From Nitrospira sp. (GTDB lineage Bacteria > Nitrospirota > Nitrospiria > Nitrospirales > Nitrospiraceae): a stretch of 64,000 nt of DNA. Positions 1 through 64,000 of this stretch are shown here, piece by piece. How positions within the stretch are numbered: position 1 is the stretch's first letter; each line of letters starts with the position of its first letter. A program made the position numbers and the translations under genes. The DNA lies in contig VGXG01000001.1 of assembly GCA_016873395.1 (NCBI GenBank), positions 1 to 64,000 on the forward strand, in the 5' to 3' direction. The notes beneath the pieces were generated by a model. It did no database searches. It was not told the DNA's origin and saw only the letters and a list, made by a program, of their open reading frames with translations.

Positions 1-1
1 C

Positions 2-445
2 ATCTGGATCACGTCCTCCCAGGCGATCCTGACGCTCACGCGCCTGCGCGCCGTCGCGTCCTGGAAGGTGTCGGTGGCGATGCTGCTCACGCTCCTGTTC
101 GTGGTCTTCACCTATCTGTTCGCGGCGGAAGCTTTCACGCATTTCCTGTATCCCGACCCGCGGGAAGTGGCCTCCTATTTCCGGACGGCGGCGCTGCCGG
201 GCCGGCTGTTCGACGGCCTGGTGGTCGGGACGACGCTGCTGACCACCCTGGGCTGGGTCTATCTCTATGCGCAGGCGCATGGGCGGACGGTGCGGATGCC
301 GGTCTGGGTACAGGCGCTGCGGGTCCGTCTCTACGTGCTGTTCATGAACAGGCTCTACGTCGATGTGCTCCACGACCGGTTAGGCCGGTGGATCATGCGC
401 CTGGCTCACGGGCTGGATAAGCATTCACTTGGGAGGTCGCGGTGA
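2..445 (+). CDS. NuoL/DabB-like membrane subunit, C-terminal part (5' end outside window)
   Basis: The reading frame is open from the left edge (codons from base 2) to a TGA at 443-445, so only the last 147 residues are present. They are hydrophobic, with two or three membrane segments and a short polar tail, like the C-terminus of NuoL-type proton-translocating subunits. The partner membrane subunit of DabA (DabB) is such a protein, and dabA lies two genes downstream. The stop overlaps the next ATG by one base, implying translational coupling. The family call rests partly on context because the conserved antiporter core lies outside the window. Confidence 0.7.
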   Translation: MWITSSQAILTLTRLRAVASWKVSVAMLLTLLFVVFTYLFAAEAFTHFLYPDPREVASYFRTAALPGRLFDGLVVGTTLLTTLGWVYLYAQAHGRTVRMPVWVQALRVRLYVLFMNRLYVDVLHDRLGRWIMRLAHGLDKHSLGRSR

Positions 446-1737
446 TGGCGGAGGGGATGTCGCTCTGGATGCCGGCTGCCATCTCCTTGGCGGGAGCCGT
501 GTCGGGATTTGCGGTTTGGTCCAGGCCGATGGCGCTCAAGATGTGGACGCTGGCTGTGTCGCTGGCGAGCCTGGCATCGCTCGTCGTGCTGTCCGGGGCA
601 GGCGGGGGCGTGTTGCTGCCGGCTCTCCTGCCGATCGCTTCGTTCCTCTCGCTCCTGGGGCAGCCTCCGCACGAGGACAACCGGGCTGCCTGGATCATGA
701 CCCTGTTGCTCCTGGGCCTGGGATTGGGCGTGACGGCTGGCCGGGACGGCGAGAGGATGATTCTGCTGACGCTCCTGTTGAGCCTCCTCGTGGCCTTGCT
801 CTACCGCTATCGCGCCCTGTCCGTGTCCCACCTGTGGCAGGGCATTGGGATGTACGGTCTCGGCGTCGTCTGCCTCGCGACGGCGCTGGCCGCGCCCGCA
901 CCGGTTTCCGCGGCCGCGGCGCTGGCCGTCTGCGCAATGCTGTTGCCGCTTGCGCCCGTGCACGCCGGGTACGTCGCGGCGCTCGCGGGACTGCCGGGCA
1001 ACCTGCCCGCGTTTCTCGCCTGTCTGCTGCCCGCGCTGGGGTTCCACGGCCTGCTGGTGGTATTGCCGAGCCTGCCCGAGACCGTGAGAACGGCGCTGCC
1101 GCTGTTGGGACTCGTTGGGGCGATCTACGGTACTCTGAAGGCCCTGGCACAGTCGCGCATTCGGGCTCTGCTGGCCTACGCCAACCTGTCATTCTTTTCC
1201 ATCTTGTGGTGGTACGTCGCGTCCGCTCGGACCGTTCCTCCGCAGGCAACTCTCTATATCGGATCCGTCAGTCTCGCCACCACCGGTCTGTTGCTGGCCT
1301 GGTACGCGATGCGGGCCCGCTACGGCGATATGGACCTGCGCGCGATCCGTGGGCTGGCCCATCCCATGCCCCGCTTTGCCGTGCTGTTCATGCTGCTGGC
1401 GCTGGCCGCCCTGGGCCTGCCGCCCTTCGGCGTCTTCGCCGGGTTCATGGGCCTGTTGCTGACGCCGGCGCTTCCGCTATCCGGCGCGTTGGTCGTGATC
1501 GTCCTCGCCTGGCTTGCCGCGTCCTGGTATTTTCTCGACCTGCTGCAGCGGCTGCTCTTCGGCCGGCACCGGCCGGATCTCCGCTACGAGGATCTCCACC
1601 GGACTGAATTAGCCGCGCTGCTGATGCTCGTCATCATTCTGCTCGTCATGGGTGTGGCGCCGACCCGTGTCTTTGAGCCGGGCACGCCAGTGCCTCGGCC
1701 CAGCGTGGCGGCGGGAGGCCTCGCGTGGAACAAATGA
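445..1737 (+). CDS. NuoM/NuoN-like proton-conducting membrane protein of the DAB locus
   Basis: A 430-residue protein with about a dozen hydrophobic segments and the look of the antiporter-M family. Near residues 225-245 is a Lys plus an Arg-rich LLAYANLSFFSIL-like stretch, typical of the conserved loop before a transmembrane helix in NuoL/M/N. The ATG at 445 overlaps the previous stop (TGATG) and has GGGAGG at 431-436. Its own stop overlaps the dabA start region. Lying between a NuoL-like gene and dabA, it probably forms part of a proton- or cation-coupled bicarbonate/CO2 accumulation complex rather than complex I. An uncharacterised antiporter subunit is the alternative. Confidence 0.75.
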   Translation: MAEGMSLWMPAAISLAGAVSGFAVWSRPMALKMWTLAVSLASLASLVVLSGAGGGVLLPALLPIASFLSLLGQPPHEDNRAAWIMTLLLLGLGLGVTAGRDGERMILLTLLLSLLVALLYRYRALSVSHLWQGIGMYGLGVVCLATALAAPAPVSAAAALAVCAMLLPLAPVHAGYVAALAGLPGNLPAFLACLLPALGFHGLLVVLPSLPETVRTALPLLGLVGAIYGTLKALAQSRIRALLAYANLSFFSILWWYVASARTVPPQATLYIGSVSLATTGLLLAWYAMRARYGDMDLRAIRGLAHPMPRFAVLFMLLALAALGLPPFGVFAGFMGLLLTPALPLSGALVVIVLAWLAASWYFLDLLQRLLFGRHRPDLRYEDLHRTELAALLMLVIILLVMGVAPTRVFEPGTPVPRPSVAAGGLAWNK

Positions 1738-4700
1738 CCGCGACATCCTATACCGACACGCAGCGGATGGAGTTGCGGGGATTGATCCGCCTCGCGAGCG
1801 AGGTCATCGCCCAGTACTGGCCGATGCGGACGTTCGTGCACCACAACCCGCTGCACAGCCTCGAGTACCTGCCCTTCGATGAAACGGTGGAGCGCGGCCG
1901 GCGCCTCCTGGGCGGCCACGGCTACCTGTCCGGCGAGACCTACCGGGCCTGTGTCCGGGAGGGACGGATCGCGCTCCGCCATCTGGATGCGGCGCTGGCG
2001 CCGAGGGCGCTCGACGCGCAGGTGGTGCTGGGAGGCCGCCGCGTGTCGCACGGCGAGGTCCTGCGCGCCTGTCTGACGCGGGGGCTCTGTGTGCCAATCG
2101 AAGAACCGTTCGATGCGCTGCTGGCAGGACCGGACCAGCCCCTGATCGAGACCCTCGCAGACCACTTGGCGTCCGTCGTGACCTGCCCGAGCGTCAGCGA
2201 GCGCATGGCGGCGGCCGTGAAGGAGGACCGGGTGGCTCTGGGACGATCCCTCACGCTCACCATGTGGTGCGACCGGGTCCTGGGCACCAATGTCGTCGAG
2301 CAGGTGAACGGCGAGCTCATCAAATGGTGTGAAGCCTTCCTGGACGAAGGGCACGCTGCGTGGCCCATGCCCGGGCGGGAGCGGGATTTTTACGGGACGT
2401 GGAAATCGCTCGCCGCACACGAGTGGTCGCCCTGTGGCATTGCTGACAGCCGGCGGAAAATTTCGCAACTGCCCGAACATCCCGAGGATGCGGTGCTCGA
2501 CAGCCTGGCAATCCTTGCGATTCCGGACGAATTCCGGCAGAACTTCCTATCGCTCCAGTTCGCGGCGCTGCCCGGCTGGGCCGGGTTCATCAAGTGGAGG
2601 GGCGATCAGCGGGACTACGAATGGCAGCAGGCCTATCCGGTCGGTCTCGTGAAATTTCTCGCCGTCCGGCTGTGGTACGTGCGGGAGCTGGTCGGGAAAG
2701 CCTGCCGGGAGGAACTGGGCATCGGGGGCGATTATCGGTCGGTCCTGGCCTACATGCAGGAGCATCCGCATGCCTATTACCTGAGACGGGAACGGGTGGC
2801 GGGACGCCTGCCGGCGACCTATGCCGAGCAGGTCGACCGGCTGGCGCAAAAAGAGCGAGATGGGTGGACGCGTCTGCTCGATCGCTGCCAGGCGGAATTC
2901 GGCGCGCGCCGCGATCGGGCCGTGCAGCGCACCGCGGCGAAGCGCCTGCTCGCCCTGGCCAGAAGTTTGGAGTTGGACGAGTCCATCGTGCTGGCCGCTC
3001 CGCCGAAGGACCTTGCGGTTTTGGTGGAGTGGATGGATGCGTTCCCGGAATCAGCTCACGGCCCGGTCTGGCTCAGATCGTTCGAGGCCGGCTACCACGA
3101 GCGCCTCCTGGGACAGCTTGCACGAACCGGGGCGACGCCAGCCCCTGCCACGATCCGCCCGCAGTCGCAGTCGGTTTTTTGCATCGACGTGCGGTCGGAG
3201 CCCTTCCGGCGCCACCTGGAATCGACCGGTTCGCACGAAACCTACGGCTTCGCGGGGTTCTTCGCCGTCTTCATCCGGTATCGGGCCTGGGGCCGGGAGC
3301 ATGACACGGAGCAGTTCCCAGTGATCATGCGCGCCAAGAACGAGGTGCGCGAGATTCCGCGCAGTTTTCTCGATCAGGCCGTCTCCAAGCAGGCGTCGCG
3401 GGCCCAATTGCTCCATGCCGGCCACACGCTCCTGCACGATTTGAAGGAGAACGTGGTCACGCCCTATGTCATGGTGGAGTCGCTGGGATGGTTTTACAGT
3501 CTGCCCATCGTCGGCAAGACGGTGCTGCCAGCCCTCTACCGACGCTGGGCCGACTGGTTGAGCCGTTTCTTCGTCCCCCCCCTGGCCACCTGCGTGACGG
3601 TGGATAAATTGGCTCCGGCGGAAACGGAAGCGGTGCTGGCGGACGAGCAGGAGGCTGTCATCCAGCGGGCCTTGCGCGAACAGTTCGGTCTCCATGGCTC
3701 GCGCGTGACGCTGAAGTTTGTCGAGGCGTTGCGGCGCGAGGCGTTGAACGGAGAGCGAGCGCCCGATCCGTCCCTGGTCGAGATGGCGCGGCGCGCGGGA
3801 CTGCCGGCGGAAAAGCTGGCCGCGTTCGTGGACATCCTGCGCAGGCAGTACCGGATCGATCAGCGATGGGCAGAGGCACAGAAGGAACGGATCACGCGGA
3901 CGGGCTTCACGCTCGACGAGCAGGCGCTCACGGTTGACACGGCGCTGCGTATGATGGGATTGACAAAAAATTTCGCCAGGCTGGTGCTCTTCTGTGCGCA
4001 CGGGAGCACCTCGGAGAACAACCCCTTCGAAGCCGCGCTGGACTGCGGCGCCTGCGGCGGCAACGAAGGCAGCCCCAATGCCCGCGTGCTCGCCCGCATG
4101 GCCAACAATCCGCGTGTCAGGGAGCGGCTGGCGAAAAACGGCCTCGTGATTCCCGCCGACACGCACTTTCTCGCCGGACAGGTGGACACGACGACGGACG
4201 AGGTGCGGCTGTTCGACCGGGAGGATGTGCCGGTCACACATGCCGGAGACCTGTTGCGGTTGCTCGACTGTTTGAGAGAGGCCGGGCGGCTCACCAGCCT
4301 GGAGCGCGGCTCCCGGCTTCCGGACGCGCCGGTCCCGCTGACGCTGGAGCGGGCGTCGGCATACGTGCGCCGGCGCAGCGCCGATTGGAGCCAGGTGCGA
4401 CCGGAATGGGGTCTGTCGGGCAACGCCGCCTTTGTCATTGGCCGGCGCGCGCTCACGCAGACCCTCAATCTGGACGGGCGGGTGTTTTTACATTCCTACG
4501 ATTACCGGGAGGATCCGACCAACCGCCTGCTGGAGGTCTTGATGACCGCCCCGCAGGTCGTGGCACAATGGATCAACATGGAGCATTATTTTTCGGCGGC
4601 AGACAACGAGGTGTACGGCGCCGGCAGCAAGATTTATCACAATGTGGTGGGGCGCATCGGCGTCATGTCCGGGCCCTGGAGCGATCTGCGCCTCGGATTA

Positions 4701-4955
4701 GCCTGGCAGACCATGATGAACGGCGAACGGCCGTACCATGAATCCATGCGCTTGCTGACGGTGATCGAAGCGCCGCGCGCGCGCATCGAACAACTGATTG
4801 CGCGGCACGAAGTCTTGCAGCATTATTATCATCACGAGTGGGTGCACCTGGTGGCGCTCGAGCCGGAAGAAGGGGCGTTCTACCGGTATCTCCCGACGGG
4901 CGAGTGGTGCCGGGTTGCCAGTACCCACACCCTGACGCCTTCCTGTAACACGTGA
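1725..4955 (+). CDS. dabA: DabA-type inorganic carbon uptake protein (DUF2309)
   Basis: DabA is a large cytoplasmic zinc protein, distantly related to beta-carbonic anhydrase, that with a NuoL-like partner drives accumulation of dissolved inorganic carbon. The four ligands known for the family are visible: Cys486 and Asp488 (FCIDVRSEPF), His759 (FCAHGS) and Cys774 (ALDCGACGG). The H-to-C spacing of 15 equals that of the characterised Halothiobacillus protein. At 1076 residues it is longer than that protein, with extra sequence between the two ligand pairs. GTG at 1725 follows GGGAGG (1713-1718) by six bases; ATG 1734 (ATGA overlap) is an alternative. Coupled to the upstream membrane genes. 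Confidence 0.92.
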   Translation: MEQMTATSYTDTQRMELRGLIRLASEVIAQYWPMRTFVHHNPLHSLEYLPFDETVERGRRLLGGHGYLSGETYRACVREGRIALRHLDAALAPRALDAQVVLGGRRVSHGEVLRACLTRGLCVPIEEPFDALLAGPDQPLIETLADHLASVVTCPSVSERMAAAVKEDRVALGRSLTLTMWCDRVLGTNVVEQVNGELIKWCEAFLDEGHAAWPMPGRERDFYGTWKSLAAHEWSPCGIADSRRKISQLPEHPEDAVLDSLAILAIPDEFRQNFLSLQFAALPGWAGFIKWRGDQRDYEWQQAYPVGLVKFLAVRLWYVRELVGKACREELGIGGDYRSVLAYMQEHPHAYYLRRERVAGRLPATYAEQVDRLAQKERDGWTRLLDRCQAEFGARRDRAVQRTAAKRLLALARSLELDESIVLAAPPKDLAVLVEWMDAFPESAHGPVWLRSFEAGYHERLLGQLARTGATPAPATIRPQSQSVFCIDVRSEPFRRHLESTGSHETYGFAGFFAVFIRYRAWGREHDTEQFPVIMRAKNEVREIPRSFLDQAVSKQASRAQLLHAGHTLLHDLKENVVTPYVMVESLGWFYSLPIVGKTVLPALYRRWADWLSRFFVPPLATCVTVDKLAPAETEAVLADEQEAVIQRALREQFGLHGSRVTLKFVEALRREALNGERAPDPSLVEMARRAGLPAEKLAAFVDILRRQYRIDQRWAEAQKERITRTGFTLDEQALTVDTALRMMGLTKNFARLVLFCAHGSTSENNPFEAALDCGACGGNEGSPNARVLARMANNPRVRERLAKNGLVIPADTHFLAGQVDTTTDEVRLFDREDVPVTHAGDLLRLLDCLREAGRLTSLERGSRLPDAPVPLTLERASAYVRRRSADWSQVRPEWGLSGNAAFVIGRRALTQTLNLDGRVFLHSYDYREDPTNRLLEVLMTAPQVVAQWINMEHYFSAADNEVYGAGSKIYHNVVGRIGVMSGPWSDLRLGLAWQTMMNGERPYHESMRLLTVIEAPRARIEQLIARHEVLQHYYHHEWVHLVALEPEEGAFYRYLPTGEWCRVASTHTLTPSCNT

Positions 4956-4968
4956 AAGGAGTTCAGAC

Positions 4969-5310
4969 ATGGGCGGATTGACGCTGCATCCGATGAAGGA
5001 AATTCGTGTGATCGTATCGGGGGAGCACCGGGCGTTTGTGACGGAGTTGCTGGATAAGGTCCACGCCAGCGGCTACACGGTTATCGGCAACATCTCCGGA
5101 AAGGGCCATCATGGGCTGCACGAAGCCCACTTCATGTTCAGCGAGCAGGAAAGCCAGGTCATGATCATGGCGGTGGTTCCGGCGGACAAGGTGGAGCCGA
5201 TCCTAGCCGGGCTGCGGCCGCTGTTCGAGCGATACTCCGGGGTGATGTTCGTCAGCGACGTTGCCGTGAGCCGGCAGGAGTATTTCGGCAAGCAGACAGC
5301 CGGCTCGTGA
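4969..5310 (+). CDS. PII-like signalling protein of the carbon uptake locus
   Basis: 113 residues with a PII-like ferredoxin fold pattern: a beta strand KEIRVIVSGEH, a helix, a GHHG-containing loop near residues 44-48 where PII proteins carry the T-loop, and a closing strand FVSDVAV. Carboxysome or bicarbonate-transporter associated PII-like proteins bind adenine nucleotides and bicarbonate, and typically sit next to dabA or SbtA-type genes. Only 13 bases separate it from dabA, and AAGGAG precedes the ATG. It probably reports energy or bicarbonate status to the DAB complex; classical nitrogen PII function is less likely because the canonical T-loop Tyr motif is missing. Confidence 0.7.
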   Translation: MGGLTLHPMKEIRVIVSGEHRAFVTELLDKVHASGYTVIGNISGKGHHGLHEAHFMFSEQESQVMIMAVVPADKVEPILAGLRPLFERYSGVMFVSDVAVSRQEYFGKQTAGS

Positions 5311-5407
5311 CAACCGTGCGGATTCCTTGCGGGACTCGGTCTTGCACTCGGCCTCGCATCCACGTATCCTGCCGTCCTGATGGACTTCGATCGCTCAGAC
5401 GGGTGAC

Positions 5408-6259
5408 GTGGATACTCCCGTTCTCCTCATTCGCACCTTCCTGCTGCGCCCTTACGTCTTTGCCTTTCTGGCCGTGTTTCTGTTCTGTTCCGCCCGTCTG
5501 CTGGGCTGGCGGCGGACCGGACTGTTCTTTGCCCTTACCTGGGCCACAGCTTTTCTCTGCGAATTCTCCTCCACCCGCACGGGCATCCCGTTCGGGTGGT
5601 ACTACTACACAGGGTCCACGGTGGGACAGGAGCTCTACCTGTCCAACATCCCCTTCATGGACTCGCTGTCCTTCACCTTCCTGCTGTACGCCAGCTATTG
5701 CCTGGCCCTCTTGTTTCTGCTTCCGGCCCGCGCAGGCAACCTCTTAGTATCCGGCGAGTGGGGAAGACCGGGCTGGCCGGAGCTGATCTTCGACCAGGGC
5801 GTGCGCACGTCCTGGCCGATCCTGGCGCTGACCGCGCTCTTCTTCGCCTTCATCGACATGGTGATCGACCCGGTGGCGCTCCGCGGCGACCGGTGGTTCC
5901 TGGGAAAAATCTACTACTATCCGGACCCGGGCATTCATTTCGGCGTTCCGCTGGCCAACTACGTCGGTTGGGCGGTCGTCGGCCTTGTCGCCTTGTCGAT
6001 CTATTTTCCCGTAGACCGCCGCCTGTCCGTCCCGACACCGAGAGACGGCCGATCCGCCACCGGCGCCGTGCTCCTCGGCTGCGGGCTCTACTACGGTGTG
6101 CTGGCGTTCAACCTCTCGGTGACCTTTTGGATCGACGAGATGCTGCTGGGCTTGACCGGCGTCCTGCTCTATCTGCCAATCACGGTTCTGGCTGTCCTGC
6201 GGCTCCTCAGCCGACTCCCCGTCCACAGCCCGGTGCAACGGCCGGAGGGAGGCCGATAA
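5408..6259 (+). CDS. carotenoid biosynthesis membrane protein, CruF/DUF422 family
   Basis: 283 residues with seven or eight predicted membrane segments. The signature near residues 50-70 (FSSTRTGIPFGWYYYTG) is typical of the DUF422 family, which includes CruF-type carotenoid 1',2'-hydratases and bisanhydrobacterioruberin hydratase. These enzymes add water across a terminal double bond of acyclic carotenoid ends in the membrane. The start is a GTG at 5408 with no good ribosome site. It follows the carbon uptake genes by 97 bases with no obvious functional tie. Substrate cannot be told from sequence. Confidence 0.78.
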   Translation: MDTPVLLIRTFLLRPYVFAFLAVFLFCSARLLGWRRTGLFFALTWATAFLCEFSSTRTGIPFGWYYYTGSTVGQELYLSNIPFMDSLSFTFLLYASYCLALLFLLPARAGNLLVSGEWGRPGWPELIFDQGVRTSWPILALTALFFAFIDMVIDPVALRGDRWFLGKIYYYPDPGIHFGVPLANYVGWAVVGLVALSIYFPVDRRLSVPTPRDGRSATGAVLLGCGLYYGVLAFNLSVTFWIDEMLLGLTGVLLYLPITVLAVLRLLSRLPVHSPVQRPEGGR

Positions 6260-6328
6260 GACTTGGCGCGTCTGTACCGAGCCTGTATACTGTTCCGAAA
6301 TAGCGGTCAGCCGTCAGCTTCACCCCCA

Positions 6329-6351
6329 CCCTCCCCCTTCCAGGGGGAGGG
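6329..6351. repeat. GC-rich perfect hairpin
   Basis: Nine-base perfect inverted repeat (CCCTCCCCC / GGGGGAGGG) around a five-base loop, between the carotenoid gene and the cytochrome c gene. No U-tract follows, so it is more like a dispersed intergenic palindrome than a terminator. Confidence 0.6.
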
Positions 6352-6425
6352 TCGCGGGGAGGGGACAAAACTCATCCTATTGTTGGCCAATCCGTGAGTA
6401 ACTGAAAAGCCTGTCAAGACAACAC

Positions 6426-7049
6426 ATGACTCCTCGGCTGAAAATTGGGCTCACGGTCCTCGCCATCGTGGCAACCGGCGTCGCCGGGTCGCTGGGATGG
6501 CTGGGCTATCAAAGCTTCCAGACTGGCTTCAGCGCCAAAGCGGAGCCGACCGCCATCGAAGTGGCCATGGCGCGGTACGTGCGACACCTGGCCATTCCCT
6601 ATGCCCAGCGAAACGCGCCTAACCCGGTCCCGACTAGCCCGGAAGTCCTGGTTGAGGGTCTGAAGCACTTCGCCGACCATTGCGCCACCTGCCATGCCAA
6701 TGACGGCAGCGGCGACACCCCGATCGGGCGCAACGTCTATCCCAAGGCCCCGGATCTGCGCAAAGCCGACACCCAATCCCTGTCCGACGGGGAACTCTTC
6801 TTTGTCATTCATAACGGCATCCGCTTCACCGGCATGCCGGCCTGGGGCAAGGGCAAGCCGGAAGAGGACCGGGACAGTTGGACGTTGGTGCATTTTATCC
6901 GTCGCCTGCCCAAACTCACGCCCGACGAACTGGACGAGATGAAACGTTACAATCCCAAGACGGAGAAGGAGCGGGCGCAGGAGGCGGCGTTCGAGCGGTT
7001 CCTGAGCGGCGAGGAGGTCGGCCCTATTGAGCCGCCTCACAAGCACTGA
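6426..7049 (+). CDS. membrane-anchored monohaem cytochrome c
   Basis: 207 residues: an N-terminal membrane anchor (about 7-28), then a periplasmic class I cytochrome c domain. The single haem motif is C86-A-T-C89-H90, and Met137 in FTGMPAW is the likely sixth ligand. The N-terminal helix is not followed by a clear cleavage site, so it is probably retained as an anchor. A charged tail follows the haem domain. Likely role: periplasmic electron carrier or a subunit of a terminal oxidase or dehydrogenase; no partner gene is adjacent. Confidence 0.88.
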   Translation: MTPRLKIGLTVLAIVATGVAGSLGWLGYQSFQTGFSAKAEPTAIEVAMARYVRHLAIPYAQRNAPNPVPTSPEVLVEGLKHFADHCATCHANDGSGDTPIGRNVYPKAPDLRKADTQSLSDGELFFVIHNGIRFTGMPAWGKGKPEEDRDSWTLVHFIRRLPKLTPDELDEMKRYNPKTEKERAQEAAFERFLSGEEVGPIEPPHKH

Positions 7050-7106
7050 TAGGCTATTGTATTGGCTGGAGGCAAAAGAACCATCCGCGCACAGTAAAGG
7101 AGAAGT

Positions 7107-7170
7107 TGTCAGTCCTCAGTGTTCGGTTCTCAGTTGCATGACTGAAGACTGATGACTGAAAACTGACTAC
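7107..7170. repeat. intergenic hairpin array, TCAGT/ACTGA family
   Basis: Left arm is built of TCAGT units (7108-7136), right arm of ACTGA units (7139-7170), giving an imperfect hairpin with almost no loop. Same architecture as the arrays in the nuo operon, and the same unit family as 50244-50316. Confidence 0.8.
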
Positions 7171-7187
7171 TCCCTAGCAAGCTTGGT

Positions 7188-7544
7188 ATGGAGACGATGA
7201 TGCAACAAATCCGGCTTGTTCTGTTTCTCCCGGTCCTGTCGGTCCTGTGTGGCACCTGGCTCTGGGCCCATGAAGGCAGCCAGCACATCCTGGGAACCAT
7301 CACCACGGTCGCGCCGGATCATGTGGTCGTGCAGACACTCGACAACAAGACCGTGACGATCATCACCACGGCCCAGACCCGTTACCGCGCCCTCAAGGAG
7401 GCCAGTACGCGCGAAGCATTGAAAGTAGGGCACCGGGTGGTCGCGGAAGTCACGAAAGATAAGACCGGCCTGACGGCCAGCGAGGTGCGGTTCTCCTCGG
7501 TGCCCCCCAAACCAGGCACTCCAGGGTCTCAAGGGTCTCGCTGA
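7188..7544 (+). CDS. secreted small protein with DUF5666-like OB/beta domain
   Basis: About 115 residues: a signal peptide (hydrophobic stretch to about residue 24, cleaved near WAHEG), then a small beta-rich domain (HILGTITTVAPDHVVVQT) with alternating hydrophobic residues, like DUF5666-type periplasmic domains of unknown role. The first ATG (7188) has no ribosome site; ATG 7197 or 7200, just after GGAG, is as likely. The stop overlaps the next start by one base, so the two genes are coupled. Function unknown. Confidence 0.7.
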   Translation: METMMQQIRLVLFLPVLSVLCGTWLWAHEGSQHILGTITTVAPDHVVVQTLDNKTVTIITTAQTRYRALKEASTREALKVGHRVVAEVTKDKTGLTASEVRFSSVPPKPGTPGSQGSR

Positions 7545-7939
7545 TGCAAGGTCTCTTGATCCGGTTCACCGTCACCGGAATCGCCGTCTTCCTGGCGAGC
7601 CAGGTTGTCCCCGGCATCACGATGGAAAGTATTCCAGCCGGGCTCGCCGCCGTCATCCTGCTGGCACTCCTGAACGCTGTGGTCCGCCCCATCCTCTATC
7701 TGTTCTCGCTCCCCTTCATCCTCGTCACGCTGGGGCTGTTCATGGTCATCATCAACGCGCTCCTGCTCCAACTGGTGTCCTTCCTGGTCAAGGGATTCGT
7801 CGTCCAGGGGTTCTGGCCTTCCGTCTGGGGCGCGGTGCTGATCAGTCTGGTCAGCACGGTCCTGAACCTGTGGGTCTCCGAAGAGGGCCGTATCCAGATG
7901 GTGATTCACCGCCCCAAGCCTCCGCGGATTATCAATTGA
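7544..7939 (+). CDS. four-TM YvlD-type (phage holin 4_2 superfamily) membrane protein
   Basis: 131 residues with four transmembrane helices and the conserved LLNAVVRPIL...P..LVTLGLF..IINALLL pattern of the YvlD/PF04020 family. Despite the family name these are chromosomal membrane proteins found widely and not linked to lysis. The ATG overlaps the preceding stop (TGATG). A short basic tail ends the protein. Function is not known; it is likely co-expressed with the secreted protein upstream. Confidence 0.85.
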   Translation: MQGLLIRFTVTGIAVFLASQVVPGITMESIPAGLAAVILLALLNAVVRPILYLFSLPFILVTLGLFMVIINALLLQLVSFLVKGFVVQGFWPSVWGAVLISLVSTVLNLWVSEEGRIQMVIHRPKPPRIIN

Positions 7940-7994
7940 AATGCCCGCGCCTGATTGCTAGAATGCCTTCCCGTTCTTGAGTTGGAGAGATCGT

Positions 7995-9815
7995 ATGGGC
8001 CAAGCCGCTGAAGCGATCCGGACGACCAAGCAGACGACCTTGCAGAGGACGCTGACGACCGCCCTCAACGAACTCGGCGTGGAGGCCGCTCTGGTGGGCA
8101 TTTACGAGCGGGAGGGAGGCTCCCTCGTGGCGCAGGGGTCCCGCGGCTTTTCTCCCCGCGAGATACAGACTGTCCTGCGAACCCTCTCGGGCCAGGAGTC
8201 GTCGCTGCTGACCGCCACGGCTGCGGCCGGCGAGGAGGACTCGCACCGGGCCCTGCGCCTGCGCATGATCACGCCGGCCGCGAAGTCCTTGCTCGCGATG
8301 CCGCTTCGGCACAAGCAGCGGCTGTACGGCATCCTGGTGATCGGCCGAAAAGAAAGCGTCTCCTTCTCGAAGAAAGAAAAGAGCCTGATCGAGAGCGCCG
8401 GCGAGGAGATCACCGGCGCTCTGGAGCGGGCAGCGCTGTTCGACGGAACGCTGCTCCTCGCCGCACCGCTGGTCGTCCAGGAGCCGGCCCCAACCGTCGC
8501 CCCGGCCGGTCCAGCCGCCCTGGCCCCCTCGTCCTATGCCACACCCGAGGTGCAGGAACGGATTGCGGCACTGTTGAGCGACCAGACCCAGACCGTCCCG
8601 TTCGATCGCGCCTGGGTCACGTCCTACGATCCGATCGCCGGCGCCGTGGAAGTCTTGGGGCTCGCGGGAGACTACAAAGGTGAACTGAAAAAGGATCTCA
8701 AGCCTGGTCAGCGACTGGCCCTTGATAGCTCCGCCTCCGGCTGGGCGGTCCGGCACAGAAAACCGCGCGTCGACAACGACCTGGCCTCCACCCAAGGACG
8801 ATTCCTGGACCACAAACATCTCTTCAAGGACCGGTTCCGATCCTCCTTAGTCGTTCCCTTCTTCGTCCGTGGGCAGGTCGGGGGAACCGTCACGCTGGCC
8901 TCCAGGACGCCGACCCAGTACGGGCTTCCGGACGCTCGGGCACTGGAGCCTCTGATCGTCAAAGTGGTCGAGCTGCTCCAGGAGCCGCTTGCGCCCCAGG
9001 CCGCAAGGGCACAGCCAGGCGTTGTGGGCGAGCCCCAGGCCGAGCCGCCCCCACAGATTTCCCACGAACCCCTGATCAGAAAACAAGAACGTCAGGCGGC
9101 CCTCGGCGAGTTTAGCGCCTTTTTGGCGACGGAAATCCGCGAGCCGTTGGCATCGATCCGGGTTCAACTGGAGGAGGTCACCGGGGAGGGCATCCTGGAC
9201 TTCGATCCCCAGACCCGCGTCGAGAACGCCATGCGGGACCTGATCCGCATCGAAGCCATCCTTAACGAGATCCTGGACTTCGCCAAGCCCTTGGAGCTGA
9301 ACCGGCGCCTTTGCCGGGTGCCCGACATCATCGAGAACATGCTGACGGTGGTAGGCACCGAGCTGGACATGAATCGCACCAGGGTCACCAAGGACTACGC
9401 CGCGAACCTACCCCAGGTCCGGTGCGATGAAGCGAAGATGCAGCAGGTCTTCCTCAGCATTTTCAAGAATTCCCTTGAAGCCATGACCCCCGGCGGGCAC
9501 CTTCACATCGAAGTCACCCAGCAGAAGTCCGGCCGGACCCACGACGTGCAGATTACGATCAAGAACGACGGAGCCCCCATTCCCACCGAGCACGTCGGCA
9601 AGGTCTTCGAGCCGTTCTTTACCACCAAGCGGGCCGGCACCGGCCTGGGTCTGGCAACCGTGAAGAAAATCGTCGAAGAACATCAGGGACAGATCTCCAT
9701 CGCCAGCGGGCCGGGCCAGGGGACCACCGTCATCATCCGCCTCCCGCCCCCCGTCCATCGAGGCGGGCCATACCGGCGGCGGGGGCGCGGGCGGAGGCCG
9801 CCACGAAACCGTTGA
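7995..9815 (+). CDS. GAF-domain sensor kinase lacking the phospho-accepting histidine
   Basis: 606 residues, soluble. Two GAF-type sensor domains (about 15-150 and 185-330), a dimerisation helix region, then a HATPase domain (about 420-590) with an N-box-like FKNSLEAM, a G1-like NDGAPIP, an F-box FEPFFTTK and a G2 GTGLGLATVKKIV. In the H-box, where kinases read AHEIRNPL, the sequence is ATEIREPL: Thr379 replaces His. The ATP lid looks intact, so it may bind ATP without autophosphorylating on this helix, or act on another protein. ATG 7995 follows GGAGAG; a TTG at 7977 also opens the frame. No response regulator is adjacent. A basic Arg-rich tail ends the protein. Confidence 0.85.
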   Translation: MGQAAEAIRTTKQTTLQRTLTTALNELGVEAALVGIYEREGGSLVAQGSRGFSPREIQTVLRTLSGQESSLLTATAAAGEEDSHRALRLRMITPAAKSLLAMPLRHKQRLYGILVIGRKESVSFSKKEKSLIESAGEEITGALERAALFDGTLLLAAPLVVQEPAPTVAPAGPAALAPSSYATPEVQERIAALLSDQTQTVPFDRAWVTSYDPIAGAVEVLGLAGDYKGELKKDLKPGQRLALDSSASGWAVRHRKPRVDNDLASTQGRFLDHKHLFKDRFRSSLVVPFFVRGQVGGTVTLASRTPTQYGLPDARALEPLIVKVVELLQEPLAPQAARAQPGVVGEPQAEPPPQISHEPLIRKQERQAALGEFSAFLATEIREPLASIRVQLEEVTGEGILDFDPQTRVENAMRDLIRIEAILNEILDFAKPLELNRRLCRVPDIIENMLTVVGTELDMNRTRVTKDYAANLPQVRCDEAKMQQVFLSIFKNSLEAMTPGGHLHIEVTQQKSGRTHDVQITIKNDGAPIPTEHVGKVFEPFFTTKRAGTGLGLATVKKIVEEHQGQISIASGPGQGTTVIIRLPPPVHRGGPYRRRGRGRRPPRNR

Positions 9816-9821
9816 ATTCAC

Positions 9822-9898
9822 GTCCGAAAGTCTGAAAGTCGAAAGTCATTAATGTCCGAAGACCATGTCGCCAGACTTTCAGACTTTACGACTTTCCG
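9822..9898. repeat. intergenic hairpin array, AAAGTC/GACTTT family
   Basis: Left arm of repeated GAAAGTC units (9822-9847) and right arm of GACTTTC units (9871-9897) flank a 23-base loop. It starts directly behind the sensor kinase stop. Confidence 0.8.
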
Positions 9899-10024
9899 GC
9901 CTTTCTACAGCGGCGCGTCTTCCCTATTGACAGAGCCAACGGAGGCGTCTAAGATACGCGCACTCAACGAGACATCTTTCAGGCCTTGTCATTTTCTTCC
10001 ACATACTTACAAGGGGTGAGTCCA

Positions 10025-10393
10025 ATGAAAACACTCATCGGCATCGTTGTGGCGGTGGCGGGTATCGCCTTTACCCTCTCGCTGGCTCAGGCCAATCCGG
10101 CCCTGTTGCCCAAGCACCCCGGCTATCCTGGCGGAAACGCCGTGTCTCCGGTCACCGGCCAGCCACTGGCCAATGACAGCGGAGAGACGAACGCCGGCGG
10201 CGAAAAGGCCCTGCGCAATGCAGCAGGCTTTGCTGACTCGCATACCCGGCAGAACCTCTCCGACCCGAACAATGCGCGCATTGCGGAGAAGCATGGAGCA
10301 GGCCAGCTTCCCAAGGTCCAGGGGCCGCAGATCAAGATCGAGCCGCCTGTCAACAGCGCGACCAAGATCAAGGGCGAGCGGGTTATCAACTAA
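10025..10393 (+). CDS. small secreted protein of unknown function
   Basis: 122 residues with a clear signal peptide (MKTLIGIVVAVAGIAFTLS, cleavage after about AQA). The mature part is polar, rich in Gly, Asn and Pro, with no Cys and no recognised domain (LPKHPGYPGGNAVSP at its start). AGGGG precedes the ATG. It is monocistronic and ends in a strong terminator, consistent with good expression. An upstream in-frame start at 9986 would spoil the signal peptide. Function not recognised. Confidence 0.75.
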   Translation: MKTLIGIVVAVAGIAFTLSLAQANPALLPKHPGYPGGNAVSPVTGQPLANDSGETNAGGEKALRNAAGFADSHTRQNLSDPNNARIAEKHGAGQLPKVQGPQIKIEPPVNSATKIKGERVIN

Positions 10394-10413
10394 GCGGACA
10401 ACGCGGAAGTTTT

Positions 10414-10451
10414 AAAAAAGGGAGGTCGTCTTCTCGACGACCTCCCTTTTT
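10414..10451. terminator. bidirectional Rho-independent terminator
   Basis: An 11-base perfect stem (GGGAGGTCGTC / GACGACCTCCC) with a TTCTC loop, flanked by A6 on the left and T5 on the right. It serves the plus-strand secreted protein gene and the convergent minus-strand mpg gene. Confidence 0.95.
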
Positions 10452-10511
10452 ATTTTCGTGCGGGTCTAGGCCTGGCAGACAACAGCCGGTGGCCAAAGAG
10501 CGCCGAGGCAT

Positions 10512-10540
10512 CTGCCATGAGCCATACGCCATCAGCCATC
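10512..10540. repeat. solitary arm of the ATGGC/GCCAT repeat family
   Basis: Four GCCAT-type units in a row with no convincing partner arm nearby. It overlaps the 3' end of mpg: the mpg stop codon is read inside a GATGGCTGATGGCG stretch on the minus strand. Confidence 0.65.
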
Positions 10541-11077
10541 GACTCCTTTAAGACGGAACCGCCAGGGCTTTTTCGCCCATTCCCCAGCATAGTCCACGCC
10601 GATTCGTGGCGCGCGAACGATCCGAGATGCTGAAACTCGCCCTCCTCGATCTTCCAGCCAGAGCTCTTCACCCAGCGTCAGGTCCCACTTGTTCAAAGTT
10701 CGGTCGATGTGGAAGTGCCGACAGAGCCGGCCTGGCCCATCTACAAGTCCCTGACCATCCACCTCGACCGCACGGACCAGAATGGCGGCCGGATACCCTT
10801 CACGGTCCGTCACCACATTGAAGCAGTGGTGCATACCGTAGACCAGGTAAACATAGGCAACCCCGGCCCGGCCGAACATGACTTCGGTCCGAGCGGTTTT
10901 GCCACGCGAGGCGTGGGAGGCGCGGTCCTCCGGCCCGACGTAGGCTTCCACTTCGATAATCCGGCCCGCCAGCAGGCCGGTCTCGCTCTTCCGAACGAGA
11001 TGCTTGCCCAGCAGATCCCTGGCGACCTGCAAAGTGTCGCGTCTAAAAAAGGCCGGCGACAGAATTTTCTTCGGCAT
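10532..11077 (-). CDS. mpg: 3-methyladenine (alkyladenine) DNA glycosylase, AAG/Mpg family
   Basis: 181 residues from the ATG at 11077, the usual bacterial length. Motifs of the AAG fold: LARDLLGKHL-type N-terminus, GRIIEVEAYVGPEDRASHA with the catalytic Glu, and YVYLVYGMHHCFNVVT, the active-site strand. The enzyme excises alkylated and deaminated purines, starting base excision repair. An in-frame start 14 codons upstream exists but adds a non-conserved leader. The last codon and stop lie in a repeat arm. Monocistronic; ends toward the shared terminator. Confidence 0.92.
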   Translation of the reverse strand: MPKKILSPAFFRRDTLQVARDLLGKHLVRKSETGLLAGRIIEVEAYVGPEDRASHASRGKTARTEVMFGRAGVAYVYLVYGMHHCFNVVTDREGYPAAILVRAVEVDGQGLVDGPGRLCRHFHIDRTLNKWDLTLGEELWLEDRGGRVSASRIVRAPRIGVDYAGEWAKKPWRFRLKGVDG

Positions 11078-11093
11078 GGTCCACGACTTATCA

Positions 11094-11187
11094 GTCGAGA
11101 GGCGCGAGGCTAGAGGCACGGGGCGGGAGTAAAGTGCAACCGATTGTGCCCGTCTCTAGCCACTAGCCTCTCGCCGCGTGCCCTCCC
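11094..11187. repeat. intergenic hairpin array, GAGGC/GCCTC family
   Basis: Left arm GAGAGGCGCGAGGCTAGAGG (11097 on) pairs imperfectly with CTCTAGCCACTAGCCTCTCG (11153 on) around a loop of about 30 bases. It fills the whole gap between mpg and the stop of the receptor gene. Same unit family as the nuoE-nuoF spacer. Confidence 0.8.
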
Positions 11188-13227
11188 CTAAAAATACCAG
11201 GCCACGCCCCCCATTATATTCCTGGGCGTACCCGGCACAAAATGGATGTCGGTGACGGCCGGCTGGCCGCGCAACTGGGATTCGTAGAAAAATTGCGCCT
11301 GCCGCCAGTCCACGTCAAACAGGTTTTGAATCGTAAAGAAGGCTTCGAGGCGGCCCCGCTCCACCTTCACCGGCAGCCGGTAGCGGTTGACCCAATCAAA
11401 GACCGTGAACGGCTGGGCATAGGCCGTCCGGTTTACATCAGCCGGTCGCCGCCCCATGTGGATCATCTGGAGCGAGGAGGACAAGCCCATCGGATGCTGG
11501 ACGGTTAAGCCCGCCTGGGCAGTCAACTCAGGTGCCAGAGGGATCGCTTGCCCCGTACCGCGGAACTCGGCATGGGTGAGGGTCAAATCGCCTCGGAGCG
11601 TGAGCCAGTCCAGCAGGGTCAGCCTGGTTCCCAGCTCCGTCCCGTATCGTCTGGAGGCGCCCCTGATCTGGGTCGTCCCTGCATCGCCGACGAACACCAG
11701 CTCCGATTGCAGATCCAAGGCCCAGAGGGTGGCAAGCAACTCCACCCGATCCCATTGTTTGGTGCGAATCCCGACTTCATAGGCGGTGGCCCGAGGCAGA
11801 GTCTGGGCCGCCTGCCCGCTCACCACAGCCCGTGCATCATTGCTGTGAAAGCCGGTCCCGACGTTCAGGAAGAACTCAGTCCCCAGCCAGGGGCCGAGGA
11901 TCAGGTTGCCCTTGGTGCTCGCGATGACCGCATCGGTCCTCCCCTGGGGCTGCTGGGTGCAGGTCGCGCAAAGGTTCTGCACGTTGAACGTGAAGAAATC
12001 CGCTCGCGCGCCGCCGTTCACCCGCACCCAGGGAGTCGGCTGTAATTCCAATTTCAGGTAGGGCGAATAGGAGGCCTCCAGTACGGCGCTCTCCGAGGTG
12101 ACCGTCAGCAGCGCGCGCTGCTGTTGGTCGGCGATCCGCACACGGGCATCGTCCACGCGGGTCTGAACGCCCAAAGTTGCCGTCCCGTCTACGCCCATCA
12201 GGGTACCGCTCTGCCTGTACCCGACATCGCTCCCGTAGACCACCCGACGATCGCCCTGCTCGATCCCATCCCCATGCACCGGATCGTTAAGGAAGAAAGT
12301 GAAGTTGCTATACAGGTCCAGCTTGTAATACTGCGCATAGAGATCGGCAAAAATTTTTCCGCCGGTGCTCGTATCATAATGGTACCGCAGGGTGCCGGTG
12401 GCCCGATTCGTCCGTCCACCTTCAGACGGATCGACGGACCCAAACCGATCCAGCAATCCGGCAAAGACGGCGTAGACAGGAAGCTGGCCGGATGCGTTCC
12501 ACCGGCTCTGGTTATAGGTGCCGGTCAGGCTGAGCTCGGACCGTGGCGTAGGATTGATCGTCGCCTTAAGCAGCCCGTTGAACCGGTTGTAGCGGTTGGG
12601 ATTCAGAAAAGGGCCGTTGGTGAAATAGCCTTCCGCCGCCACCAGGGTCCGCAGCTTCCCCGTGGTCGGCGAGAACATCGTGAGATACCGTTGCGTGTCG
12701 AACTGCCCGCCCGCCGCCTGGATGAAGCCTTCCTTGACCTCGTCCCGCGTCACGAAATCCACCGCACCGCCCGTGTTGAAGTCCCCGAACTGGACGTGGT
12801 AGGGCCCTTTATAGACCTGAATCTCTTTGATCGTCTCCGGAATGATGAAGTTCAGGTCCGCATAGCCCTGCCCGTGGGCATGGCTGCGCATGTTCACCGG
12901 CATCCCGTCCCGGAAGACGGCGATGTCGGTCCCGTGGTCCGCGTCGAACCCGCGCAGAAAATACTGGTCGGCCTTGCCGGCCCCGCCGGAATGTTCCACG
13001 GTCAGAATGCCGGGGGCCAAGCGCAGGAGCATACCGGGGCGGCCTTGCGGCTGGAGGAGGATGTCCTTGTCCGGGATGACGTGTTCCGAAGAAGCGGCGA
13101 CCAGCCGCTCCGCAGCCACCGGGACTTCGGGGAGAACGACCGTGCCGTCGGCTGCCGGCTCATGGGCTTGCGCCATTAGCACAGGGAACAGAAGAAGGAC
13201 CAAAAAAATAACCGTCAGATTCAACAA
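11188..13227 (-). CDS. TonB-dependent outer membrane receptor, probably for nickel
   Basis: 679 residues: signal peptide (to about AQA-HEP), a plug domain (about 45-155, with PGMLLRLAPGI, QYFLRGFDADHGTDIAVFRDGMPVN and VYKGPYHVQFGDFNTGGAVDF) and a 22-strand barrel ending in aromatic WYF. The start must be TTG 13227 or 13224, because an in-frame TAA lies at 13243-13245; GGAG at 13238-13241 serves it. NikR is the next gene upstream on the same strand, 162 bases away, and NikR-linked TonB receptors in other bacteria take up nickel chelates. Substrate is therefore inferred from context. Confidence 0.88.
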   Translation of the reverse strand: MLNLTVIFLVLLLFPVLMAQAHEPAADGTVVLPEVPVAAERLVAASSEHVIPDKDILLQPQGRPGMLLRLAPGILTVEHSGGAGKADQYFLRGFDADHGTDIAVFRDGMPVNMRSHAHGQGYADLNFIIPETIKEIQVYKGPYHVQFGDFNTGGAVDFVTRDEVKEGFIQAAGGQFDTQRYLTMFSPTTGKLRTLVAAEGYFTNGPFLNPNRYNRFNGLLKATINPTPRSELSLTGTYNQSRWNASGQLPVYAVFAGLLDRFGSVDPSEGGRTNRATGTLRYHYDTSTGGKIFADLYAQYYKLDLYSNFTFFLNDPVHGDGIEQGDRRVVYGSDVGYRQSGTLMGVDGTATLGVQTRVDDARVRIADQQQRALLTVTSESAVLEASYSPYLKLELQPTPWVRVNGGARADFFTFNVQNLCATCTQQPQGRTDAVIASTKGNLILGPWLGTEFFLNVGTGFHSNDARAVVSGQAAQTLPRATAYEVGIRTKQWDRVELLATLWALDLQSELVFVGDAGTTQIRGASRRYGTELGTRLTLLDWLTLRGDLTLTHAEFRGTGQAIPLAPELTAQAGLTVQHPMGLSSSLQMIHMGRRPADVNRTAYAQPFTVFDWVNRYRLPVKVERGRLEAFFTIQNLFDVDWRQAQFFYESQLRGQPAVTDIHFVPGTPRNIMGGVAWYF

Positions 13228-13389
13228 TGGAACAAAACTCCGTTACTGCTTCCTGGTCCATCCCATTCCAAATTTCCGGCGGGTGGTGCCGACCTGGGAA
13301 CCCGTCCGCCTGCAACGCAAGGGGTTCCCCACGGGGGGATGGGTGGAGTGAGGACGGACGGGTTGGTCGGCGACAGGACCCGCCGAAAA

Positions 13390-13806
13390 TCAACTCAGCC
13401 CCTTCCCGGTGGTCGTCATGGTCAGCTTGCCGTGCTTCACTCCCTTGGTCGCAATGAGGGTGTCGGCGACTTTTTTGATTTCGCTGCCACGGCCCCGGAC
13501 GACCAGCACCTCCAGACAACGGTCATGGTCCAGGTGGACGTGCATGGTCGAGAGGATGAGGCGGTGATGATGGTGCTGGATGTCGGTGAGCTTCTCGGTC
13601 AGGTCGTGGACGTGATGGTCATAGACAATCGTGATAGTCCCGACCGTCTCCTTGTTCTCGTCCCACTGTTGCCCGACCAGGTTGTCTCGGATCAGGTCGC
13701 GCAGCGCTTCCGACCTGGTCGCATAGTTCTTGCGCGCGAGCAACCGGTCGAAGTCATCCAGCAGATGATGATCCAGCGACACCCCGAACCGGACCAGCTT
13801 CTTCAT
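13390..13806 (-). CDS. nikR: nickel-responsive transcriptional regulator NikR
   Basis: 138 residues. A ribbon-helix-helix DNA-binding domain (1-45: [17 protein letters not shown]...[10 protein letters not shown]) is followed by an ACT-like metal domain. The four square-planar nickel ligands align with the Escherichia coli spacing: His78, His89, His91 and Cys97 ([10 protein letters not shown]). Extra histidines (HHHH at 78-81) may bind weakly. A perfect palindrome overlaps the region directly upstream of its ATG, suggesting autoregulation, and it probably also controls the receptor gene that follows. Confidence 0.95.
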
Positions 13807-13818
13807 GCTACCTCTTTA

Positions 13819-13845
13819 GTGCTACGATTAATAAAAACGTAGCAC
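13819..13845. promoter_or_regulatory. probable NikR operator
   Basis: Perfect 8-base inverted repeat GTGCTACG / CGTAGCAC with an 11-base AT-rich spacer, 12 bases upstream of the nikR start codon. Total span (27 bp) suits a NikR tetramer, whose known sites are widely spaced palindromes. Confidence 0.75.
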
Positions 13846-13936
13846 GACAATAGCGCCGTCGGCTCGGCTGTGTCAACCAGCCGGCCTCCTCTAGCAACCA
13901 GTCCCTGACGCCCAACTTGACAGCCAAGCAGCAGGC

Positions 13937-13955
13937 GTATATGTTTGCCATATAC
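13937..13955. promoter_or_regulatory. palindrome upstream of brnT, candidate autoregulatory operator
   Basis: Perfect GTATATG / CATATAC arms with a five-base spacer, ending 16 bases before the brnT ATG and overlapping a likely -10 region. BrnA antitoxins repress their own operon, so a ribbon-helix-helix operator is expected here. Confidence 0.55.
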
Positions 13956-13971
13956 ATGAAGATGTCTGCGC

Positions 13972-14292
13972 ATGGATGACTTGGCACAGGTAGAGGGGTT
14001 CGATTGGGACGAGGGCAACCTCAGGAAAAACTGGGAACGGCACCACGTCACGCCGTGGGAGTGCGAGCAGGTCTTCTTCAACCGGCCGCTTGTCGTCGCC
14101 GATGACAAAACCCACTCCACGCAGGAGGCCCGATACTACGGGCTCGGCCAGACCGATGGAGAACGGCTGTTATTTCTCGTGTTCACCGTGCGAGGGAGCC
14201 GGATACGGATCATCTCGGCGAGAGACATGAGTAGAAAGGAGCGGAGCCGCTATCATGAACAAGCTCAAAAAGAAACCGAAATTCAAGAGTGA
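13972..14292 (+). CDS. brnT: BrnT-type ribonuclease toxin
   Basis: 106 residues matching the BrnT pattern: FDWDEGN at the start, NWERHHVTPWECEQVFFNRP, then RLLFLVFTVRGSRIRIISARDMSRKERSRYHE. The C-terminal Arg, Ser-Ala-Arg and Glu-Arg-x-x-Tyr positions are those of the RelE-like BrnT fold, which cleaves RNA. The 3' end overlaps the antitoxin gene by 38 bases, in the toxin-first order usual for brnTA. Confidence 0.85.
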   Translation: MDDLAQVEGFDWDEGNLRKNWERHHVTPWECEQVFFNRPLVVADDKTHSTQEARYYGLGQTDGERLLFLVFTVRGSRIRIISARDMSRKERSRYHEQAQKETEIQE

Positions 14293-14542
14293 ACAGGAAG
14301 AAGCAGATTTCTGGTCAACCCACGATTCGACCGAGTACGTGGACTATACCAAAGCAACCCGTGCCCTGTTCCCGAACCTGAAACCGTCCACCGAGACTAT
14401 CTCGCTCAGACTGCCCAAATCGCTGCTCGACCAGCTCAAGACCCTGGCCAACAAGCGCGACGTCCCCTACCAAACCCTCCTGAAACTCTTCCTCGCCGAC
14501 CGCATCGCCCAGGAATGGAAGGGCAAGCCGGTTAAAGCGTAA
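14255..14542 (+). CDS. brnA: BrnA/CopG-type antitoxin
   Basis: 95 residues. A Lys-rich N-terminus binds the toxin; the motif FWSTHDSTEYVDYTKA is typical of this antitoxin family, and SLRLPKSLLDQLKTLANKRDVPYQTLLKLFLADRI is the ribbon-helix-helix DNA-binding part. It overlaps the toxin gene and presumably both neutralises BrnT and represses the operon. Confidence 0.82.
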   Translation: MNKLKKKPKFKSEQEEADFWSTHDSTEYVDYTKATRALFPNLKPSTETISLRLPKSLLDQLKTLANKRDVPYQTLLKLFLADRIAQEWKGKPVKA

Positions 14543-14726
14543 CCGTGAAGTGTTTCCCGGTCCTCCGGCAAACCTCCGGTGCCAGAAAAATGACTCCCGA
14601 TGTCTTTTTTTTCGCCCAACCCTTGGATTGTAACGAAAATACACGGACTGCGTGATTTGAGAAAAAGACCCCCGTACAGTTTCTTTACCACCATCCCCAT
14701 TTCCGCTCATATTTTTAGATCACACG

Positions 14727-15193
14727 CTAAGCTTGTTTGCGTGAAAACCACTGACGATCATAATAGGAAATGATTTCTGCAATGACGACCATCAGATTTC
14801 TTCCCGCTGCGGAGTAATCGCAGACAGGCCCAAGGTCAAAATTTCCCACAGAATCGACATCCTTCCAGTCGTCAACCATTGAAACGTGAGTCGTTGAGGT
14901 AACCACTGGTGATGACTTCATATGCTTTGAATGATTGCAAAGTGCCTGTATCAGCCTAAAGCTTTCAAGCTTGTATATTTCGTTGTAGAACACCTCTTCA
15001 GAAGTGCGCGCGGGTTTCTCATGCGAATAGCCTGGCGCAATCCACTCGCGAAGATGGGTAAGCCCCATGATCACATACATGAGATCCACGGTCTGTTTTT
15101 GATCCGATTCTGACAATCGAGTGCAATACGTTTAATAGAACTGAAGAAGAACTCGGGAGATTCAAAGTCAAAGAATTGAGATTGCTTGTTCAT
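14727..15193 (-). pseudogene. hypothetical protein, likely one gene split by a frameshift
   Basis: Two minus-strand frames abut. An ATG at 15193 opens 40 codons (MNKQSQFFDFESPEFFFSSI...) closed at 15071. In another frame, 129 residues run from TTG 15116 to 14727 (SESDQKQTVDLMYVIMGLTHL...). The second has no ATG near its start and an in-frame TAA 18 bases upstream. One base inserted near 15117 would join them smoothly (RIALD then LSESDQ) into about 155 residues. The DNA is clearly richer in A+T than its neighbours, suggesting recent acquisition. No family recognised; the product looks soluble and helical. A sequencing error is as possible as a real lesion. Confidence 0.5.
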
Positions 15194-15340
15194 GTACTTT
15201 ATAGCTTATTCCCGTCTCACGGAAGGCGGCCTGGGCGTCTCTCACTGCGCGCGTCCAGCGAGCACTTTTCGAAGTGCGCGATGCGTGAGCACGGAGAGCA
15301 GCCGGGCCACCCCATCCCCCAGCATCAGCCGAGGTTCCCC

Positions 15341-16774
15341 CTATTCTCCCTCTATGGGGATGTACAGGAAGTTGCCCTGGCGGTTGATCAGCAGAAGGGT
15401 GAGCTCTTTGTTCTTGATGGGATCCACGAGCCGTTGGAAGACGCCCAGATTGGCCGCTGGGCGGCGGTTGACCTCCAGGATCACGTCGCCGGTCATCAGG
15501 CCGGTCTGGTCAGCCAGGCTGCCCTCCTCCACGCCTGAGACCACGACGCCGGACGTTGAACTCAGTCCGAGCTGACCGGCCATCGCAGGCGTCAGCTCAT
15601 CCACCATCAGCCCGCTGAGCGGATGGGTGGGCGCCACCGTGCGGGCCGGCGATGGCGCACGGCGCGGGCGCTCTCGCGGCGCTTCCTGCACGATCAAGTC
15701 CGCCTGGAGCGGCTTGCCGTCTCTCATGAGATCCAGACGATGTCGGCTGCCGATCGGCGCACCGCCGATCCAGTTGCGGAGGCGAGCGGCGTCCAACACC
15801 TCCTTGCCGTCGAACCGCACGATCACGTCGCCCCGCTTGAGCCCCGCCCTCTCAGCCGACCCCTTTGGCAGCACATCCGTGACGATTGCGCCCTTCACAT
15901 CGGGCAGCCGGAACAGTTTGCCCAGGGGCGGCGTGACGTCTTGCGTGGACGCGCCCAGGAAGCCCCGGATCACCCGGCCCGTCTTGACCAAGCTCTGCAT
16001 CGCCGCCCGCGCCATGTTGCTGGGGATGGCGAACCCCACCCCCACGCTGCTGCCCGTGTTGCTGGCGATGGCGGTGTTGATCCCAACCAACTCGCCCTTG
16101 ATGTTGACCAGCGCGCCGCCGGAGTTACCGGGGTTGATCGGCGCGTCCACCTGGATGAAATCTTCGTAGTCCGCCACGCCGACATCCGCCCGGCCGACCG
16201 CGCTAACGATGCCGAACGTCACGGTCTGGTTCAGCCCCATCGGGTTCCCGATGGCCAGCACGAAATCGCCCACCGCGAGTTGGGTCGAATCGCCCCAGGG
16301 GACGGCAGGCAGGCCGGTGGCCCCGATCTTCACCACCGCCACGTCCGTCTTGGGGTCCGTGGCCACGACGCGTCCTTTGAACTGCCGCCGGTCCGCCAGC
16401 AGGACCTCGACCGAGACGGCTTCGGCCACGACGTGGTTGTTCGTGATGATGTAGCCGTCGGGAGAGACGATCACACCCGACCCCTGCCCGACCTGTTTCT
16501 GCGGGGGCCCTTCCGGGAAGAGCCCGAACGGCAGCCCCATGTCATTGAACAGTTGGTCGCGCACCAGCACCGTGGTGGCGATGTTGACCACGGCCGGGAT
16601 GACCCTGGCGGCGGTGCTCTTGACCTGGGCTTGCAGGTCCGCAGCGGCGGAGTTCGTGACGGCGGCTAAGCGGTCCGCTGCGCGGGCTGGTGCGCCGACC
16701 ATCGACAGGATGAACCAGGCCAGGAGGCAGCGCGCGAGGGTCACCGGCAAGATAGTCTTTCTATTTCTTCCCAT
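15341..16774 (-). CDS. DegP/HtrA-type periplasmic serine protease
   Basis: 477 residues: signal peptide (cleaved near ARAADR, about residue 33), trypsin-like domain with catalytic His114 (TNNHVV), Asp144 (KTDVAVV) and Ser218 (GNSGGAL), then two PDZ domains (about 260-365 and 388-472). It degrades or refolds damaged envelope proteins. A proline-rich linker with two Arg-rich stretches joins the PDZ domains. The start overlaps the end of the DsbA-like gene by 14 bases, so the protease and thiol protein are translated together, fitting an envelope protein-quality unit. DegQ or DegS-like roles cannot be separated. Confidence 0.93.
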   Translation of the reverse strand: MGRNRKTILPVTLARCLLAWFILSMVGAPARAADRLAAVTNSAAADLQAQVKSTAARVIPAVVNIATTVLVRDQLFNDMGLPFGLFPEGPPQKQVGQGSGVIVSPDGYIITNNHVVAEAVSVEVLLADRRQFKGRVVATDPKTDVAVVKIGATGLPAVPWGDSTQLAVGDFVLAIGNPMGLNQTVTFGIVSAVGRADVGVADYEDFIQVDAPINPGNSGGALVNIKGELVGINTAIASNTGSSVGVGFAIPSNMARAAMQSLVKTGRVIRGFLGASTQDVTPPLGKLFRLPDVKGAIVTDVLPKGSAERAGLKRGDVIVRFDGKEVLDAARLRNWIGGAPIGSRHRLDLMRDGKPLQADLIVQEAPRERPRRAPSPARTVAPTHPLSGLMVDELTPAMAGQLGLSSTSGVVVSGVEEGSLADQTGLMTGDVILEVNRRPAANLGVFQRLVDPIKNKELTLLLINRQGNFLYIPIEGE

Positions 16775-17408
16775 CCGCAGCCAAGATGCTCTGGATCACG
16801 GTCTTGAGGTTCTCAGGGTCGATCGCCTCGACTTTGATGTTCCCGTCCAGCAGGATGGTGGGAGTCTGCTGCACGTTCACGCGCATTCCCCAGGCCTTGC
16901 CGGCTTCCAACGCCCGGACCGGCTTGCCGCTGGCCAGGCCCGCTTCGAACGCCGCGACATCCAGCCCCACTTCCTTGATGAGCGACTCGCGGATCAGCCG
17001 GTCGAAGATTTGCACCCGGTCCTTATGGATCGAGCGGAACAGGGCCCGCCTCATCTCGGAGCCTTTGCCCATTGCCTTGGCCTGCTCGTACATTTCGAAG
17101 ACGGTCGGCAGCTTGCCCGCCATCACGGGGAACCCGACCATCGTGACCTCCAGCTTGTTGCCGAACTCCTTCTCCAGGATCGGCAGGGCCTCCGCCTCGA
17201 ACCGATGGCAGTGGGGACAGTAGAAATCCGCGAACTCCGTCAACTTCACCTTGCCGGGCTGATGGGTGGAGGGCTCTTTCAGCTCCTCATACTTGCCCTT
17301 GAGCCCGGCCGGAGCCGCCAGCGTGGCGGACAGGCCCCAGCCAAACCCTGCCGTGATCGTGAGGACCGCCAGCACCAGCGGCCCCAATCGATGTGCACGA
17401 TAGCTCAT
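16761..17408 (-). CDS. DsbA/DsbG-like periplasmic thiol-disulfide protein
   Basis: 215 residues from ATG 17408, which follows AAGGAG; an in-frame start 19 codons upstream lacks a signal. A signal peptide (LVLAVLTITAGFGWGLS) precedes a thioredoxin-fold domain with C64-P-H-C67 (FYCPHCHRF), the DsbA dithiol, and the cis-Pro strand QQTPTILLDG. A helical insertion lies between, as in DsbA. Likely oxidises exported proteins; it may serve the adjacent protease's substrates or cytochrome biogenesis. Confidence 0.88.
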   Translation of the reverse strand: MSYRAHRLGPLVLAVLTITAGFGWGLSATLAAPAGLKGKYEELKEPSTHQPGKVKLTEFADFYCPHCHRFEAEALPILEKEFGNKLEVTMVGFPVMAGKLPTVFEMYEQAKAMGKGSEMRRALFRSIHKDRVQIFDRLIRESLIKEVGLDVAAFEAGLASGKPVRALEAGKAWGMRVNVQQTPTILLDGNIKVEAIDPENLKTVIQSILAADGKK

Positions 17409-17501
17409 CTCCGCAACTCCTTTCTCCAGAGTTCCCGTCTCGATCTCTGCGCCATTATAAACCAATGGCCCTCCGGTCCGATGCCCTGTCCATGCCTCTG
17501 T

Positions 17502-17507
17502 TATAAT
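17502..17507 (+). promoter_or_regulatory. consensus -10 box immediately before the slp-like gene
   Basis: TATAAT lies only six bases before the ATG at 17514, which would place transcription start at or next to the start codon, that is, a leaderless mRNA. The -35 region is weak. Confidence 0.5.
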
Positions 17508-17513
17508 ATACCT

Positions 17514-18179
17514 ATGCGGTTTCGGGTGACGACAGGATCGACCTTTGCCACCCTCCTCCTGCTCCTGTCTGGCTGCGCCACCACCGGCGTCATCCCCCCT
17601 TCACTGTACCAGCAACTCGACCGCTCCCTGACCTTTGCTCAGCTCAAGGACTCGCCGGACTCCTATCGAGGCCGGCTGATTGTGGCGGGCGGCGAAGTGC
17701 TGGACGCCAAGCTGTTAAAACAGGGCACACGCCTGGTCGTGCTGCAATTGCCACTGCTGGATTCCCAGGAACCCGGCCTGGACCGGACCGCCTCTCAAGG
17801 ACGCTTCCTGGCTATCCAGAAGGAGTTCCTGGACCCGGCCACCCTGCCGGAGGGAACGAGGGTGACCATCGTCGGGGAAGTCACCGGCGCCACGACCCTC
17901 CCGCTTGACGAGACCGATTACGCCTACCCCACGCTGGAGATCAAGCATCTCAAAGTCTGGTCAGGTCTGATCGCCTCTCAGGATTCCGCGACAGGACCAT
18001 CCAGGACTTATTGGGGACCGTCCGGTAGTTCCTACTGGGGCTGGGGCCCGCTCTATGGCTATTATCCCTATGGCTATTGGGGAATCCACGCTTGGAGATA
18101 CGGGGGAGGGATGAGTTGGCAAGAACGGCCGCGGGTCAAGACTCGGCCGCCGACCCGTCAGCAACGCAAGCGACATTGA
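17514..18179 (+). CDS. Slp-family outer membrane lipoprotein
   Basis: 221 residues. Signal peptide with lipobox LLSGC (lipidated Cys near residue 20), then the Slp domain: FAQLKDSPDSYRGRLIVAGGEVL and the long strand pair ending YPTLEIKHLKVW. The C-terminus is a Gly/Tyr/Trp-rich low-complexity stretch (about 165-200) and a basic tail. Slp proteins are outer-membrane lipoproteins induced by starvation or acid in enterobacteria; the role here is unknown. Convergent with the TPR gene that follows, 19 bases apart. Confidence 0.85.
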   Translation: MRFRVTTGSTFATLLLLLSGCATTGVIPPSLYQQLDRSLTFAQLKDSPDSYRGRLIVAGGEVLDAKLLKQGTRLVVLQLPLLDSQEPGLDRTASQGRFLAIQKEFLDPATLPEGTRVTIVGEVTGATTLPLDETDYAYPTLEIKHLKVWSGLIASQDSATGPSRTYWGPSGSSYWGWGPLYGYYPYGYWGIHAWRYGGGMSWQERPRVKTRPPTRQQRKRH

Positions 18180-18198
18180 CCGGCGCCGCCCGGCCCCA

Positions 18199-19329
18199 TT
18201 ATTTTTTCACCTCTCCCACGATCCGCTCCACCCGCTCGTCCTTCCCCCCCAGCTCCAGGTACTTCCGGTACCGAGCCAGCGCCTTCGCCGTATCCTTCTT
18301 GTGTAGCTCATAGAAGATGCCCAGGCTGTAGTGGGCCTCGACCAGGTTCGGCTTCAAGGTCAGGGCGGTTTCATATTCCCGTTCCGCGTCATCCAACTTG
18401 CCGAGCTCGGTGTACACGCCCCCCAGATTCAGGTGCGCTTCTGCATACTCGGGCTTGAGTCGGATGACGTCCGTGAACTCCTTGGCCGCCTCCCTCTGCT
18501 TGCCCTCGCTTCGGTAAATAAAGCCCAGGTTGAAATGGGCATCCACGAGGTCCGGTTTTGCCGCGATCGCCAGGCGATAGAAGCCGGCCGCGTCGGTGAG
18601 GCGGCTTTCCTTCTCCGCGATCCGTCCCAAGAGATACCAGCCGTCGGCATGACGCTGATTCGCCTTGGTGAGCTGTTCCAGCACCTCGCGCGCCTGCGCC
18701 CCCTTGCCTTGACCGTCGTAGAGATACCCCAGGCCATAGAGCGCTCCCTGATGGCCCGGCTTGACGGCAAGCAAGTCGCGGTAGGCCTGGATGGCCTTGT
18801 CGGCGGCGCGACTACGCTCATAGAGCTTGGCCAGCGCAAAATGCGCCTCCTCGAAGCGGGGCGAAAGCTGGATCGCCCGTTTCAAGGCCTGCTCAGCCTC
18901 AGCCGGCTTGTCTTGGGTCTGGTACACGAGCCCCAGGTCGTACTGAGGCTGCGGTTCGTTGGGATTGAGCTGGATGGCCTTCGTGATCTCGTCGATCGCT
19001 TCAGCCGGCTGCTTCCGCCCGTGGAAATAGACGAGGCCGAGTTGGTGATGGGCTTCCGCCATTCGGGGATCAATGGCGATCGCCTTCTTGAACGAGGTGA
19101 CCGCCCCGGCTGAGTCGCCGTCCTTAAACAGCTTCCGGCCCCGTTCGTATTCCTGCTTGGCCGCCGTGGAAACAGAGGGAGCAGTCCCGGCCAAGACCAG
19201 CAGCCCGTTGAGGCAGAGCCAGGCTCCCGCCAACAGAAGGGTTCGTCTGACCAGGACAGGGCTCGGACGTATCACGATCGCTCCGTTCACGTCTCGGTTG
19301 TGCGACCGGACTATAGACGGAGCGGACAT
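18199..19329 (-). CDS. TPR-repeat protein with N-terminal membrane anchor
   Basis: 376 residues from ATG 19329. One hydrophobic segment (about 30-50), then eight or nine consecutive 34-residue tetratricopeptide repeats to the C-terminus, with the usual W/L-G-Y/A-P pattern (EAHHQLGLVYF, AHFALAKLYE, AHLNLGGVY, EAHYSLGIFYE). The repeats form a superhelical scaffold for protein binding, probably in the periplasm. No catalytic domain. Partner unknown. Confidence 0.88.
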   Translation of the reverse strand: MSAPSIVRSHNRDVNGAIVIRPSPVLVRRTLLLAGAWLCLNGLLVLAGTAPSVSTAAKQEYERGRKLFKDGDSAGAVTSFKKAIAIDPRMAEAHHQLGLVYFHGRKQPAEAIDEITKAIQLNPNEPQPQYDLGLVYQTQDKPAEAEQALKRAIQLSPRFEEAHFALAKLYERSRAADKAIQAYRDLLAVKPGHQGALYGLGYLYDGQGKGAQAREVLEQLTKANQRHADGWYLLGRIAEKESRLTDAAGFYRLAIAAKPDLVDAHFNLGFIYRSEGKQREAAKEFTDVIRLKPEYAEAHLNLGGVYTELGKLDDAEREYETALTLKPNLVEAHYSLGIFYELHKKDTAKALARYRKYLELGGKDERVERIVGEVKK

Positions 19330-19400
19330 CGAAATCAACGGGCGAAATCAACGAGTCGTCCGGCCCTCATTTCCAAACAGGACCAGACTACGCCACAGCA

Positions 19401-19438
19401 CGACGCCCCCTGCACCGATCCCGGTGCAGAGGGCGTCG
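19401..19438. terminator. stable hairpin between TPR gene and cupredoxin-like gene
   Basis: Two stacked stems (CGACGCCC/GGGCGTCG and CTGCACC/GGTGCAG) with a six-base loop. It lies just downstream of the minus-strand metal operon. No U-tract follows, so termination is likely but not certain. Confidence 0.5.
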
Positions 19439-19463
19439 TCGTTTCGAGTCCTGCCAGCCGTCC

Positions 19464-19943
19464 CTATTTGATCAAGAGCAGCTTGCCGCCTGCGTCCTGG
19501 GGATTCAAGTGATCCCGGTAAACGAACGTGCTGCCGGAAGTGGCGTAGAGGAGGTCGCTGAGGGGCACGCCGATGTAGCGGCTCTCACCGGGCTTCAAAA
19601 CAACCTGGGCTTTCAACACCGTAGGCGCCTCAAAGGCCCCGTCCGCTGTCATGAGAAACCCGCGCTCGATCGAGGATCTGTTGGTGACCTTGAGCACCAC
19701 CGGACGACCAGGCCGAACCTTCAAGTCCAGGATTGTCACGGGCGGATACCACATTTTCAGTCCTCCGACTTCGATGGCGCTGAGATCCGCATCCACCGGC
19801 AGTTCTTTGAACGGCTGTCCGACAACGGACCCATTCTCATCTCCGACTTCTACTCCCCCGGCGTGATGCGCCACGGTAACTGATCCACCTCCCAGCAGGA
19901 AGACAAGCCCGACCACGACCAACACCGATACCTTGCGCATCAT
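19464..19943 (-). CDS. secreted cupredoxin-like protein without visible copper site
   Basis: 159 residues; signal peptide (VSVLVVVGLVFLLGGGSVTVA), then a cupredoxin-like beta sandwich: LKVRPGRPVVLKVTNRSSIERGF, VVLKPGESRYIGVPLSD and a final TFVYRDHLNP...GKLLLI. The Cys-His-Met cluster of blue copper proteins is absent from the last loop, so any metal is bound differently or the fold is structural. AGGAGG lies just before the tandem ATGs. Last gene of a three-gene run with smbP. Confidence 0.7.
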   Translation of the reverse strand: MMRKVSVLVVVGLVFLLGGGSVTVAHHAGGVEVGDENGSVVGQPFKELPVDADLSAIEVGGLKMWYPPVTILDLKVRPGRPVVLKVTNRSSIERGFLMTADGAFEAPTVLKAQVVLKPGESRYIGVPLSDLLYATSGSTFVYRDHLNPQDAGGKLLLIK

Positions 19944-19991
19944 CAACCTCCTTTGAGGACATGAAAATGGATGAATGGACGACCGACTGTC

Positions 19992-20294
19992 CTATTTCTT
20001 TTTCGGCGCGGCCTTTTGACCGGACTGCTCAGCATGGGCGATCGCCTCCTCCGCATGCTTGACCGCGTCCTTGGCATGGTCGATGGCCTCCTTGGCATGG
20101 GAGTCCCCGCCCGCCTTGATAGACGCTTCCAGGTGCTGGATGGCCTCCTTCACGTGCTTGATGCCTTCCTTGGCGTGGACAACCCCTTCTTTCGCGTGTT
20201 CTCCTGTCCCCTGGGCAGAAACGACCCCTCCACTCAACGCAACTGCCAGAAGAATTGGAAGTAGCACCTTGGCCGTTACCCTTTTGTGTTTCAT
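19992..20294 (-). CDS. smbP: small periplasmic metal-binding protein, SmbP family
   Basis: 100 residues: signal peptide (to about SAQ), then a helical region of heptad-like repeats each with a His and usually followed by Ala and Lys/Glu (EHAKEGVVHAKEGIKHVKEA and SHAKEAIDHAKDAVKH). This is the pattern of SmbP from the nitrifier Nitrosomonas europaea, a four-helix periplasmic protein that binds copper and other divalent metals. GGAGG precedes the ATG. It lies 28 bases behind the gene carrying the shared 31-bp promoter box, so it is likely metal-induced. Confidence 0.8.
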   Translation of the reverse strand: MKHKRVTAKVLLPILLAVALSGGVVSAQGTGEHAKEGVVHAKEGIKHVKEAIQHLEASIKAGGDSHAKEAIDHAKDAVKHAEEAIAHAEQSGQKAAPKKK

Positions 20295-20321
20295 CGCGTC
20301 TCCCTCCTTTTGTGATGTGCA

Positions 20322-20669
20322 TCATAAAGATTTCTTACTGTCACGGGGTGACGACGTGCACGGCGGCAGCCCATCCTTTTCCAGAATCTGCCCGCCGACC
20401 ACCTTATCGCCGACGACGAGAAAGAGCGCCTTGAGCCGCTGGACCTGGCCCAGGAACCGTCCGCTGGCCACGGCCGTCACTTCGCGGGAGCCGTCCGGCT
20501 GCGGCTGGTCGGCTTCAATAGCCACCTGATAATGGTCGAACCCCTCGAACTCCTTGTTGAAGGCTTGTGCGCGGAGCAGACTCTCGAGAGCCCGATCCTC
20601 GGCAGGGGCCGGCGTAAACCCCATCAGCAACAGTCCCGCCACAAGGGCAAGCAGCAGCATGCTTCTCAT
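20322..20669 (-). CDS. small secreted protein of unknown function, first gene of smbP operon
   Basis: 115 residues with a signal peptide (MRSMLLLALVAGLLLMGFTPAPA) and a compact mixed alpha/beta domain (YQVAIEADQPQPDGSREVTAVASGRFLG). One Cys near the C-terminus in PPCTSSP. No family recognised. GAGAGGG precedes the ATG. Its promoter (-10 GTTATA on the plus strand, -35 at 20719) carries the box shared with the 23.5-kb gene. Confidence 0.7.
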   Translation of the reverse strand: MRSMLLLALVAGLLLMGFTPAPAEDRALESLLRAQAFNKEFEGFDHYQVAIEADQPQPDGSREVTAVASGRFLGQVQRLKALFLVVGDKVVGGQILEKDGLPPCTSSPRDSKKSL

Positions 20670-20695
20670 AGTCCCTCTCTTCTACAGGCTCGGCA

Positions 20696-20749
20696 GTTAT
20701 AGGACCTTCGCCACATCCTGTCTACTGATGGATACTCACCGATGCTACA
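20696..20749 (-). promoter_or_regulatory. promoter of smbP operon with conserved 31-bp upstream box
   Basis: On the minus strand: -35 TAGACA (20724-20719), 17-base spacer, -10 TATAAC (20701-20696), 26 bases before the ATG. The box 20719-20749 matches 23571-23601 at 26 of 31 positions and holds two AGCAT-like direct repeats about one helical turn apart, as response-regulator sites often do. Confidence 0.7.
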
Positions 20750-21080
20750 GTCCCGTTTAAGCTCTTCACGGGGGTCGCAGGGGCAGGGCCGCGCGAATTT
20801 CCATCCTCTCCATCCTAAAGACCCGGACCGGATCGCAGCGGCTGAGAGCCCTCACTGCGTAGGTCTCCACCAGAAAGGTGGCCTCGAAGGGGAGCGTCTG
20901 ATCGTCCCGCCTGGCTGCCTCCGCGGGATCAGCGTCGAGCCGCAAGAAGAGCCGGGGTGAAGGCCAGGAGGAGTCACCTTCACCCCAGTGAGGTCCGAGC
21001 AAGGAGGGTGACAACCCGGACCCAGCGTGCTTCCTCGTCCAATGTCAGCGATGCAGAAGAGGGGGAGCCGATTGAGCCGG
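20750..21080. other. region without a supported gene
   Basis: One minus-strand frame of 82 codons (20766-21014) has reasonable composition and ends in LPLRPP, but shows no recognisable domain, signal or ribosome site. I see nothing else beyond a short hairpin-like GGTGAAGG/CCTTCACC pair near 20955-20985. Confidence 0.3.
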
Positions 21081-21299
21081 TTACCGCGTGCCGGTTCTCC
21101 GACCAACAGCGTAGAGGCCTGCGTCATGCGTCCGGCTCCGCTCCACCAACGCCGTCACCGACTCGCGGAAGACGCGCAGGCTGCCCTCGCCGATCTTGGT
21201 CCCTTCCAGCCGCCCCTCTTCGACCCACCGATAGATCGTCCAGCGACTGACGTTCAGCAGATGGGCCGCTTCGCCCACCCGAAGCAATGGCTTCTCCAT
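21081..21299 (-). CDS. excisionase-type helix-turn-helix protein
   Basis: 72 residues from ATG 21299. The N-terminal half is the MerR-like HTH_17 domain (LLRVGEAAHLLNVSRWTIYRWVEEGRLEGTKIG), as in excisionases and small DNA-binding regulators; the RVFRESV strand follows. It could be a remnant of a mobile element or a local regulator of the metal genes. No integrase is nearby. Confidence 0.75.
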   Translation of the reverse strand: MEKPLLRVGEAAHLLNVSRWTIYRWVEEGRLEGTKIGEGSLRVFRESVTALVERSRTHDAGLYAVGRRTGTR

Positions 21300-21435
21300 T
21301 GCGCGCCTCCGTACCAAACTTCGTTTGCACCGTTCGCTTCGATCGTTCGACCCAGAGGCTCTCGACGGGTCAGATGCGAACGGAGAAGTTTTTTGCCTCC
21401 AGTAAGCCTAAATTCTTCCTTCCAAAGTGACTGGG

Positions 21436-21458
21436 GGGGCGGCCGGGAAGGCCGCCCC
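21436..21458. repeat. GC-rich perfect hairpin
   Basis: Nine-base perfect stem GGGGCGGCC / GGCCGCCCC with a GGGAA loop, between the HTH gene and the P460 remnant. No U-tract. Confidence 0.6.
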
Positions 21459-21534
21459 TCCGACCGGAGCGCAGCAAGGAGGCAGTCCAAGCCCTCGCCC
21501 CAGCCAATCGGCACGACCCTGTTATAAACAGGGT

Positions 21535-22104
21535 CTAGCTCTTCGCCCGCACGGCGAAGTATTCGTCGTAGCTGTGGACAAAGTCCTTCTACGCCAGCGG
21601 TGCATGGCAGGCCCGGGACTTGGCGAAAGCCTCTGCCAGCGGCTTCCCGTCTGGCCCATAGGCTGCAAAGACCCATGCTCCGTTCTTGAGATTCTCGTGA
21701 ACATCCTGGCCCCAGCCTTCGTCCTTGCCCATGACGAAGACCTTGGCCAAGTCGCCCTTCACCAGCTTCCCGTCCGGGCCGGTCGCAAGCGCCTCGCTCT
21801 CTGTCTTGGCCTTATACAGCTCCATGACCATGACCGTGCCGTTCGGAAACGGCCGGCCCGGCACGGCCTTTGTCCCCTTCGGGTTCACGTACAGCTCGTG
21901 AACCTGCCTGGTGCCGCGCCCGGCCACAAACGGAAATTTTGGCCAGGACTTGTAGTCCGCTGGCAAGCGAAGGTCGCCCCCACCGACCGTGGCCGGTCGA
22001 GCGACACCGGCCCGCTGCACAACCTCGACCGCGAGAGACAAGAGCCTGATCGCGACCATCCTCAGCGGGCTCGTAGCCCGACGTTTCTCATGGCTTCCCC
22101 GCAT
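21535..22104 (-). pseudogene. cytochrome P460-like gene inactivated by a haem-site mutation and an amber codon
   Basis: The frame encodes a P460-type domain: LPADYKSWPKF, HELYVNPKGTKAV, FPNGTVMVMELYKA, VMGKDEGWG and WVFAAYGPDGKPL. The haem motif, normally CxxCH in CxxCHAP, reads S-R-A-C-H-A-P: a TCC codon replaces the first Cys. A TAG at 21589-21591 follows APLA; the frame then continues with the expected family C-terminus (KDFVHSYDEYF) to a second TAG at 21535. Two point changes thus break a gene whose product in nitrifiers oxidises hydroxylamine or NO. The N-terminus has only a weak signal peptide. Confidence 0.82.
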
Positions 22105-22134
22105 GACCCCACCTCTCCTCCCCCCGCCGCCGGT

Positions 22135-22482
22135 TCAGCTCATCGGCTCGGCTGTGCAGAACCACTCCAGGCCCATCTTTGTGCCTTTCACGCCCTTGAC
22201 CGCAGCGACGAGCCCCTCGGGCTTCACGCTCCCATCATGTTCGACGAGGGCATGGCCCTTCAGGCTCTTGAGGTCCACACCCTTAACCCCCTTGACCTTC
22301 ATCAGCGCCTCCGTCAGCTCCTTGGGATAGAACTCGCAGAATGTTCCACCCAACATGAGCGTGATCGGCTTCCCCGCCGCCGTGACCGGCCTCGGCTCCA
22401 CCGCGAGGCCGGGCGCGCATCGAGTCGCCACCATGAGTCCGATTCCCACCGTTGTCAGCACGCAACTTGCGAACGCACGCAT
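22135..22482 (-). CDS. secreted HMA-like small protein (copy 1)
   Basis: 115 residues from ATG 22482 behind AAGGAGG. Signal peptide, then a beta-alpha-beta-beta-alpha-beta domain reminiscent of heavy-metal-associated domains but with a single Cys in LGGTFCEFY instead of CxxC, KVKGVKGVDLKSLKGHALVEHDG, and a second Cys in the final LEWFC. Homologous in layout to the next gene (22514-22864). Probably periplasmic metal binding or sensing; unproven. Confidence 0.65.
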   Translation of the reverse strand: MRAFASCVLTTVGIGLMVATRCAPGLAVEPRPVTAAGKPITLMLGGTFCEFYPKELTEALMKVKGVKGVDLKSLKGHALVEHDGSVKPEGLVAAVKGVKGTKMGLEWFCTAEPMS

Positions 22483-22513
22483 CGCCGTCCTCCTTTCCAT
22501 CCGGGACAGAGGG

Positions 22514-22864
22514 TCATCCCCCTCGATCCACCCAGGCCTTGCAGTTCCAGCCCATAGCGAGCGCCCGCTCGACGGCTACTGCCAATTGTTCCGGCGACAC
22601 CGATTCCTTCTGATACCTGACGAGCACCGTTCCATGCTGATTCAGGAACTCCACGTGTTGCACGGCGACGAACCGACGCAACGCGCCGTCCACGTCTTGA
22701 CGGTGATACTCACAGAACCGCCCGCCGATTTGGACGATCGCCTCTCCGATCCTCCGGTCCTCGACACTTGGCGCAACCACGCGGCGATCCTCTGCGTGGA
22801 CAACGAGGCTGCCAGCCGCAAGCATCACCCAGACACCCACAAGTGACAGATACTGGCGCATCAT
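22514..22864 (-). CDS. secreted HMA-like small protein (copy 2)
   Basis: 116 residues from ATG 22864. Signal peptide (YLSLVGVWVMLAAGSLVVHA), then the same layout as its neighbour: IGGRFCEYHRQDVDGAL, VEFLNQHGTVLVRYQKESVSPEQLAVAVERAL and a C-terminal Cys in GWNCKAW. The two paralogues share GG-x-F-C-E-aromatic and a C-terminal Trp/Cys, spaced 31 bases apart in one transcript. The conserved Cys pair may replace the CxxC of true HMA domains. Confidence 0.65.
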   Translation of the reverse strand: MMRQYLSLVGVWVMLAAGSLVVHAEDRRVVAPSVEDRRIGEAIVQIGGRFCEYHRQDVDGALRRFVAVQHVEFLNQHGTVLVRYQKESVSPEQLAVAVERALAMGWNCKAWVDRGG

Positions 22865-23202
22865 CCTTTCTCCTCTTGCCTCCCAATTTGCCAAAAGGCC
22901 GGGGTGGGGGAGGTAGGCCACCGACCCCACCCCAGGCGGGTCCGAGACAGGAGGCCGCCCAACTCGGACCCGGCACAGTTGCTTCAGTTCATCAAGCGGG
23001 CCATGGAGAACCCTCCGGCACGTTGGCCCTGGAACAGCCGGCTATAGTCGTGTCCTCTCAGGAGCAGGAGCACGCAGGGACCAAGAGAACCGGCAACCGG
23101 TCCGGCTCATGCCGCTCGTTGAGCAGCGCAACACGCTCCTCGGCAGAGGTATGGGCCGTCCCGATGGTTGGTCGGGTCACGGGGTCGTGGAAGAGGGTGT
23201 GC
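22865..23202. other. region without a supported gene
   Basis: Holds a GC-rich hairpin (GGGGTGGGG / CCCCACCCC near 22903-22934). A minus-strand stretch, 23200-23060, reads as about 47 uninterrupted codons ending CSCS but has no start or recognised family. Otherwise nothing seen. Confidence 0.3.
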
Positions 23203-23517
23203 TTAGCGAGGGGGCGCGCGGGAACGAATGAAGTCGAGGCGAACGCCGAACAGAGAAACAGAAGGAATGGGAACCAGCGTCACACCGAGAAACAGCAGGG
23301 CGACGACCGGCGGTATCGAGGTCAGGCTGGGCTCGCTGTTGGCCTGGCAGGCCCAGACGCAGAGCAACGAATGGGCGGCCTCTCCCGAATGTTGATGGTG
23401 ATGGTGCCCGCCGACCGGCGCGGCCGGGTAGGCGAAGAGACAAACCGCCGCCTGGATCGCCAGCACGAGATAGACCGCGACCAGAGCCCCGGCAATCGGT
23501 GTTAGCGCTCGCTTCAC
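23203..23517 (-). CDS. His/Cys-rich small membrane protein, DUF2946-like (paralogue 3)
   Basis: 104 residues from GTG 23517, preceded by GGAGGT. One N-terminal membrane helix, a His cluster (GGHHHHQHSGEAAHS), the motif LLCVWACQAN, a second hydrophobic segment and a terminal SRAPP. DUF2946-type proteins share His clusters, a Cys pair and a final RAPP; several are linked to copper. Two relatives lie at 27858 and 31280. It has its own promoter carrying the 31-bp box seen upstream of the smbP operon. Confidence 0.72.
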   Translation of the reverse strand: MKRALTPIAGALVAVYLVLAIQAAVCLFAYPAAPVGGHHHHQHSGEAAHSLLCVWACQANSEPSLTSIPPVVALLFLGVTLVPIPSVSLFGVRLDFIRSRAPPR

Positions 23518-23546
23518 GCGAGGGACCTCCAGGTTACGTCGGCAGG

Positions 23547-23601
23547 ACTCTAGCCCGGTTCCCAGCGGCTTGTCTACAGACGGATGCTCACGCATGCTAC
23601 A
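23547..23601 (-). promoter_or_regulatory. promoter of DUF2946-like gene with conserved 31-bp upstream box
   Basis: Minus strand: -35 TAGACA (23576-23571), 17-18 base spacer, -10 CTAGAG or TAGAGT (23553-23547). The box 23571-23601 is the second copy of the element at 20719-20749, lying 54 bases from the start codon against 50 there. Confidence 0.65.
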
Positions 23602-23665
23602 AGTTCCTTGGGAGCCGGCCCGCCCGCCACGGACGCCTGCCCCGCTCCCTCCTTTCAAGCCGAGC

Positions 23666-24046
23666 CTACCGGGAACCGGCACTGGCCCCGGACCCTCGGA
23701 TCGAGATATTGAAGTCGCGCGGCCCATTGCCCTGCCGCACCGACATGCCCGGCAGCGATTCCAGCGACTCCCGCATGTGTCGCGTCGGCTGCTCGGTGAA
23801 CTCGCTTCGCGGCGCGGTGGATTGGGTCACTCCCTCAGGGCCCTGCTTCAGCGCCTCCAGATCTTTTCTGATCAGCGCAGCCTGCTCACGTAACTGCTGC
23901 ACCCGCCGAGTCCGCTCCAAGTCCGATTGATTGCCCGGCGGAGATTGAGACGAAGCAGGAGCCGCCTGTCCTACGAGGCACAGGATCGCACATCCGCAAC
24001 ACACAGTCGCGATCGGCTTGTTTCCGAAAAGTCCAATGTTTCGCAT
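23666..24046 (-). pseudogene. N-terminal fragment of a TonB-dependent receptor
   Basis: 126 codons from ATG 24046 (good ribosome site). Signal peptide, a short coiled coil (LERTRRVQQLREQAALIRKDLEAL), then the start of a plug domain: PTRHMRESLESLPG, RQGNGPRDFNISIRGSG. It then reads ASAGSR and stops. The same stretch in the intact receptor at 25407-27749 continues for 600 more residues. So this is a decayed second copy whose barrel has been lost. The DUF2946-like promoter begins 64 bases further on. Confidence 0.8.
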
Positions 24047-24139
24047 GACCGTTCTCCCTCCATTCCACGGTCCCCTCAGCCCGTTTGTGGAGCCGTCCGG
24101 CATCCGGTGCATCCGCACGCGGGCATCCGGAGCCATCAG

Positions 24140-25402
24140 CTACAGTCCCCGATCGCGCGAGCTGCCCTGCGGTTGTCCGGTTCCGAACCCCGGTGGAAGC
24201 GCGCCCGGTTTGCGTCCCTGGGGCACTTCAACCCCGACGACGACCCGCTCGCCCTCTTTCAGCTCTCCACCCTGGACCTCAGTGGCATTCCCGTCCGAGA
24301 CACCCGTTTGGATCAACGCCGGCATGAGCTCGCCGGAACCTCCCAACTTCCACACGGTCTTCGTCAACGCCGGCGGATTCCCCTGACCGGAGGCCGCCTG
24401 GACGGGCCCGGCTCCCGAATCCGGCGCAGGGTTTCCGGCACGGTCCGCCCGGGGCGGGGTAAATCGCAAGGCCGCGTTCGGCACCTTGAGCACCTGGTCC
24501 TTGTACGCCACGATGATCGAGACATTGGCCGTCAGGCCGGGCTTGAGCCGAAGGTCCTTGTTGTCCACCTCGACCACGACGTTATACGCCACGACATTCT
24601 GCACGATGACCGGGGCATTGCGAACCTGGCGGACCTGACCGTGAAAGCGTTCGCCCGGGTAGGCATCCACGGTGAAGACCGCCTTCTTGCCCTCTGCGAT
24701 GCCGCCGATGTCCGCCTCGCTGACGTTGGTGTCCACCTGCATGCGCGTCAGGTCCAGCGCGATCAGAAAGAGGTTCGGCGTCGCAAAGCTGGCCGCGACC
24801 GTCTGCCCGACCTCCACGTTGCGGGCGATCACGATCCCGTCCACCGGCGAGCGGATGACGGTGTATTTCAGGTCCAACTCGGCCGCGTTCAAGGCAGCGT
24901 CGGCCTGCGTGACCTGCGCCTCCGCCATGTCGATCTGCGACAGGGCGCCTTGATGAACCGTCTCGGCCATGTCTACCTCATTCTGGGAAACGAACTGCTG
25001 GTGCAGAAGCGCTCGGGCCCGGTCCAGCTCCCGCTTGCGTTGCCCAAGATCCGCGCGGGTCTTGCGCGCGCCAGCCTTCGCCATCACGAGGTTGGCCGCC
25101 GCTTGGTCCCGACGTTTCTGAAACGGCGCCGGATCGATCCGAGCCACCACATCGCCGGCCTTGACGGCCGAATTGTAATCCGCATGGAGGCTCTGAATCA
25201 TACCCGAGACCTGACTGCCCACGGGCACCGCGACGACCGGGTTGACCATGCCGGTGGCGGTGACCACTTGAACGACCGCCCCTCGCTCGACCGGCAGAGT
25301 CCGCCACCTGACGGGAGCCGCACGCGCGCCGTTGAACACCAGATAGCCCACGATGGCCAGCCCCGCGGCCAGCACGCTGACGCTCCAGACGATTTTCTGC
25401 AT
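24140..25402 (-). CDS. periplasmic adaptor (HlyD/MacA-type membrane fusion protein)
   Basis: 420 residues from ATG 25402, four bases after the receptor stop. N-terminal membrane anchor, beta-barrel/lipoyl half-motifs (GSQVSGMIQSLHADYNSAVKAGDVVARIDPAPF and LKYTVIRSPVDGIVIARNVEVGQTV), a helical hairpin between (about 100-190), and a C-terminal membrane-proximal domain with a Pro/Gly-rich insert. Closest in layout to MacA adaptors of ABC-type MacAB pumps, but no MacB or RND gene is nearby, so its transporter is elsewhere or lost. Co-transcribed with the receptor. Confidence 0.88.
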   Translation of the reverse strand: MQKIVWSVSVLAAGLAIVGYLVFNGARAAPVRWRTLPVERGAVVQVVTATGMVNPVVAVPVGSQVSGMIQSLHADYNSAVKAGDVVARIDPAPFQKRRDQAAANLVMAKAGARKTRADLGQRKRELDRARALLHQQFVSQNEVDMAETVHQGALSQIDMAEAQVTQADAALNAAELDLKYTVIRSPVDGIVIARNVEVGQTVAASFATPNLFLIALDLTRMQVDTNVSEADIGGIAEGKKAVFTVDAYPGERFHGQVRQVRNAPVIVQNVVAYNVVVEVDNKDLRLKPGLTANVSIIVAYKDQVLKVPNAALRFTPPRADRAGNPAPDSGAGPVQAASGQGNPPALTKTVWKLGGSGELMPALIQTGVSDGNATEVQGGELKEGERVVVGVEVPQGRKPGALPPGFGTGQPQGSSRDRGL

Positions 25403-25406
25403 CGGC

Positions 25407-27749
25407 TTAGAACCCCAACGTGACCCCCCCGTAGATGGCCCGTCCATAGCCGGCGAAGAACAACGTCTTGCTCGCATCGGCGGTGCTGTCCGCGACCACG
25501 TTGCCGGAGGCCACGTACGTCTTGTCGGCGATGTTGTCCAGCTCGAAGTAGAACTTGGCGAACCGAACATAGGGGTTGTTCTTGAACTCAAAATTCTTGT
25601 GCACGTTGGCATTCATCAGCCAGTAGGCCGGCGCGGCGACCGTATTGGCGTTGTTGAGGAAATAACTGTCCCAGTAGCTCGTCTCGAACCATGCCCCCAA
25701 CCCCGACGGGTGTTCGTACTCTTCCTTGAAGTTGAGCACATTGCGCACCACGTTGGGGACCAGTTTCCCGTCTCTCACGAAGTCCGTCGGCACGCCGTTA
25801 ACCAGGAATCTATCCTTAAAATTGGTGTACGTGCCGGTCACGTGCGTATAGGCGCCCGAGAATCGCCACCCGGCCCAGGGGCGCCAGTCGTAGCTGAGCT
25901 CGATGCCTCGATATTCCGACCCATCGGCGTTGATCGACGCCGTCCCGCCCGTCGACGAAACGACCTGCGAGATGATCTCGTTCTTGAAGAAGATCCAATA
26001 TCCGACGAACTGAACCGAGAGATCCTTGGCGAGTTTCGAATCGGTGCCGATTTCGAGGTTCAAGTTCTTCGTCGGCTTGAGATTGAAGTTCGTGCCGGCC
26101 AGGCCGGTGAAGGGGTTGGTGGTGAGGTTGCTGAATCCGGGTATCGCATAGCCCGTGGACGCTCGCACCCAGTGCTTGTAGCCCTCGGCCGGCTTCCAGG
26201 TCAGGGACATTTCCGGTGCCCAGTTGTCGAAGGTGCGGTCCGCGTTCGCCCGGGTATCGACAGCGCCCGCCGACGTGTAGTTGACGGTCTGCACGCTTAC
26301 GATCGATTGCTCATACCCCAACCCGGCCGCGACGGTCCATTTCGGCGCAAACTCCAGCTCCCCGCGAAAACGCCCGCCGATGTTCCGAATCGTGCCGCGG
26401 CTGTTCTGCCGGAGGACTCCCCGCGTGCCGGTGCCGTCGATGGAATTGGCAAAGGTCGCCCCTTCCTGCTCCATGTTGTTCACGAAAAACCCGACATAGC
26501 TCTTGAGCGGCATCCCCGCCAGATGCCCGTCGTGCCGCAGATCGGTGTAGTGTTTCCAATTGGGGTTCACGTTGTCGGTAATCTGGGAAAACGTCTGGTT
26601 GATGTCCTTGACATCGTAATCGGCTTCCATCGTCAAGACGGTGTTGGCGTCGAGCTGCCGCTCGTAGAAGCCGCCGATGATCGTCCGCCGGTCCAACCGC
26701 CGCTGCGCCAAGAGCAAGGCATTATTGCAGTTCGTGACGGAGGTGCAGACGGTCCCGCCGGCCTGCCGCGGGTTGCTCGCAAATTGCGAGAGCGTCAACC
26801 GGGTCGGCACCTGGGTGTCAAGCCAATTCGTGATCGCCTTGAAGTAGAGGCTCTGCTTGTCGTCGATTTTGAAGCGGAAATTGAAGTTGAGGCTTTGGGT
26901 GTTGTAGCCGCTGTGATCGATGTAGCCGTCCTCGGCCACCTGGCTGGCGAACAGAGCGATGTCGGTGTTCTTGGTCTCCTGACCCACGGCAAAGGCATAC
27001 TTCTGAAAGCCGTACGAGCCGACTTGGAAGAACGACTCAACGCCGTTGATGTCGCGGCCCCGCCTGGTCTTGAACTGCACCATCCCACCGAGGGCATAGT
27101 TGTCGTAGAGCGAAGAGGACGCGCCTCGGGTGACCTCCACGCTTTTCATGAACCAGGGATCGTGCAAGTCCATTCGGCTCAAGCCGTCGGACTGGGTTTG
27201 GATGATCCCGTCCTCGTACATTTTGAGGTCTCTGATCGCGAACGTGGTCTTGACCCCTGAACCGCGGATCGAGATGCTGAAATCCCGAGGCCCGTTCGCT
27301 TGGCGGACGATCACGCCGGGCAGCGACTCCAAGGACTCCCGCATGTGTCTCGTCGGCTGAGAGTCGTATTCCGACCGAGGGGTCGCCGAGAGCGAGATAC
27401 CCTCCGGATGCTTCTGCACGCGCGTGCTGACGATGCTCATATCCACCAGTTCCATTTCCGGCGCGGCGCCTGGTTCTGCCGGTTCGACGCGGCTCTTGAC
27501 GACGCCGGCACCTCCGGGCGTCTCCCCGCCCTCGGCCGGAACTCCCGCTCGCTGAAGCTCGTCGAGTTCGTCGAGAATCTTCTTGAGTTGCGTTTCCAGT
27601 TTTTCCTTGCGCTGAGCCCGTTCTTCTCTGGTCGTCGGCGGAGGAAGCGGCTCCTGCGCAGCAACCTGGGTCCCCCACCACAGAAACAGATTCACCAGCG
27701 CCACGGCAATGAACGCCGTGCCGCGCATGACAGAGATACGTACTGACAT
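25407..27749 (-). CDS. TonB-dependent receptor with N-terminal coiled coil
   Basis: 780 residues from ATG 27749 (GGAGGG site). Signal peptide, a coiled coil (about 32-70, REERAQRKEKLETQLKKILDELDEL), plug domain with PTRHMRESLESLPGVIVRQ, RDFSISIRGSG and YALGGMVQFKTRRG, then a barrel ending in VTLGF. The preplug coiled coil is unusual and recurs in the truncated copy at 23666-24046. A TonB gene, TlpA, propeller protein and adaptor lie in the same transcript, so it probably imports a metal complex; copper is the best guess from neighbours. Confidence 0.88.
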   Translation of the reverse strand: MSVRISVMRGTAFIAVALVNLFLWWGTQVAAQEPLPPPTTREERAQRKEKLETQLKKILDELDELQRAGVPAEGGETPGGAGVVKSRVEPAEPGAAPEMELVDMSIVSTRVQKHPEGISLSATPRSEYDSQPTRHMRESLESLPGVIVRQANGPRDFSISIRGSGVKTTFAIRDLKMYEDGIIQTQSDGLSRMDLHDPWFMKSVEVTRGASSSLYDNYALGGMVQFKTRRGRDINGVESFFQVGSYGFQKYAFAVGQETKNTDIALFASQVAEDGYIDHSGYNTQSLNFNFRFKIDDKQSLYFKAITNWLDTQVPTRLTLSQFASNPRQAGGTVCTSVTNCNNALLLAQRRLDRRTIIGGFYERQLDANTVLTMEADYDVKDINQTFSQITDNVNPNWKHYTDLRHDGHLAGMPLKSYVGFFVNNMEQEGATFANSIDGTGTRGVLRQNSRGTIRNIGGRFRGELEFAPKWTVAAGLGYEQSIVSVQTVNYTSAGAVDTRANADRTFDNWAPEMSLTWKPAEGYKHWVRASTGYAIPGFSNLTTNPFTGLAGTNFNLKPTKNLNLEIGTDSKLAKDLSVQFVGYWIFFKNEIISQVVSSTGGTASINADGSEYRGIELSYDWRPWAGWRFSGAYTHVTGTYTNFKDRFLVNGVPTDFVRDGKLVPNVVRNVLNFKEEYEHPSGLGAWFETSYWDSYFLNNANTVAAPAYWLMNANVHKNFEFKNNPYVRFAKFYFELDNIADKTYVASGNVVADSTADASKTLFFAGYGRAIYGGVTLGF

Positions 27750-27857
27750 AAGGCCCTCCCCAAGGTAGACGGCACACGGACTCCCCCGCCATTCCCCTAG
27801 AAGGAAACACGGCGAATGAGGAGGCACGTTGCGATGATGGACGCGGTGAACTCTGAT

Positions 27858-28196
27858 TTAGGAGAGAAGCGGGGGGCCACGCGACGGCGGGCTATCGACA
27901 CGGACATCACTCAGCACAGACCTGAAGGCAAGGAGCAGGAGCAGAAGCAGGATGGCCGGCTGGACCAGCGGCGCCACCGTGACCAGACTGGCCCCGGGAT
28001 TGGCCTGGCAGGCCCAGGCGCAGAGGGCCGAGTGGACGGCCTTGCTGGATTGCTGACCGGGATGGTGATGGCGGCTCGCTTGCGTGACGGGGTGGTCGAA
28101 GAGACAAACAGACGCGACGACAGCCAGGACCACATAGAGCAGGGTCAGGGGCACAGCGATGGAAGAAAGGATAGGGATGGATCGCAGGCGTTTCAT
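27858..28196 (-). CDS. His/Cys-rich small membrane protein, DUF2946-like (paralogue 2)
   Basis: 112 residues; ATG 28196 overlaps the TlpA stop (ATGA). Membrane helix (PLTLLYVVLAVVASVCLF), a His patch (SRHHHPGQQ), then HSALCAWACQAN as in paralogue 3, a second hydrophobic segment and terminal SRGPPLL. The shared motif is S-x-L-C-x-W-x-C-Q-A-N. Likely metal handling at the periplasmic face of the membrane. The close overlap with tlpA suggests the Cys pair may be a client of that thioredoxin. Confidence 0.72.
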   Translation of the reverse strand: MKRLRSIPILSSIAVPLTLLYVVLAVVASVCLFDHPVTQASRHHHPGQQSSKAVHSALCAWACQANPGASLVTVAPLVQPAILLLLLLLAFRSVLSDVRVDSPPSRGPPLLS

Positions 28197-28768
28197 GGGG
28201 CCGGCTCCGCCAGGGCTCTGACCAAGGCCACAGCTTCAGCGCTATCCCAGGCCCTTGGCCCCACGGCTCGGCCGACCAGTTTCCCGTCCCGTCCGATCAG
28301 GACCGTCGTGGGCAGACCCCGCACCAGGAACGCGCTGGAGACATCCTTGTCTTCATCGAGCAAAACGGGCAATCCGATCCCTAGATGCCCGAGGAAAGCC
28401 TTGATCCCGTCTCGCTGCAAATCGGCCGTGATGGTATAGAAGGCAACGTCCTTGTGATCGAACTGGCGACGCAGTCGCTCGAGGGCCGGCATCTCGTCCT
28501 TGCAGGGCCCGCACCAGGTCGCCCAAAAATTGAGCAAGACGACTTTCCCGCGCAGGTCCTCGGAATGGACCGTCTGGCCATCGAGTTGGGCAAGGCTGAA
28601 GGCCGGCGCTTCTTGACCAGATGCCGTTCGGCTGATCCTGAGGGCATTGATCAAATCAGGAGCCTCTCCCGCCAAGGTCGAGGAAACCATGACGAGGCTC
28701 AGTAGCCAGAACAACACAGCAGGGCGGCTCACTGAACGCGGAAAGCCGGTTGAATGAACTCCGAGCAT
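28193..28768 (-). CDS. TlpA/ResA-type periplasmic thioredoxin
   Basis: 191 residues from ATG 28768 (a TTG two codons earlier directly follows the previous stop). Signal anchor, then the TlpA fold: PAFSLAQLDGQTVHSEDLRGKVVLLNFWATWCGPCKDEMPAL with the C-G-P-C active site, and the cis-Pro motif VRGLPTTVLIGRDG. Reduces disulfides of exported proteins, often apocytochromes or copper chaperones. Coupled at both ends to neighbours, so it most likely keeps Cys ligands of the metal proteins reduced. Confidence 0.88.
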   Translation of the reverse strand: MLGVHSTGFPRSVSRPAVLFWLLSLVMVSSTLAGEAPDLINALRISRTASGQEAPAFSLAQLDGQTVHSEDLRGKVVLLNFWATWCGPCKDEMPALERLRRQFDHKDVAFYTITADLQRDGIKAFLGHLGIGLPVLLDEDKDVSSAFLVRGLPTTVLIGRDGKLVGRAVGPRAWDSAEAVALVRALAEPAP

Positions 28769-28774
28769 GGCCAA

Positions 28775-30049
28775 CTAATTGCCGGCGAGTTGCGGCCCAG
28801 ACGGTAGCTGGACGGTCTGCACGACCGTCTTGTGCCCCGGCATGGCATGTTCCAGCCAGGCCAAGCCTACAAGTCCCTGGCTGTTGACTGAAACGACCGG
28901 ACCCTGTCCCTTTTTCTCGTTCAGCTTGATCGGCTGACTGAAGGTCCGTCCCCGATCGAAGGAGTAGCGCATCACGACTTCCCGGCGGACCGGCGATTGT
29001 TCCTCCCAGACCACGACGATGCGACCCCGCCCGTCCACTGCCATCTGCGGATGGTCAGGGAAGGTCCCCTTGGACACATTCAAGGCCTGCTTCGGTGAAA
29101 AGGTCCGGCCCTGGTCGTCCGAATAGACTAGATAAACAGCGGGCACCTCATCGGCCCCCTCGGTGTACCAGACGACATAGAGCCGGCCCTGCCGGTCCAC
29201 CCCCAGCGACGCCGGCCGATGGGGGCAACTGGGGAAAACCCACTGGTCGTGACCGACGATGACCGGCGCCGAGAAGCTGTGTCCGCCGTCCGTGGAGCGA
29301 GCCACGACCGTCTCCCTGATATTGCCCTCGAAAACCTTGCGCCAGGCCAGATAGACCGTCCCCTCCGGCGACGTGGCCAGAGCAGTGCGGCAGCACACGC
29401 AGGTGTTCTCGTCCACCTTCAGGTTCTTGGCGACGCTCAGGCCATGATCGGTTGAGCGGGTCGCATAGGTGCCGGGTTCTTTCTTCCCGTCCCGGCCATC
29501 GATCCAGGCGATGTGCAGGGTGCCATCATGGCCGAGGTGCAGCGAATCGAAACTGTGGGCGACAACCTGATCATCGTCGTTGACCAGCACCGAGGGCTGA
29601 AACGACCGACCTCCGTCTAGAGATCGGCTGAGCCGCAGCTCGCTGGTAAAGGGCTTGTCGGGTCCCGCCTTCGGATGCGATAAGGCCCAGGCGATAAAGA
29701 CCTCCTCGCCACTCACTGCCAGGGCTGGCGCCTCCTGCCGCCAGTAGGGCGACTCGTCAGGCTGGTTGACTCTCACCGGCATTCCCAATGACCTGCCTGG
29801 CTGTGAGGTCCTGGCGTAGCGGACAGAGCGAACTTCGTTCTTGTCTTCCTCCATCCAGGCGATATGCACAGTTCCCTGTTCGTCGACTTTCAGCGATGGG
29901 CCGGACACAGCCCGTGCCGTATGGGTGATCGTCAGTTTCGGCCCGAACGTGAGATCGGCAAGAGGTCCGCCCTCCGGTTCCGCCGCCGCGACCGCGGCCC
30001 CTGCAAGAGCGGCCACACTCATCCCCAACAGCAGTGTCACGTTCTGCAT
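28775..30049 (-). CDS. secreted sialidase-fold beta-propeller protein with CVCC motif
   Basis: 424 residues from ATG 30049. Signal peptide, then four or more Asp-box repeats of the sialidase/BNR type (SRSLDGGRSF, ARSTDGGHSF, YSDDQGRTF, YSFDRGRTF), giving a six-bladed propeller. The Arg triad and Tyr/Glu pair of true sialidases are not evident. Between blades lie DENTCVCCRTAL and VFPSCPHRP, Cys-rich loops that could bind a metal or form disulfides. Its place between TonB and TlpA genes suggests a periplasmic or surface metal-binding role rather than glycan hydrolysis. Confidence 0.75.
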   Translation of the reverse strand: MQNVTLLLGMSVAALAGAAVAAAEPEGGPLADLTFGPKLTITHTARAVSGPSLKVDEQGTVHIAWMEEDKNEVRSVRYARTSQPGRSLGMPVRVNQPDESPYWRQEAPALAVSGEEVFIAWALSHPKAGPDKPFTSELRLSRSLDGGRSFQPSVLVNDDDQVVAHSFDSLHLGHDGTLHIAWIDGRDGKKEPGTYATRSTDHGLSVAKNLKVDENTCVCCRTALATSPEGTVYLAWRKVFEGNIRETVVARSTDGGHSFSAPVIVGHDQWVFPSCPHRPASLGVDRQGRLYVVWYTEGADEVPAVYLVYSDDQGRTFSPKQALNVSKGTFPDHPQMAVDGRGRIVVVWEEQSPVRREVVMRYSFDRGRTFSQPIKLNEKKGQGPVVSVNSQGLVGLAWLEHAMPGHKTVVQTVQLPSGPQLAGN

Positions 30050-30092
30050 CTTCAATTCATCGCTCAGCATTCCGCATTCAGTGTTTGAAAAG

Positions 30093-31097
30093 TTAGTGCT
30101 CCAGCCGGTAGTTGATCGGAAGCTGCACCACTACATGAGACCGTCCAAGAGGCTGGGCAAGCTTCAAGGGACAGGCCCGGCGCACGACTTCAAGCGCGTC
30201 CTGATCCAGCACCCAATGGCCGGAGCTCTCCGCCACCTGCAAATCCCTGATGTGACCGTCCTCCTTGATGACGACCCGGAGAAGCACCCTTCCTTCCAGA
30301 TGGTTGACTCTGGCCGTGTGGGGGTATCGCTTCAACATAGCCACTCGGTTCCACAGTGCCTTCGCCAACCAGCCGTAGTCAGTTTTCCCGGCCGAAGCCG
30401 GCCGAGCCGATGCATCACCGAACGTGGCTTCCTGGATGGCCGGAGGCGCAGCGGCTGCAGACGCCGGCGCTGGCGGAGCAAGGGGCGGAGTCGCGGTTGC
30501 CATCGGCCCGGAATAAGAATGAGCGACCGGCGGAGTTTCAGGCATAGCCGGTGCGGCCTGGTTTGGAAGGCTCGCCCGCGAGGCAGGCTCGGAGGGAACC
30601 GGGTAGACCGCAGCGGTTTGCGCGATGTCCTTTGGCTGCTCTTGCGGCGCTTCAACCGGATGAGGAGTGAGCTGAATCGTCTGAGTGACGACCGGATTGA
30701 CCTCTCGGACTTCTTGCTGGACATCCTGTTGCACAATTTTCTGCTCGACCGGCTGCTGCACCACTTTTCGTTCGACCGGCTGAACGGCTTGCACGGTCTG
30801 GACCGGTTGCGGAACCGGCTGTGGCTCAATCGGGGCCTCGACGGCTTGCGCTGGCTTGGTCGGAGCAGGCTGGGTTGGTTTCGCTTCAGCCGGAGCCGCC
30901 TCCTTCACCGGCTTCGGTTGCGGCGTTTCTACCAGCGCCACATCCCACTTGAAGGGTTCCGGCTCTGGGACCATCTTTAAGTCTCCCAGGAAGACCACCG
31001 CCGATCCAACGGCCAGGGCGTGCAGCAGCAAGGAGAACGCCCAACTCTGGGCGTACTGCCGGATTTTCCCTGATTGTCCTAACACGGTCGCGCTCAT
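30093..31097 (-). CDS. tonB: energy transducer TonB
   Basis: 334 residues: cytoplasmic start, one membrane helix (about 18-38), a long Pro/Gln/Val-rich periplasmic spacer (about 55-230) and a TonB C-terminal domain (about 245-334) with NRVAMLKRYPHTARVNHLEGRVLLRVVIKEDGHIRDLQV. It couples the proton motive force, through ExbBD, to outer-membrane receptors. No exbBD genes are in the window. Placed in the metal operon, it is probably dedicated to the receptor at 25407. Confidence 0.93.
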   Translation of the reverse strand: MSATVLGQSGKIRQYAQSWAFSLLLHALAVGSAVVFLGDLKMVPEPEPFKWDVALVETPQPKPVKEAAPAEAKPTQPAPTKPAQAVEAPIEPQPVPQPVQTVQAVQPVERKVVQQPVEQKIVQQDVQQEVREVNPVVTQTIQLTPHPVEAPQEQPKDIAQTAAVYPVPSEPASRASLPNQAAPAMPETPPVAHSYSGPMATATPPLAPPAPASAAAAPPAIQEATFGDASARPASAGKTDYGWLAKALWNRVAMLKRYPHTARVNHLEGRVLLRVVIKEDGHIRDLQVAESSGHWVLDQDALEVVRRACPLKLAQPLGRSHVVVQLPINYRLEH

Positions 31098-31279
31098 GGT
31101 CAGGTCATCGTCACCGGAGCGAAGCGGACCGGGGAGGGGCCTGCGCCTTGATCCGCTCCACGGTCTGATTGCGATGAATAGACATCATGAATTCTCCTTC
31201 TCCGTCTTTGTCTCATGGAATACCAGGCATTCAACCGCAAGGGCTGATAGCAGCGGGCTGGCGGTTGATCGAGGCTAGC

Positions 31280-31585
31280 TTAGACGGTGAAGGACGGAGG
31301 GCCGCGCGTGACGGGAGAGGGAAGTACGGTGGTCAGCAGGTCCTGTGCAGCCGGCGGATCAACCAGTGCGAGCGGACTCAAGTCCGCATGGAAGGCGACG
31401 GTGATGCCTTCAAGACTCTGGCCCGCCGCGCACATCCATGAGCAGAGGGCGCTCGCATGGGTGGCGGCCTGATGATGCGCATGGTGCGCCGCATGCTCCA
31501 TGGCCTGGACGTACACCAAGCCGCTGAGCAGCAAGAGGCACACCGTGAGACCGACTGCAACGGACTTCTGAAGAAATGTACTCAT
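31280..31585 (-). CDS. His/Cys-rich small membrane protein, DUF2946-like (paralogue 1)
   Basis: 101 residues, first gene of the minus-strand metal operon. Membrane helix (VGLTVCLLLLSGLVYVQA), an extended His run (EHAAHHAHHQAATHA), then SALCSWMCAAG and a terminal TRGPPSF. It diverges most from its two relatives but keeps the L-C-x-W-x-C spacing and the RGPP end. Preceded by a good promoter (31603-31631). The two downstream paralogues and the metal gene context point to copper or another soft metal. Confidence 0.7.
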   Translation of the reverse strand: MSTFLQKSVAVGLTVCLLLLSGLVYVQAMEHAAHHAHHQAATHASALCSWMCAAGQSLEGITVAFHADLSPLALVDPPAAQDLLTTVLPSPVTRGPPSFTV

Positions 31586-31602
31586 AGGCGCACTGGTTGC
31601 TG

Positions 31603-31678
31603 ATGGTAGCCGGACGAATGCGCCGTGTCAAGCTGGAAAATCAGCGGCTTTACCTATAGGATTCCAGTGGGAATTCCT
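31603..31678 (-). promoter_or_regulatory. promoter of the tonB metal operon with upstream palindrome
   Basis: Minus strand: perfect -35 TTGACA (31631-31626), 17-base spacer, -10 TACCAT (31608-31603), 18 bases from the ATG. Further upstream, 31658-31678 is a near-perfect inverted repeat (AGGATTCC / GGAATTCCT, AGTG spacer) that could bind a regulator of this operon or of divergent secA. Confidence 0.65.
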
Positions 31679-31766
31679 GTATACTGAATCCGGTTCGTGA
31701 GAAATAAGTCTTTAGTCTGAACGGGTTAGTGGGTGTGGGGTCCGCGACGCGACGAAGAAGGATTCA

Positions 31767-31790
31767 CCCGTTGCAGGCAAGGGCAACGGG
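31767..31790 (+). other. hairpin in the secA leader
   Basis: Perfect 8-base stem CCCGTTGC / GCAACGGG with an 8-base loop, 85 bases before the secA ATG. No U-tract and no SecM-like ORF were seen, so its role in secA control is open. Confidence 0.45.
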
Positions 31791-31874
31791 TACCCGGTCT
31801 GCAGACGCCGGCGAGTCGGTGAGCCGGCCGGGTCTTGCGCGCTTCGTGGGGTCCCCTCCCAACTTAAACTGAAT

Positions 31875-34577
<2,703 letters not shown>

Positions 34578-34588
34578 GGGACGACCGT

Positions 34589-34672
34589 GGTTGGGGGCGA
34601 CTCTCTTGCTCCCGGAGCCCGCGCCTCGGAAGTCGCTCGCTCGACGGCCGCAGTGAGAGTCATCCCCCAACC
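34589..34672. repeat. long inverted repeat downstream of secA
   Basis: GGTTGGGGG-c-GACTCTC (34589-34605) pairs with GAGAGTC-a-TCCCCCAACC (34655-34672), one mismatch column aside, around a 49-base loop. Possible secA terminator structure without U-tract. Confidence 0.55.
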
Positions 34673-34812
34673 CGGTCTCCGGAAAGAGAGATTAGAGGGC
34701 GCGCGAAGCCGAAGGCAGCCCGAGCCGCCGCTCGAAGATGGGTGGAAGTAGCCGTCGAGCGGGCGATGCCTGCTCGACGGTTGCGGTTGATACCAGCCCG
34801 ACTCCTCAGTGG

Positions 34813-35280
34813 GTGAATACGAAAATAGATAAAAGGGAGAAAAGGTTGCTGACGCCGGTTCAGGTTGCATGGCTGATTACTGCGTCAGCCGCTCTGGTCG
34901 GTTGTGCATCCCTCATCAACGGGACGAGTCAGGACGTGACCATCACGTCCGATCCGCCCGGAACCCAAGTCTCCATCCTGACCAGGATTGATCGGTTTGG
35001 GCTGATCACCGAGATGAACCAGATGAGGACCGTGAGCACCCCCGGTCTGCTCCGTTTACCGAGGGCACATTCCTATCGGTTGCTGGTTGAGAAATCCGGG
35101 TACGCGCCCTATGAGGTGTCCGTGCCCCAGCGTTATTCGAGGTGGGCGTACCTCGACATTCTGGCGGTACTCCTGGATTTGATGGTGATCAACGAAATGA
35201 CCGGCGGGCTGTATGCCTTCGACGATGTACGCGTCACGCTGGTGCCCGAAGCGGCAGGCAGCACACCTCCATCGCCCTGA
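34813..35280 (+). CDS. lipoprotein with PEGA-like domain
   Basis: 155 residues from GTG 34813, chosen because it gives the signal peptide a basic n-region (KIDKREKR); TTG 34846 behind GGGAG is the alternative. Lipobox ALVGC. Mature part: TSDPPGTQVSI...SYRLLVEKSGYAPYEVSV, a PEGA-type beta sandwich often found on surface lipoproteins, then a hydrophobic stretch and LYAFDDVRVTLVP. Unknown role. Spaced 235 bases from secA. Confidence 0.7.
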   Translation: MNTKIDKREKRLLTPVQVAWLITASAALVGCASLINGTSQDVTITSDPPGTQVSILTRIDRFGLITEMNQMRTVSTPGLLRLPRAHSYRLLVEKSGYAPYEVSVPQRYSRWAYLDILAVLLDLMVINEMTGGLYAFDDVRVTLVPEAAGSTPPSP

Positions 35281-35458
35281 CCCCCGCCTCTGCTTTGCCC
35301 CTCCCAGTTGGTTTCCCCCTTCATTCGGCGTAGCATGACTGCCCAGACTGACTCGGACCGATTTCCCCGTAGGATCACGAGGCTCGCCCGAAGAGCAGAG
35401 CTATGGTTCCGGAAGATCGGCGGATCGAGAGAGCGCCGAAAAGAAGGAGGAGATTGCG

Positions 35459-35755
35459 ATGCCTACCTTTGCCTTACTTACCAAGTTAGCGCTGGAAGAA
35501 GGGAAAGATCCGAAGATCCGGGATGAGCATGGGAAGCAGTGGATGACCAGGGTGAAAGCCAAGTGTCCAGGTGTGAAGTGGCTATGCCACTACCTGGTGC
35601 TGGGACCCCACGACTTCCTGGATCTCTACGAGGCGACGAACGAGGAGGAAGCGGCGAAAGTTGAGATGATCAGCCTGTCGCTCGGAGCGCTTTCGGCCGA
35701 GACCTGGACGCTCCTCCCGTATCAGCGGTACGTCCAACTGGCCAAGGAAATGTGA
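35459..35755 (+). CDS. GYD-domain-like small protein
   Basis: 98 residues starting MPTFALLTKLALEEG, as in GYD family proteins (dimeric alpha-beta barrel), with YLVLGPHDFLDLYEATNEEEAAKVEMISLSLGALSAETWTLL matching the family's conserved gpYDvv.ieAPd...A..lsl...G core, here with PHDFLDL. GGAGGAG precedes the ATG. Enzymatic role unknown; monocistronic. Confidence 0.72.
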   Translation: MPTFALLTKLALEEGKDPKIRDEHGKQWMTRVKAKCPGVKWLCHYLVLGPHDFLDLYEATNEEEAAKVEMISLSLGALSAETWTLLPYQRYVQLAKEM

Positions 35756-35815
35756 GGGCGGATAGCCGCCGGAGGGGTGGTGCTGCGTTGCCCTCGGTTC
35801 GCATCCGGCCTCCTC

Positions 35816-35844
35816 TTGACGTTTAACGACATCCGTCATACCCT
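35816..35844 (+). promoter_or_regulatory. probable higBA promoter
   Basis: -35 TTGACG (35816-35821), 17-base spacer, weak -10 TACCCT (35839-35844), five bases before the higB GTG; transcription would start within or next to the start codon. Confidence 0.45.
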
Positions 35845-35849
35845 AGAGT

Positions 35850-36131
35850 GTGATCCGGTCATTCCGATCCAAAGAAACCGAGAAGATTTTCAGTCTCCAG
35901 CGGTCCTCGAAATTGCCGCAGAACATTCAGCAAACGGCATTGAGGAAGTTGCGCATGCTGCACCGTTCCATGACGCTGGATGATCTGCGCATCCCGCCGG
36001 CAAACCGGCTTGAAAAGTTGCATGGAGATCGTGAAGGACAGTGGAGCATTCGCATCAACGATCAATGGCGCATTTGCTTCAGGTGGGATGCCGGTGATAC
36101 CTACGAAGTCGAAATTGCCGACTATCATTGA
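35850..36131 (+). CDS. higB: HigB-type RelE-family toxin
   Basis: 93 residues from GTG 35850. RelE/HigB pattern: MIRSFRSKETEKIF, LRKLRMLHRSMTLDDLRIPPANRLEKLHGDREGQWSIRINDQWRICFRWDAGDTYEVEIADYH. The terminal His and the Arg residues of the last strands are those used for ribosome-dependent mRNA cleavage. Toxin precedes antitoxin, as usual for higBA. Thirteen bases separate it from higA. Confidence 0.92.
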   Translation: MIRSFRSKETEKIFSLQRSSKLPQNIQQTALRKLRMLHRSMTLDDLRIPPANRLEKLHGDREGQWSIRINDQWRICFRWDAGDTYEVEIADYH

Positions 36132-36144
36132 GGGGGACAGGAAC

Positions 36145-36450
36145 ATGGCCGCCAATAAGCTTCGTCCGATTCATCCTGGAGAGGTCCTTGAAGAGGAATT
36201 TCTGAAGCCGATGGGGTTGAGCCAAAACCGTCTCGCTGAGGCTCTCGGAGTACCGCCGAGGCGTATCAACGAGATTGTGTTGCACAAGCGTGGAGTGACG
36301 GCGGACACGGCCTTGCGGCTGGCTCGATATTTCGGCAACTCGGCGCAATTTTGGCTCGGACTCCAGATGGACTATGAGTTGGACGCCGCGGAAGCCAAAC
36401 TTGCCGGCAGGCTGAAACGCGAGGTGCAGGTGCCTGCCCTCGCGAAGTAA
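36145..36450 (+). CDS. higA: HigA-type antitoxin
   Basis: 101 residues from ATG 36145 (AGGGGGA site); the frame is open upstream but only this start matches the family. HTH_3 domain: IHPGEVLEEEFLKPMGLSQNRLAEALGVPPRRINEIVLHKRGVTADTALRLARYFGNSAQFWLGLQMDYEL, the standard HigA signature. Represses the operon and neutralises HigB. Confidence 0.95.
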   Translation: MAANKLRPIHPGEVLEEEFLKPMGLSQNRLAEALGVPPRRINEIVLHKRGVTADTALRLARYFGNSAQFWLGLQMDYELDAAEAKLAGRLKREVQVPALAK

Positions 36451-36836
36451 GTCTTGACTGGCGAATGTGCACTCTCACCCTGAAACAGAAAACTCTTGCG
36501 CCAATGGAGAAAGAGTCACCTCCTCTCATCAAAGTTCAGAGACCTCTTGGCAGTCAGAACCGACCCGGTTCTTATCCCGAAGGCACCAAGATTAGTTTCC
36601 TGTAGGGCAGCGCTGGAGACAATAGAAAGGCGTCATAAACTTCAAGTGCGGTTTCGGAGTAATCCCCTCACGGCTCCTCCAGCAACTCAATCTGCCCGGC
36701 CCATTCGTCCTTTGCTTACTCCTCTCCCTGAAATCCCCGAGCGACCGGGACCCAGATGGGCTTGGGAGAAAGATTGCTTACGGCCCTTTGAATGTGTATG
36801 ATCTTTGACAGCGTACACACCGTGGGAGACACAGAC
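36451..36836. other. gap between higBA and vapBC, no supported gene
   Basis: Low-complexity, moderately AT-rich sequence. The open frames present show no ribosome sites or domains. At its right end TGTGTA (36793-36798) and TACACA (36814-36819) form a perfect palindrome around a TTGACA-like box: a candidate VapB operator/promoter 18 bases before vapB. Confidence 0.45.
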
Positions 36837-37046
36837 ATGCGGACCAATATCGTCATTGATGAGCGTTTGATCCGCCAGGCCATGCGCGCCACTGGCCTCA
36901 AGACCAAGCGGGCGGCCGTGGAAGCCGGTTTGAAGCTCTTGGTTCAGGTCAAGGCGCAAGCCAGCATCCGGCGGCTCCGGGGCAAGGTCGCCTGGGACGA
37001 CACCCTGGATGATATGCGCTCAAGCCGGGTCCCGGCGGCGTCGTGA
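36837..37046 (+). CDS. vapB: VapB-type antitoxin (DUF2191-like)
   Basis: 69 residues from ATG 36837. MRTNIVIDERLIRQAMRATGLKTKRAAVEAGLKLLV is the DNA-binding part of the VapB family linked to PIN toxins; the C-terminal RRLRGKVAWDDTLDDMR binds the toxin groove. The last four bases overlap the vapC start (GTGA). Confidence 0.9.
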   Translation: MRTNIVIDERLIRQAMRATGLKTKRAAVEAGLKLLVQVKAQASIRRLRGKVAWDDTLDDMRSSRVPAAS

Positions 37047-37441
37047 CCATCGTGGATACCACGGTCTGGATCGATTACTTCCGTGGAGCCGCCACGCCTG
37101 AGACGGACTGGCTGGACAGAAACCTGCTGCGTCAGCGTCTTGGATTGACCGATTTGATCTTTTGCGAAGTGCTGCAGGGCGTGAGGGATGAGGCGGCATT
37201 CGAGCTGGTTCAGAGGGAGCTGCTCAAGCTTGAAGTATTCCCGACCAGTGGGGTCTCGCTCGCCCTCGCGGCCGCGAAGCATTATCGAACGTTGCGGGCG
37301 CAGGGCCACACGGTCCGGCGCACGATCGACTGTCTGATCGCGACATTCTGCCTTCAGAACGGCCATGCACTCCTGCACAACGATCGCGACTTCGATCCGT
37401 TTGAACAAGCCCTCGGGCTGGCCGTGATTCATCTGTCCTGA
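37043..37441 (+). CDS. vapC: VapC-type PIN-domain ribonuclease toxin
   Basis: 132 residues from GTG 37043. PIN active-site acids: Asp5 (IVDTTVWIDYF), the Glu in LIFCEVLQGV, Asp in TIDCLIATFC and Asp in LLHNDRDFD. A Mg-dependent endoribonuclease that usually cuts tRNA or rRNA. Translationally coupled to vapB. Confidence 0.93.
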   Translation: MTIVDTTVWIDYFRGAATPETDWLDRNLLRQRLGLTDLIFCEVLQGVRDEAAFELVQRELLKLEVFPTSGVSLALAAAKHYRTLRAQGHTVRRTIDCLIATFCLQNGHALLHNDRDFDPFEQALGLAVIHLS

Positions 37442-37542
37442 ATGCTACCACCCTACCTATCACCCATTCCCGGCTTTCTGACCAGCCTATGGCATAATGA
37501 TCCGCCGGGGCACGACTGACACCAGAAGGGGGGGCTTCGCCT

Positions 37543-38154
37543 ATGCTGCGTTATCTCACTATCTTCATGCTGGCCCTCGCTTCAGCCGCTTGCAGTACCC
37601 ACCCAGGAGGGACCGTTATGGCCGACCAGAAGGAATCTTGTACCAGAGATTTGGGCGCCGTTTTTGACGCGCATGTGAGGCATGAGTTCGTGGACTACGA
37701 CGTGGACGCTACAATGCAGACAATGGTCGCCGAGCCCTATCTCCTCCACGTGCCGACGATGACCGGCGGCGCAGGGGCCGAAGAGGTTCGGCGCTTCTAC
37801 ACGCGCTACTTCGTCGGGAAGTGGCCGGCCGACACCAAAGTGACGCGCGTCTCTCGGACCGTCGGCCAAGATCAGGTCGTGGACGAATTGATCGTGAGCT
37901 TCACCCACGATGTCCCGCTCGACTTCATGCTCCCCGGGGTTCCGCCGACCGGCAAGCGCGTGGAACTGCCGCTCGTGGTCGTCATGAAGTTCGAGGGCAG
38001 CAAGATCGCGCACGAACACATCTATTGGGATCAAGCCTCGCTGCTGGTCCAAGTCGGGCTGCTGGACCCAAAGACCCTGCCGGCCGTCGGCGTCGAGCAA
38101 ACCAGAGCGATGCAGGACAAGTCGGTGCCGCTGAACAGGCTCCTGAAACCGTGA
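37543..38154 (+). CDS. lipoprotein with SnoaL/NTF2-like domain
   Basis: 203 residues. Signal peptide with lipobox SAAC (Cys17), then an NTF2-like fold: VFDAHVRHEFVDYDVDATMQTMVAEPYLLHVPTMTGGAGAEEVRRFYTRYFVGKWP, and VVDELIVSFTHD...PLVVVMKFEGSKIAHEHIYWDQASLLVQVGLL. SnoaL-like proteins include cyclases and hydrolases, but many have no known reaction. A secreted version is uncommon. Monocistronic. Confidence 0.75.
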   Translation: MLRYLTIFMLALASAACSTHPGGTVMADQKESCTRDLGAVFDAHVRHEFVDYDVDATMQTMVAEPYLLHVPTMTGGAGAEEVRRFYTRYFVGKWPADTKVTRVSRTVGQDQVVDELIVSFTHDVPLDFMLPGVPPTGKRVELPLVVVMKFEGSKIAHEHIYWDQASLLVQVGLLDPKTLPAVGVEQTRAMQDKSVPLNRLLKP

Positions 38155-38349
38155 CCGCTGGCCGGCGTCGGCGCAAGGCCGTCGTGTCCCTTCACGGCAC
38201 TCCCTCAACGCGACCCGCCCAGTCTGCTCGCCTCCAGCCACTGTGACCTCCCTCAATCCCCCGTCCGGCCTCTGTAAGCATCCCGCCTCGCCCGCTCTCG
38301 CCCTCCTCGTCTCTTGTCTGCTCCCCGCCCCAGGCGTACCATTCAGTCC

Positions 38350-39036
38350 ATGCGTCCCATGCTTCGATGGTCGCGATCCGTCGTCCTCCTTCTGATCGTC
38401 GCTTCAGCCGGGGTAGCTGAAACCGCGCCACCGGAGGGGCCCACGGAGGCGGATCTGGAGGCGGAGTTCAGCCGCGGCCGTGAGGCGCTTCGGGCTTCTC
38501 CCGAGTTCAAGGGCGACGATGCCGAGACGCATTTCCGGCGCGGTGAGGCGCTGGGCCATCGAGGGGATCTGACCGGAGCAATCGAGGAGTATCGGGCTGC
38601 AATCCGGCTGAGGCCGGAGTTTGCCGACGCCTACCGAGGCCTTGGGGTGGTCCTGATGGACCACCATGACTGGGCGGAGGCCGCGGAGGCGCTCCGAGTC
38701 ACGACGCGATTGCGACCGAACGATGGCGAGGCTTTCTATTGGCTGGGCCGATCGCTGATGGGACAAGGGGACTGGACCGGCGCTGCCGCCGCGCTGCGCA
38801 CGGCCACGCAGCTCAAGCCGGATGACGCCGAAGCCTATGCCGATCTCGGTCTCGTGCGTATGGTGCAGGGCGATCCAGCCGGCGCGGTCGAGTCGCTCAC
38901 TCTTGCCGTCCAACTGAAGCCGGATCACGCGGAGGTCCACCACCTGCTTGAGATCGTTCAGACCTACCACCACGACCCGGAGCACGTCATCCGCGCCGCC
39001 CGCCGGATTCTAGAGACTCTCTTCGCTCGCGAATAG
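38350..39036 (+). CDS. secreted TPR-repeat protein
   Basis: 228 residues from ATG 38350. Signal peptide (SVVLLLIVASAGVAE), then four tetratricopeptide repeats (about 60-200) with the DAYRGLGVVLMD, EAFYWLGRSLMGQGD, EAYADLGLVRMVQGD and EVHHLLEIVQ helices. Probably a periplasmic protein-interaction scaffold. Followed by a hairpin array. Confidence 0.8.
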   Translation: MRPMLRWSRSVVLLLIVASAGVAETAPPEGPTEADLEAEFSRGREALRASPEFKGDDAETHFRRGEALGHRGDLTGAIEEYRAAIRLRPEFADAYRGLGVVLMDHHDWAEAAEALRVTTRLRPNDGEAFYWLGRSLMGQGDWTGAAAALRTATQLKPDDAEAYADLGLVRMVQGDPAGAVESLTLAVQLKPDHAEVHHLLEIVQTYHHDPEHVIRAARRILETLFARE

Positions 39037-39050
39037 CGTTGTACGGCAAG

Positions 39051-39131
39051 GCGTCATTCGTAATTCGCCATTCGTATCGGGTGCCAAAGGCAATTTATCC
39101 TCTGCGAATAACGCGTAACGAATGACGAATA
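39051..39131. repeat. intergenic hairpin array, ATTCG/CGAAT family
   Basis: Left arm of TCATTCG/TAATTCG units (39052-39076), right arm of GCGAATAAC/GAATGACGAAT units (39103-39131), loop about 26 bases. Same family as the nuoJ-K and nuoK-L spacers 12 kb away. Confidence 0.8.
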
Positions 39132-39140
39132 CCGGCCTCT

Positions 39141-39716
39141 TCACGGCTTCCAGTCCGGCCGGGTCTCGCTTGAGGAAAGGACCAGGGCCTGGATATCGAG
39201 GCGATGGGCTTCTGGTTGCTGCCAGGTCCGCATGAGAAGGCTCTGGTCGTCACGAGTTTCGATCCAACCAAGGAAGGTCCACTGCGGGGTCGCCGGCAAC
39301 TCTCCCACAAGGCAGGTCTTCGCGCAGAGTCTCAGGGAAATGTGCTCGGTGTCACCGGCCCCGTACACCCAGGCCGCGTAGGTCCCGCCTGGGAGCCTGG
39401 ACAGGGCTCGGATCGGGGCGACGCCGGGCAGGGGCTCCCGGAACAACACAACACGGTCGGCCTGCTCGCGCGGAACGCCGCATTGGGTCGCGGTGGCATA
39501 GACCCACACGGAATATTCCCCGCTCCAGGCATGGCACCCCTCAATGCCGACTTCTGTGGCTCCTCTCCAGTCCGGCGCCCTGATGATCTGCACCGAGGGA
39601 GTCTCCTGCGTCGCCGTGCCTTGAGCCTGGCCAGAAGAAGCCATCGCGGCCCACACGTTGATGGCGAGTACGCCTTCGGCCAGCAGCAGGATGAGGATCA
39701 GGAGCTTCTGTTTCAT
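39141..39716 (-). CDS. secreted protein of unknown function
   Basis: 191 residues from ATG 39716. Signal peptide (LLILILLLAEGVLAINVWA), then a beta-rich domain with four Cys (EGCHAW, ATQCGV, RLCAKTCLVG) likely forming two disulfides, and strands such as YSVWVYATAT and TYAAWVYGAG. No family recognised. The stop lies ten bases from the hairpin array at 39051-39131. Confidence 0.6.
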   Translation of the reverse strand: MKQKLLILILLLAEGVLAINVWAAMASSGQAQGTATQETPSVQIIRAPDWRGATEVGIEGCHAWSGEYSVWVYATATQCGVPREQADRVVLFREPLPGVAPIRALSRLPGGTYAAWVYGAGDTEHISLRLCAKTCLVGELPATPQWTFLGWIETRDDQSLLMRTWQQPEAHRLDIQALVLSSSETRPDWKP

Positions 39717-40111
39717 CACTGGATGCTCCCTTGTAGCGAAATGCCCGATGACGGTCAACGCTTTTACCTTTGGCCGTCTTGGCTTCCCGCAATCAGACGA
39801 CCGTCGCTATCCACCCGATAGCTCATAAAAGAAGCGCATACCTCCAGCGCACCTGCGAGCCAGCCTCCCCGACGAAATAGGTCTTTCGGCCTACCGGACT
39901 CCGCGCAATTTTCACCGGGCCAATCGCCCCAAACCCTTGGCGTTTCAAGGTTTTTCGCTTGACTTGCCCTCATACCTACGGCTAATGTAACGCTCCCTAA
40001 CCATTGCTAAAACTCATGTAACGCTCCTTAATGGCCGATAACGGATAACAGAAACACCGAGGGGAGGCCAGTTTCCAGGACCCTTTCCCCCTCCCGTTTG
40101 AGGAGTCCTCT
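39717..40111. other. gap of 395 bases with structured-looking sequence
   Basis: No supported gene. On the minus strand, 39860-39940 contains interlocking GGTGAAAATTGCGCGG, CCGGTAGGCC and CGAAAGACCTATTTCG segments that could fold, resembling no riboswitch I can name. At 39985-40032 a GTAACGCTCC-containing segment is duplicated (about 31 bases apart); its minus-strand reading, AAGGAGCGTTACATG, looks like a ribosome site with a six-codon ORF. Confidence 0.4.
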
Positions 40112-41317
40112 GTGCACGTCGGACACCCAGGTCTTGTTGCTGAAATTGTTGCGGAAATCCAGGCGTCCGGCCCGATCACTTTTGCCCGCTTCATGGAGCT
40201 GGCCCTCTATCATCCCGAATTCGGCTATTACACGCGCGAATGCGAAGAACTTCACGAAAATAAGATTGGCGAAGATAGAATTGGTTGGTCCGGCGACTAC
40301 TACACCAGCTCGGATGTCCACCCAATTCTCGCCCGCGCAATCGCGCGGCAGGTCCGCCAGGTGGACGAGCTGCTCGGCCGGCCCGATCCATTCACCGTCG
40401 TCGAGATGGGCGCAGGCAAGGGCCTCTTGGCTCGTGACTTTCTGGCTGCCAGCGAGAAGGAGTCGGCGTCATTCTTTCACCGCCTCCGCTATGTCCTGGT
40501 CGAGCGCAGTCCCGCCATGAGAGCCTCGCAACGGGGTCACCTCACTCCCTGGATGAGAACAGCAGGCCGCGTCTCCTGGCTCGACGGTTTGGAGGAACTG
40601 GAAACCGGCAGCGTGACCGGCGTGATACTGTCCAACGAGCTGGTGGATGCCTTTCCCGTTCACCGCATCACGATCGAGGGAGGCGTACCCAAAGAAATCT
40701 TCGTGGACTATGAGGGAGGGCGGCTCTGCGAGCGCGTACAACCTCTCTCGACCCAAGCTCTCTCGGACTATCTGCAACGTCTCGCTCAGTTGGAAATCAC
40801 GCTTCCGGAAGGATACAAGACCGAGATCAACCTGGAGGCCCTTGCCTGGATGACGCAGGTGGCGCGAGCGGTGAAGCGCGGGGTCGTGATCACGATCGAC
40901 TATGGCCACACAGCGCAGGACCTCTACGGACCGGATCGGCGTAGGGGAACCTTCCTGTGCTACCATCACCAAATGGCGTCGGAGGCCCCCTACGAGCGGG
41001 TGGGACTCCAGGACATGACGGCCCACGTGGATTTTACAACCCTGGCGACCGTGGGAGAAGAGTCAGGCCTACACGTGACCGGTTTCACGAATCAGATGAG
41101 CTTCCTGATGGGGCTCGGTGTGGAGCAGCTCATCGAATCGCTAGAGCCGGGCTCGGCGGAGTTCCAGTCGGTCGTCCAGTTATTGAAGCCGGAAGGGATG
41201 GGCCGGACGTTTAAGATTTTGATCCAACACAAGGGAATCGAATCGCCGGAACTGGACGGGCTCCGATTCAAGCCGTTCTTCGGATCGGTGCTGGCCGCGG
41301 CAGAAAGGAGTCATTAG
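40112..41317 (+). CDS. MidA/NDUFAF7-family SAM-dependent methyltransferase
   Basis: 401 residues from GTG 40112. PF02636-type protein: ITFARFMELALYHPEFGYYT, GDYYTSSDVHPIL, the SAM motif FTVVEMGAGKGLLARDFL, YVLVERSPAMRASQ, GVILSNELVDAFPVHRI and GVVITIDYGHTAQDLY. The mitochondrial relative NDUFAF7 dimethylates an arginine of complex I subunit NDUFS2 (NuoD) and is needed for assembly. Lying directly upstream of nuoA, separated only by a hairpin array, it is a plausible complex I assembly factor here. Confidence 0.88.
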   Translation: MHVGHPGLVAEIVAEIQASGPITFARFMELALYHPEFGYYTRECEELHENKIGEDRIGWSGDYYTSSDVHPILARAIARQVRQVDELLGRPDPFTVVEMGAGKGLLARDFLAASEKESASFFHRLRYVLVERSPAMRASQRGHLTPWMRTAGRVSWLDGLEELETGSVTGVILSNELVDAFPVHRITIEGGVPKEIFVDYEGGRLCERVQPLSTQALSDYLQRLAQLEITLPEGYKTEINLEALAWMTQVARAVKRGVVITIDYGHTAQDLYGPDRRRGTFLCYHHQMASEAPYERVGLQDMTAHVDFTTLATVGEESGLHVTGFTNQMSFLMGLGVEQLIESLEPGSAEFQSVVQLLKPEGMGRTFKILIQHKGIESPELDGLRFKPFFGSVLAAAERSH

Positions 41318-41419
41318 TCATCCGTCAATGGTCATTGGTAAGAGAGAAACCTGCTGATCTCCGAATGCCCGATTTGTCTTTCTTCACCATTGACCAATGA
41401 CCGTTGACCATTGACCGGT
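41318..41419. repeat. intergenic hairpin array, TGGTCA/TGACCA family
   Basis: Left arm (41321-41340) and longer right arm (41386-41418, five TTGACC-type units) around a 45-base loop, between the methyltransferase and nuoA. Confidence 0.85.
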
Positions 41420-41426
41420 TTCTTAT

Positions 41427-41798
41427 ATGGGAAACGAAACCGTTCCCCTGAACTACATCCCGATCCTGATCTTCATCGTGATTGCCCTGGGCTTCGGGAT
41501 CGTGTCGCTCCTGGCCGGCTGGGTGGTGCGACCGAGCAAGCCCTATCGGGCCAAGCTGACGCCGTACGAGAGCGGGAGCCCTCTGTTCTCCGACGCGCGT
41601 CTCCAGTTTCCGATGCGGTACTACATCATCGCCATGCTGTTCGTCATCTTCGACATCGAGATCGTGTTCCTGTTCCCCTGGGCGGTGGTCTATCGCAAGC
41701 TGGGGCTGCTCGGGCTGACGGAAATGGGGCTGTTCATCGCCATCCTCCTCGTCGGCTTCTGGTATGCCTGGAAGAAGGGGGCGCTCGAATGGGACTAA
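41427..41798 (+). CDS. nuoA: NADH-quinone oxidoreductase subunit A
   Basis: 123 residues, three membrane helices, with the family signature KLTPYESGSPLFSDARLQFPMRYYIIAMLFVIFDIEIVFLFPWAV. Part of the membrane arm of complex I near the quinone site. First gene of the operon. No convincing ribosome site precedes the ATG, which lies eight bases after a hairpin arm. Confidence 0.96.
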   Translation: MGNETVPLNYIPILIFIVIALGFGIVSLLAGWVVRPSKPYRAKLTPYESGSPLFSDARLQFPMRYYIIAMLFVIFDIEIVFLFPWAVVYRKLGLLGLTEMGLFIAILLVGFWYAWKKGALEWD

Positions 41799-41817
41799 CG
41801 GAGGGGAGCCGATAGCA

Positions 41818-41895
41818 GATGGCATATGGCGTATGGCAAGAAAGAGGGGAAATGAATTCCGCTCCTGCCATCGGCCATAAGCCATCAGCCATATG
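41818..41895. repeat. intergenic hairpin array, ATGGC/GCCAT family (nuoA-nuoB)
   Basis: Left arm 41818-41838, right arm 41866-41895, loop about 27 purine-rich bases. The right arm ends 14 bases before the nuoB ATG with no Shine-Dalgarno. Confidence 0.88.
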
Positions 41896-41909
41896 CTCTT
41901 GAAATTTGC

Positions 41910-42389
41910 ATGGGTTTGTTCGATCGGCAACTGGACGCCAACGTCATCACCACCAACCTCGACTTCCTCGTGGGATGGGCGCGGAAGTCCGCACTCTGGC
42001 CCATGACCTTCGGGTTGGCTTGTTGCGCGATCGAGATGATCGCCACCGTGTCGGCGCGCTACGATCTCGACCGGTTCGGAGCCGGCGTTTTCCGTGCCTC
42101 CCCCCGGCAGGCGGATTTGATGATCGTGGCCGGCACGGTTTGCCGCAAGATGGCACCGGTGATCCGCCGCATCTACGACCAGATGCCGGAGCCGCGCTAC
42201 GTCATCTCAATGGGCTCCTGCGCGACCTCGGGTAACCATTACAACAGTTACAGCGTCGTGCAGGGGGTGGATCAGATCGTCCCGGTGGATGTCTACATCC
42301 CCGGCTGTCCGCCCCGTCCCGAAGCGCTGCTGGACGGCCTGCTCAAGCTGCAAGAGAAGATTCAGCGGGAGAAGGTGTTCGTGAAGTAA
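41910..42389 (+). CDS. nuoB: NADH-quinone oxidoreductase subunit B
   Basis: 159 residues. Holds cluster N2 through Cys38-Cys39 ([10 protein letters not shown]), Cys104 (MGSCATSG) and Cys133 ([10 protein letters not shown]), the terminal FeS cluster that reduces quinone. Peripheral arm subunit contacting NuoD and NuoI. Full length. Start lacks a clear ribosome site. Confidence 0.98.
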
Positions 42390-42390
42390 G

Positions 42391-42476
42391 AGCGTATGGC
42401 GTATGGCCGATGGCTTATGGCAAGAAATCCGGAATCCATCCGAGCCATTCGCTATACGCCATAAGCTATAAGCTCT
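42391..42476. repeat. intergenic hairpin array, ATGGC/GCCAT family (nuoB-nuoCD)
   Basis: Left arm of four TATGGC-type units (42393-42421), right arm of GCCATAAGC-type units (42443-42474), loop 21 bases. Confidence 0.88.
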
Positions 42477-42485
42477 TTGGTAGCT

Positions 42486-44234
42486 ATGCATCCATTGCTT
42501 GAAACGTTGAAGGCCAAATTCCCCGAGGCGGTCCTGTCGGTCCAGGAGGACCGGGAGCGCGCGGAGCTCTCCGTGCGCGTGGCCGCCGACCGCATCCCGG
42601 ACGTCGCCACTTTCCTCCACGACGATCCTGCGGCCGCGTTCGACCACATCACCGACATCTGCTCGGCCGACTATCCGGATGAGGCAGAGCGTTTCGAGGT
42701 GATCTACCATTTTCTCTCTCTCCCGCACGGAACGAGAATCCGGCTCAAGGCCCGAGTGACGGAGGACGATCCGACGATCCCCTCGGTCACCGGCATCTGG
42801 AAGGGGGCCAACTTCCTGGAACGCGAGGTCTACGACCTCATGGGCATCAAGTTCAGCGGCCATCCGGACCTCCGCCGCATCCTGATGCCGGAGGACTATG
42901 ACGAGGGCCACCCGCTGCGGAAAGACTTCCCCACCGAGGGCAAGGGCTGGCGCAGCCGGTTCGAGTTCATCCCGAGGCTGGACGAACCGGCGGCGGAGAC
43001 CGTCGAGGGGGAAATTTCGGAGGAGAAAAAACGCCCTTTCCTGGCCGAGGAGGCTCCGTCGTCGCGCCGCAAGGAAGAGCTGCTCCTGAACATGGGGCCG
43101 CAGCACCCGGCCACTCATGGCGTGCTGCGGGTCGTGCTGGAGCTGGACGGCGAACGGATCGTCAAGGCCACCCCGGATCTCGGCTATCTGCACCGAGGGG
43201 TGGAGAAGCTGGCCGAAGGGCTGGCCTACATGCAGATCATCCCGCACACGGACCGGCTCGACTACGTCTGCTCGATGACGAACAACTACGCGTACGTCCG
43301 GGCCGTCGAAAAACTATTGGGGCTCGCGGTCCCTGAGCGGGCCGAATATATCCGCACCATCGTGGCCGAGATGCAGCGAATCGTCGGGCACCTGTTCTGG
43401 CTGGGAACCCAGGCCTTGGATATCGGCGCCATGACGGTCTTCTTCTGGACCTTCCGTGAGCGGGAGGTGCTGCTGGACCTCTTCGAAAAACTCTGCGGCG
43501 CCAGGCTGACGCTGAACTACTATCGCATCGGGGGCGTGGACAGCGACTTCACGCCCGATCTTGCAGCCCGCCTCAGCGCGTTTCTGAAGACCTTCCCGGC
43601 GCATATCCAGGAGTACGATGCGCTGCTCCAGATCAACCGCATTTGGGTGGGTCGCACGAAAAACGTGGCGGTCATTTCAGCGGAAGACGCCATCAACTTC
43701 GGCCTCACCGGTCCGGTGCTCCGGGCCTCCGGGGTGGCCTACGACGTGCGCAAGTTGGAGCCCTACGGCGCCTACGGCAAGGTCGAGTGGGAAGTGCCGG
43801 TGGGCAAGAACGGCGACACCTATGACCGGTACTGGGTCCGGATGGAGGAAATGCGGCAGAGTTGCCGAATCATCGCGCAGTGCCTGGAACAAATGCCCGA
43901 AGGACCCATCATTGCGGACGCGCCCCAGATCATCCCGCCTCCCAAGGCGCACGTGATGAGGGACATGGAGAGCCTGATCCACCACTTCATCATCTTCACG
44001 CACGGGTTCAAGCCCCCGAAAGGGGAGACCTACTGCGCGAGCGAAGCGCCCAAGGGCGAGCTGGGGTTCTTCATCATCAGCGACGGGAGCCCGCGCCCCT
44101 ACCGGATGAAGATCCGTTCGCCGTCCTTCGTTCACATGGGGGCTTTCGACCACATGGCGCGGGGTTATCTGATCTCCGACATCATCACGATTTTCGGCAC
44201 CTACGACATCGTGATGGGGGAATGTGACCGATAG
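42486..44234 (+). CDS. nuoCD: NADH-quinone oxidoreductase subunits C and D, fused
   Basis: 582 residues. NuoC part 1-170 (VIYHFLSLPHGTRIRLKARVTEDDPTIPSVTGIWKGANFLEREVYDLMGIKFSGHPDLRRIL), a charged linker (about 175-200), then NuoD (LNMGPQHPATHGVLRVVLELDGE...PDLGYLHRGVEKLAEG and the C-terminal DIITIFGTYDIVMGECDR). NuoD lines the quinone cavity with its conserved His/Tyr. Fusion occurs in several phyla. A TTG at 42477 opens the frame earlier; ATG 42486 is preferred. No ribosome site between hairpin and start. Confidence 0.97.
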   Translation: MHPLLETLKAKFPEAVLSVQEDRERAELSVRVAADRIPDVATFLHDDPAAAFDHITDICSADYPDEAERFEVIYHFLSLPHGTRIRLKARVTEDDPTIPSVTGIWKGANFLEREVYDLMGIKFSGHPDLRRILMPEDYDEGHPLRKDFPTEGKGWRSRFEFIPRLDEPAAETVEGEISEEKKRPFLAEEAPSSRRKEELLLNMGPQHPATHGVLRVVLELDGERIVKATPDLGYLHRGVEKLAEGLAYMQIIPHTDRLDYVCSMTNNYAYVRAVEKLLGLAVPERAEYIRTIVAEMQRIVGHLFWLGTQALDIGAMTVFFWTFREREVLLDLFEKLCGARLTLNYYRIGGVDSDFTPDLAARLSAFLKTFPAHIQEYDALLQINRIWVGRTKNVAVISAEDAINFGLTGPVLRASGVAYDVRKLEPYGAYGKVEWEVPVGKNGDTYDRYWVRMEEMRQSCRIIAQCLEQMPEGPIIADAPQIIPPPKAHVMRDMESLIHHFIIFTHGFKPPKGETYCASEAPKGELGFFIISDGSPRPYRMKIRSPSFVHMGAFDHMARGYLISDIITIFGTYDIVMGECDR

Positions 44235-44239
44235 GAAAA

Positions 44240-44320
44240 GAGCATATGGCGTATAGCCTATAGCAAGAAGGGTCCGGCTCGCTCCGACCATAGGCTATAC
44301 GCTATAAGCCATACGCTCTT
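44240..44320. repeat. intergenic hairpin array, ATGGC/GCCAT family (nuoCD-nuoE)
   Basis: Left arm 44241-44264 with degenerate TATGGC/TATAGC units, right arm 44287-44318, loop 22 bases. Confidence 0.85.
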
Positions 44321-44331
44321 CGGCTAAAAAG

Positions 44332-44856
44332 ATGTTGAGAGAAAAGTACAAAGCAGAAATTGATGAGATCCTGAGCCGCTATCCCTTGCGCCGCTCGGCG
44401 CTCCTGCCGCTGCTCTACCTGGCGCAGAAGGAAGAGGGATATGTGACCGAGGCGGCGATGAAAGAGATCGCCTCGATTCTGAAGATCACGCCGCCGCAGG
44501 TATACGAAACTGTCACGTTCTACACGATGTTGAACCTGAGGCCGGTCGGGAAGTTCCATATCCAGGTCTGCAAATCGCTGATGTGCGCGCTGGTCGGGTC
44601 TGACACCCTGCTCGGCTGGCTGGAGGTCAGGCTGGGTATCAAGCCGGGCAACACGACGAAGGACGGGCTGTTCACACTGAGCAAGGTGGAATGTCTGGCC
44701 GCCTGCGGAACCGGCCCGATGATGCAGATCAACGACGACTATTACGAGCGCCTGACCGAAGAGAAAGTGGATCGGATTCTGGCCGACTTGAAGCGCGACG
44801 GCACGAGTTCCTTGAAGAGCGGGCCGTTCATGTGGCCGGAACGGACAGATGGCTAG
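44332..44856 (+). CDS. nuoE: NADH-quinone oxidoreductase subunit E
   Basis: 174 residues with the thioredoxin-like 2Fe-2S domain: Cys80 and Cys85 (QVCKSLMCAL), Cys121 and Cys125 (VECLAACGTGPM), binding cluster N1a. Forms the NADH dehydrogenase module with NuoF and NuoG. The C-terminal tail (KSGPFMWPERTDG) is the region that varies in the family; its last codon touches the next hairpin arm. Confidence 0.97.
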   Translation: MLREKYKAEIDEILSRYPLRRSALLPLLYLAQKEEGYVTEAAMKEIASILKITPPQVYETVTFYTMLNLRPVGKFHIQVCKSLMCALVGSDTLLGWLEVRLGIKPGNTTKDGLFTLSKVECLAACGTGPMMQINDDYYERLTEEKVDRILADLKRDGTSSLKSGPFMWPERTDG

Positions 44857-44926
44857 CGGCGAGTGGCAAGCGGCAAGCGGATCGAACTTTTCCGTACCTC
44901 TCGCCACTAGCCTCTCGCCTCGTGCC
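44851..44926. repeat. intergenic hairpin array, GCGAG/CTCGC family (nuoE-nuoF)
   Basis: Left arm GGCGAGTGGCAAGCGGCAAG (from 44857) pairs with CTCTCGCCACTAGCCTCTCG (from 44898). It begins inside the nuoE stop codon. Same family as 11094-11187 and the tract within nuoG. Confidence 0.82.
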
Positions 44927-44964
44927 AAAAGTTAGCAGCAACCACTCGGACGCATCACCGTGTG

Positions 44965-46287
44965 ATGACCATGGCGAAACCGAAATACGAATTGATCTTA
45001 TTAAAGAACATGCTGCAACCAGGCTACACCGGCTCGCTGGCCGACTACGAGCGGGCGGGCGGCTACCAGGCCTTGCGAAAAATCTTGGGGAAGGTCGCGC
45101 CCGCCGAGGTGACCGCGATGGTCACGAAGTCCGGCCTGCGCGGACGGGGCGGAGCCGGGTTTCCCGCGGGCATCAAGTGGGGCTTTCTCCCCAAAGACTA
45201 TCAGGGTCCCAAATACCTCTGCTGCAACGCCGACGAGAGCGAGCCGGGAACCTTCAAGGACCGTCAGTTGATGGAGCGAGACCCGCATCAAGTGCTGGAG
45301 GGGATCGCGATCGCCTGCTATGCCATCGGCGCCGAGACCGCCTATATCTATATCCGCGGCGAGTTCGTATTGGGCGCCAAAATCCTGGAGAAGGCCATCG
45401 CTGAGGCGCGAGCAGCCGGGTACCTGGGGAAGAACGTGCTTGGCGCCGGTGTCACCATCGACGTCTGGGTACACCGGGGTGCGGGTGCCTACATCTGCGG
45501 CGAGGAGACCGCTCTTTTGGAATCCTTGGAAGGCAAGCGCGGTTTGCCCAGAGTCAAGCCACCCTTTCCGGCCACCGCGGGACTCTACGGGAAACCAACG
45601 GTGATCAACAACGTGGAGACGCTGGCGAACCTGCCCCACATCATCACCCGCGGCCCTGAATGGTTCGCCTCGATCGGATCCCCTCCCAAGAGCACCGGCA
45701 TGCGCATCTTTTGCGTGAGCGGACACGTCAAGCGGCCCGGCAATTATGAAGTCCCCATGGGGATCACGTGTCGCGATCTGATCTTCGAGCACGCGGGGGG
45801 CATGCGGTCGGACAAGCCGTTGAAAGCGATCATTCCCGGCGGGGCCTCCGCCTCCTTCTTTACGCCTGAACACCTGGACGTGAAGTTGGATTTCGAGTCG
45901 GTGGCCCAAGCCGGCTCCATGCTGGGCTCTGGCGGCGTCACGGTCATGGAAGAAGGCACCAGCATGGTCTGGGCTGCGCTGCGGCTGATGGAGTTCTTCC
46001 ATCACGAGTCCTGCGGGAAATGCAGTCCCTGCCGGGAAGGCAGTTCCTGGCTGGTGCAGACCCTCCGGCGCATCGTGAACAAGCGCGGGCGGATGCAGGA
46101 CCTTGAAACGCTGACCGATTTATGCCAGAACATCGCGGGCCGGACGGTCTGCGCCTTCGGCGACGCCGAGGTGGCGCCGATCCTGAGCACCTTGAAGTAC
46201 TGGCGGCATGAGTACGAGGAGCTGATCCGCACGGCGGAAGCCAACGGATCGTCGGAGCTGCTCATGCCGGCCGCTGCACGCCACTAA
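44965..46287 (+). CDS. nuoF: NADH-quinone oxidoreductase subunit F
   Basis: About 440 residues. NADH/FMN site GLRGRGGAGFPAGIKWGF and CNADESEPGTFKDR; 4Fe-4S cluster N3 in SCGKCSPCREGSSW plus the later Cys of LTDLCQNIAG. Accepts hydride from NADH and passes electrons into the FeS chain. Start is ambiguous (GTG 44962, ATG 44965, ATG 44971); none has a ribosome site. Confidence 0.97.
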   Translation: MTMAKPKYELILLKNMLQPGYTGSLADYERAGGYQALRKILGKVAPAEVTAMVTKSGLRGRGGAGFPAGIKWGFLPKDYQGPKYLCCNADESEPGTFKDRQLMERDPHQVLEGIAIACYAIGAETAYIYIRGEFVLGAKILEKAIAEARAAGYLGKNVLGAGVTIDVWVHRGAGAYICGEETALLESLEGKRGLPRVKPPFPATAGLYGKPTVINNVETLANLPHIITRGPEWFASIGSPPKSTGMRIFCVSGHVKRPGNYEVPMGITCRDLIFEHAGGMRSDKPLKAIIPGGASASFFTPEHLDVKLDFESVAQAGSMLGSGGVTVMEEGTSMVWAALRLMEFFHHESCGKCSPCREGSSWLVQTLRRIVNKRGRMQDLETLTDLCQNIAGRTVCAFGDAEVAPILSTLKYWRHEYEELIRTAEANGSSELLMPAAARH

Positions 46288-46289
46288 AG

Positions 46290-46372
46290 AAGCTGACAAG
46301 TGGCAAGGAACCAAGCTGACAAGAATGAAAGCTGCCAGGGTGACATCCGAAACTTGCAAACTTGTCAGCCGG
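46290..46372. repeat. intergenic hairpin array, CTGACAAG/CTTGTCAG family (nuoF-nuoG)
   Basis: Left arm with two AGCTGACAAG copies (46291-46323) and a right arm AACTTGCAAACTTGTCAG (46351-46368). This unit is unlike the other junctions though the layout is the same. Confidence 0.75.
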
Positions 46373-46400
46373 TCTGAGGAATATAGAGGATACATAGGCT

Positions 46401-49082
46401 GTGGCAAACGTTATGGTTGAGACAGTCAAACTGACCATCGACGGGCACCACATCACGGTCCCGAAGGGCACCCTCGTGATCGAGGCGGCGCGCCAGGTGG
46501 GCGTGATGGTCCCCCACTTCTGCTACCACCCCAAGCTCAAGCCGGACGCCAACTGCCGCATGTGTCTGGTGGAGATCGAGAAGATGCCGAAGCTCCAGAC
46601 CGCCTGCAGCACGCCGGCGGCGGAGGGAATGGTCGTGCGCACCGCCACCACGGTCGTCAACGAGGCCCACAAGTCGGTGCTGGAGTTCATCCTGGCCAAC
46701 CATCCGCTGGACTGTCCGGTCTGCGACCAGGGCGGCCGCTGCGACCTGCAGGATTTCTCGCACGAGTACACGCCCACCACCAGTCGGTTCATCGAGGTCA
46801 AGCGGGTCTTCCCGAAGGAGTATTTCAGCCCGCTGATCGAGACCCAGATGAACCGCTGCGTGCAGTGCCTGCGCTGCGTGCGTTACTGCGACGAGGTGAT
46901 GGATGTCAAGGCGCTCGCACCCTCCGGCCGCGGGACCATGACCGAGATCAAGCACTTCACCCACCACGAGCTCGACTGCGAGTTCTGCGGAGGGTGCGTG
47001 CAGATCTGCCCGGTCGGCGCCATCACCAGCCGCCTGTCCATGTATGAGTTCCGCCCCTGGATGCTCAAGCGGGCCGACACGGTCTGCACCTACTGCGGCG
47101 ACGGCTGCCAGATCACGATCCAGACCAAGGAGAACCAGCTCATCGAGGTCATGTCCGCCCAGGGCGCAGGCCGCAACAACGGGGATCTCTGCGCGCGGGG
47201 CTTCTTCGGCTACCACGTCAGCACGCACCCGGACCGTCTCCAGCATCCACTGATCCGACGCAACGGTGAATTGGTCCAGGCCACGTGGGAAGACGCGCTG
47301 GAGTGGGTCGCGGAGACGGCCATCCGTCTGAAGCTCGCGCATGGTCCGAACGCCTTCGGCGGGCTGATCGGCGCCCGCTGCACGAACGAGGACCTGTACC
47401 TGTTCCAAAAGTTCATGCGACTGGTCGTCGGCACCAACAATATCGACAGCAGCGCTCGCTACGGTCAGATCAACGGAGTCCGGGCGCTCCGCCGCGTCCA
47501 GGGCACCTCTCGCTGGACGGTAACGTTCGATGACATCGTATCGGCGGAGGCGCTCCTGCTCGTCGGCACCAACGTTACCGAGACCAACCCGATCACCGGC
47601 CTGAAGGTCAAGGAGGCGGTCAAGAAGCGGCAGGCGACGCTCTTAACGATTGAGGCGCTGGAGCCGGCCGTCGGTACGATCAGCAACATCGCCAACCTGG
47701 CCGCGCATCATTTTTCCGTCCAGCCGGACGGGTTCAAGCCGGCCGTCCTGGGCCTGATCAAGGCCGTCGTGGAAGAAAACTTGGTGAGCCAGCCCCTCGC
47801 GCAGAAAGCCCCCGGCTATGTCCAGGCGGTCAGCGAGGCGGTGCGACGTCTCTCCTGGCAGGCGATCGAGCGCGCAACCGGGTCCTCTTCGCAGTCGTTC
47901 ATTGACGCGACCCGCTCGTTCACACGCACGGCCCGCGCCGTGATCCTCGTCGGGCAAGGCGTGCTGCGGGCACCGGACGGATCTGGCCTCACCGCGACGC
48001 TCCTGGACCTGCTGCTGCTGACCGGCCACCACGGCCTGCCCGGCTGCGGCGTGGCTCCCTTGGCCGAAGAGAACAACGATCAGGGCGCCGTGGAAATGGG
48101 CGCGGCTCTGGAGTACCTCCCAGGACCGAGCGACGCCAACGACCAGGCCGCCAGGGCGCGGCTCGCGCAAGCCTGGAAGGAAGAACTGCCGAAGGGACCG
48201 GGCAAGAGCCTCATGGAGATGATCGAGGGGGCCCGAACCGGTTCCCTCAAGGCCATGTTTATCGTCGGCGAGAACCCGGCCGGCTCCCTCCCCCCTTCAG
48301 CCGGAACCATGGAGGCTCTGCAGAGCCTGGACCTGCTGGTCTGCCAGGAACTGTTTCTTACTGAAACGGCCCGGCTCGCGCATGTGGTGCTGCCGGCCTG
48401 TTCCTACGCGGAGAAGGACGGCACCTTCACCAACACCGAAGGGCACGTACAGTCAGTCCGGCATGCCATCGAGCTGATCGGCGAGAGCCGGCCTGACTGG
48501 GAGATCCTCTCGGCCCTGTCGGTTCTGATGGGCTATCCCCTCGAATACGGGGACGCGAAAGAAATTTTCAAGGAGATCAGAAGCCTGATCCCCGGTTACG
48601 GACTCCTGGGCCCTGCGCCGACGCCCCCGCGCCCGGACCAGGCCGTGGTGGAGAGTTATCTCAAGACCGGCTATAGTAGCGGCCTGGCTGAACGATATAC
48701 GCTGGGCGAGCGGCGAGCGGCGAGCGGCGAGCGGAAAGACTTCAGCCTGACGCTGCTGGTTACGCAGACCCTGTTCCATTCCGGCAAGTTTTCCACCCGC
48801 GCCAAGGGGTTGCTGCAGGTCCAGGCCGAGGGGGCGTTCTCACTAAATCCTGCGGATGGAACCAGGCTGGGTCTTGCGGAGGGCGACCGAGTCCGAGTGT
48901 CCAACGACCTCGGCGAGATGACCACGACCGTCAAGCTGCAGGATCGCGTGCCGGTTGGGTTGGCCCTGTTCCCGGAGCATTTCGACCAGGAGGCGCGTCG
49001 GCTGCTGCGCGTCTCGACGGACCCGGCAACGCAGGTACCGTATTACAAGTCCGCGTCGGTGAAGGTGGAAAAGGCAAAGTGA
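46401..49082 (+). CDS. nuoG: NADH-quinone oxidoreductase subunit G
   Basis: 893 residues from GTG 46401. Ferredoxin-type 2Fe-2S domain (CYHPKLKPDANCRMC, ACSTP), 4Fe-4S sites (MNRCVQCLRCVRYC, CEFCGGCVQICPVGA), and the molybdopterin-type domain with its own CTYCGDGC cluster and a later GDLCARG, as in subunits keeping cluster N7. A tract of four perfect 7-base GGCGAGC repeats (48705-48732) encodes GERRAASGER around residue 770, in a variable surface region. It matches the unit of nearby hairpin arrays. Confidence 0.96.
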   Translation: MANVMVETVKLTIDGHHITVPKGTLVIEAARQVGVMVPHFCYHPKLKPDANCRMCLVEIEKMPKLQTACSTPAAEGMVVRTATTVVNEAHKSVLEFILANHPLDCPVCDQGGRCDLQDFSHEYTPTTSRFIEVKRVFPKEYFSPLIETQMNRCVQCLRCVRYCDEVMDVKALAPSGRGTMTEIKHFTHHELDCEFCGGCVQICPVGAITSRLSMYEFRPWMLKRADTVCTYCGDGCQITIQTKENQLIEVMSAQGAGRNNGDLCARGFFGYHVSTHPDRLQHPLIRRNGELVQATWEDALEWVAETAIRLKLAHGPNAFGGLIGARCTNEDLYLFQKFMRLVVGTNNIDSSARYGQINGVRALRRVQGTSRWTVTFDDIVSAEALLLVGTNVTETNPITGLKVKEAVKKRQATLLTIEALEPAVGTISNIANLAAHHFSVQPDGFKPAVLGLIKAVVEENLVSQPLAQKAPGYVQAVSEAVRRLSWQAIERATGSSSQSFIDATRSFTRTARAVILVGQGVLRAPDGSGLTATLLDLLLLTGHHGLPGCGVAPLAEENNDQGAVEMGAALEYLPGPSDANDQAARARLAQAWKEELPKGPGKSLMEMIEGARTGSLKAMFIVGENPAGSLPPSAGTMEALQSLDLLVCQELFLTETARLAHVVLPACSYAEKDGTFTNTEGHVQSVRHAIELIGESRPDWEILSALSVLMGYPLEYGDAKEIFKEIRSLIPGYGLLGPAPTPPRPDQAVVESYLKTGYSSGLAERYTLGERRAASGERKDFSLTLLVTQTLFHSGKFSTRAKGLLQVQAEGAFSLNPADGTRLGLAEGDRVRVSNDLGEMTTTVKLQDRVPVGLALFPEHFDQEARRLLRVSTDPATQVPYYKSASVKVEKAK
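48705..48732 (+). repeat. tandem GGCGAGC x4 inside nuoG
   Basis: Four perfect copies of a 7-base unit, in frame only because the tract is 28 bases plus flank. The unit is that of the intergenic GCGAG family; no partner arm is nearby. Confidence 0.85.
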
Positions 49083-49164
49083 TGAGCGATGAGTGCAGAG
49101 TGATGAATGTCGGAACACCTCCTGCAGCTTTTCACTCAGCACTCATCATTCATCACTCATCACT
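49081..49164. repeat. intergenic hairpin array, GATGAG/CTCATC family (nuoG-nuoH)
   Basis: Left arm of GATGAGTG-like units (49081-49108), right arm of ACTCATCATTC units (49132-49164), loop about 23 bases. Unlike most junctions, a GAGGAG site follows before the nuoH ATG. Confidence 0.85.
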
Positions 49165-49175
49165 GAGGAGAAGAG

Positions 49176-50237
49176 ATGGCTGAAGTCGGATTGAAGCTGG
49201 CATTCTCACTGGCCCAGATCGCCGTGGTCATGGGCATCGTCTTGCTGACCGTCATGGTCCTCACCCTGGCGGAGCGCAAGGTCCTCGGCTGGATGCAGGA
49301 TCGGATGGGTCCGATGGAAGTCGGCCCCTACGGCATTCTCCAGCCCATCGCAGACGGGCTGAAGCTGTTCTTCAAAGAGGACATCATTCCAGCCGGCGCC
49401 AACAAGTTCCTCTTCAGCCTGGCTCCGATTCTCTCGCTGGTCCCGGCCCTGATCGGCTTTGCGGTGGTGCCGTTCGGGCCCAGCCGGACCGTCGAGCTGT
49501 TCGGCTACCAGTTTCAGCCGTTCGTGATCAGCGACATCAATATCGGCATCCTCTACATCCTGGCCTTCACTTCGATCGGCGCCTACGGCGTCATCCTGGG
49601 CGGGTGGGCCTCGAACAGCAAGTATTCCCTGCTGGGCGGGCTGCGCTCGGCCGCCCAAGTGATCAGCTACGAATTGAACGTGGGCTTGGCCATCGTCGGC
49701 GTGCTGCTCTTGGCCGGCTCGCTCAGCCTGGTGAAGATCACCGAGGCTCAAGCCGGAGGATTCTGGCACTGGTACGTCTTTGCCTTCCCCTTCCCGCAGA
49801 TCTTCGCCTTCGTCGTATACGTCATCTCGGCAGTGGCGGAAACCAACCGGGTGCCGTTCGACCTACCCGAAGCGGAGAGCGAGCTGGTGGCGGGTTTCTT
49901 CACCGAATACAGCGGAATGCGGTTCGCCTTCTTCTTCCTGGCCGAATACGCCAACATGATTCTCGTCTCCTGCATCGCCGCCGCCCTGTTCCTGGGCGGC
50001 TGGAACGCGCCCTACCCCGGCACCCTGCTCCCGGAGAACCTGGCGTGGATCGAGGGAGTCGTCTGGTTTGCGGCCAAGGTCTATTTCTTCCTGTTCCTGT
50101 TTTTCTGGCTGCGCGCGACGCTGCCGCGCCTGCGCTATGATCAGCTCATGCGGTTCGGGTGGAAGGTGATGCTCCCGATCGCGCTGGGGAACATCCTCGT
50201 GACCTCCATCGCGGCGTATCTGTTCCCGAAAGGGTGA
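49176..50237 (+). CDS. nuoH: NADH-quinone oxidoreductase subunit H
   Basis: 353 residues, eight membrane helices. Signatures [38 protein letters not shown] and [41 protein letters not shown], which form the quinone chamber and E-channel. Start ATG 49176 with GAGGAG, one of the few good ribosome sites in the operon. Confidence 0.98.
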
Positions 50238-50243
50238 GCAAAG

Positions 50244-50316
50244 AAGTTGACAGTTATCGGTTGACAGTTTGGAGAAAAGAAAACTGATTACTGCAAACTG
50301 AGAACTGAAAACTCAG
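50244..50316. repeat. intergenic hairpin array, GACAGTT/AACTGA family (nuoH-nuoI)
   Basis: Left arm of TTGACAGTT units (50247-50270), right arm of AAACTGA units (50281-50316) ending directly at the nuoI start codon. Confidence 0.8.
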
Positions 50317-50862
50317 ATGATGAAGACCTTCAACGCGTGGCTCAAGACCATCATCTTCTATGAGATCCTGATCGGGATGAAGGCGACGCTTGGGCACCTG
50401 CTGCGCTACAAGCCGATTACGTTGCAGTATCCGCATGAGAAGCGGACTCTGCCGGACAGCTACCGGGGCATGCTGGCGCTGCTCCGCTACGACGACGGCA
50501 CGGAGAAGTGCGTGGGCTGCGACCTCTGCGAAGCGGCCTGTCCCTCCCGGGTCATCAAGGTCATCAGCGCGGAGGTACCCGGCGAGCCGACTAAGCGCTA
50601 CTCCAAGGAATACTATATGGACATGACCCGCTGCCTGTTCTGCGGGCTGTGCGTCGACGCCTGCCCGGTGGACGCGCTGGGCATGACCCGCGAGTACGAG
50701 TGGGCTGTCTACGACAAGCGCCAACTGCGCTTGAACAAGCAGCAGCTCCTGGCCATCGGAGACCGCTCGTTCCCGGTCCGGGAGAAGCGGCTGGAGCTGC
50801 AACACCCCAACGTCGCCTTCTTCAACGTCGCGTTCCGGCAGATGCCCCCCAAGGAGGGCTAG
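50317..50862 (+). CDS. nuoI: NADH-quinone oxidoreductase subunit I
   Basis: 181 residues. Two ferredoxin-type 4Fe-4S motifs, CVGCDLCEAACPS and CLFCGLCVDACPV (clusters N6a and N6b), after an N-terminal amphipathic region that anchors it to the membrane arm. Tandem ATG at 50317 abuts the hairpin with no ribosome site. Only six bases separate its stop from nuoJ. Confidence 0.98.
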   Translation: MMKTFNAWLKTIIFYEILIGMKATLGHLLRYKPITLQYPHEKRTLPDSYRGMLALLRYDDGTEKCVGCDLCEAACPSRVIKVISAEVPGEPTKRYSKEYYMDMTRCLFCGLCVDACPVDALGMTREYEWAVYDKRQLRLNKQQLLAIGDRSFPVREKRLELQHPNVAFFNVAFRQMPPKEG

Positions 50863-50868
50863 CGCGAC

Positions 50869-51408
50869 GTGGCCATCCTGTTCTTCTTCTACTTTGCCGG
50901 CGTCATCGTCCTCACCTCGATCCTGGTGGTGACGCTGCGCAATCCCATCTACAGCGTCCTCTCCCTGCTGATCATGTTCTTCCATGTGGCGGGACTCTAC
51001 GTCACGCTGGAGGCTGAATTTCTGGCCGCCGTCCAGATCATCGTCTACGCCGGCGCCATCCTGGTGCTGTACCTGTTCGTCGTCATGCTGCTGAACGTCA
51101 AGCGCGAGGAGCGCTACCATTCTCAGTTCCCGCTGGCGGCTCTTCTGGGCATCACCATCCTGACGGAGGTGCTGATGCTGGCCTTCCTCCGTGGCTTCTC
51201 TTCGGAAGCGCCAGCGGTCGCCCCTGCGGTGGGCGACTCAGCGCAGCCCGGGGAAGCCATTGCAGGGACAGGAAATACCGAGACGATCGGCGAGGCCCTG
51301 TACTCGACGTACCTGTTTCCCTTCGAGGTCGCCTCGTTGATCCTGCTGGTGGCCATGATCGGAGCGATCGTCCTAGCCAAAAAGAAAGTGGGGGAAGGCG
51401 AGGCGTGA
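50869..51408 (+). CDS. nuoJ: NADH-quinone oxidoreductase subunit J
   Basis: 179 residues from GTG 50869, five membrane helices; conserved EAEFLAAVQIIVYAGAILVLYLFVVMLLN includes the pi-bulge helix of the membrane arm. A polar loop (about 115-145) of low complexity precedes the last helix. The nuoI-nuoJ junction is the only intergenic one in the operon without a hairpin array. Confidence 0.96.
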   Translation: MAILFFFYFAGVIVLTSILVVTLRNPIYSVLSLLIMFFHVAGLYVTLEAEFLAAVQIIVYAGAILVLYLFVVMLLNVKREERYHSQFPLAALLGITILTEVLMLAFLRGFSSEAPAVAPAVGDSAQPGEAIAGTGNTETIGEALYSTYLFPFEVASLILLVAMIGAIVLAKKKVGEGEA

Positions 51409-51489
51409 TTCGTCATCCGCATAGAAAGCGTCATCCGTTATCCGTCATTCGTTATTCGCGAGTGACGAATTACGAATAACGAGTAACGA
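51408..51489. repeat. intergenic hairpin array, ATTCG/CGAAT family (nuoJ-nuoK)
   Basis: Left arm of TCATCCGT/TCATTCG units (51428-51458) and right arm of CGAATTACGAATAAC units (51459-51489), nearly loopless. The nuoK ATG is formed by the last CGAATG unit. Confidence 0.88.
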
Positions 51490-51795
51490 ATGGCGATTCC
51501 TCTTTCATACTACGTCACCCTGAGCGCGATCGTGTTCATCACCGGCCTGGTGGGGGTGCTGATCCGCCGCAACATCATCATCATCCTGCTGTCCGTGGAG
51601 CTGATGCTGAACGCGACCAACATCAACTTCGTGGCGTTCTCTCACCACCTGCACAACGTCGCCGGCCAGGTCTTCGTCTTTTTCGCGCTGACCGTGGCCG
51701 CCGCCGAAGTCGCCGTCGGGCTGGCCATCATCATCGCCTTGTACCGGAGTAAATTCAGCATCAACGTGGACGAGTTCCAGTTGCTGAAATGGTGA
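51490..51795 (+). CDS. nuoK: NADH-quinone oxidoreductase subunit K
   Basis: 101 residues, three membrane helices with the two conserved glutamates ([14 protein letters not shown] and [17 protein letters not shown]) of the proton path. Full length for the family. Its start codon lies within a repeat unit and has no ribosome site. Confidence 0.98.
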
Positions 51796-51798
51796 AAA

Positions 51799-51879
51799 GC
51801 GTCATTCGTCAACCGTCACTCGTTATTCGTGAAAGAGAGGATAGCTCTTTTTTGCGAATGACGAATAGCGAATAACGAT
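51799..51879. repeat. intergenic hairpin array, ATTCG/CGAAT family (nuoK-nuoL)
   Basis: Left arm 51799-51830, right arm 51854-51879, loop about 23 bases. Ends three bases before the nuoL ATG. Confidence 0.88.
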
Positions 51880-51882
51880 TCT

Positions 51883-53784
51883 ATGTTGTACATCCTCATC
51901 CCATTATTGCCCTTCGCCGCCTTCCTGATCCTCGGCCTCTTCGGCCACTGGATCAAGGACCGGGCGCACCTCGTCGCCGTGCCCGCCGTAGGGGCATCCT
52001 TCCTGTTCTCCCTGTTCGTCTTCGCGGAGGTCGCCGGAGGCCGAAACGTCACCATTCCCCTCTACACCTGGTTGACCTCCGGGGATCTCCGCATCGAACT
52101 GAGCTTGTACTTCGACCGACTCACCGTCGTGATGCTGCTCCTCGTCACGACCGTCAGCGGACTCGTGCATGTCTATACGATCGGTTACATGCACGGAGAA
52201 AAAGGCTACGCCCGGTTTTTCGCCTACATCGCGCTGTTCACCTTTTCCATGCTCATGCTGGTCACAGCGGACAACTTCCTCCAGTTGTTCGTGTTCTGGG
52301 AGGCGGTCGGCCTCTGCTCCTACCTCTTGATCGGCCATTGGTACGAACGCAAATCGGCTTGCGACGCGGCCACCAAGGCCTTCGTGGTCAACCGCGTGGG
52401 CGACTTCGGGTTCCTCTTGGGCTTGCTGCTGGTGCTCTACAGCTTTGGGTCGCTGGAATACCGGCACGTGTTCGCGCAAGCGGCCGACCTCACCAACGAC
52501 ACGATCAATCTGCTAAAGCCGTTCGGGGGCGAGTGGGAGGTATCGACACTGACCCTGATCTGCCTGCTCCTGTTCGTGGGCGCAGTAGGAAAGTCCGCGC
52601 AGGTTCCGCTGCATGTCTGGTTGCCGGACGCGATGGAGGGCCCGACGCCGATCTCGGCTCTGATCCACGCGGCCACGATGGTGACTGCGGGGGTCTTCAT
52701 GGTGGCCAGGCTGGCGCCGCTCTACAATCTGTCTCCCACCGCCATGGACGTGGTGGCGGTCACCGGCGCCCTGACGATGGTCCTGGGAGCGACCATCGCC
52801 CTGACCCAGACCGATATCAAGCGCGTCGTGGCCTATTCGACGGTCAGCCAGCTCGGCTATATGGTCATGGCCTGCGGCCTGGGCGTCTACACAGCCGGGA
52901 TCTATCACCTGCTCACCCACGGAGCCTTCAAAGCCCTGCTGTTCCTGGGATGCGGCTCGGTCATCATCGCCCTGCACCATGAGCAGGACATGCGCCACAT
53001 GGGCGGCCTCAAGGGCACGCTGCCGATCACCTACTGGACTTTCGTGATCGGCTCTCTGGCCCTGGCCGGGTTCCCTCTGACGGCGGGGTTTTTCAGCAAG
53101 GATGAAATTCTGATCGGAGCCTGGTCGGCGGGAGACCTCGGCAAGGTCTTGGCTGTGGCCGGTCTCCTGACGGCCCTGCTGACGGCGTTTTACAGTTTTC
53201 GTCTGGTCTTCGTCACATTCTGGGGAGAGTCACGTGTTGACCGGCACCATGCCGGTCACGTGCACGAACCTTCCAAGACCATGACCGTGCCTCTGCTGAT
53301 CCTGGCTGTGCTTGCCGTCGTGACCGGCTACCTGGGCATTCCGGAATTCATCGCGCCGGTTCTGCCGAGTCCCGCCGGTGCCGAAGCGCATCATGGAGGA
53401 TCAGCCGCCCACGGCATCATGACAGTCGCAACCCTCTTGGGGCTGGGAGGCATCGCCGCCGCCTACCACATCTATGTCAAATCACCCGGCCTCCCGGACC
53501 GGCTGGCCCAACGTTGGCAGCAGGTCTACCGCCTCTCCCTCAACAAGTGGTATGTGGACGAGGCCTATGACGCCACGCTGGTCCGCCCGACCGTCCGGCT
53601 GGCCGATCGTCTCTGGAAGTCGGTGGACGTGGCGGTCATCGATGCGGCCGTGAACGGGGTGGCGCGGGGCATCGGCTGGTGCGGGTGGATTCTGCGGCTC
53701 TTGCAGAGCGGACAGACGCAGCACTATGCGTTGGGCATGGCGCTGGGCGCGGTGCTGATTCTGAGCGCGTATCTATTGTTTTGA
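51883..53784 (+). CDS. nuoL: NADH-quinone oxidoreductase subunit L
   Basis: 633 residues, antiporter-like subunit with about 15 helices and the long lateral helix at the C-terminus. Signatures FWEAVGLCSYLLIGHWYER, VGKSAQVPLHVWLPDAMEGPTPISALIHAATMVTAGVFMVAR and TDIKRVVAYSTVSQLGYM carry the proton-path Glu/Lys/His. Distal proton pump of complex I. No ribosome site. Confidence 0.98.
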   Translation: MLYILIPLLPFAAFLILGLFGHWIKDRAHLVAVPAVGASFLFSLFVFAEVAGGRNVTIPLYTWLTSGDLRIELSLYFDRLTVVMLLLVTTVSGLVHVYTIGYMHGEKGYARFFAYIALFTFSMLMLVTADNFLQLFVFWEAVGLCSYLLIGHWYERKSACDAATKAFVVNRVGDFGFLLGLLLVLYSFGSLEYRHVFAQAADLTNDTINLLKPFGGEWEVSTLTLICLLLFVGAVGKSAQVPLHVWLPDAMEGPTPISALIHAATMVTAGVFMVARLAPLYNLSPTAMDVVAVTGALTMVLGATIALTQTDIKRVVAYSTVSQLGYMVMACGLGVYTAGIYHLLTHGAFKALLFLGCGSVIIALHHEQDMRHMGGLKGTLPITYWTFVIGSLALAGFPLTAGFFSKDEILIGAWSAGDLGKVLAVAGLLTALLTAFYSFRLVFVTFWGESRVDRHHAGHVHEPSKTMTVPLLILAVLAVVTGYLGIPEFIAPVLPSPAGAEAHHGGSAAHGIMTVATLLGLGGIAAAYHIYVKSPGLPDRLAQRWQQVYRLSLNKWYVDEAYDATLVRPTVRLADRLWKSVDVAVIDAAVNGVARGIGWCGWILRLLQSGQTQHYALGMALGAVLILSAYLLF

Positions 53785-53869
53785 AAAGAGCGTATGGCAT
53801 ATGGCTTATAGTTCGGACCGATCGGAACCTTTCCTGCCATCAGCCATTAGCCATACGCCATTAGCTCTG
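53785..53869. repeat. intergenic hairpin array, ATGGC/GCCAT family (nuoL-nuoM)
   Basis: Left arm 53789-53810, right arm 53835-53867, loop 24 bases which itself contains a CGGACCG/CGATCGG pairing. Confidence 0.88.
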
Positions 53870-53880
53870 GTTCTTGAGCG

Positions 53881-55494
53881 ATGAGCGACTTGACCATCCA
53901 GAGCAACGGGTTCCCCTGGCTGACCGCCATCGTCTTTCTCCCGCTGGCCGGCACAGTCTTGTTGTTCTTCCTCAAGGACGCGGCCGTCCGCTGGGTCGCG
54001 CTGGGGGTGGCGCTGGCCGATTTCGCCCTCTCCTTGCCCCTGTGGATCCTCTTCGACCCCTCGACGCCCCGCATGCAATTTGCCGAACAGGCGGCCTGGA
54101 TCGTCTCCCCGCCCATCAACTACAGCGTCGGCGTGGACGGCATCAGCCTGCCGCTGATTCTGTTGACGACCTTCCTCACGCCCCTCTGCGTGCTCGTGTC
54201 CTGGACCGCCATCCAGACCCGCGTCAAGGGATTCATGGCCTGCCTGCTGGTCATGGAAACCGCCATGCTGGGCGTCTTCGTGGCGCTGGACTTCGTCCTG
54301 TTCTACGTGTTCTGGGAAGCCATGCTGATCCCGATGTACCTGCTGATCGGGGTCTGGGGCGGGCCCAACCGGGTTTATGCGGCGGTGAAATTTTTCCTCT
54401 ACACCCTGACCGGCAGCGTCCTGTTCCTGGTCGCCATCCTGGTGTTATTTTTCCAGGGCGGCCAGACCTTCGACATCCTCTTGCTGAGTCGAGTGGAATA
54501 CTCCTCCACGCTCCAGTTCTGGCTCTTCCTGGCTTTCTTCGCCGCCTTCGCTGTAAAGGTGCCCATGTTCCCCTTCCACACCTGGCTCCCGGATGCCCAT
54601 GTGGAAGCGCCGACGGCGGGCAGCGTGATCCTGGCCAGCGTGCTGCTCAAGATGGGCGCCTATGGCTTTCTTCGCTTCGCACTCCCCATGCTGCCGGATG
54701 CCGCCGCCGCCTTCACGCCGATGATGGTCGCCCTCTCGCTGACCGCCATCCTGTACGGCGCCTACATGGCCCTGGCCCAGGCGGACCTCAAAAAACTGAT
54801 CGCCTACTCCAGCGTCAGCCACATGGGGTTCGTGACCCTCGGCATCTTCGCACTGAACGCCCAGGGGATCGAGGGCGCCATGATGCAAATGATCAACCAC
54901 GGCATTACCACAGGAGCCCTGTTCCTCTGCGTCGGGATCATTTACGAGCGGACGCACAGCCGCATGATCGCCGACAACGGCGGGCTGGCCAAGCCCATGC
55001 CTCGTTACGCGACGTTCCTCGTGATCTTCGCGCTCTCGTCGCTGGGGCTGCCCGGCACGAACAGCTTCGTGGGAGAGTTTTTGGTTCTGGTCGGCACCTT
55101 CCTCTGGAGCAAACCGGCGACGGCGATCGCCGCGCTCGGCATCATTCTGGCCGCCGTGTACCTGCTGTGGATGGTGCAGCGCGTGGTCTTCGAGCTGCCG
55201 ACGGGCCGGACTGCCCCCACACTGGTTGACCTCAACCTGCGCGAGTTCGTCACGTTGGCTCCGTTGGTCGTCCTCGTGTTCTGGATCGGCTTCTTCCCGA
55301 ACCCGGTGCTGACGCCCATGCACGCCAGCGTCAACCATCTGATCGAGGAGCTGGACGAAGCCGACCAAGTCATCGCTGAACACGGAACCGGACTGCCCGA
55401 CATGGCGACACGGCGAAGGGGTGACGCGGCGATTTCCCCGTGTCTCCGCGTCTCCGCGTCGCCATGCTTCGTTCACTTATCGTTGAAACCATGA
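53881..55494 (+). CDS. nuoM: NADH-quinone oxidoreductase subunit M with repeat-encoded tail
   Basis: 537 residues. Antiporter-like subunit: FYVFWEAMLIPMYLLIGVWGG, AVKVPMFPFHTWLPDAHVEAPTAGSVILASVLLKMGAYGF, ADLKKLIAYSSVSHMGFV. The normal protein would end near HLIEELDEADQVIAEHG. From residue 508 the frame runs through a hairpin array (55402-55465), adding about 30 residues (MATRRRGDAA... HLSLKP) unlike any NuoM tail. The stop overlaps the nuoN ATG (ATGA). Confidence 0.97.
   Translation: MSDLTIQSNGFPWLTAIVFLPLAGTVLLFFLKDAAVRWVALGVALADFALSLPLWILFDPSTPRMQFAEQAAWIVSPPINYSVGVDGISLPLILLTTFLTPLCVLVSWTAIQTRVKGFMACLLVMETAMLGVFVALDFVLFYVFWEAMLIPMYLLIGVWGGPNRVYAAVKFFLYTLTGSVLFLVAILVLFFQGGQTFDILLLSRVEYSSTLQFWLFLAFFAAFAVKVPMFPFHTWLPDAHVEAPTAGSVILASVLLKMGAYGFLRFALPMLPDAAAAFTPMMVALSLTAILYGAYMALAQADLKKLIAYSSVSHMGFVTLGIFALNAQGIEGAMMQMINHGITTGALFLCVGIIYERTHSRMIADNGGLAKPMPRYATFLVIFALSSLGLPGTNSFVGEFLVLVGTFLWSKPATAIAALGIILAAVYLLWMVQRVVFELPTGRTAPTLVDLNLREFVTLAPLVVLVFWIGFFPNPVLTPMHASVNHLIEELDEADQVIAEHGTGLPDMATRRRGDAAISPCLRVSASPCFVHLSLKP
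55402..55465. repeat. hairpin array, GGCGAC/GTCGCC family, inside nuoM 3' end
   Basis: ATGGCGACACGGCGA... (left, 55402-55432) pairs with ...TCTCCGCGTCGCCAT (right, 55436-55465), almost loopless. It lies within the nuoM reading frame. Confidence 0.85.
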
Positions 55495-56972
55495 CCCTTC
55501 CGCTGGCCGACATCCTGGCTATCCTGCCCGAGCTGATCGTGGTCGCGGCCGCTTGCCTCGTGCTGGGGCTGGACCCGATTACCCCCGCGCCGCGCAAGCA
55601 ATGGCTGGCTTGGCTGAGCGTCGCGTCCTTGCTCCTCTGTTTCGGCCTCACCTCCCTGCAATTGGACGAGCGGGTGATGGCGTTCAGCGACCTGGTCATC
55701 ATCGACCCCTACGCCTGCTTCTGGAAGCTCCTCCTCTACGCGGTCACCGTTCTGACGATCCTCATGTCGCTCGCGTACCTGAAGGAAGAGAAGATTCATT
55801 TGGCCGAGTACTACGGCTTTCTGCTGCTGGCCCTCTCCGGCATGATGATCATGGTCTCCGCGGCCGATCTGCTCACGATCTATTTAGGCACTGAGCTGAT
55901 GTCCTTGTCCCTGTACGTCCTGGCCGGCTTCAAACGCGCCGAGGGTCGCTCGCTCGAAGCCGCTGCCAAGTATTTCGTGCTGGGGGCCTTCTCGTCCGGC
56001 ATCCTGCTCTACGGCATCTCCCTGCTGTACGGCCTGGCCGGCAGCACCCGCCTCTCCGCCATCGCCATGTCGGTCGCCACTCGCAGGCTGGATGATCCGG
56101 CCCTCCTGCTGGCGATGATCCTCCTCGTGGTCGGGTTCGGCTTCAAGATCGCCGTGGTGCCGTTCCACATGTGGACGCCGGACGTTTACGAAGGCTCTCC
56201 CACCTCCGTCACGGCCTTCATGGCGGTCGCCTCCAAGGCGGCCAGCTTCGGCGCGTTCATGCGGGTTTTTTTGGAAGGGCTGGGCGGGCTCAAGGCCAAC
56301 TGGCACGTCCTGCTCCTGGTGGTCTGCGTCGCCACGTTGGTCCTGGGCAACGTCGTGGCCATCGTCCAGACCAACATCAAGCGGATGCTCGCCTATTCCA
56401 GCATCGCCCATGCCGGCTATGCGTTGATCGGGATGGTGGTGGCGGGACAGGCGGGGGCGGAGGGGGCGGTCCGGTCGCTGGGCCTGGCGAGCGTCATGCT
56501 GTACTTGGCGGTCTATGCCTTCATGACGCTGGGTGCCTTCACGGTGGTGGCCATGCTCCGAAAGGGCGGCCTGGAAGGAGACGAGATCGAGGACTTCACG
56601 GGGCTCTCCAAGCGGCAGCCGGTGGCGGCGTTTCTGATGCTGGTCTTCATGGTCTCCCTGGCCGGAATTCCCCCGACCGCCGGGTTCATCGGCAAGTTCT
56701 ATCTCTTCATGGCCGCCGTCCAAGCCGGGTTGGCCTGGCTGGCCGTGGTGGCCCTGCTGTTCGCCGCCGTGTCCGCTTACTATTACCTGCGGGTGGTGAT
56801 GGTCATGTACATGCGCGAGCCGCAAGCCTCGGCCCGGCTCGAGCCTCGCCTCGCCGCCTCGCCGGTCACGGCCGTCGTCCTCGCCTGCGCCGTAGCCGGC
56901 GTGATCCTCCTGGGCCTCTATCCAGGCCCTCTGGTGGCCCTCACCAACCAGGCGGTGCTGGCCCTGAAGTAG
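55491..56972 (+). CDS. nuoN: NADH-quinone oxidoreductase subunit N
   Basis: 493 residues from ATG 55491, which begins with the family's MTLPLADILAILPELIV. Antiporter-like: YLGTELMSLSLYVLAGFKR, GFKIAVVPFHMWTPDVYEGSPTSVTAFMAVASKAASF, TNIKRMLAYSSIAHAGYALIG. Last gene of the operon. In-frame starts upstream lie in the repeat that forms the nuoM tail. Confidence 0.98.
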   Translation: MTLPLADILAILPELIVVAAACLVLGLDPITPAPRKQWLAWLSVASLLLCFGLTSLQLDERVMAFSDLVIIDPYACFWKLLLYAVTVLTILMSLAYLKEEKIHLAEYYGFLLLALSGMMIMVSAADLLTIYLGTELMSLSLYVLAGFKRAEGRSLEAAAKYFVLGAFSSGILLYGISLLYGLAGSTRLSAIAMSVATRRLDDPALLLAMILLVVGFGFKIAVVPFHMWTPDVYEGSPTSVTAFMAVASKAASFGAFMRVFLEGLGGLKANWHVLLLVVCVATLVLGNVVAIVQTNIKRMLAYSSIAHAGYALIGMVVAGQAGAEGAVRSLGLASVMLYLAVYAFMTLGAFTVVAMLRKGGLEGDEIEDFTGLSKRQPVAAFLMLVFMVSLAGIPPTAGFIGKFYLFMAAVQAGLAWLAVVALLFAAVSAYYYLRVVMVMYMREPQASARLEPRLAASPVTAVVLACAVAGVILLGLYPGPLVALTNQAVLALK

Positions 56973-56982
56973 CCGCAGAGTG

Positions 56983-57088
56983 GCTGGTCAATGGTCACTG
57001 GCCAATAGTCAATCGTGGAAGAGTCTCATGCGACTGCCGTTCTTGGCCTCACCATCGACCCATGACTATTGACCGTTGACTATTGCCT
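56983..57088. repeat. intergenic hairpin array, TGGTCA/TGACCA family (nuoN-yihY)
   Basis: Left arm 56983-57014, right arm 57049-57087, loop about 34 bases. Ends at the start codon of the next gene. Confidence 0.85.
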
Positions 57089-57904
57089 ATGGTGTTTCTC
57101 CGATTGCTGCGCGGGGCTGCCTCCGACTTCCGGCGTCACGGGTGCACAAGCCTGGCCGCCTCGCTGGCTTTCTTCGCCCTGCTGTCCTTCTTTCCGATGA
57201 TCTACCTGCTGCTGTACTTCATCGGCTTTGTCGTAAGCCAGGATCGGATCGGACACGAGTTCCTCGTGAATTTCCTTCAGGGATTTCTGCCCACGCTGGG
57301 CGCCGACATGACGGAGGAAGTCAAGCGGCTGGCCGGCGAACAGATCGTTCGCTGGGTGGTCTTCCTGGCCTTCGTCTGGTTCGGAATGCTGGTCTTCTAC
57401 GAGGTGGAGTACGCCGTGAACGTCGTCTTCGAGTCGCCGCGCAAGCGGCATCCGTTGATTTCCACGATGATGTCGGTCGCATTGCTGGGCCTGGTGGAAG
57501 TTCTCATGATCCTGTCCTACCTGGTGACACAAATCCTGGGCCTGCTCGTGTCCTACGCGCCTCGGATCGCGGGCATCGACCTGGTGGCGATCGCCGCCCA
57601 CAAGTTTCTCTTGGCATACGTGCTACCCTTTGCCCTGGTCCTGGCCGCCGTCACCTGCCTCTACCGGTACCTGCCGGCAGAACGGCCCGCGTGGCGCGAG
57701 GCCGCGGTCGGAGGGTTGGTTCTGGCGCTCCTCTGGGAGTCCGCCAAGCATCTCTTCAGCACCTACGTGCAGCATTTGACGGTCTACAGCCGGATGTATG
57801 GTTCGCTGCTGGTGGTGGTGCTCTTCCTGCTGTGGGTCTACTATTCGGCGGCGCTGTTGCTCTTCGCGGCCGGGATCGTGCATCGGCTGCACGCGAAGCG
57901 CTGA
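57089..57904 (+). CDS. YihY/BrkB-family inner membrane protein
   Basis: 271 residues from ATG 57089 (TTG 57083 also in frame). Six membrane helices and the family features: N-terminal SLAASLAFFALLSFFPMIYLLLYF, YRYLPAERPAWREAAVGGLVLALLWESAKHLFSTYV and YGSLLVVVLFLLWVYYSAALLLFAAGI. The family is widespread and its transport or structural role is unresolved (it was once mislabelled RNase BN). Same strand as nuo; likely its own or read-through transcript. Confidence 0.9.
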   Translation: MVFLRLLRGAASDFRRHGCTSLAASLAFFALLSFFPMIYLLLYFIGFVVSQDRIGHEFLVNFLQGFLPTLGADMTEEVKRLAGEQIVRWVVFLAFVWFGMLVFYEVEYAVNVVFESPRKRHPLISTMMSVALLGLVEVLMILSYLVTQILGLLVSYAPRIAGIDLVAIAAHKFLLAYVLPFALVLAAVTCLYRYLPAERPAWREAAVGGLVLALLWESAKHLFSTYVQHLTVYSRMYGSLLVVVLFLLWVYYSAALLLFAAGIVHRLHAKR

Positions 57905-57910
57905 GAGGGG

Positions 57911-58029
57911 TCATGAGTCATCGGTCAATGGTCACTGGTCATTCGCGAGAAAGAAGCGAGCCCATTCCCATTGACTGTTGACCATGACTTCTTCCTACTG
58001 TTGACCGATGACCATTGACTATTGACCGA
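57911..58029. repeat. intergenic hairpin array, TGGTCA/TGACCA family
   Basis: Left arm 57911-57943; right side has two tracts (57967-57987 and 57997-58028). The convergent gene pair on either side makes a mRNA 3'-end role possible. Confidence 0.82.
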
Positions 58030-58034
58030 CTTCG

Positions 58035-59174
58035 TCAGCGGCGGACGCCGCGCAATTGCAGAAACCGACCGATGCCGGAGCGGGTCACAAGCCCCACCAG
58101 CAGACCGTCCTGCACGACCGCGAGGCGGCCCCGCCCTTCCCGCAGCATCTGCTCCAGCACTGTGACGGCGGAGGTGGAGGGGGCGACCTCCGTGTCGTCG
58201 TTGCGCGGTTCCATCACGTCCCGGACGGAGCGCCAGGGCCACTGGGACTGCGGCACGGCCTGCACATCGTGGATCGTCACCATGCCCAAGAAACGCCCTG
58301 CTTCCCCTACGGGAAATCCCTCGAACCCGTGCGGAAGAAAGTACCGGGCGACCGCCTCTTCCACCGTCAGGTCCGGAGGGATTGTCACCACGTTGCGGAC
58401 CATGAGGTCTTCCACCGACACCTTGGCGAGGGAAGCCAGGAGCGCCGCCTGCCGGCGACTGCCCCTGGCCGCGGCGAACAGGAAGGCCCCGATCAAGACG
58501 ATCCAGCCTCCGTTCGCAGTCAGCGGACCGGGAATAGCGCCTGTGGCGGCCCCCGCCAGCAAGATCGTGCCGACCACTCCCAGCACGATGCCGAATCCTT
58601 GGCCGGCCAAGGCCGCCTGCCTCGTGGCCCGGTGGAAATCTCCCGACCAGGCCCAGAGCCCGGCTCTCAGCACCCGCCCGCCATCGAGAGGAAAACCGGG
58701 AATGAGGTTGAACAGTCCAAGCTGGATGTTGACGGAGCCGAGCAGGATCCCCAGGGCCACGAGGCCCTGTCCCATCCGTGCCGTCGTGGCGAGCCCCAGC
58801 AGCAGCCCTCCGAGGAGGAAGCTCACGATCGGCCCGGCGATGGCGATCAGGAACTCCGCCCGGGGACCAGGCGGCTCCCGGTGCATCTGGGCCACCCCGC
58901 CGAAGACGAACAGAGTGATCTGACCGATGGGAATCCGGTACCGCCGGGCCACCAGCGAATGCCCGATCTCATGCAGCAGCACGGAGCCGAACAGCAGCAA
59001 GGCCGCCACCGCAGCCATGAGCCAGTAGCGTGGAGCGGGCAGGCCCGGCAGCATGTCCGGGAGGTAGCCGGTAGCCAGGCTCCAGGTGACAAACCCGAAC
59101 ACCACGAACCAGGACACGTGGACCGTGATCGGAATTCCAACAATACGTCCGATTTGCCAATGCGGACCGCCCAT
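58035..59174 (-). CDS. site-2-protease family metalloprotease with two CBS domains
   Basis: 379 residues from ATG 59174 (GGAGGAAAC site). Membrane zinc protease: LLHEIGHSLVARRY holds the HExxH zinc motif, and the third ligand is in NLIPGFPLDGGRVLRAG. A tandem CBS pair (about 245-375: VEDLMVRNVVTIPPDLTVEEAV, VRDVMEPRNDDTEVAPSTSAVTVLEQM) probably senses adenine nucleotides. Belongs to the SpoIVFB/S2P group; cleaves within membrane segments, target unknown. Confidence 0.93.
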   Translation of the reverse strand: MGGPHWQIGRIVGIPITVHVSWFVVFGFVTWSLATGYLPDMLPGLPAPRYWLMAAVAALLLFGSVLLHEIGHSLVARRYRIPIGQITLFVFGGVAQMHREPPGPRAEFLIAIAGPIVSFLLGGLLLGLATTARMGQGLVALGILLGSVNIQLGLFNLIPGFPLDGGRVLRAGLWAWSGDFHRATRQAALAGQGFGIVLGVVGTILLAGAATGAIPGPLTANGGWIVLIGAFLFAAARGSRRQAALLASLAKVSVEDLMVRNVVTIPPDLTVEEAVARYFLPHGFEGFPVGEAGRFLGMVTIHDVQAVPQSQWPWRSVRDVMEPRNDDTEVAPSTSAVTVLEQMLREGRGRLAVVQDGLLVGLVTRSGIGRFLQLRGVRR

Positions 59175-59193
59175 GTTTCCTCCGACCAACAAA

Positions 59194-59288
59194 AGGTCAT
59201 CGGTCACTGGTCAATGGTCATCGGTGGGGAACAAGGTTCCTCAGGCTCTTGGGTGCCAGTGACCGATGACTGTTGCCCGTTGACCGAC
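59194..59288. repeat. intergenic hairpin array, TGGTCA/TGACCA family
   Basis: Left arm 59194-59225, right arm 59254-59287; the loop contains its own GGAACAAGGTTCC palindrome. Lies in the leader of the protease gene. Confidence 0.85.
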
Positions 59289-59399
59289 TTTCTATCCTTA
59301 CCAGTCTCGGTTGATAGACGTCAATCAAGAGTGTCAGCCCGTCCGCCAGCACCTCTTTCCTCGCTTCCTACTCCCTCCACAATCCTTCCTCCAAATCCG

Positions 59400-59428
59400 C
59401 TGACCCGACGCGATAATTCCGGTATAAT
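59400..59428 (+). promoter_or_regulatory. sigma70-type promoter
   Basis: -35 CTGACC (59400-59405), 17-base spacer, perfect -10 TATAAT (59423-59428), giving a leader of about 50 bases for the lipoprotein gene at 59485. Confidence 0.7.
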
Positions 59429-59484
59429 CCCTTTGCAATGTCCGGAAGCAGCACGCCGTGTGGCGGAAGGAGAGACCGGGAACG

Positions 59485-59961
59485 ATGATGCCAATCCTCA
59501 AAGGCCCACTCATGCTGGCGGTTTTGTTGGCCGCTACCGCCTGTGCCGGCTTGCCTTCCACGAGCCGCACCGGCGCCGTCCATGACGTATTCATCAAGGA
59601 GGAAGAGATCACCCCCCACGAACTCATTGTCGACGCCGGCGACGAGATCCGCTGGATCAACCAGCGAACGACTCCCGTGTGGATCTATTTTTTCCAAGAC
59701 TCCCTGGACGAAGTCGTCTGCCAACGGGGGTTTTCCTACTTCTGGGGAGTGGAAGAGTTTGCAAAGATCGATCCCAAGCAGTCCGTCAGCGTGTGTTTTG
59801 CCCACGTGGACGCCGTCAGTTACAGGGTCCAGCGCGAAGCGACCGTGATCCGGGGCTCGACCGCCGGCGAGGGCGGTTCGGAATCGATTCCGGTCTCTCT
59901 CCATGGCGCGATCCTGATCGAAGAGCCGTCGGATCACCAGCCGAAAGTCCGCATCCCTTGA
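59485..59961 (+). CDS. lipoprotein with cupredoxin-like domain
   Basis: 158 residues from ATG 59485. Lipobox ATAC, then a cupredoxin-like sandwich: EITPHELIVDAGDEIRWINQRTTPVWIYF, a Cys in EVVCQRGF, and SVSVCFAHVDAVSYRV. Positions His, Cys and His are present but spacing differs from type 1 copper sites, so metal binding is uncertain. First gene of a run with the deacetylase (4-base gap) and GNAT (6-base gap). Confidence 0.75.
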   Translation: MMPILKGPLMLAVLLAATACAGLPSTSRTGAVHDVFIKEEEITPHELIVDAGDEIRWINQRTTPVWIYFFQDSLDEVVCQRGFSYFWGVEEFAKIDPKQSVSVCFAHVDAVSYRVQREATVIRGSTAGEGGSESIPVSLHGAILIEEPSDHQPKVRIP

Positions 59962-59965
59962 TCCC

Positions 59966-60688
59966 ATGCCGGCCAGAACCATAAAGGGATTCATTTCCGC
60001 CGCCTTCGCGCTGCTGGCGTGGGCCGGAGTCGCCTCATTCGAAGAAGGAACGGCGCAGGTCATCCGGTCCGGCCCTCCTACTTGCAAGGCCATTGCCCTG
60101 ACGTTCGACATGTGCCCTGTCCGCGCGGGAACCGGCTATGACGCACCGTTGATCGAGGCGCTCAGGGCCCGTCGCATTCCGGCCACGTTTTTCCTGTCCG
60201 GCCGATGGATGGAAAAACACGAGGCCGAGGTCCGAGCCTTGTTGGCCGTGCCCTACTTCGAGATCGGCACCCACGGGCATACCCATGCCCACCTGCCCCT
60301 CCTGGATGACGACCGCCAGCGGGCGGAGATCCAGGGGGCAATCGCGTTGATGGAGACCCGCTACGATCAACGCCCGTCGCTGTTCCGGCCCCCCTACGGC
60401 GAGTACAACGACGCAACCGTGGCGATTGCGCGGGCGTTAGGTCTCCGGTTCATCCTGTGGAACGTGGTCTCGGGCGACCCGGACCCGGCTCTCTCTTTGA
60501 GCCGGATGGTCGAACGGATCACCGCCACCGTCCGCAACGGCAGCGTGATCGTCTTCCACGCCAACGGCAGGGGCCGCCACACCAAGGAGGCGGTAGAGGC
60601 CATTTACCAGGACCTGGTGCTGGGTCGAGGATTGCAGCCGGTCACGGTCTCCACGCTCTTGGACCAGTGCCGGACTGCATCAAGGTAG
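59966..60688 (+). CDS. polysaccharide deacetylase (NodB homology)
   Basis: 240 residues. Signal peptide, then NodB motifs: motif 1 ALTFDMCP (catalytic Asp present, second Asp replaced by Met), motif 2 THGHTHAHL (zinc His pair), motif 3 RPPYGEYN, and IVFHANG near the end. Such enzymes N-deacetylate peptidoglycan, chitin or exopolysaccharide. Loss of the metal-binding second Asp may lower or change activity, though related secreted members carry FDMC as well. Confidence 0.88.
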   Translation: MPARTIKGFISAAFALLAWAGVASFEEGTAQVIRSGPPTCKAIALTFDMCPVRAGTGYDAPLIEALRARRIPATFFLSGRWMEKHEAEVRALLAVPYFEIGTHGHTHAHLPLLDDDRQRAEIQGAIALMETRYDQRPSLFRPPYGEYNDATVAIARALGLRFILWNVVSGDPDPALSLSRMVERITATVRNGSVIVFHANGRGRHTKEAVEAIYQDLVLGRGLQPVTVSTLLDQCRTASR

Positions 60689-60694
60689 CCGCCC

Positions 60695-61174
60695 GTGGCA
60701 GCTTCCACCCCATCCATTCGGCCCTATCGCACCGAAGACCGCGAGGCGGTCATTGCCATCTTGGCCGGCTCCGACCCATGGAAGAGACTCGGCTACGGAG
60801 CCGCCGAATGGCAGCGCTTATTCGATCCACTGCTGCGGGATCGAGAGGGGTTCACCATCGAAGTCGATGGCATCGTGGTCGGTCTGGCGCTCCTCCGCCC
60901 CCGCTTTCTGCTGGGCGAGTACGTGGAGCTGCTGGCCATCGCCCCCGACGCGCAGGGTAAGGGACTCGGCCAGCTGCTCCTGGCTCATCTGGAGAAGCTG
61001 GTCTTCGCGCGAGCCAACAACCTCTTCGTGTGCGTGTCCGACTTCAACAGCGTGGCCCGACGGTTTTACCGGCGGCACGGCTACCAGGAGATCGGCCCCA
61101 TCCCCAACCTCCTGATCGCGGGAAGCGCTGAAATTCTGATGCGGAAGACCGCCGGCCCCGTGAGGAAAAGCTAA
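60695..61174 (+). CDS. GNAT-family N-acetyltransferase
   Basis: 159 residues from GTG 60695. Acetyl-CoA motif VELLAIAPDAQGKGLGQLLLAHLE (R/Q-x-x-G-x-G/A), preceded by FTIEVDGIVVGLALLRP and followed by FVCVSDFNSVARRFYRRHGYQEIG. Similar to RimI-like or aminoglycoside-type acetyltransferases; substrate unknown. Confidence 0.88.
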   Translation: MAASTPSIRPYRTEDREAVIAILAGSDPWKRLGYGAAEWQRLFDPLLRDREGFTIEVDGIVVGLALLRPRFLLGEYVELLAIAPDAQGKGLGQLLLAHLEKLVFARANNLFVCVSDFNSVARRFYRRHGYQEIGPIPNLLIAGSAEILMRKTAGPVRKS

Positions 61175-61260
61175 GAGCATATGGCTGATGGCATATAGCC
61201 TATGGCCGGAGACAGAAATGATTCTGCTGCCTGGCCATAAGCCATACGCCATAAGCTCTG
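61173..61260. repeat. intergenic hairpin array, ATGGC/GCCAT family
   Basis: Left arm 61176-61206, right arm 61231-61259, loop 24 bases. It starts at the GNAT stop codon. Confidence 0.85.
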
Positions 61261-61276
61261 TTCTGGAGAAAACACC

Positions 61277-61675
61277 ATGCGCGTCAAAAAACTGCTGCAC
61301 ACCAGAATGAGGGTCAGCGATATGGACCAGACGATCTCGTTTTACCGCGACGTGCTCGGGCTCCAGGTCGTGGAACGGAAAACCTCTCCGCGGGGGTCCC
61401 ACCTGGCCTTCCTGTCCGTGCCCAACAGCGACGAGCTGATCGAGCTCTGTAGTTTTCCCCCCAGCGGACCGGTGAAGGTCCAGGAAGACCTGGTCCACTT
61501 GGCCTTCGAAGTGGGTAACCTGGAGGAGACGATCGCAGCGCTGACCGCCAAGGGCGTGACGGTCACCGACGGCCCGACGGCCACCTCATCCGGCAGCCGA
61601 TTTATCTTCATTGATGCTCCGGATGGCTACGAGGTCGAGCTGATCGAGCGGCCCCCGGGCACAGCTATCATATAA
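61277..61675 (+). CDS. VOC-superfamily (glyoxalase I-like) protein
   Basis: 132 residues, two beta-alpha-beta-beta-beta modules: KLLHTRMRVSDMDQTISFYRDVLGLQVVERK and VHLAFEVGNLEETIAALTAKGVTVTDGP...RFIFIDAPDGYEVELIERP. Metal ligands His8, Glu (LIELCS), His and Glu (YEVELIE) fit lactoylglutathione lyase, which converts the methylglyoxal hemithioacetal. Whether glutathione is the thiol in this organism is unknown. Confidence 0.88.
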   Translation: MRVKKLLHTRMRVSDMDQTISFYRDVLGLQVVERKTSPRGSHLAFLSVPNSDELIELCSFPPSGPVKVQEDLVHLAFEVGNLEETIAALTAKGVTVTDGPTATSSGSRFIFIDAPDGYEVELIERPPGTAII

Positions 61676-61680
61676 AAAGA

Positions 61681-61710
61681 GTTAGTGGTCAACGGTCATT
61701 GGTCAATGGT
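61681..61710. repeat. left arm of TGGTCA family, upstream of the four-helix-bundle gene
   Basis: Four GGTCAA/GGTCAT-type units. Its complement lies on the far side of the gene at 62225-62258, so the gene sits within a large stem-loop. Confidence 0.75.
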
Positions 61711-61718
61711 GGCGGAGA

Positions 61719-62105
61719 ATGGGACTAATTAAATCGTTCGAGGATTTAGAGGTTTGGCAGGTTGGAAGAACTCTGAGAAAAAGGCTGTACGCTCTAGCCT
61801 CTCATCTTCCGGAACACGAGCGATACAATCTTGCAGGCCAGATTCGTTCAGCGGCGATATCCCTAACAGCCAATCTCGCAGAAGGGTATGGAAGATTTCA
61901 CTTCAAGGAGAACGCGCAATTCTGCCGCATTGCGCGCGGTTCGGCTTGCGAATTATTGGACCATTTGATTACTTGCAGGGATGAAGGCTATGTTGAAAAG
62001 GAGGAATACCAAGAACTCCGCCGTGAGTTGTTTACGTTTCTTAGGCTCATCAATGGATACATTCGGAGCATCGGTAAGGCGGGTGGTAGTGAAAAGAGTC
62101 AGTAG
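61719..62105 (+). CDS. four-helix-bundle protein, S23/IVS-ORF (Avd-like) family
   Basis: 128 residues: SFEDLEVWQVGRTLRKRLYALASHLPEHERYNLAGQIRSAAISLTANLAEGYGR...ARGSACELLDHLITC, the standard signature. Relatives are encoded in intervening sequences of 23S rRNA in spirochaetes, and the Avd protein of diversity-generating retroelements has the same fold and binds RNA and reverse transcriptase. The gene is richer in A+T than its neighbours and is flanked on both sides by arms of the TGGTCA repeat. GGCGGAGA precedes the ATG. Confidence 0.92.
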   Translation: MGLIKSFEDLEVWQVGRTLRKRLYALASHLPEHERYNLAGQIRSAAISLTANLAEGYGRFHFKENAQFCRIARGSACELLDHLITCRDEGYVEKEEYQELRRELFTFLRLINGYIRSIGKAGGSEKSQ

Positions 62106-62258
62106 TCAATGGTCAACAGTCATTGGTAGTGTGAAGGCTCGCATTACCATTGACCAATGACCGTTGACGGTTGACCGGTATTCTCAACCGTTTACCCATT
62201 GACTATCGACGATTGACCGGCCTCTTACCGTTGACCATTGACCAATGACCAGTGACCG
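62101..62258. repeat. compound hairpin array, TGGTCA/TGACCA family, up to the uvrC start
   Basis: A complete hairpin (62101-62128 with 62154-62178) is followed by two more right-arm tracts (62189-62220 and 62225-62258). The last can pair with 61681-61710, beyond the four-helix-bundle gene. The uvrC start codon lies in the last tract. Confidence 0.82.
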
Positions 62259-64000
62259 TCTTCAAGCGAAGCTTGATCGCCTTCCTAATCAGCCCGGCGT
62301 GTACCTGATGAAGAACAGGCGGGGGGAGATTCTTTACATCGGCAAAGCGCTGGTGCTGGCCGATCGGGTCCGCTCGTATTTCCAGAAGGGAGGCGACCAT
62401 ACGCCCAAGACGCTCGTGATGCTGAGCCAGGTTGCCGACGTCGAGACCATCGTGACCCGCTCGGAGCTGGAGGCCCTGATCCTGGAAAGCAACCTGGTCA
62501 AACGGCACAAGCCCCGGTTCAACGTCGTCCTGCGGGACGACAAGCAATACCCCTACCTTCGCCTCCCCGTGAAGGAAGCGTTTCCGCGCCTCTCGATCGT
62601 CCGCAAGGTCCAGAAGGACGGCGCGCTGTACTACGGCCCCTACGTCCCGACCAACGCCCTACGGGAAACGTTGAAGGTCATCAAGAAGGTGTTCCCGCTC
62701 GCCACCTGCACGATCGAGATCGACGGCAAGGCGGAGCGAGCCTGCATCGAGTTCGAGATCAAGCGCTGTATGGCCCCCTGCATCGGGAACCAGACCCGCG
62801 AGGAGTACCACCGGATCGTCCGGCAGGTCCGGCAGTTTTTGGAGGGCCGCGATACCGACCTGTTGGAAGGCCTGCGGGCCGAGATGCAGGCCGCGGCCGA
62901 GCGCGAGCAGTTCGAAGAAGCGGCCCGGCTGCGGGATCGTCTGTTCAAGGTCGAGCGGATGTTGGAAAAGCAGCGGGTGGCCCAGACGACGGCCGCGGAG
63001 CAGGATGTGATCGGACTGGCCAGGCAGGGCGCGGCAGTGGACCTCCAGATGCTCTTCGTCCGGGGCGGGCTGCTGATCGGACGCAAGGACTTCTTCTGGC
63101 CGGAGGCGGCGGAGGCGCCGGACGAGGAGTTGGTCCGCGCCGCCATCAAGCAGTTCTACAACAAGGACGGGCTTCCGCCCAAGGAACTGCTCGTGCCGAC
63201 TCCCCTGGCCGAGACCGCGCTGATCGAGACCTGGTTGTCGGACAAGAAAGACGAGGCAGTGAAGATCATCGCTCCCGAACGAGGGGCCAAGCACCAGCTC
63301 CTGCTGCTGGCGGAGGAAAACGCCGCGTCGGCGCTGGCCGACCATCTGCGCGATGACGAAACCGACCGCCGGGCCATCGAGGAGCTGCAACGCCTGCTCC
63401 GTCTGGAACGGCCGCCCCGTCGCATCGAAGGCTTCGACATCTCGAATACGATGGGCGAGCAGTCCGTCGCCTCGATGGTCGTGTGGGAAGAGGGGCAGAC
63501 CAAGAAGGCAGACTATCGACGATTCCGCATCCAGACCGTCCTTGGAGCCAATGACTTTGCCAGCATGCAGGAAGCAGTCCGGCGGCGCTACGGGGAAGCC
63601 TGTGGTGAGCCCTTCGACAGAGCTCGGGACAGGCCAGGCCGAACCAAGGAGCGTCTGCCTCTCCCCGACCTTATCCTGATCGACGGAGGGCTGGGCCAGC
63701 TGGCCGCCGCAATGGAGGGACTGAAGAAAGTCAGTCGGGCCGACCTGCCCATCGTCGCCCTGGCCAAGGAACGGGGCGAAAAGGAGGAACGGGTCTTTCT
63801 CCCCGGCCGCAAGAACCCGATCATCCTGCACGCCTCGTCACCCGCCACGCACCTGTTGCAGCGCATCCGGGACGAGGCGCATCGGTTCGCCATCACCTAC
63901 CACCGCAAACTGCGCGGCAAAGCCATGCACGCCTCCCGGCTGGATCAGATCATCGGCGTGGGCGAGATCAGGCGGAACCGCCTGCTCCGCAGGTTCGGCA
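62245..64000 (+). CDS. uvrC: excinuclease ABC subunit C, 3' end outside window
   Basis: The frame is open from ATG 62245 to the right edge (585 codons). GIY-YIG nuclease domain (PGVYLMKNRRGEILYIGKAL), UVR motif (REQFEEAARLRDRLFKVE), and the RNase H-like second nuclease (GFDISNTMGEQSVASMVV, LILIDGGLGQL). It makes both incisions in nucleotide excision repair. The start codon lies in a repeat (CCAATGACC) with TGA two codons earlier. At codons 452-464 a palindrome (63598-63634) is inserted in frame, adding ACGEPFDRARDRP-like residues in a variable linker. Confidence 0.96.
   Translation, partial: MTSDRLQAKLDRLPNQPGVYLMKNRRGEILYIGKALVLADRVRSYFQKGGDHTPKTLVMLSQVADVETIVTRSELEALILESNLVKRHKPRFNVVLRDDKQYPYLRLPVKEAFPRLSIVRKVQKDGALYYGPYVPTNALRETLKVIKKVFPLATCTIEIDGKAERACIEFEIKRCMAPCIGNQTREEYHRIVRQVRQFLEGRDTDLLEGLRAEMQAAAEREQFEEAARLRDRLFKVERMLEKQRVAQTTAAEQDVIGLARQGAAVDLQMLFVRGGLLIGRKDFFWPEAAEAPDEELVRAAIKQFYNKDGLPPKELLVPTPLAETALIETWLSDKKDEAVKIIAPERGAKHQLLLLAEENAASALADHLRDDETDRRAIEELQRLLRLERPPRRIEGFDISNTMGEQSVASMVVWEEGQTKKADYRRFRIQTVLGANDFASMQEAVRRRYGEACGEPFDRARDRPGRTKERLPLPDLILIDGGLGQLAAAMEGLKKVSRADLPIVALAKERGEKEERVFLPGRKNPIILHASSPATHLLQRIRDEAHRFAITYHRKLRGKAMHASRLDQIIGVGEIRRNRLLRRFG
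63598..63634. repeat. REP-like palindrome inserted in frame in uvrC
   Basis: GCCTGTggtGAGC / GCTCgggACAGGC around CCTTCGACAGA. The core GAGCCCTTCGACAG-GCTC resembles a dispersed palindrome common between genes in many bacteria; here it is in coding sequence. Confidence 0.75.

Follow-up and report, generated by a model that had tools for sequence, protein, structure and literature searches.

The closest described relatives of the system analysed here are DNA-binding proteins that read direct repeats. BldC assembles head to tail on direct repeats of 9 bp, reads a G through its residue Arg30 and represses whiI (PMC5859096). Proteins of the Xis type bind direct repeats that are spaced one helical turn apart, and Apl of phage 186 doubles as a transcription regulator that represses both of its promoters (PMC7498355). 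The locus under study lies in a 64-kb window, that is, the whole stretch of 64,000 nucleotides that was analysed from the first contig of a Nitrospira sp. draft genome, and it holds two similar boxes of direct repeats, each fused to a promoter, with a gene for a small winged-helix protein between them. Nitrospira rank among the major nitrifiers and do not lend themselves easily to genetic manipulation, and in the open literature on Nitrospira with SmbP, TonB, P460, copper or excisionase no account of the box or its regulon was found.

Two promoter boxes and the genes behind them

Read on the minus strand, box 1 is TGTAGCATCGGTGAGTATCCATCAGTAGACA (20749..20719) and box 2 is TGTAGCATGCGTGAGCATCCGTCTGTAGACA (23601..23571). 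Direct comparison bears out the description in the original prediction: the boxes are identical at 26 of 31 bases, share the same orientation, stand 50 and 54 bases upstream of the ATG at 20669 (box 1) and the GTG at 23517 (box 2), and both end in a TAGACA -35 hexamer, which is followed by TATAAC at 17 and TAGAGT at 18 bases, respectively. The AGCAT/AGTAT direct repeats inside them, originally placed about ten bases apart, have a spacing of exactly 10 bp. Blocks of 20-40 bp in the flanks match at 6/20 to 14/40 positions, which is background, so a recent duplication is ruled out as the origin of the pair. Chance similarity is likewise ruled out, as the window contains the box pattern twice and none of 100 dinucleotide shuffles contains it, and the reversed-sequence controls reported below agree. 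Across the 2.34-Mb draft genome, which may lack parts, a scan allowing up to 3 mismatches returned boxes 1 and 2 as the only copies, and a looser pattern again found these two alone. A structured RNA was rejected: 19000-25000 has no Rfam match, and the box lies upstream of the -10.

Table 1. Features of the two box promoters and their surroundings
Feature	Coordinates	Strand	Evidence
smbP, second gene behind box 1	19992..20294	-	Pfam SMBP, 1.2e-8
First gene behind box 1: 115-aa secreted protein, unknown family	20322..20669	-	no Pfam match, relatives
-10 TATAAC of box 1 promoter, spacer 17	20696..20701	-	sequence
Box 1, direct-repeat array ending in -35 TAGACA	20749..20719	-	sequence, shuffles, genome scan, logo, matrix, relatives
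HTH_17/excisionase-family winged-helix protein, 72 aa, proposed cognate regulator, between boxes	21081..21299	-	Pfam HTH_17, 8e-11
Cytochrome P460-family protein, between box 2 and HTH_17 gene	21589..22104	-	PF16694, 5e-21
HMA-like secreted protein downstream of box 2	22135..22500	-	HMA, 22.8 bits, just below cut-off
HMA-like secreted protein downstream of box 2	22514..22930	-	weak HMA match
First gene behind box 2: 104-aa His/Cys-rich DUF2946-like protein	23203..23517	-	DUF2946, 18.5 bits, below cut-off
-10 TAGAGT of box 2 promoter, spacer 18	23547..23552	-	sequence
Box 2, direct-repeat array ending in -35 TAGACA	23601..23571	-	sequence, shuffles, genome scan, relatives, logo

The proposal that one site controls smbP and the DUF2946-like gene together is well supported insofar as both operons share an activator-type promoter site, with one correction: the gene of the 115-aa protein comes first behind box 1, and smbP second. 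This protein has no Pfam match, and its orthologue is found behind a box in several relatives, while the gene cluster of the 104-aa DUF2946-like protein stands behind 32 of 106 boxes in related genomes. Judged from gene content, namely SmbP, HMA-like and DUF2946-like proteins and TonB receptors, the box regulon appears to be linked to metals.

Two further features of the region deserve mention. A gene for the nickel regulator NikR (13390-13806, minus strand) adjoins a TonB-dependent receptor gene (11188-13227), an arrangement that suggests a separate nickel-controlled uptake unit. Known NikR sites are palindromic, and NikR was ruled out as binder of the box, which has no NikR-like palindrome; it is also absent from the gene clusters that recur around boxes. 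Additionally, the stretch 23666-24136 (minus strand) encodes a 156-aa secreted protein that ends in a truncated TonB-receptor Plug domain and resembles the N-terminus of the receptor at 25407-27827, and is thus possibly a truncated receptor copy.

Recurrence of the box and its quantised length

The box is a real promoter element that is common to many Nitrospira relatives. A first search detected it in 33 of 119 related genomes and a consensus-pattern search in 80 of 198, among them Candidatus Nitrospira defluvii, against a single match of the reversed pattern in all 198. Several copies per island are frequent, with up to eight on one contig. There is no third copy in the genome of origin, and in the relatives the box recurs across the order before metal-type genes. 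The logo of 106 aligned sites reads T-GTAGCA-tcc-GTGAGCA-nnC-GTC-g-GTAGACA, with G at positions 3 and 13 in all 106 sites and at position 23 in 103 of them; the three units of the box are exactly one turn apart, and the last merges into the -35. A weight matrix built from these sites scores them at 26.6 to 52.5 and gives nothing above 8 on 1.03 Mb of reversed sequence, while in real loci it finds many more, weaker sites, some of which adjoin HTH_17 genes in genomes that had failed the first pattern. Genes behind boxes most often code for DUF2946-like membrane proteins that are small and rich in His/Cys (clusters 1 and 8), and clusters 15 and 29 hold small proteins of a similar kind; next in frequency are BNR-repeat, TonB-receptor and 115-aa-family genes, and P460 genes follow weaker sites.

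The geometry fits a sigma70 promoter with an upstream activator array. A -10-like hexamer starting with TA follows GTAGACA at 16-19 bases, mostly at 17, in 131 of 134 sites, compared with 13 and 5 at control offsets, and the logo and the downstream genes place the array in fixed register with the -35 and before genes. The distance from the left repeat (TGTWGYA) to GTAGAC is 7 bases in 2 sites, 17 in 109, 26/27 in 25 and 35 in 1, and falls practically nowhere else, while in reversed sequence the distances are spread evenly. Some of the 109 sites at spacing 17 stem from loci that had been picked by a spacing-17 pattern; no such selection applied to the classes at 7, 26/27 and 35. The length of the array is therefore quantised: whole one-turn repeats are gained or lost upstream, and the other end of the array keeps its position at the -35, a pattern that would be expected if the binding protein is arranged head to tail along the direct repeats.

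A candidate regulator and its rivals

The gene that tracks the box is the HTH_17 gene of the island, present in 75 of 80 box genomes and in 20 of 118 without a box (Fisher p 3e-29). Because sites from related genomes are not independent, the pairing was also permuted within genera, and 0 of 20000 permutations reached the observed value. P460 and the 115-aa protein occur in only 44 and 47 of the 80 box genomes, and the association with the box (phi) is 0.75 for HTH_17, 0.62 for the 115-aa protein and 0.40 for P460. Conversely, of 39 loci picked solely for their similarity to HTH_17, 24 contain box-type sites, with 0 control matches, and most of the others belong to a second or third paralogue subfamily. 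In some genera the HTH_17 gene sits upstream of a box, at 15-90 bases, and in others downstream, at 500-2250 bases, and this lack of a fixed order points to a functional link rather than frozen synteny.

Taken together, the data favour a model in which the box is most likely bound by the island HTH_17 protein, whichever way this then acts. The box is read as an operator-promoter in which a few 10-bp direct repeats run into a sigma70-type -35 at a constant register, and on these repeats the protein would assemble head to tail, one protomer per repeat, as BldC and Xis/Apl do. Once bound, it would probably contact RNA polymerase at the -35 and activate transcription, a step that we hold to be somewhat more probable than its absence. 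Box 1 would drive the unit of the 115-aa protein and smbP, and box 2 the DUF2946-like/HMA/P460 unit, which may run into the HTH_17 gene and thus produce autoregulation; the predicted targets are DUF2946-like, SmbP-operon, P460 and TonB-receptor genes. With no sensor domain, and no Cys in the copy of this genome, the protein is unlikely to sense metal directly.

Several observations weigh against the HTH_17 protein as cognate regulator. Its co-occurrence with the box may stem from shared island membership, and five box genomes are exceptions to the pairing. In G168 an HTH_17 fragment with stops adjoins the box, and for G008 and G135 either the genome is incomplete or the box lies at the edge of a contig, while G009, G135 and G141 carry a box and no close intact HTH_17 homologue. 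The sister genomes G009 and G141 have kept a single box, the GTAGACA end of which has decayed. Solitary boxes in which GTAGACA has become ATAGATA, in two genomes without a close intact HTH_17 homologue (L071, 7463-7492, minus strand, and L133), could be relics left after loss of the regulator. Furthermore, a second, box-less paralogue is present in many genomes.

This second HTH_17 paralogue sits just behind a TonB receptor at seven loci (L096, L098, L101, L103, L104, L107 and L109), N. defluvii included; no strong box lies within 6 kb of it, and a search by eye beside it showed no distinct motif. A third subfamily (L122-L128) has a longer tail and precedes a conserved secreted protein (ASCGSASCFVV...), with no box nearby. 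Among phage proteins, the HTH_17 protein has distant relatives only, below 60% identity.

The strongest alternative keeps the same protein on the same array and reverses the sign of control: because the third repeat overlaps the -35, the bound protein would block polymerase until released by a metal-linked signal. Even unaided, the promoter has a fairly good -35 (TAGACA) and -10 (TAnAnT type), and both precedents, BldC at whiI (PMC5859096) and Apl at its two promoters (PMC7498355), act there as repressors. Sites of repressors, however, usually vary in position, whereas this array always ends at the -35 and adds repeats only upstream. Activation is favoured on account of this constant register, which is a judgement and the sole ground on which the two signs are told apart, and repression is accordingly regarded as unlikely.

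More doubtful still is a reading in which an OmpR/PhoB-type response regulator or another unlinked activator binds the site in class II fashion and the HTH_17 protein is a mere passenger of the island. Direct repeats about one turn apart that overlap the -35 are typical of OmpR/PhoB sites too, the box repeats have this layout, and the genome holds 27 response-regulator domain matches. The original prediction of an activator site is well supported, as the site is conserved across the order, in fixed register at the -35, with a -10 at the right distance and before metal-type genes; the response regulator it named as the possible binder is not supported. Neither response-regulator nor ECF-sigma domains occur within the window, which rules out a nearby gene of either kind as partner of the box, and the sole DNA-binding gene found to recur with the box is of the sensor-less HTH_17 type. 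The nearest response regulator lies at 64166 on the same contig, more than 40 kb from the boxes, and there is none among the 25 Pfam families listed for 81 island proteins, a list that stops short of 30 single-member families. Moreover, HTH_17 tracks the box even in genomes that lack both the P460 and the 115-aa genes (17 of 20), and a repeat number quantised in 10-bp steps is easier to reconcile with an oligomer assembled head to tail than with a regulator that binds as a dimer.

Finally, an extended promoter for an ECF-type alternative sigma factor, its upstream half read by sigma, would explain the strongly conserved -35 region and the more variable -10, but is highly improbable given that repeat number in one-turn steps is not a known feature of sigma promoters, the -10 is sigma70-like at 17-18 and the window holds no ECF gene.

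Comparison with known systems

The preferred reading, activation by an array-bound HTH_17 protein, gains a structural framework from the AlphaFold model, a small winged helix with domain pLDDT of about 80-90 and a disordered tail, which stands alone with no effector or coiled-coil domain, as in the BldC family. The best solved matches of the model are Pukovnik Xis (4j2n) and the BldC-DNA complexes (6ama/6amk), and Pukovnik Xis is also the best PDB sequence match (3.7e-6). The protein scores 47.9 bits against the excisionase domain TIGR01764, above the cut-off of 28.8, and 22.7 bits against NF033787, the NCBI BldC family, far below the cut-off of 77; it is therefore likened to BldC/Xis in its mode of action and not classed as a BldC. 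At the position that aligns with BldC Arg30, with residue numbering counted by hand, all of 30 family members compared have an Arg. Against a BldC-like reading, HTH_17 is a broad fold, the BldC cut-off is missed, and the repeats measure 10 rather than 9 bp.

With a predicted operator, a likely regulator and a list of targets, the control of these metal islands can be put directly to the test, either in vitro or with reporters in E. coli. A broader picture can be put forward tentatively, in which an excisionase-type, sensor-less protein has been recruited across Nitrospirales as a dedicated metal-island activator, and whole-number repeats could tune output by oligomer length. If oligomer length does tune these promoters, the mode of DNA binding of BldC and Xis would extend to whole-number promoter tuning.

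Set beside the known systems, the locus shares some features with each and differs in others. BldC, a MerR-like, sensor-less protein of Streptomyces, resembles the HTH_17 protein in size (68 versus 72 aa), predicted fold, the aligned Arg of the recognition helix and sites with a variable number of direct repeats, but its repeats are 9-bp AATTNNNNC, whereas each repeat of the box spans 10 bp around a GAGCA core, at a set position relative to the -35, and the present protein belongs to a Nitrospirales lineage and a metal-related regulon. Excisionases and RDFs such as Pukovnik Xis and Apl share the excisionase domain and direct repeats one turn apart; the box sites, however, are promoters and not attachment sites, the HTH_17 gene sits among metal genes, and no integrase was noticed among the same 25 listed families of island proteins. 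Sites of the OmpR/PhoB class II type are alike in their tandem direct repeats that abut the -35 in fixed register, and the differences are that the box has no linked response regulator and that its repeats step singly by 10 bp.

Follow-up and report, generated by a model that had tools for sequence, protein, structure and literature searches.

Intergenic inverted arrays of several heptad word families in an uncultured Nitrospira relative

Dispersed intergenic palindromes of the REP/BIME, ERIC/IRU and MITE types occupy operon spacers in bacteria, and an excess of 7-nt repeats between bacterial genes has repeatedly been noted without explanation. The closest described systems are arrays of short words. 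Xanthomonas campestris and X. axonopodis carry GGGAATC or (GGGANTN)n arrays, with 70-75 inverted pairs per genome, mostly of four units (Rehm et al. 2015, PMC4692102), and Geobacter metallireducens contains paired "global regulator binding sites" of classes 1-3, for which binding was proposed (PMC2700814). TAACTGA heptamer repeats are known from Beggiatoaceae, Cyanobacteria and Bacteroidetes (PMC4679880). In the parS sites of plasmid pSM19035, contiguous 7-bp sites (WATCACW) are each bound by one ribbon-helix-helix (RHH) dimer, and four or more sites are needed (PMC9499535). Here we describe elements of comparable layout in the window, that is, the whole stretch of 64,000 nucleotides analysed, which comes from an uncultured Nitrospira relative. 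Our best reading, to which we give a probability of roughly one half, is that they are dispersed inverted arrays of predicted protein-binding sites.

Architecture and distribution of the arrays

The intergenic element consists of two inverted arrays, each with 3-5 copies of a word of about 5 nt, separated by a loop of about 0-60 nt. The repeat unit comprises about five fixed nucleotides and two free positions (for example NNATRGC, NNTCAGT, GGTCANN and NGGCNAG), and in several families the phase logos resolve five conserved and two near-random phases per unit. About ten word families coexist within this one genome; the words found include ATRGC, TCAGT, GGTCA, GATGA and CGTNAT, among which there is no G-tract word fit for quadruplexes. 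Copies of the ATRGC family also share conserved termini, GAGC...GCTC(TT). The period is nearly always 7 nt, and 8 nt in a few families. In the window and in 400 kb of the same genome, the tandem-period spectrum has its maximum at 7 (and 14), a minority falling at 8 and few at other periods; 58 of 78 period-7 arrays lie inside hairpins. The first-pass annotation, made from the letters of the window, had given a unit length of 7-9 nt, which stands as a dominant 7 and a minority 8 but not as a random spread; a true period-9 family is present in relatives.

The same annotation had reported a long hairpin at almost every junction of the nuo operon, which encodes respiratory complex I. Between the methyltransferase and the gene that follows nuoN there are 14 junctions, and 13 of them bear this out, the exception being nuoI-nuoJ (6 bp). 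Folded against dinucleotide shuffles, the junctions gave minimum free energy z-scores of -1.9 to -5.3, relative to a baseline of random 100-mers from the window with mean -0.37 and sd 1.11; the lowest folding scores belong to nuoE-nuoF (-1.9), nuoN-next gene (-2.0), nuoM-nuoN (-2.4) and nuoF-nuoG (-2.5). Most of these hairpins do lie in spacers, but the one between nuoM and nuoN is inside the nuoM ORF, which is extended by it (55401-55466) and overlaps nuoN. The annotation had also noted further occurrences elsewhere in the window, and such hairpins number about 20 in all. The elements are listed below by position, with no strand assigned unless one is given.

7062..7187, plus strand: dispersed leader with a TCAGT inverted array (7104-7171), ending in TTGGTATGGAG just before an ATG; the hairpin part is matched 41 times across the genome
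9822..9892: inverted array, AAAGTC family, period 8
11101..11175: inverted array, NGGCNAG family
39052..39127: inverted array, CGTNATN family
41302..41423: methyltransferase-nuoA inverted array, GGTCA family (TGGTCAN / NTGACCA), period 7; z -4.2
41804..41900: nuoA-nuoB inverted array, ATRGC family, ends GAGC...GCTCTT; z -4.9
42391..42467: nuoB-nuoCD inverted array, ATRGC family; z -4.3
44238..44320: nuoCD-nuoE inverted array, ATRGC family, matched in part at about 40 other places in the genome; z -5.3
44850..44927: nuoE-nuoF inverted array, NGGCNAG family, beginning in the end of nuoE and overlapping its stop; z -1.9
46290..46370 (ends approximate): nuoF-nuoG degenerate, gapped inverted array, CTGACAAG (period about 8); z -2.5
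48705..48734, plus strand: direct array (GGCGAGC)x4.3 internal to nuoG, with no hairpin partner, in a hypervariable linker
49078..49157: nuoG-nuoH inverted array, GATGA family (the family also found at this junction in G007), overlapping the nuoG stop; z -4.0
50252..50313: nuoH-nuoI inverted array, TCAGT family (also found at this junction in G019); z -3.1
51423..51501: nuoJ-nuoK inverted array, CGTNATN family, its right arm containing the nuoK start; z -2.7
51806..51878: nuoK-nuoL inverted array, CGTNATN family; z -5.0
53787..53868: nuoL-nuoM inverted array, ATRGC family; z -3.7
55401..55466: inverted array of period 8 (ACACGGCG) in the nuoM C-terminal region before nuoN, within the ORF; z -2.4
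56985..57089: nuoN-next gene inverted array, GGTCA family; z -2.0
57921..58029: inverted array, GGTCA family
59200..59287: inverted array, GGTCA family
61176..61264: inverted array, ATRGC family
62098..62175: inverted array, GGTCA family

The elements extend throughout the genome. A 400-kb sample held 84 periodic hairpins, compared with 2 in Markov-3 random sequence, which gives a density of about 2 per 10 kb and, by extrapolation, about 490 per genome; these genome statistics derive from 464 kb plus targeted stretches, 4 of the 20 sample stretches being from contigs known beforehand to bear arrays. The ATP-synthase and ribosomal operons contain arrays as well, and about one third of gaps of at least 60 bp carry one irrespective of gene orientation, whether co-directional, convergent or divergent. 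The median distance from the stop codon to the array is 6 nt and from the array's end to the next start 18 nt; 2 of 101 are inside genes. The ATRGC pattern was counted 148 times in this genome and TCAGT 198 times (reversed-pattern controls gave essentially 0), the corresponding ranges across 40 relatives being 0 to 124 and 0 to 19; a scan of other phyla returned two clear loci only (L097 and L132).

A role in setting nuo subunit stoichiometry, as first proposed, does not agree with this distribution, as arrays occur genome-wide, in all gene orientations and next to unrelated genes, and the number of nuo junctions occupied varies among species from none to 11. An assembly artefact is excluded because orthologous junctions in many other assemblies hold the same kind of element. 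We saw no promoter logic at the arrays, and Rfam gave no match in the window at gathering score and no credible match for the leader copies. Shine-Dalgarno matches of at least 4 were found for 43% of array-adjacent genes and 55% of others (random 26%), a weak difference with approximate start calls, and a replacement of Shine-Dalgarno sites by arrays was rejected.

Constraint on the repeated word and turnover of whole elements

Orthologous copies permit a direct test of which positions are constrained, and for one pair of species this showed constraint on the word letters and neutral drift in the linkers. In seven arrays of one family (ATRGC) common to the congeners G004 and G023, the phase-specific change rates were.033 for A,.033 for T,.044 for G and.044 for C, compared with.311 for R,.263 for the linker,.258 for the loop and.268 at fourfold sites. 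A fully automatic version of this comparison counted changes at 22/184 word letters against 35/100 linker and R positions (p=9e-6), and in five nuo-region orthologues the arms differed by 9.9% and the loop by 37.5% (p=1e-9). The contrast weakens to.193 vs.276 (p=.008) when entire arms are compared automatically, unit indels and misaligned ends included. In the AAGTC family, core change was.024 and linker change likewise low, at.070. Paralogous TCAGT copies differed pairwise by.046 in the paired core,.186 in the 2x2 internal loops and.18-.29 in the flanks (permutation p=.00025).

Across 32 species, junctions are bimodal, being either nearly empty or occupied by about one element of 80-110 bp, and the same junction carries different word families in different species, so that the impression of one architecture built from exchangeable units holds among the relatives compared. 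Between G004 and G023, some 26 arrays divide into 14 retained, 6 opposite an empty site and about 6 replaced, by a manual sorting in which period-9 cases in coding sequence, among 19 "retained" ones, were discarded as false positives due to codon periodicity. Swaps and empty sites are seen between congeners whose flanking proteins are up to 99% identical. These comparisons show that gain, loss and replacement affect whole elements, within the short non-coding stretch that separates neighbouring genes.

Such unit-by-unit turnover would also be expected of selfish palindromes of the REP or MITE kind, copied in trans by a putative enzyme that recognises the word and having no host function. The amplification and dispersal specific to the genome, the conserved termini of the ATRGC copies and the occurrence between unrelated genes all suit this explanation, which we nevertheless regard as somewhat unlikely. 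Inert copies should decay evenly, whereas retained copies keep their word letters and lose their linkers, and the congener copies compared did not include a clear half-decayed class. Target-site duplication was not apparent by eye at the empty sites. The obvious REP enzyme, the Y1 transposase (PF01797, Y1_Tnp), has one match in this genome and none in the array-rich G004, G023 and G019, a misfit in distribution for which we rejected a RAYT/Y1 transposase as the mover.

A function of the transcript, whose stem would stabilise, process or insulate mRNA segments with the fold under selection, appears less probable still. The folding z-scores, the consensus stem conserved in 29 TCAGT copies, the position adjoining the stop codon and ending shortly before the start, and the transcription of the Xanthomonas relatives (PMC4692102) speak for it. 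However, selection on hairpin pairing as such, one of the possibilities initially raised, is not supported by the sequence comparisons. Linker bases pair at the null level (0.478 vs 0.461+-0.012, register-aware null), and in-register pairing of the arms at free positions was dropped as an explanation, there being no excess once the null includes the choice of register. The R/Y position of the stem drifts neutrally, G-U mismatches on the mRNA strand are not favoured over A-C (78 vs 97 and 69 vs 85; p=.17 and.23), and compensatory double changes were found in 0/24 stem pairs of the TCAGT copies. Arrays occupy divergent gaps too, and intrinsic terminators are not in excess in the nuo region, with 11 terminator-like sites against 10.4+-3.6 in shuffles. 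Since the word letters evolve slowly, linkers, R and loop change at the fourfold rate and no RNA-strand bias is seen, the recognisable constraint is the repeated word rather than pairing as such.

A purely mutational origin, with polymerase slippage in 7-nt steps and hairpin-templated copying making and homogenising the arrays in the absence of selection, is very improbable. In its favour, bacterial repeats in general show an excess of period 7, and a polymerase footprint of 7 nt has been put forward (cited in PMC4679880, PMC4692102). Yet at the free positions adjacent units resemble each other no more than units drawn at random from their family (.358 vs.367,.241 vs.341,.340 vs.448), the two arms do not copy one another at linkers and the word letters of orthologous copies change much more slowly, which contradicts slippage and the hairpin-templated expansion suggested earlier unless mutation itself were word-specific.

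Predicted DNA recognition

Constrained words with drifting linkers, as seen in the one species pair, point to recognition of sequence rather than to slippage of the polymerase or folding of RNA. If the elements are arrays of protein-binding sites, the words would serve sequence-specific, strand-symmetric recognition of DNA, where strand symmetry means the absence of bias (p=.17 and.23) together with the presence in all gap orientations. Each array may be read cooperatively, one protein unit per repeat, like the ribbon-helix-helix protein omega (ParB of pSM19035) on 7-bp repeats, and the DNA in between could be bridged or capped by the two arrays. Hairpin folding of the transcript would then follow from having one site clustered twice in inverted orientation. 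We propose that any family fits a given junction because the junction need only tolerate the insertion, and that coding sequence, by leaving only the gap from stop codon to start region open to insertions, makes position and size look constant.

What counts against recognition is that about ten families would need many proteins, or one word-lax reader, per genome. Genes with an RHH_1 domain (PF01402) number 6 here, 3 in G004, 1 in G023 and 5 in G012; these counts do not track the arrays, G012 being without ATRGC triplets despite its five genes. The families swapped at the same junction among close species provide natural replacements with which the needs of a gene boundary can be probed.

Comparison with known repeat systems

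The REP/BIME, ERIC/IRU and MITE palindromes differ from the present elements in having a single conserved sequence per family without a 7-nt repeat, and the array-rich relatives lack a RAYT-type Y1 transposase. The geometry of parS of pSM19035 (omega/ParB) fits, with contiguous 7-bp sites, five fixed positions, W at the ends and cooperative reading, but it has 7-10 units at six plasmid sites and its word, WATCACW, is not among the families here. The cyanobacterial STRR-type heptanucleotide repeats share the period of 7 and some unit types, such as GGCGAGN on a Gloeocapsa plasmid, but are mostly direct, near-perfect arrays; in 50 kb of a Halotia plasmid we found 18 period-7 arrays and only 4 periodic hairpins. 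The TAACTGA repeats likewise have a 7-nt unit, close to the TCAGT family (reverse complement ACTGA), and are intergenic, just upstream of starts, but they consist of one unit in direct repeats, with 169 direct sets against one indirect (PMC4679880).

The Geobacter sites are nearer. In them, units of 7-9 nt are repeated 3-5 times in tandem on opposite strands around a variable loop, several classes occur per genome, and the proBA spacer holds one class in one species and a different element in the next. Inverted pairs of 3-5 tandem repeats in several classes per genome are also what we find here, but the Geobacter sites number 8-24 pairs per class and their consensus sequences (GTTGCTYN, TCTCCGTS, MTYCTGA) are absent from the families here. 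In the Xanthomonas (GGGANTN)n arrays, five positions of the 7-nt unit are conserved and two are free; these arrays lie between genes and nearer the upstream one, and mostly occupy the same gene pairs in two species, with varying sequence and length. The arrays here show this unit layout with few units per array, lie in intergenic DNA by the upstream gene end and include many inverted pairs; they differ in that the Xanthomonas arrays form one G-rich family, discussed as G-quadruplexes, whereas here there are many families, mostly not G-rich and mostly paired.

The arrays tie together scattered reports across unrelated phyla. A bolder generalisation, which we find doubtful, is that inverted heptad arrays form a general intergenic class (Nitrospira, Xanthomonas, Geobacter, Beggiatoaceae and cyanobacteria, with single loci in Methylomirabilota and Gallionella) in which interchangeable words would share one gene-boundary role, each read by a putative DNA-binding protein that steps along the repeats and bridges or caps the borders of transcription units; site identity would then turn over while the arrangement stays. 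Because direct relatives have been described in Xanthomonas and Geobacter, the present arrays are a multi-family form of a known, unexplained kind, and what is new within that kind of heptad array is the presence of many word families in one genome.

Periodic hairpins in the window and across nuo operons

The window opens contig 1 of an assembly of 2.34 Mb in 97 contigs from the Nitrospira family, and a NuoH query was 88% identical to Candidatus Nitrospira defluvii. The first-pass annotation had described hairpins at nearly every nuo junction, and these proved both real and striking: all junctions of the run but nuoI-nuoJ carry one, and in the shuffled-control folding that it had called for, energies lay 1.9 to 5.3 SD under dinucleotide shuffles, compared with -0.37 for random 100-mers. 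A detector of inverted repeats with periodic arms, controlled on Markov-3 random sequence, returned 20 elements from the window and 84 from a further 400 kb of sampled sequence, against 2 from the random control. The period was 7 in 70 of these 84 and 8 in 11, and tandem-period spectra showed 7 and 14 almost alone.

The comparison was extended to 350 nuo junctions from 32 species, where spacer lengths were bimodal (<30 nt in 116, 60-140 nt in 181). No periodic hairpin was found in the 116 short spacers, and 56% of those of 60-140 nt carried one (random 150-mers, 3.5%), with period 7 in 85, period 8 in 12 and period 9 in 3. Array-bearing junctions ranged from none to 11 per species, and the word family at a given junction differs from species to species, which bears out the earlier suggestion of a constant architecture with swapped families. 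Heptad arrays are missing from nuoI-nuoJ in almost all 32 species; its spacers are either a few nt long or 80-200 nt of other sequence. The nuo spacers of two relatives, G017 and G018 (loci L041, L043), contain a second type of hairpin element with GCGCGCAGT/GCGCACTC motifs.

Repeat anatomy and constraint on the word

Each repeat consists of a word plus free letters. In the phase logos of several families, five phases stood at roughly 0.85-1.0 and two were near random, the exceptions among the five being R, the A/G position of ATRGC, and the initial G of GGTCA. The units so defined are NNATRGC, NNTCAGT, GGTCANN, NGGCNAG and GTNAGGN; the logos of CGTNATN and NGATGAN were less clean. Within the stem, the word pairs at 0.82-0.89 and the free letters at 0.35-0.72 depending on the family, the latter showing no excess over chance when the null includes register choice. 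The hairpin thus consists of one word clustered twice in opposite orientation, and its arms are not copies of each other. Free letters of neighbouring units also show no likeness, and the arrays therefore did not arise by recent duplication; these two observations together disfavour the hairpin-templated growth proposed earlier.

Substitutions were compared between two congeners, G004 and G023. Across seven retained ATRGC arrays, the A, T, G and C positions differ by 3-4%, R by 31%, and free letters and loop by 26% each; the nuo genes diverge by 27% at fourfold sites and by 5% at codon positions 1+2. When the arrays were aligned automatically, with no manual trimming, 22/184 word letters differed versus 35/100 among free letters and R combined (p=9e-6), a fraction that did not depart from that of fourfold sites (p=.08), and a cruder whole-arm count, unit indels included, gave.193 versus.276 (p=.008). 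In five nuo-region orthologues, loops differed by 37.5% versus 9.9% for arms (p=1e-9). The consensus stem of 29 paralogous TCAGT copies has a recurring pattern of five pairs followed by a 2x2 internal loop; these internal loops are four times more variable than the paired core, and no stem pair showed a compensatory double change among the 29 copies. Arm mismatches on the mRNA strand were similarly divided between G-U and A-C (78:97 in this genome, 69:85 at nuo junctions). The constraint on word letters, the lack of G-U bias and the lack of compensatory changes speak for recognition of the repeated word at the DNA level rather than for a conserved RNA fold, with the deepest support coming from one family in one species pair.

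Placement, turnover and dispersal

A simple gene caller applied to 464 kb placed 66 arrays in co-directional gaps, 12 in convergent gaps, 12 in divergent gaps and 2 inside genes, with 9 at stretch edges left out of the orientation classes. About a third of gaps >=60 bp bear an array in every orientation class, and in co-directional gaps the array starts a median of 6 nt past the stop and ends a median of 18 nt ahead of the next start. Arrays also occur in ATP-synthase and ribosomal-protein/rpoB regions; there is nothing in them particular to complex I, and the RNA control of nuo subunit stoichiometry once envisaged is accordingly not favoured. A (GGCGAGC)x4 array lies in frame within nuoG (48705-48734), in a linker hypervariable across relatives.

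After removal of codon-periodic false hits, hand-sorting of all fetched orthologous flanks between G004 and G023 gave about 14 retained arrays, 6 opposite an empty site and about 6 replaced. At nuoB-nuoCD, one congener has an ATRGC array and the other a GTGAAAN array, despite 99% and 92% identity of the proteins on either side. This genome contains 148 ATRGC triplets, G004 124 and G023 41; some family members and all other sampled families of the order have none. TCAGT triplets number 198 here and <=19 in any relative, with reversed-pattern controls essentially zero for both. These uneven counts indicate that families amplify in particular lineages.

A TCAGT array forms part of a dispersed leader, about 126-150 nt long (window copy, 7062-7187; others, loci L159-L188), laid out as TGGAGGCAAAGTAACTATCCGCTCACAG, the TCAGT hairpin and GCTTGGTATGGAGG, followed after 4-9 nt by a start codon in most copies. 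This genome holds 41 matches to the hairpin part and 22 to the longer element, some copies being tandem. The downstream genes are unrelated and, judged by eye on translations, include those for FtsH-, FtsL-, ZapA-, BioB-, DegP- and PstS-like proteins. The leader as a whole was not found in 40 relatives and matches no Rfam family.

Likeness to known heptad arrays

The arrays are best read as dispersed inverted arrays of putative binding sites, turning over at gene boundaries. Inverted layouts of other periods occur in relatives (L045, L049, L086, L266, L289), namely one family with a genuine 9-nt period (GTTTATCTG / CAGATAAAC) and another with a period of 8 (GATTTGGT / ACCAAATC); period-7 inverted arrays of other families are also present on one contig each from Methylomirabilota and Gallionella (L097, L132). 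Among described systems, TAACTGA repeats (PMC4679880) and cyanobacterial heptamers are mostly direct, unlike the Nitrospira arrays. In Geobacter metallireducens, repeats of 7-9 nt form paired arrays on opposite strands; these fall into several classes and have been put forward as sites for a regulator, and the corresponding spacer of the sister species is filled by another element (PMC2700814). The Nitrospira arrays resemble them in pairing, in strand arrangement, in comprising several classes and in differing spacer content. A mechanical precedent for how a protein might read such words is omega/ParB of pSM19035, of which one RHH dimer binds each 7-bp site and four contiguous sites are required (PMC9499535). 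By their geometry the Nitrospira arrays belong to the heptad-array kind, sharing with the (GGGANTN)n arrays of Xanthomonas the 5+2 heptad, the unit number (about four), the inverted pairing and the position adjoining the upstream gene (PMC4692102).
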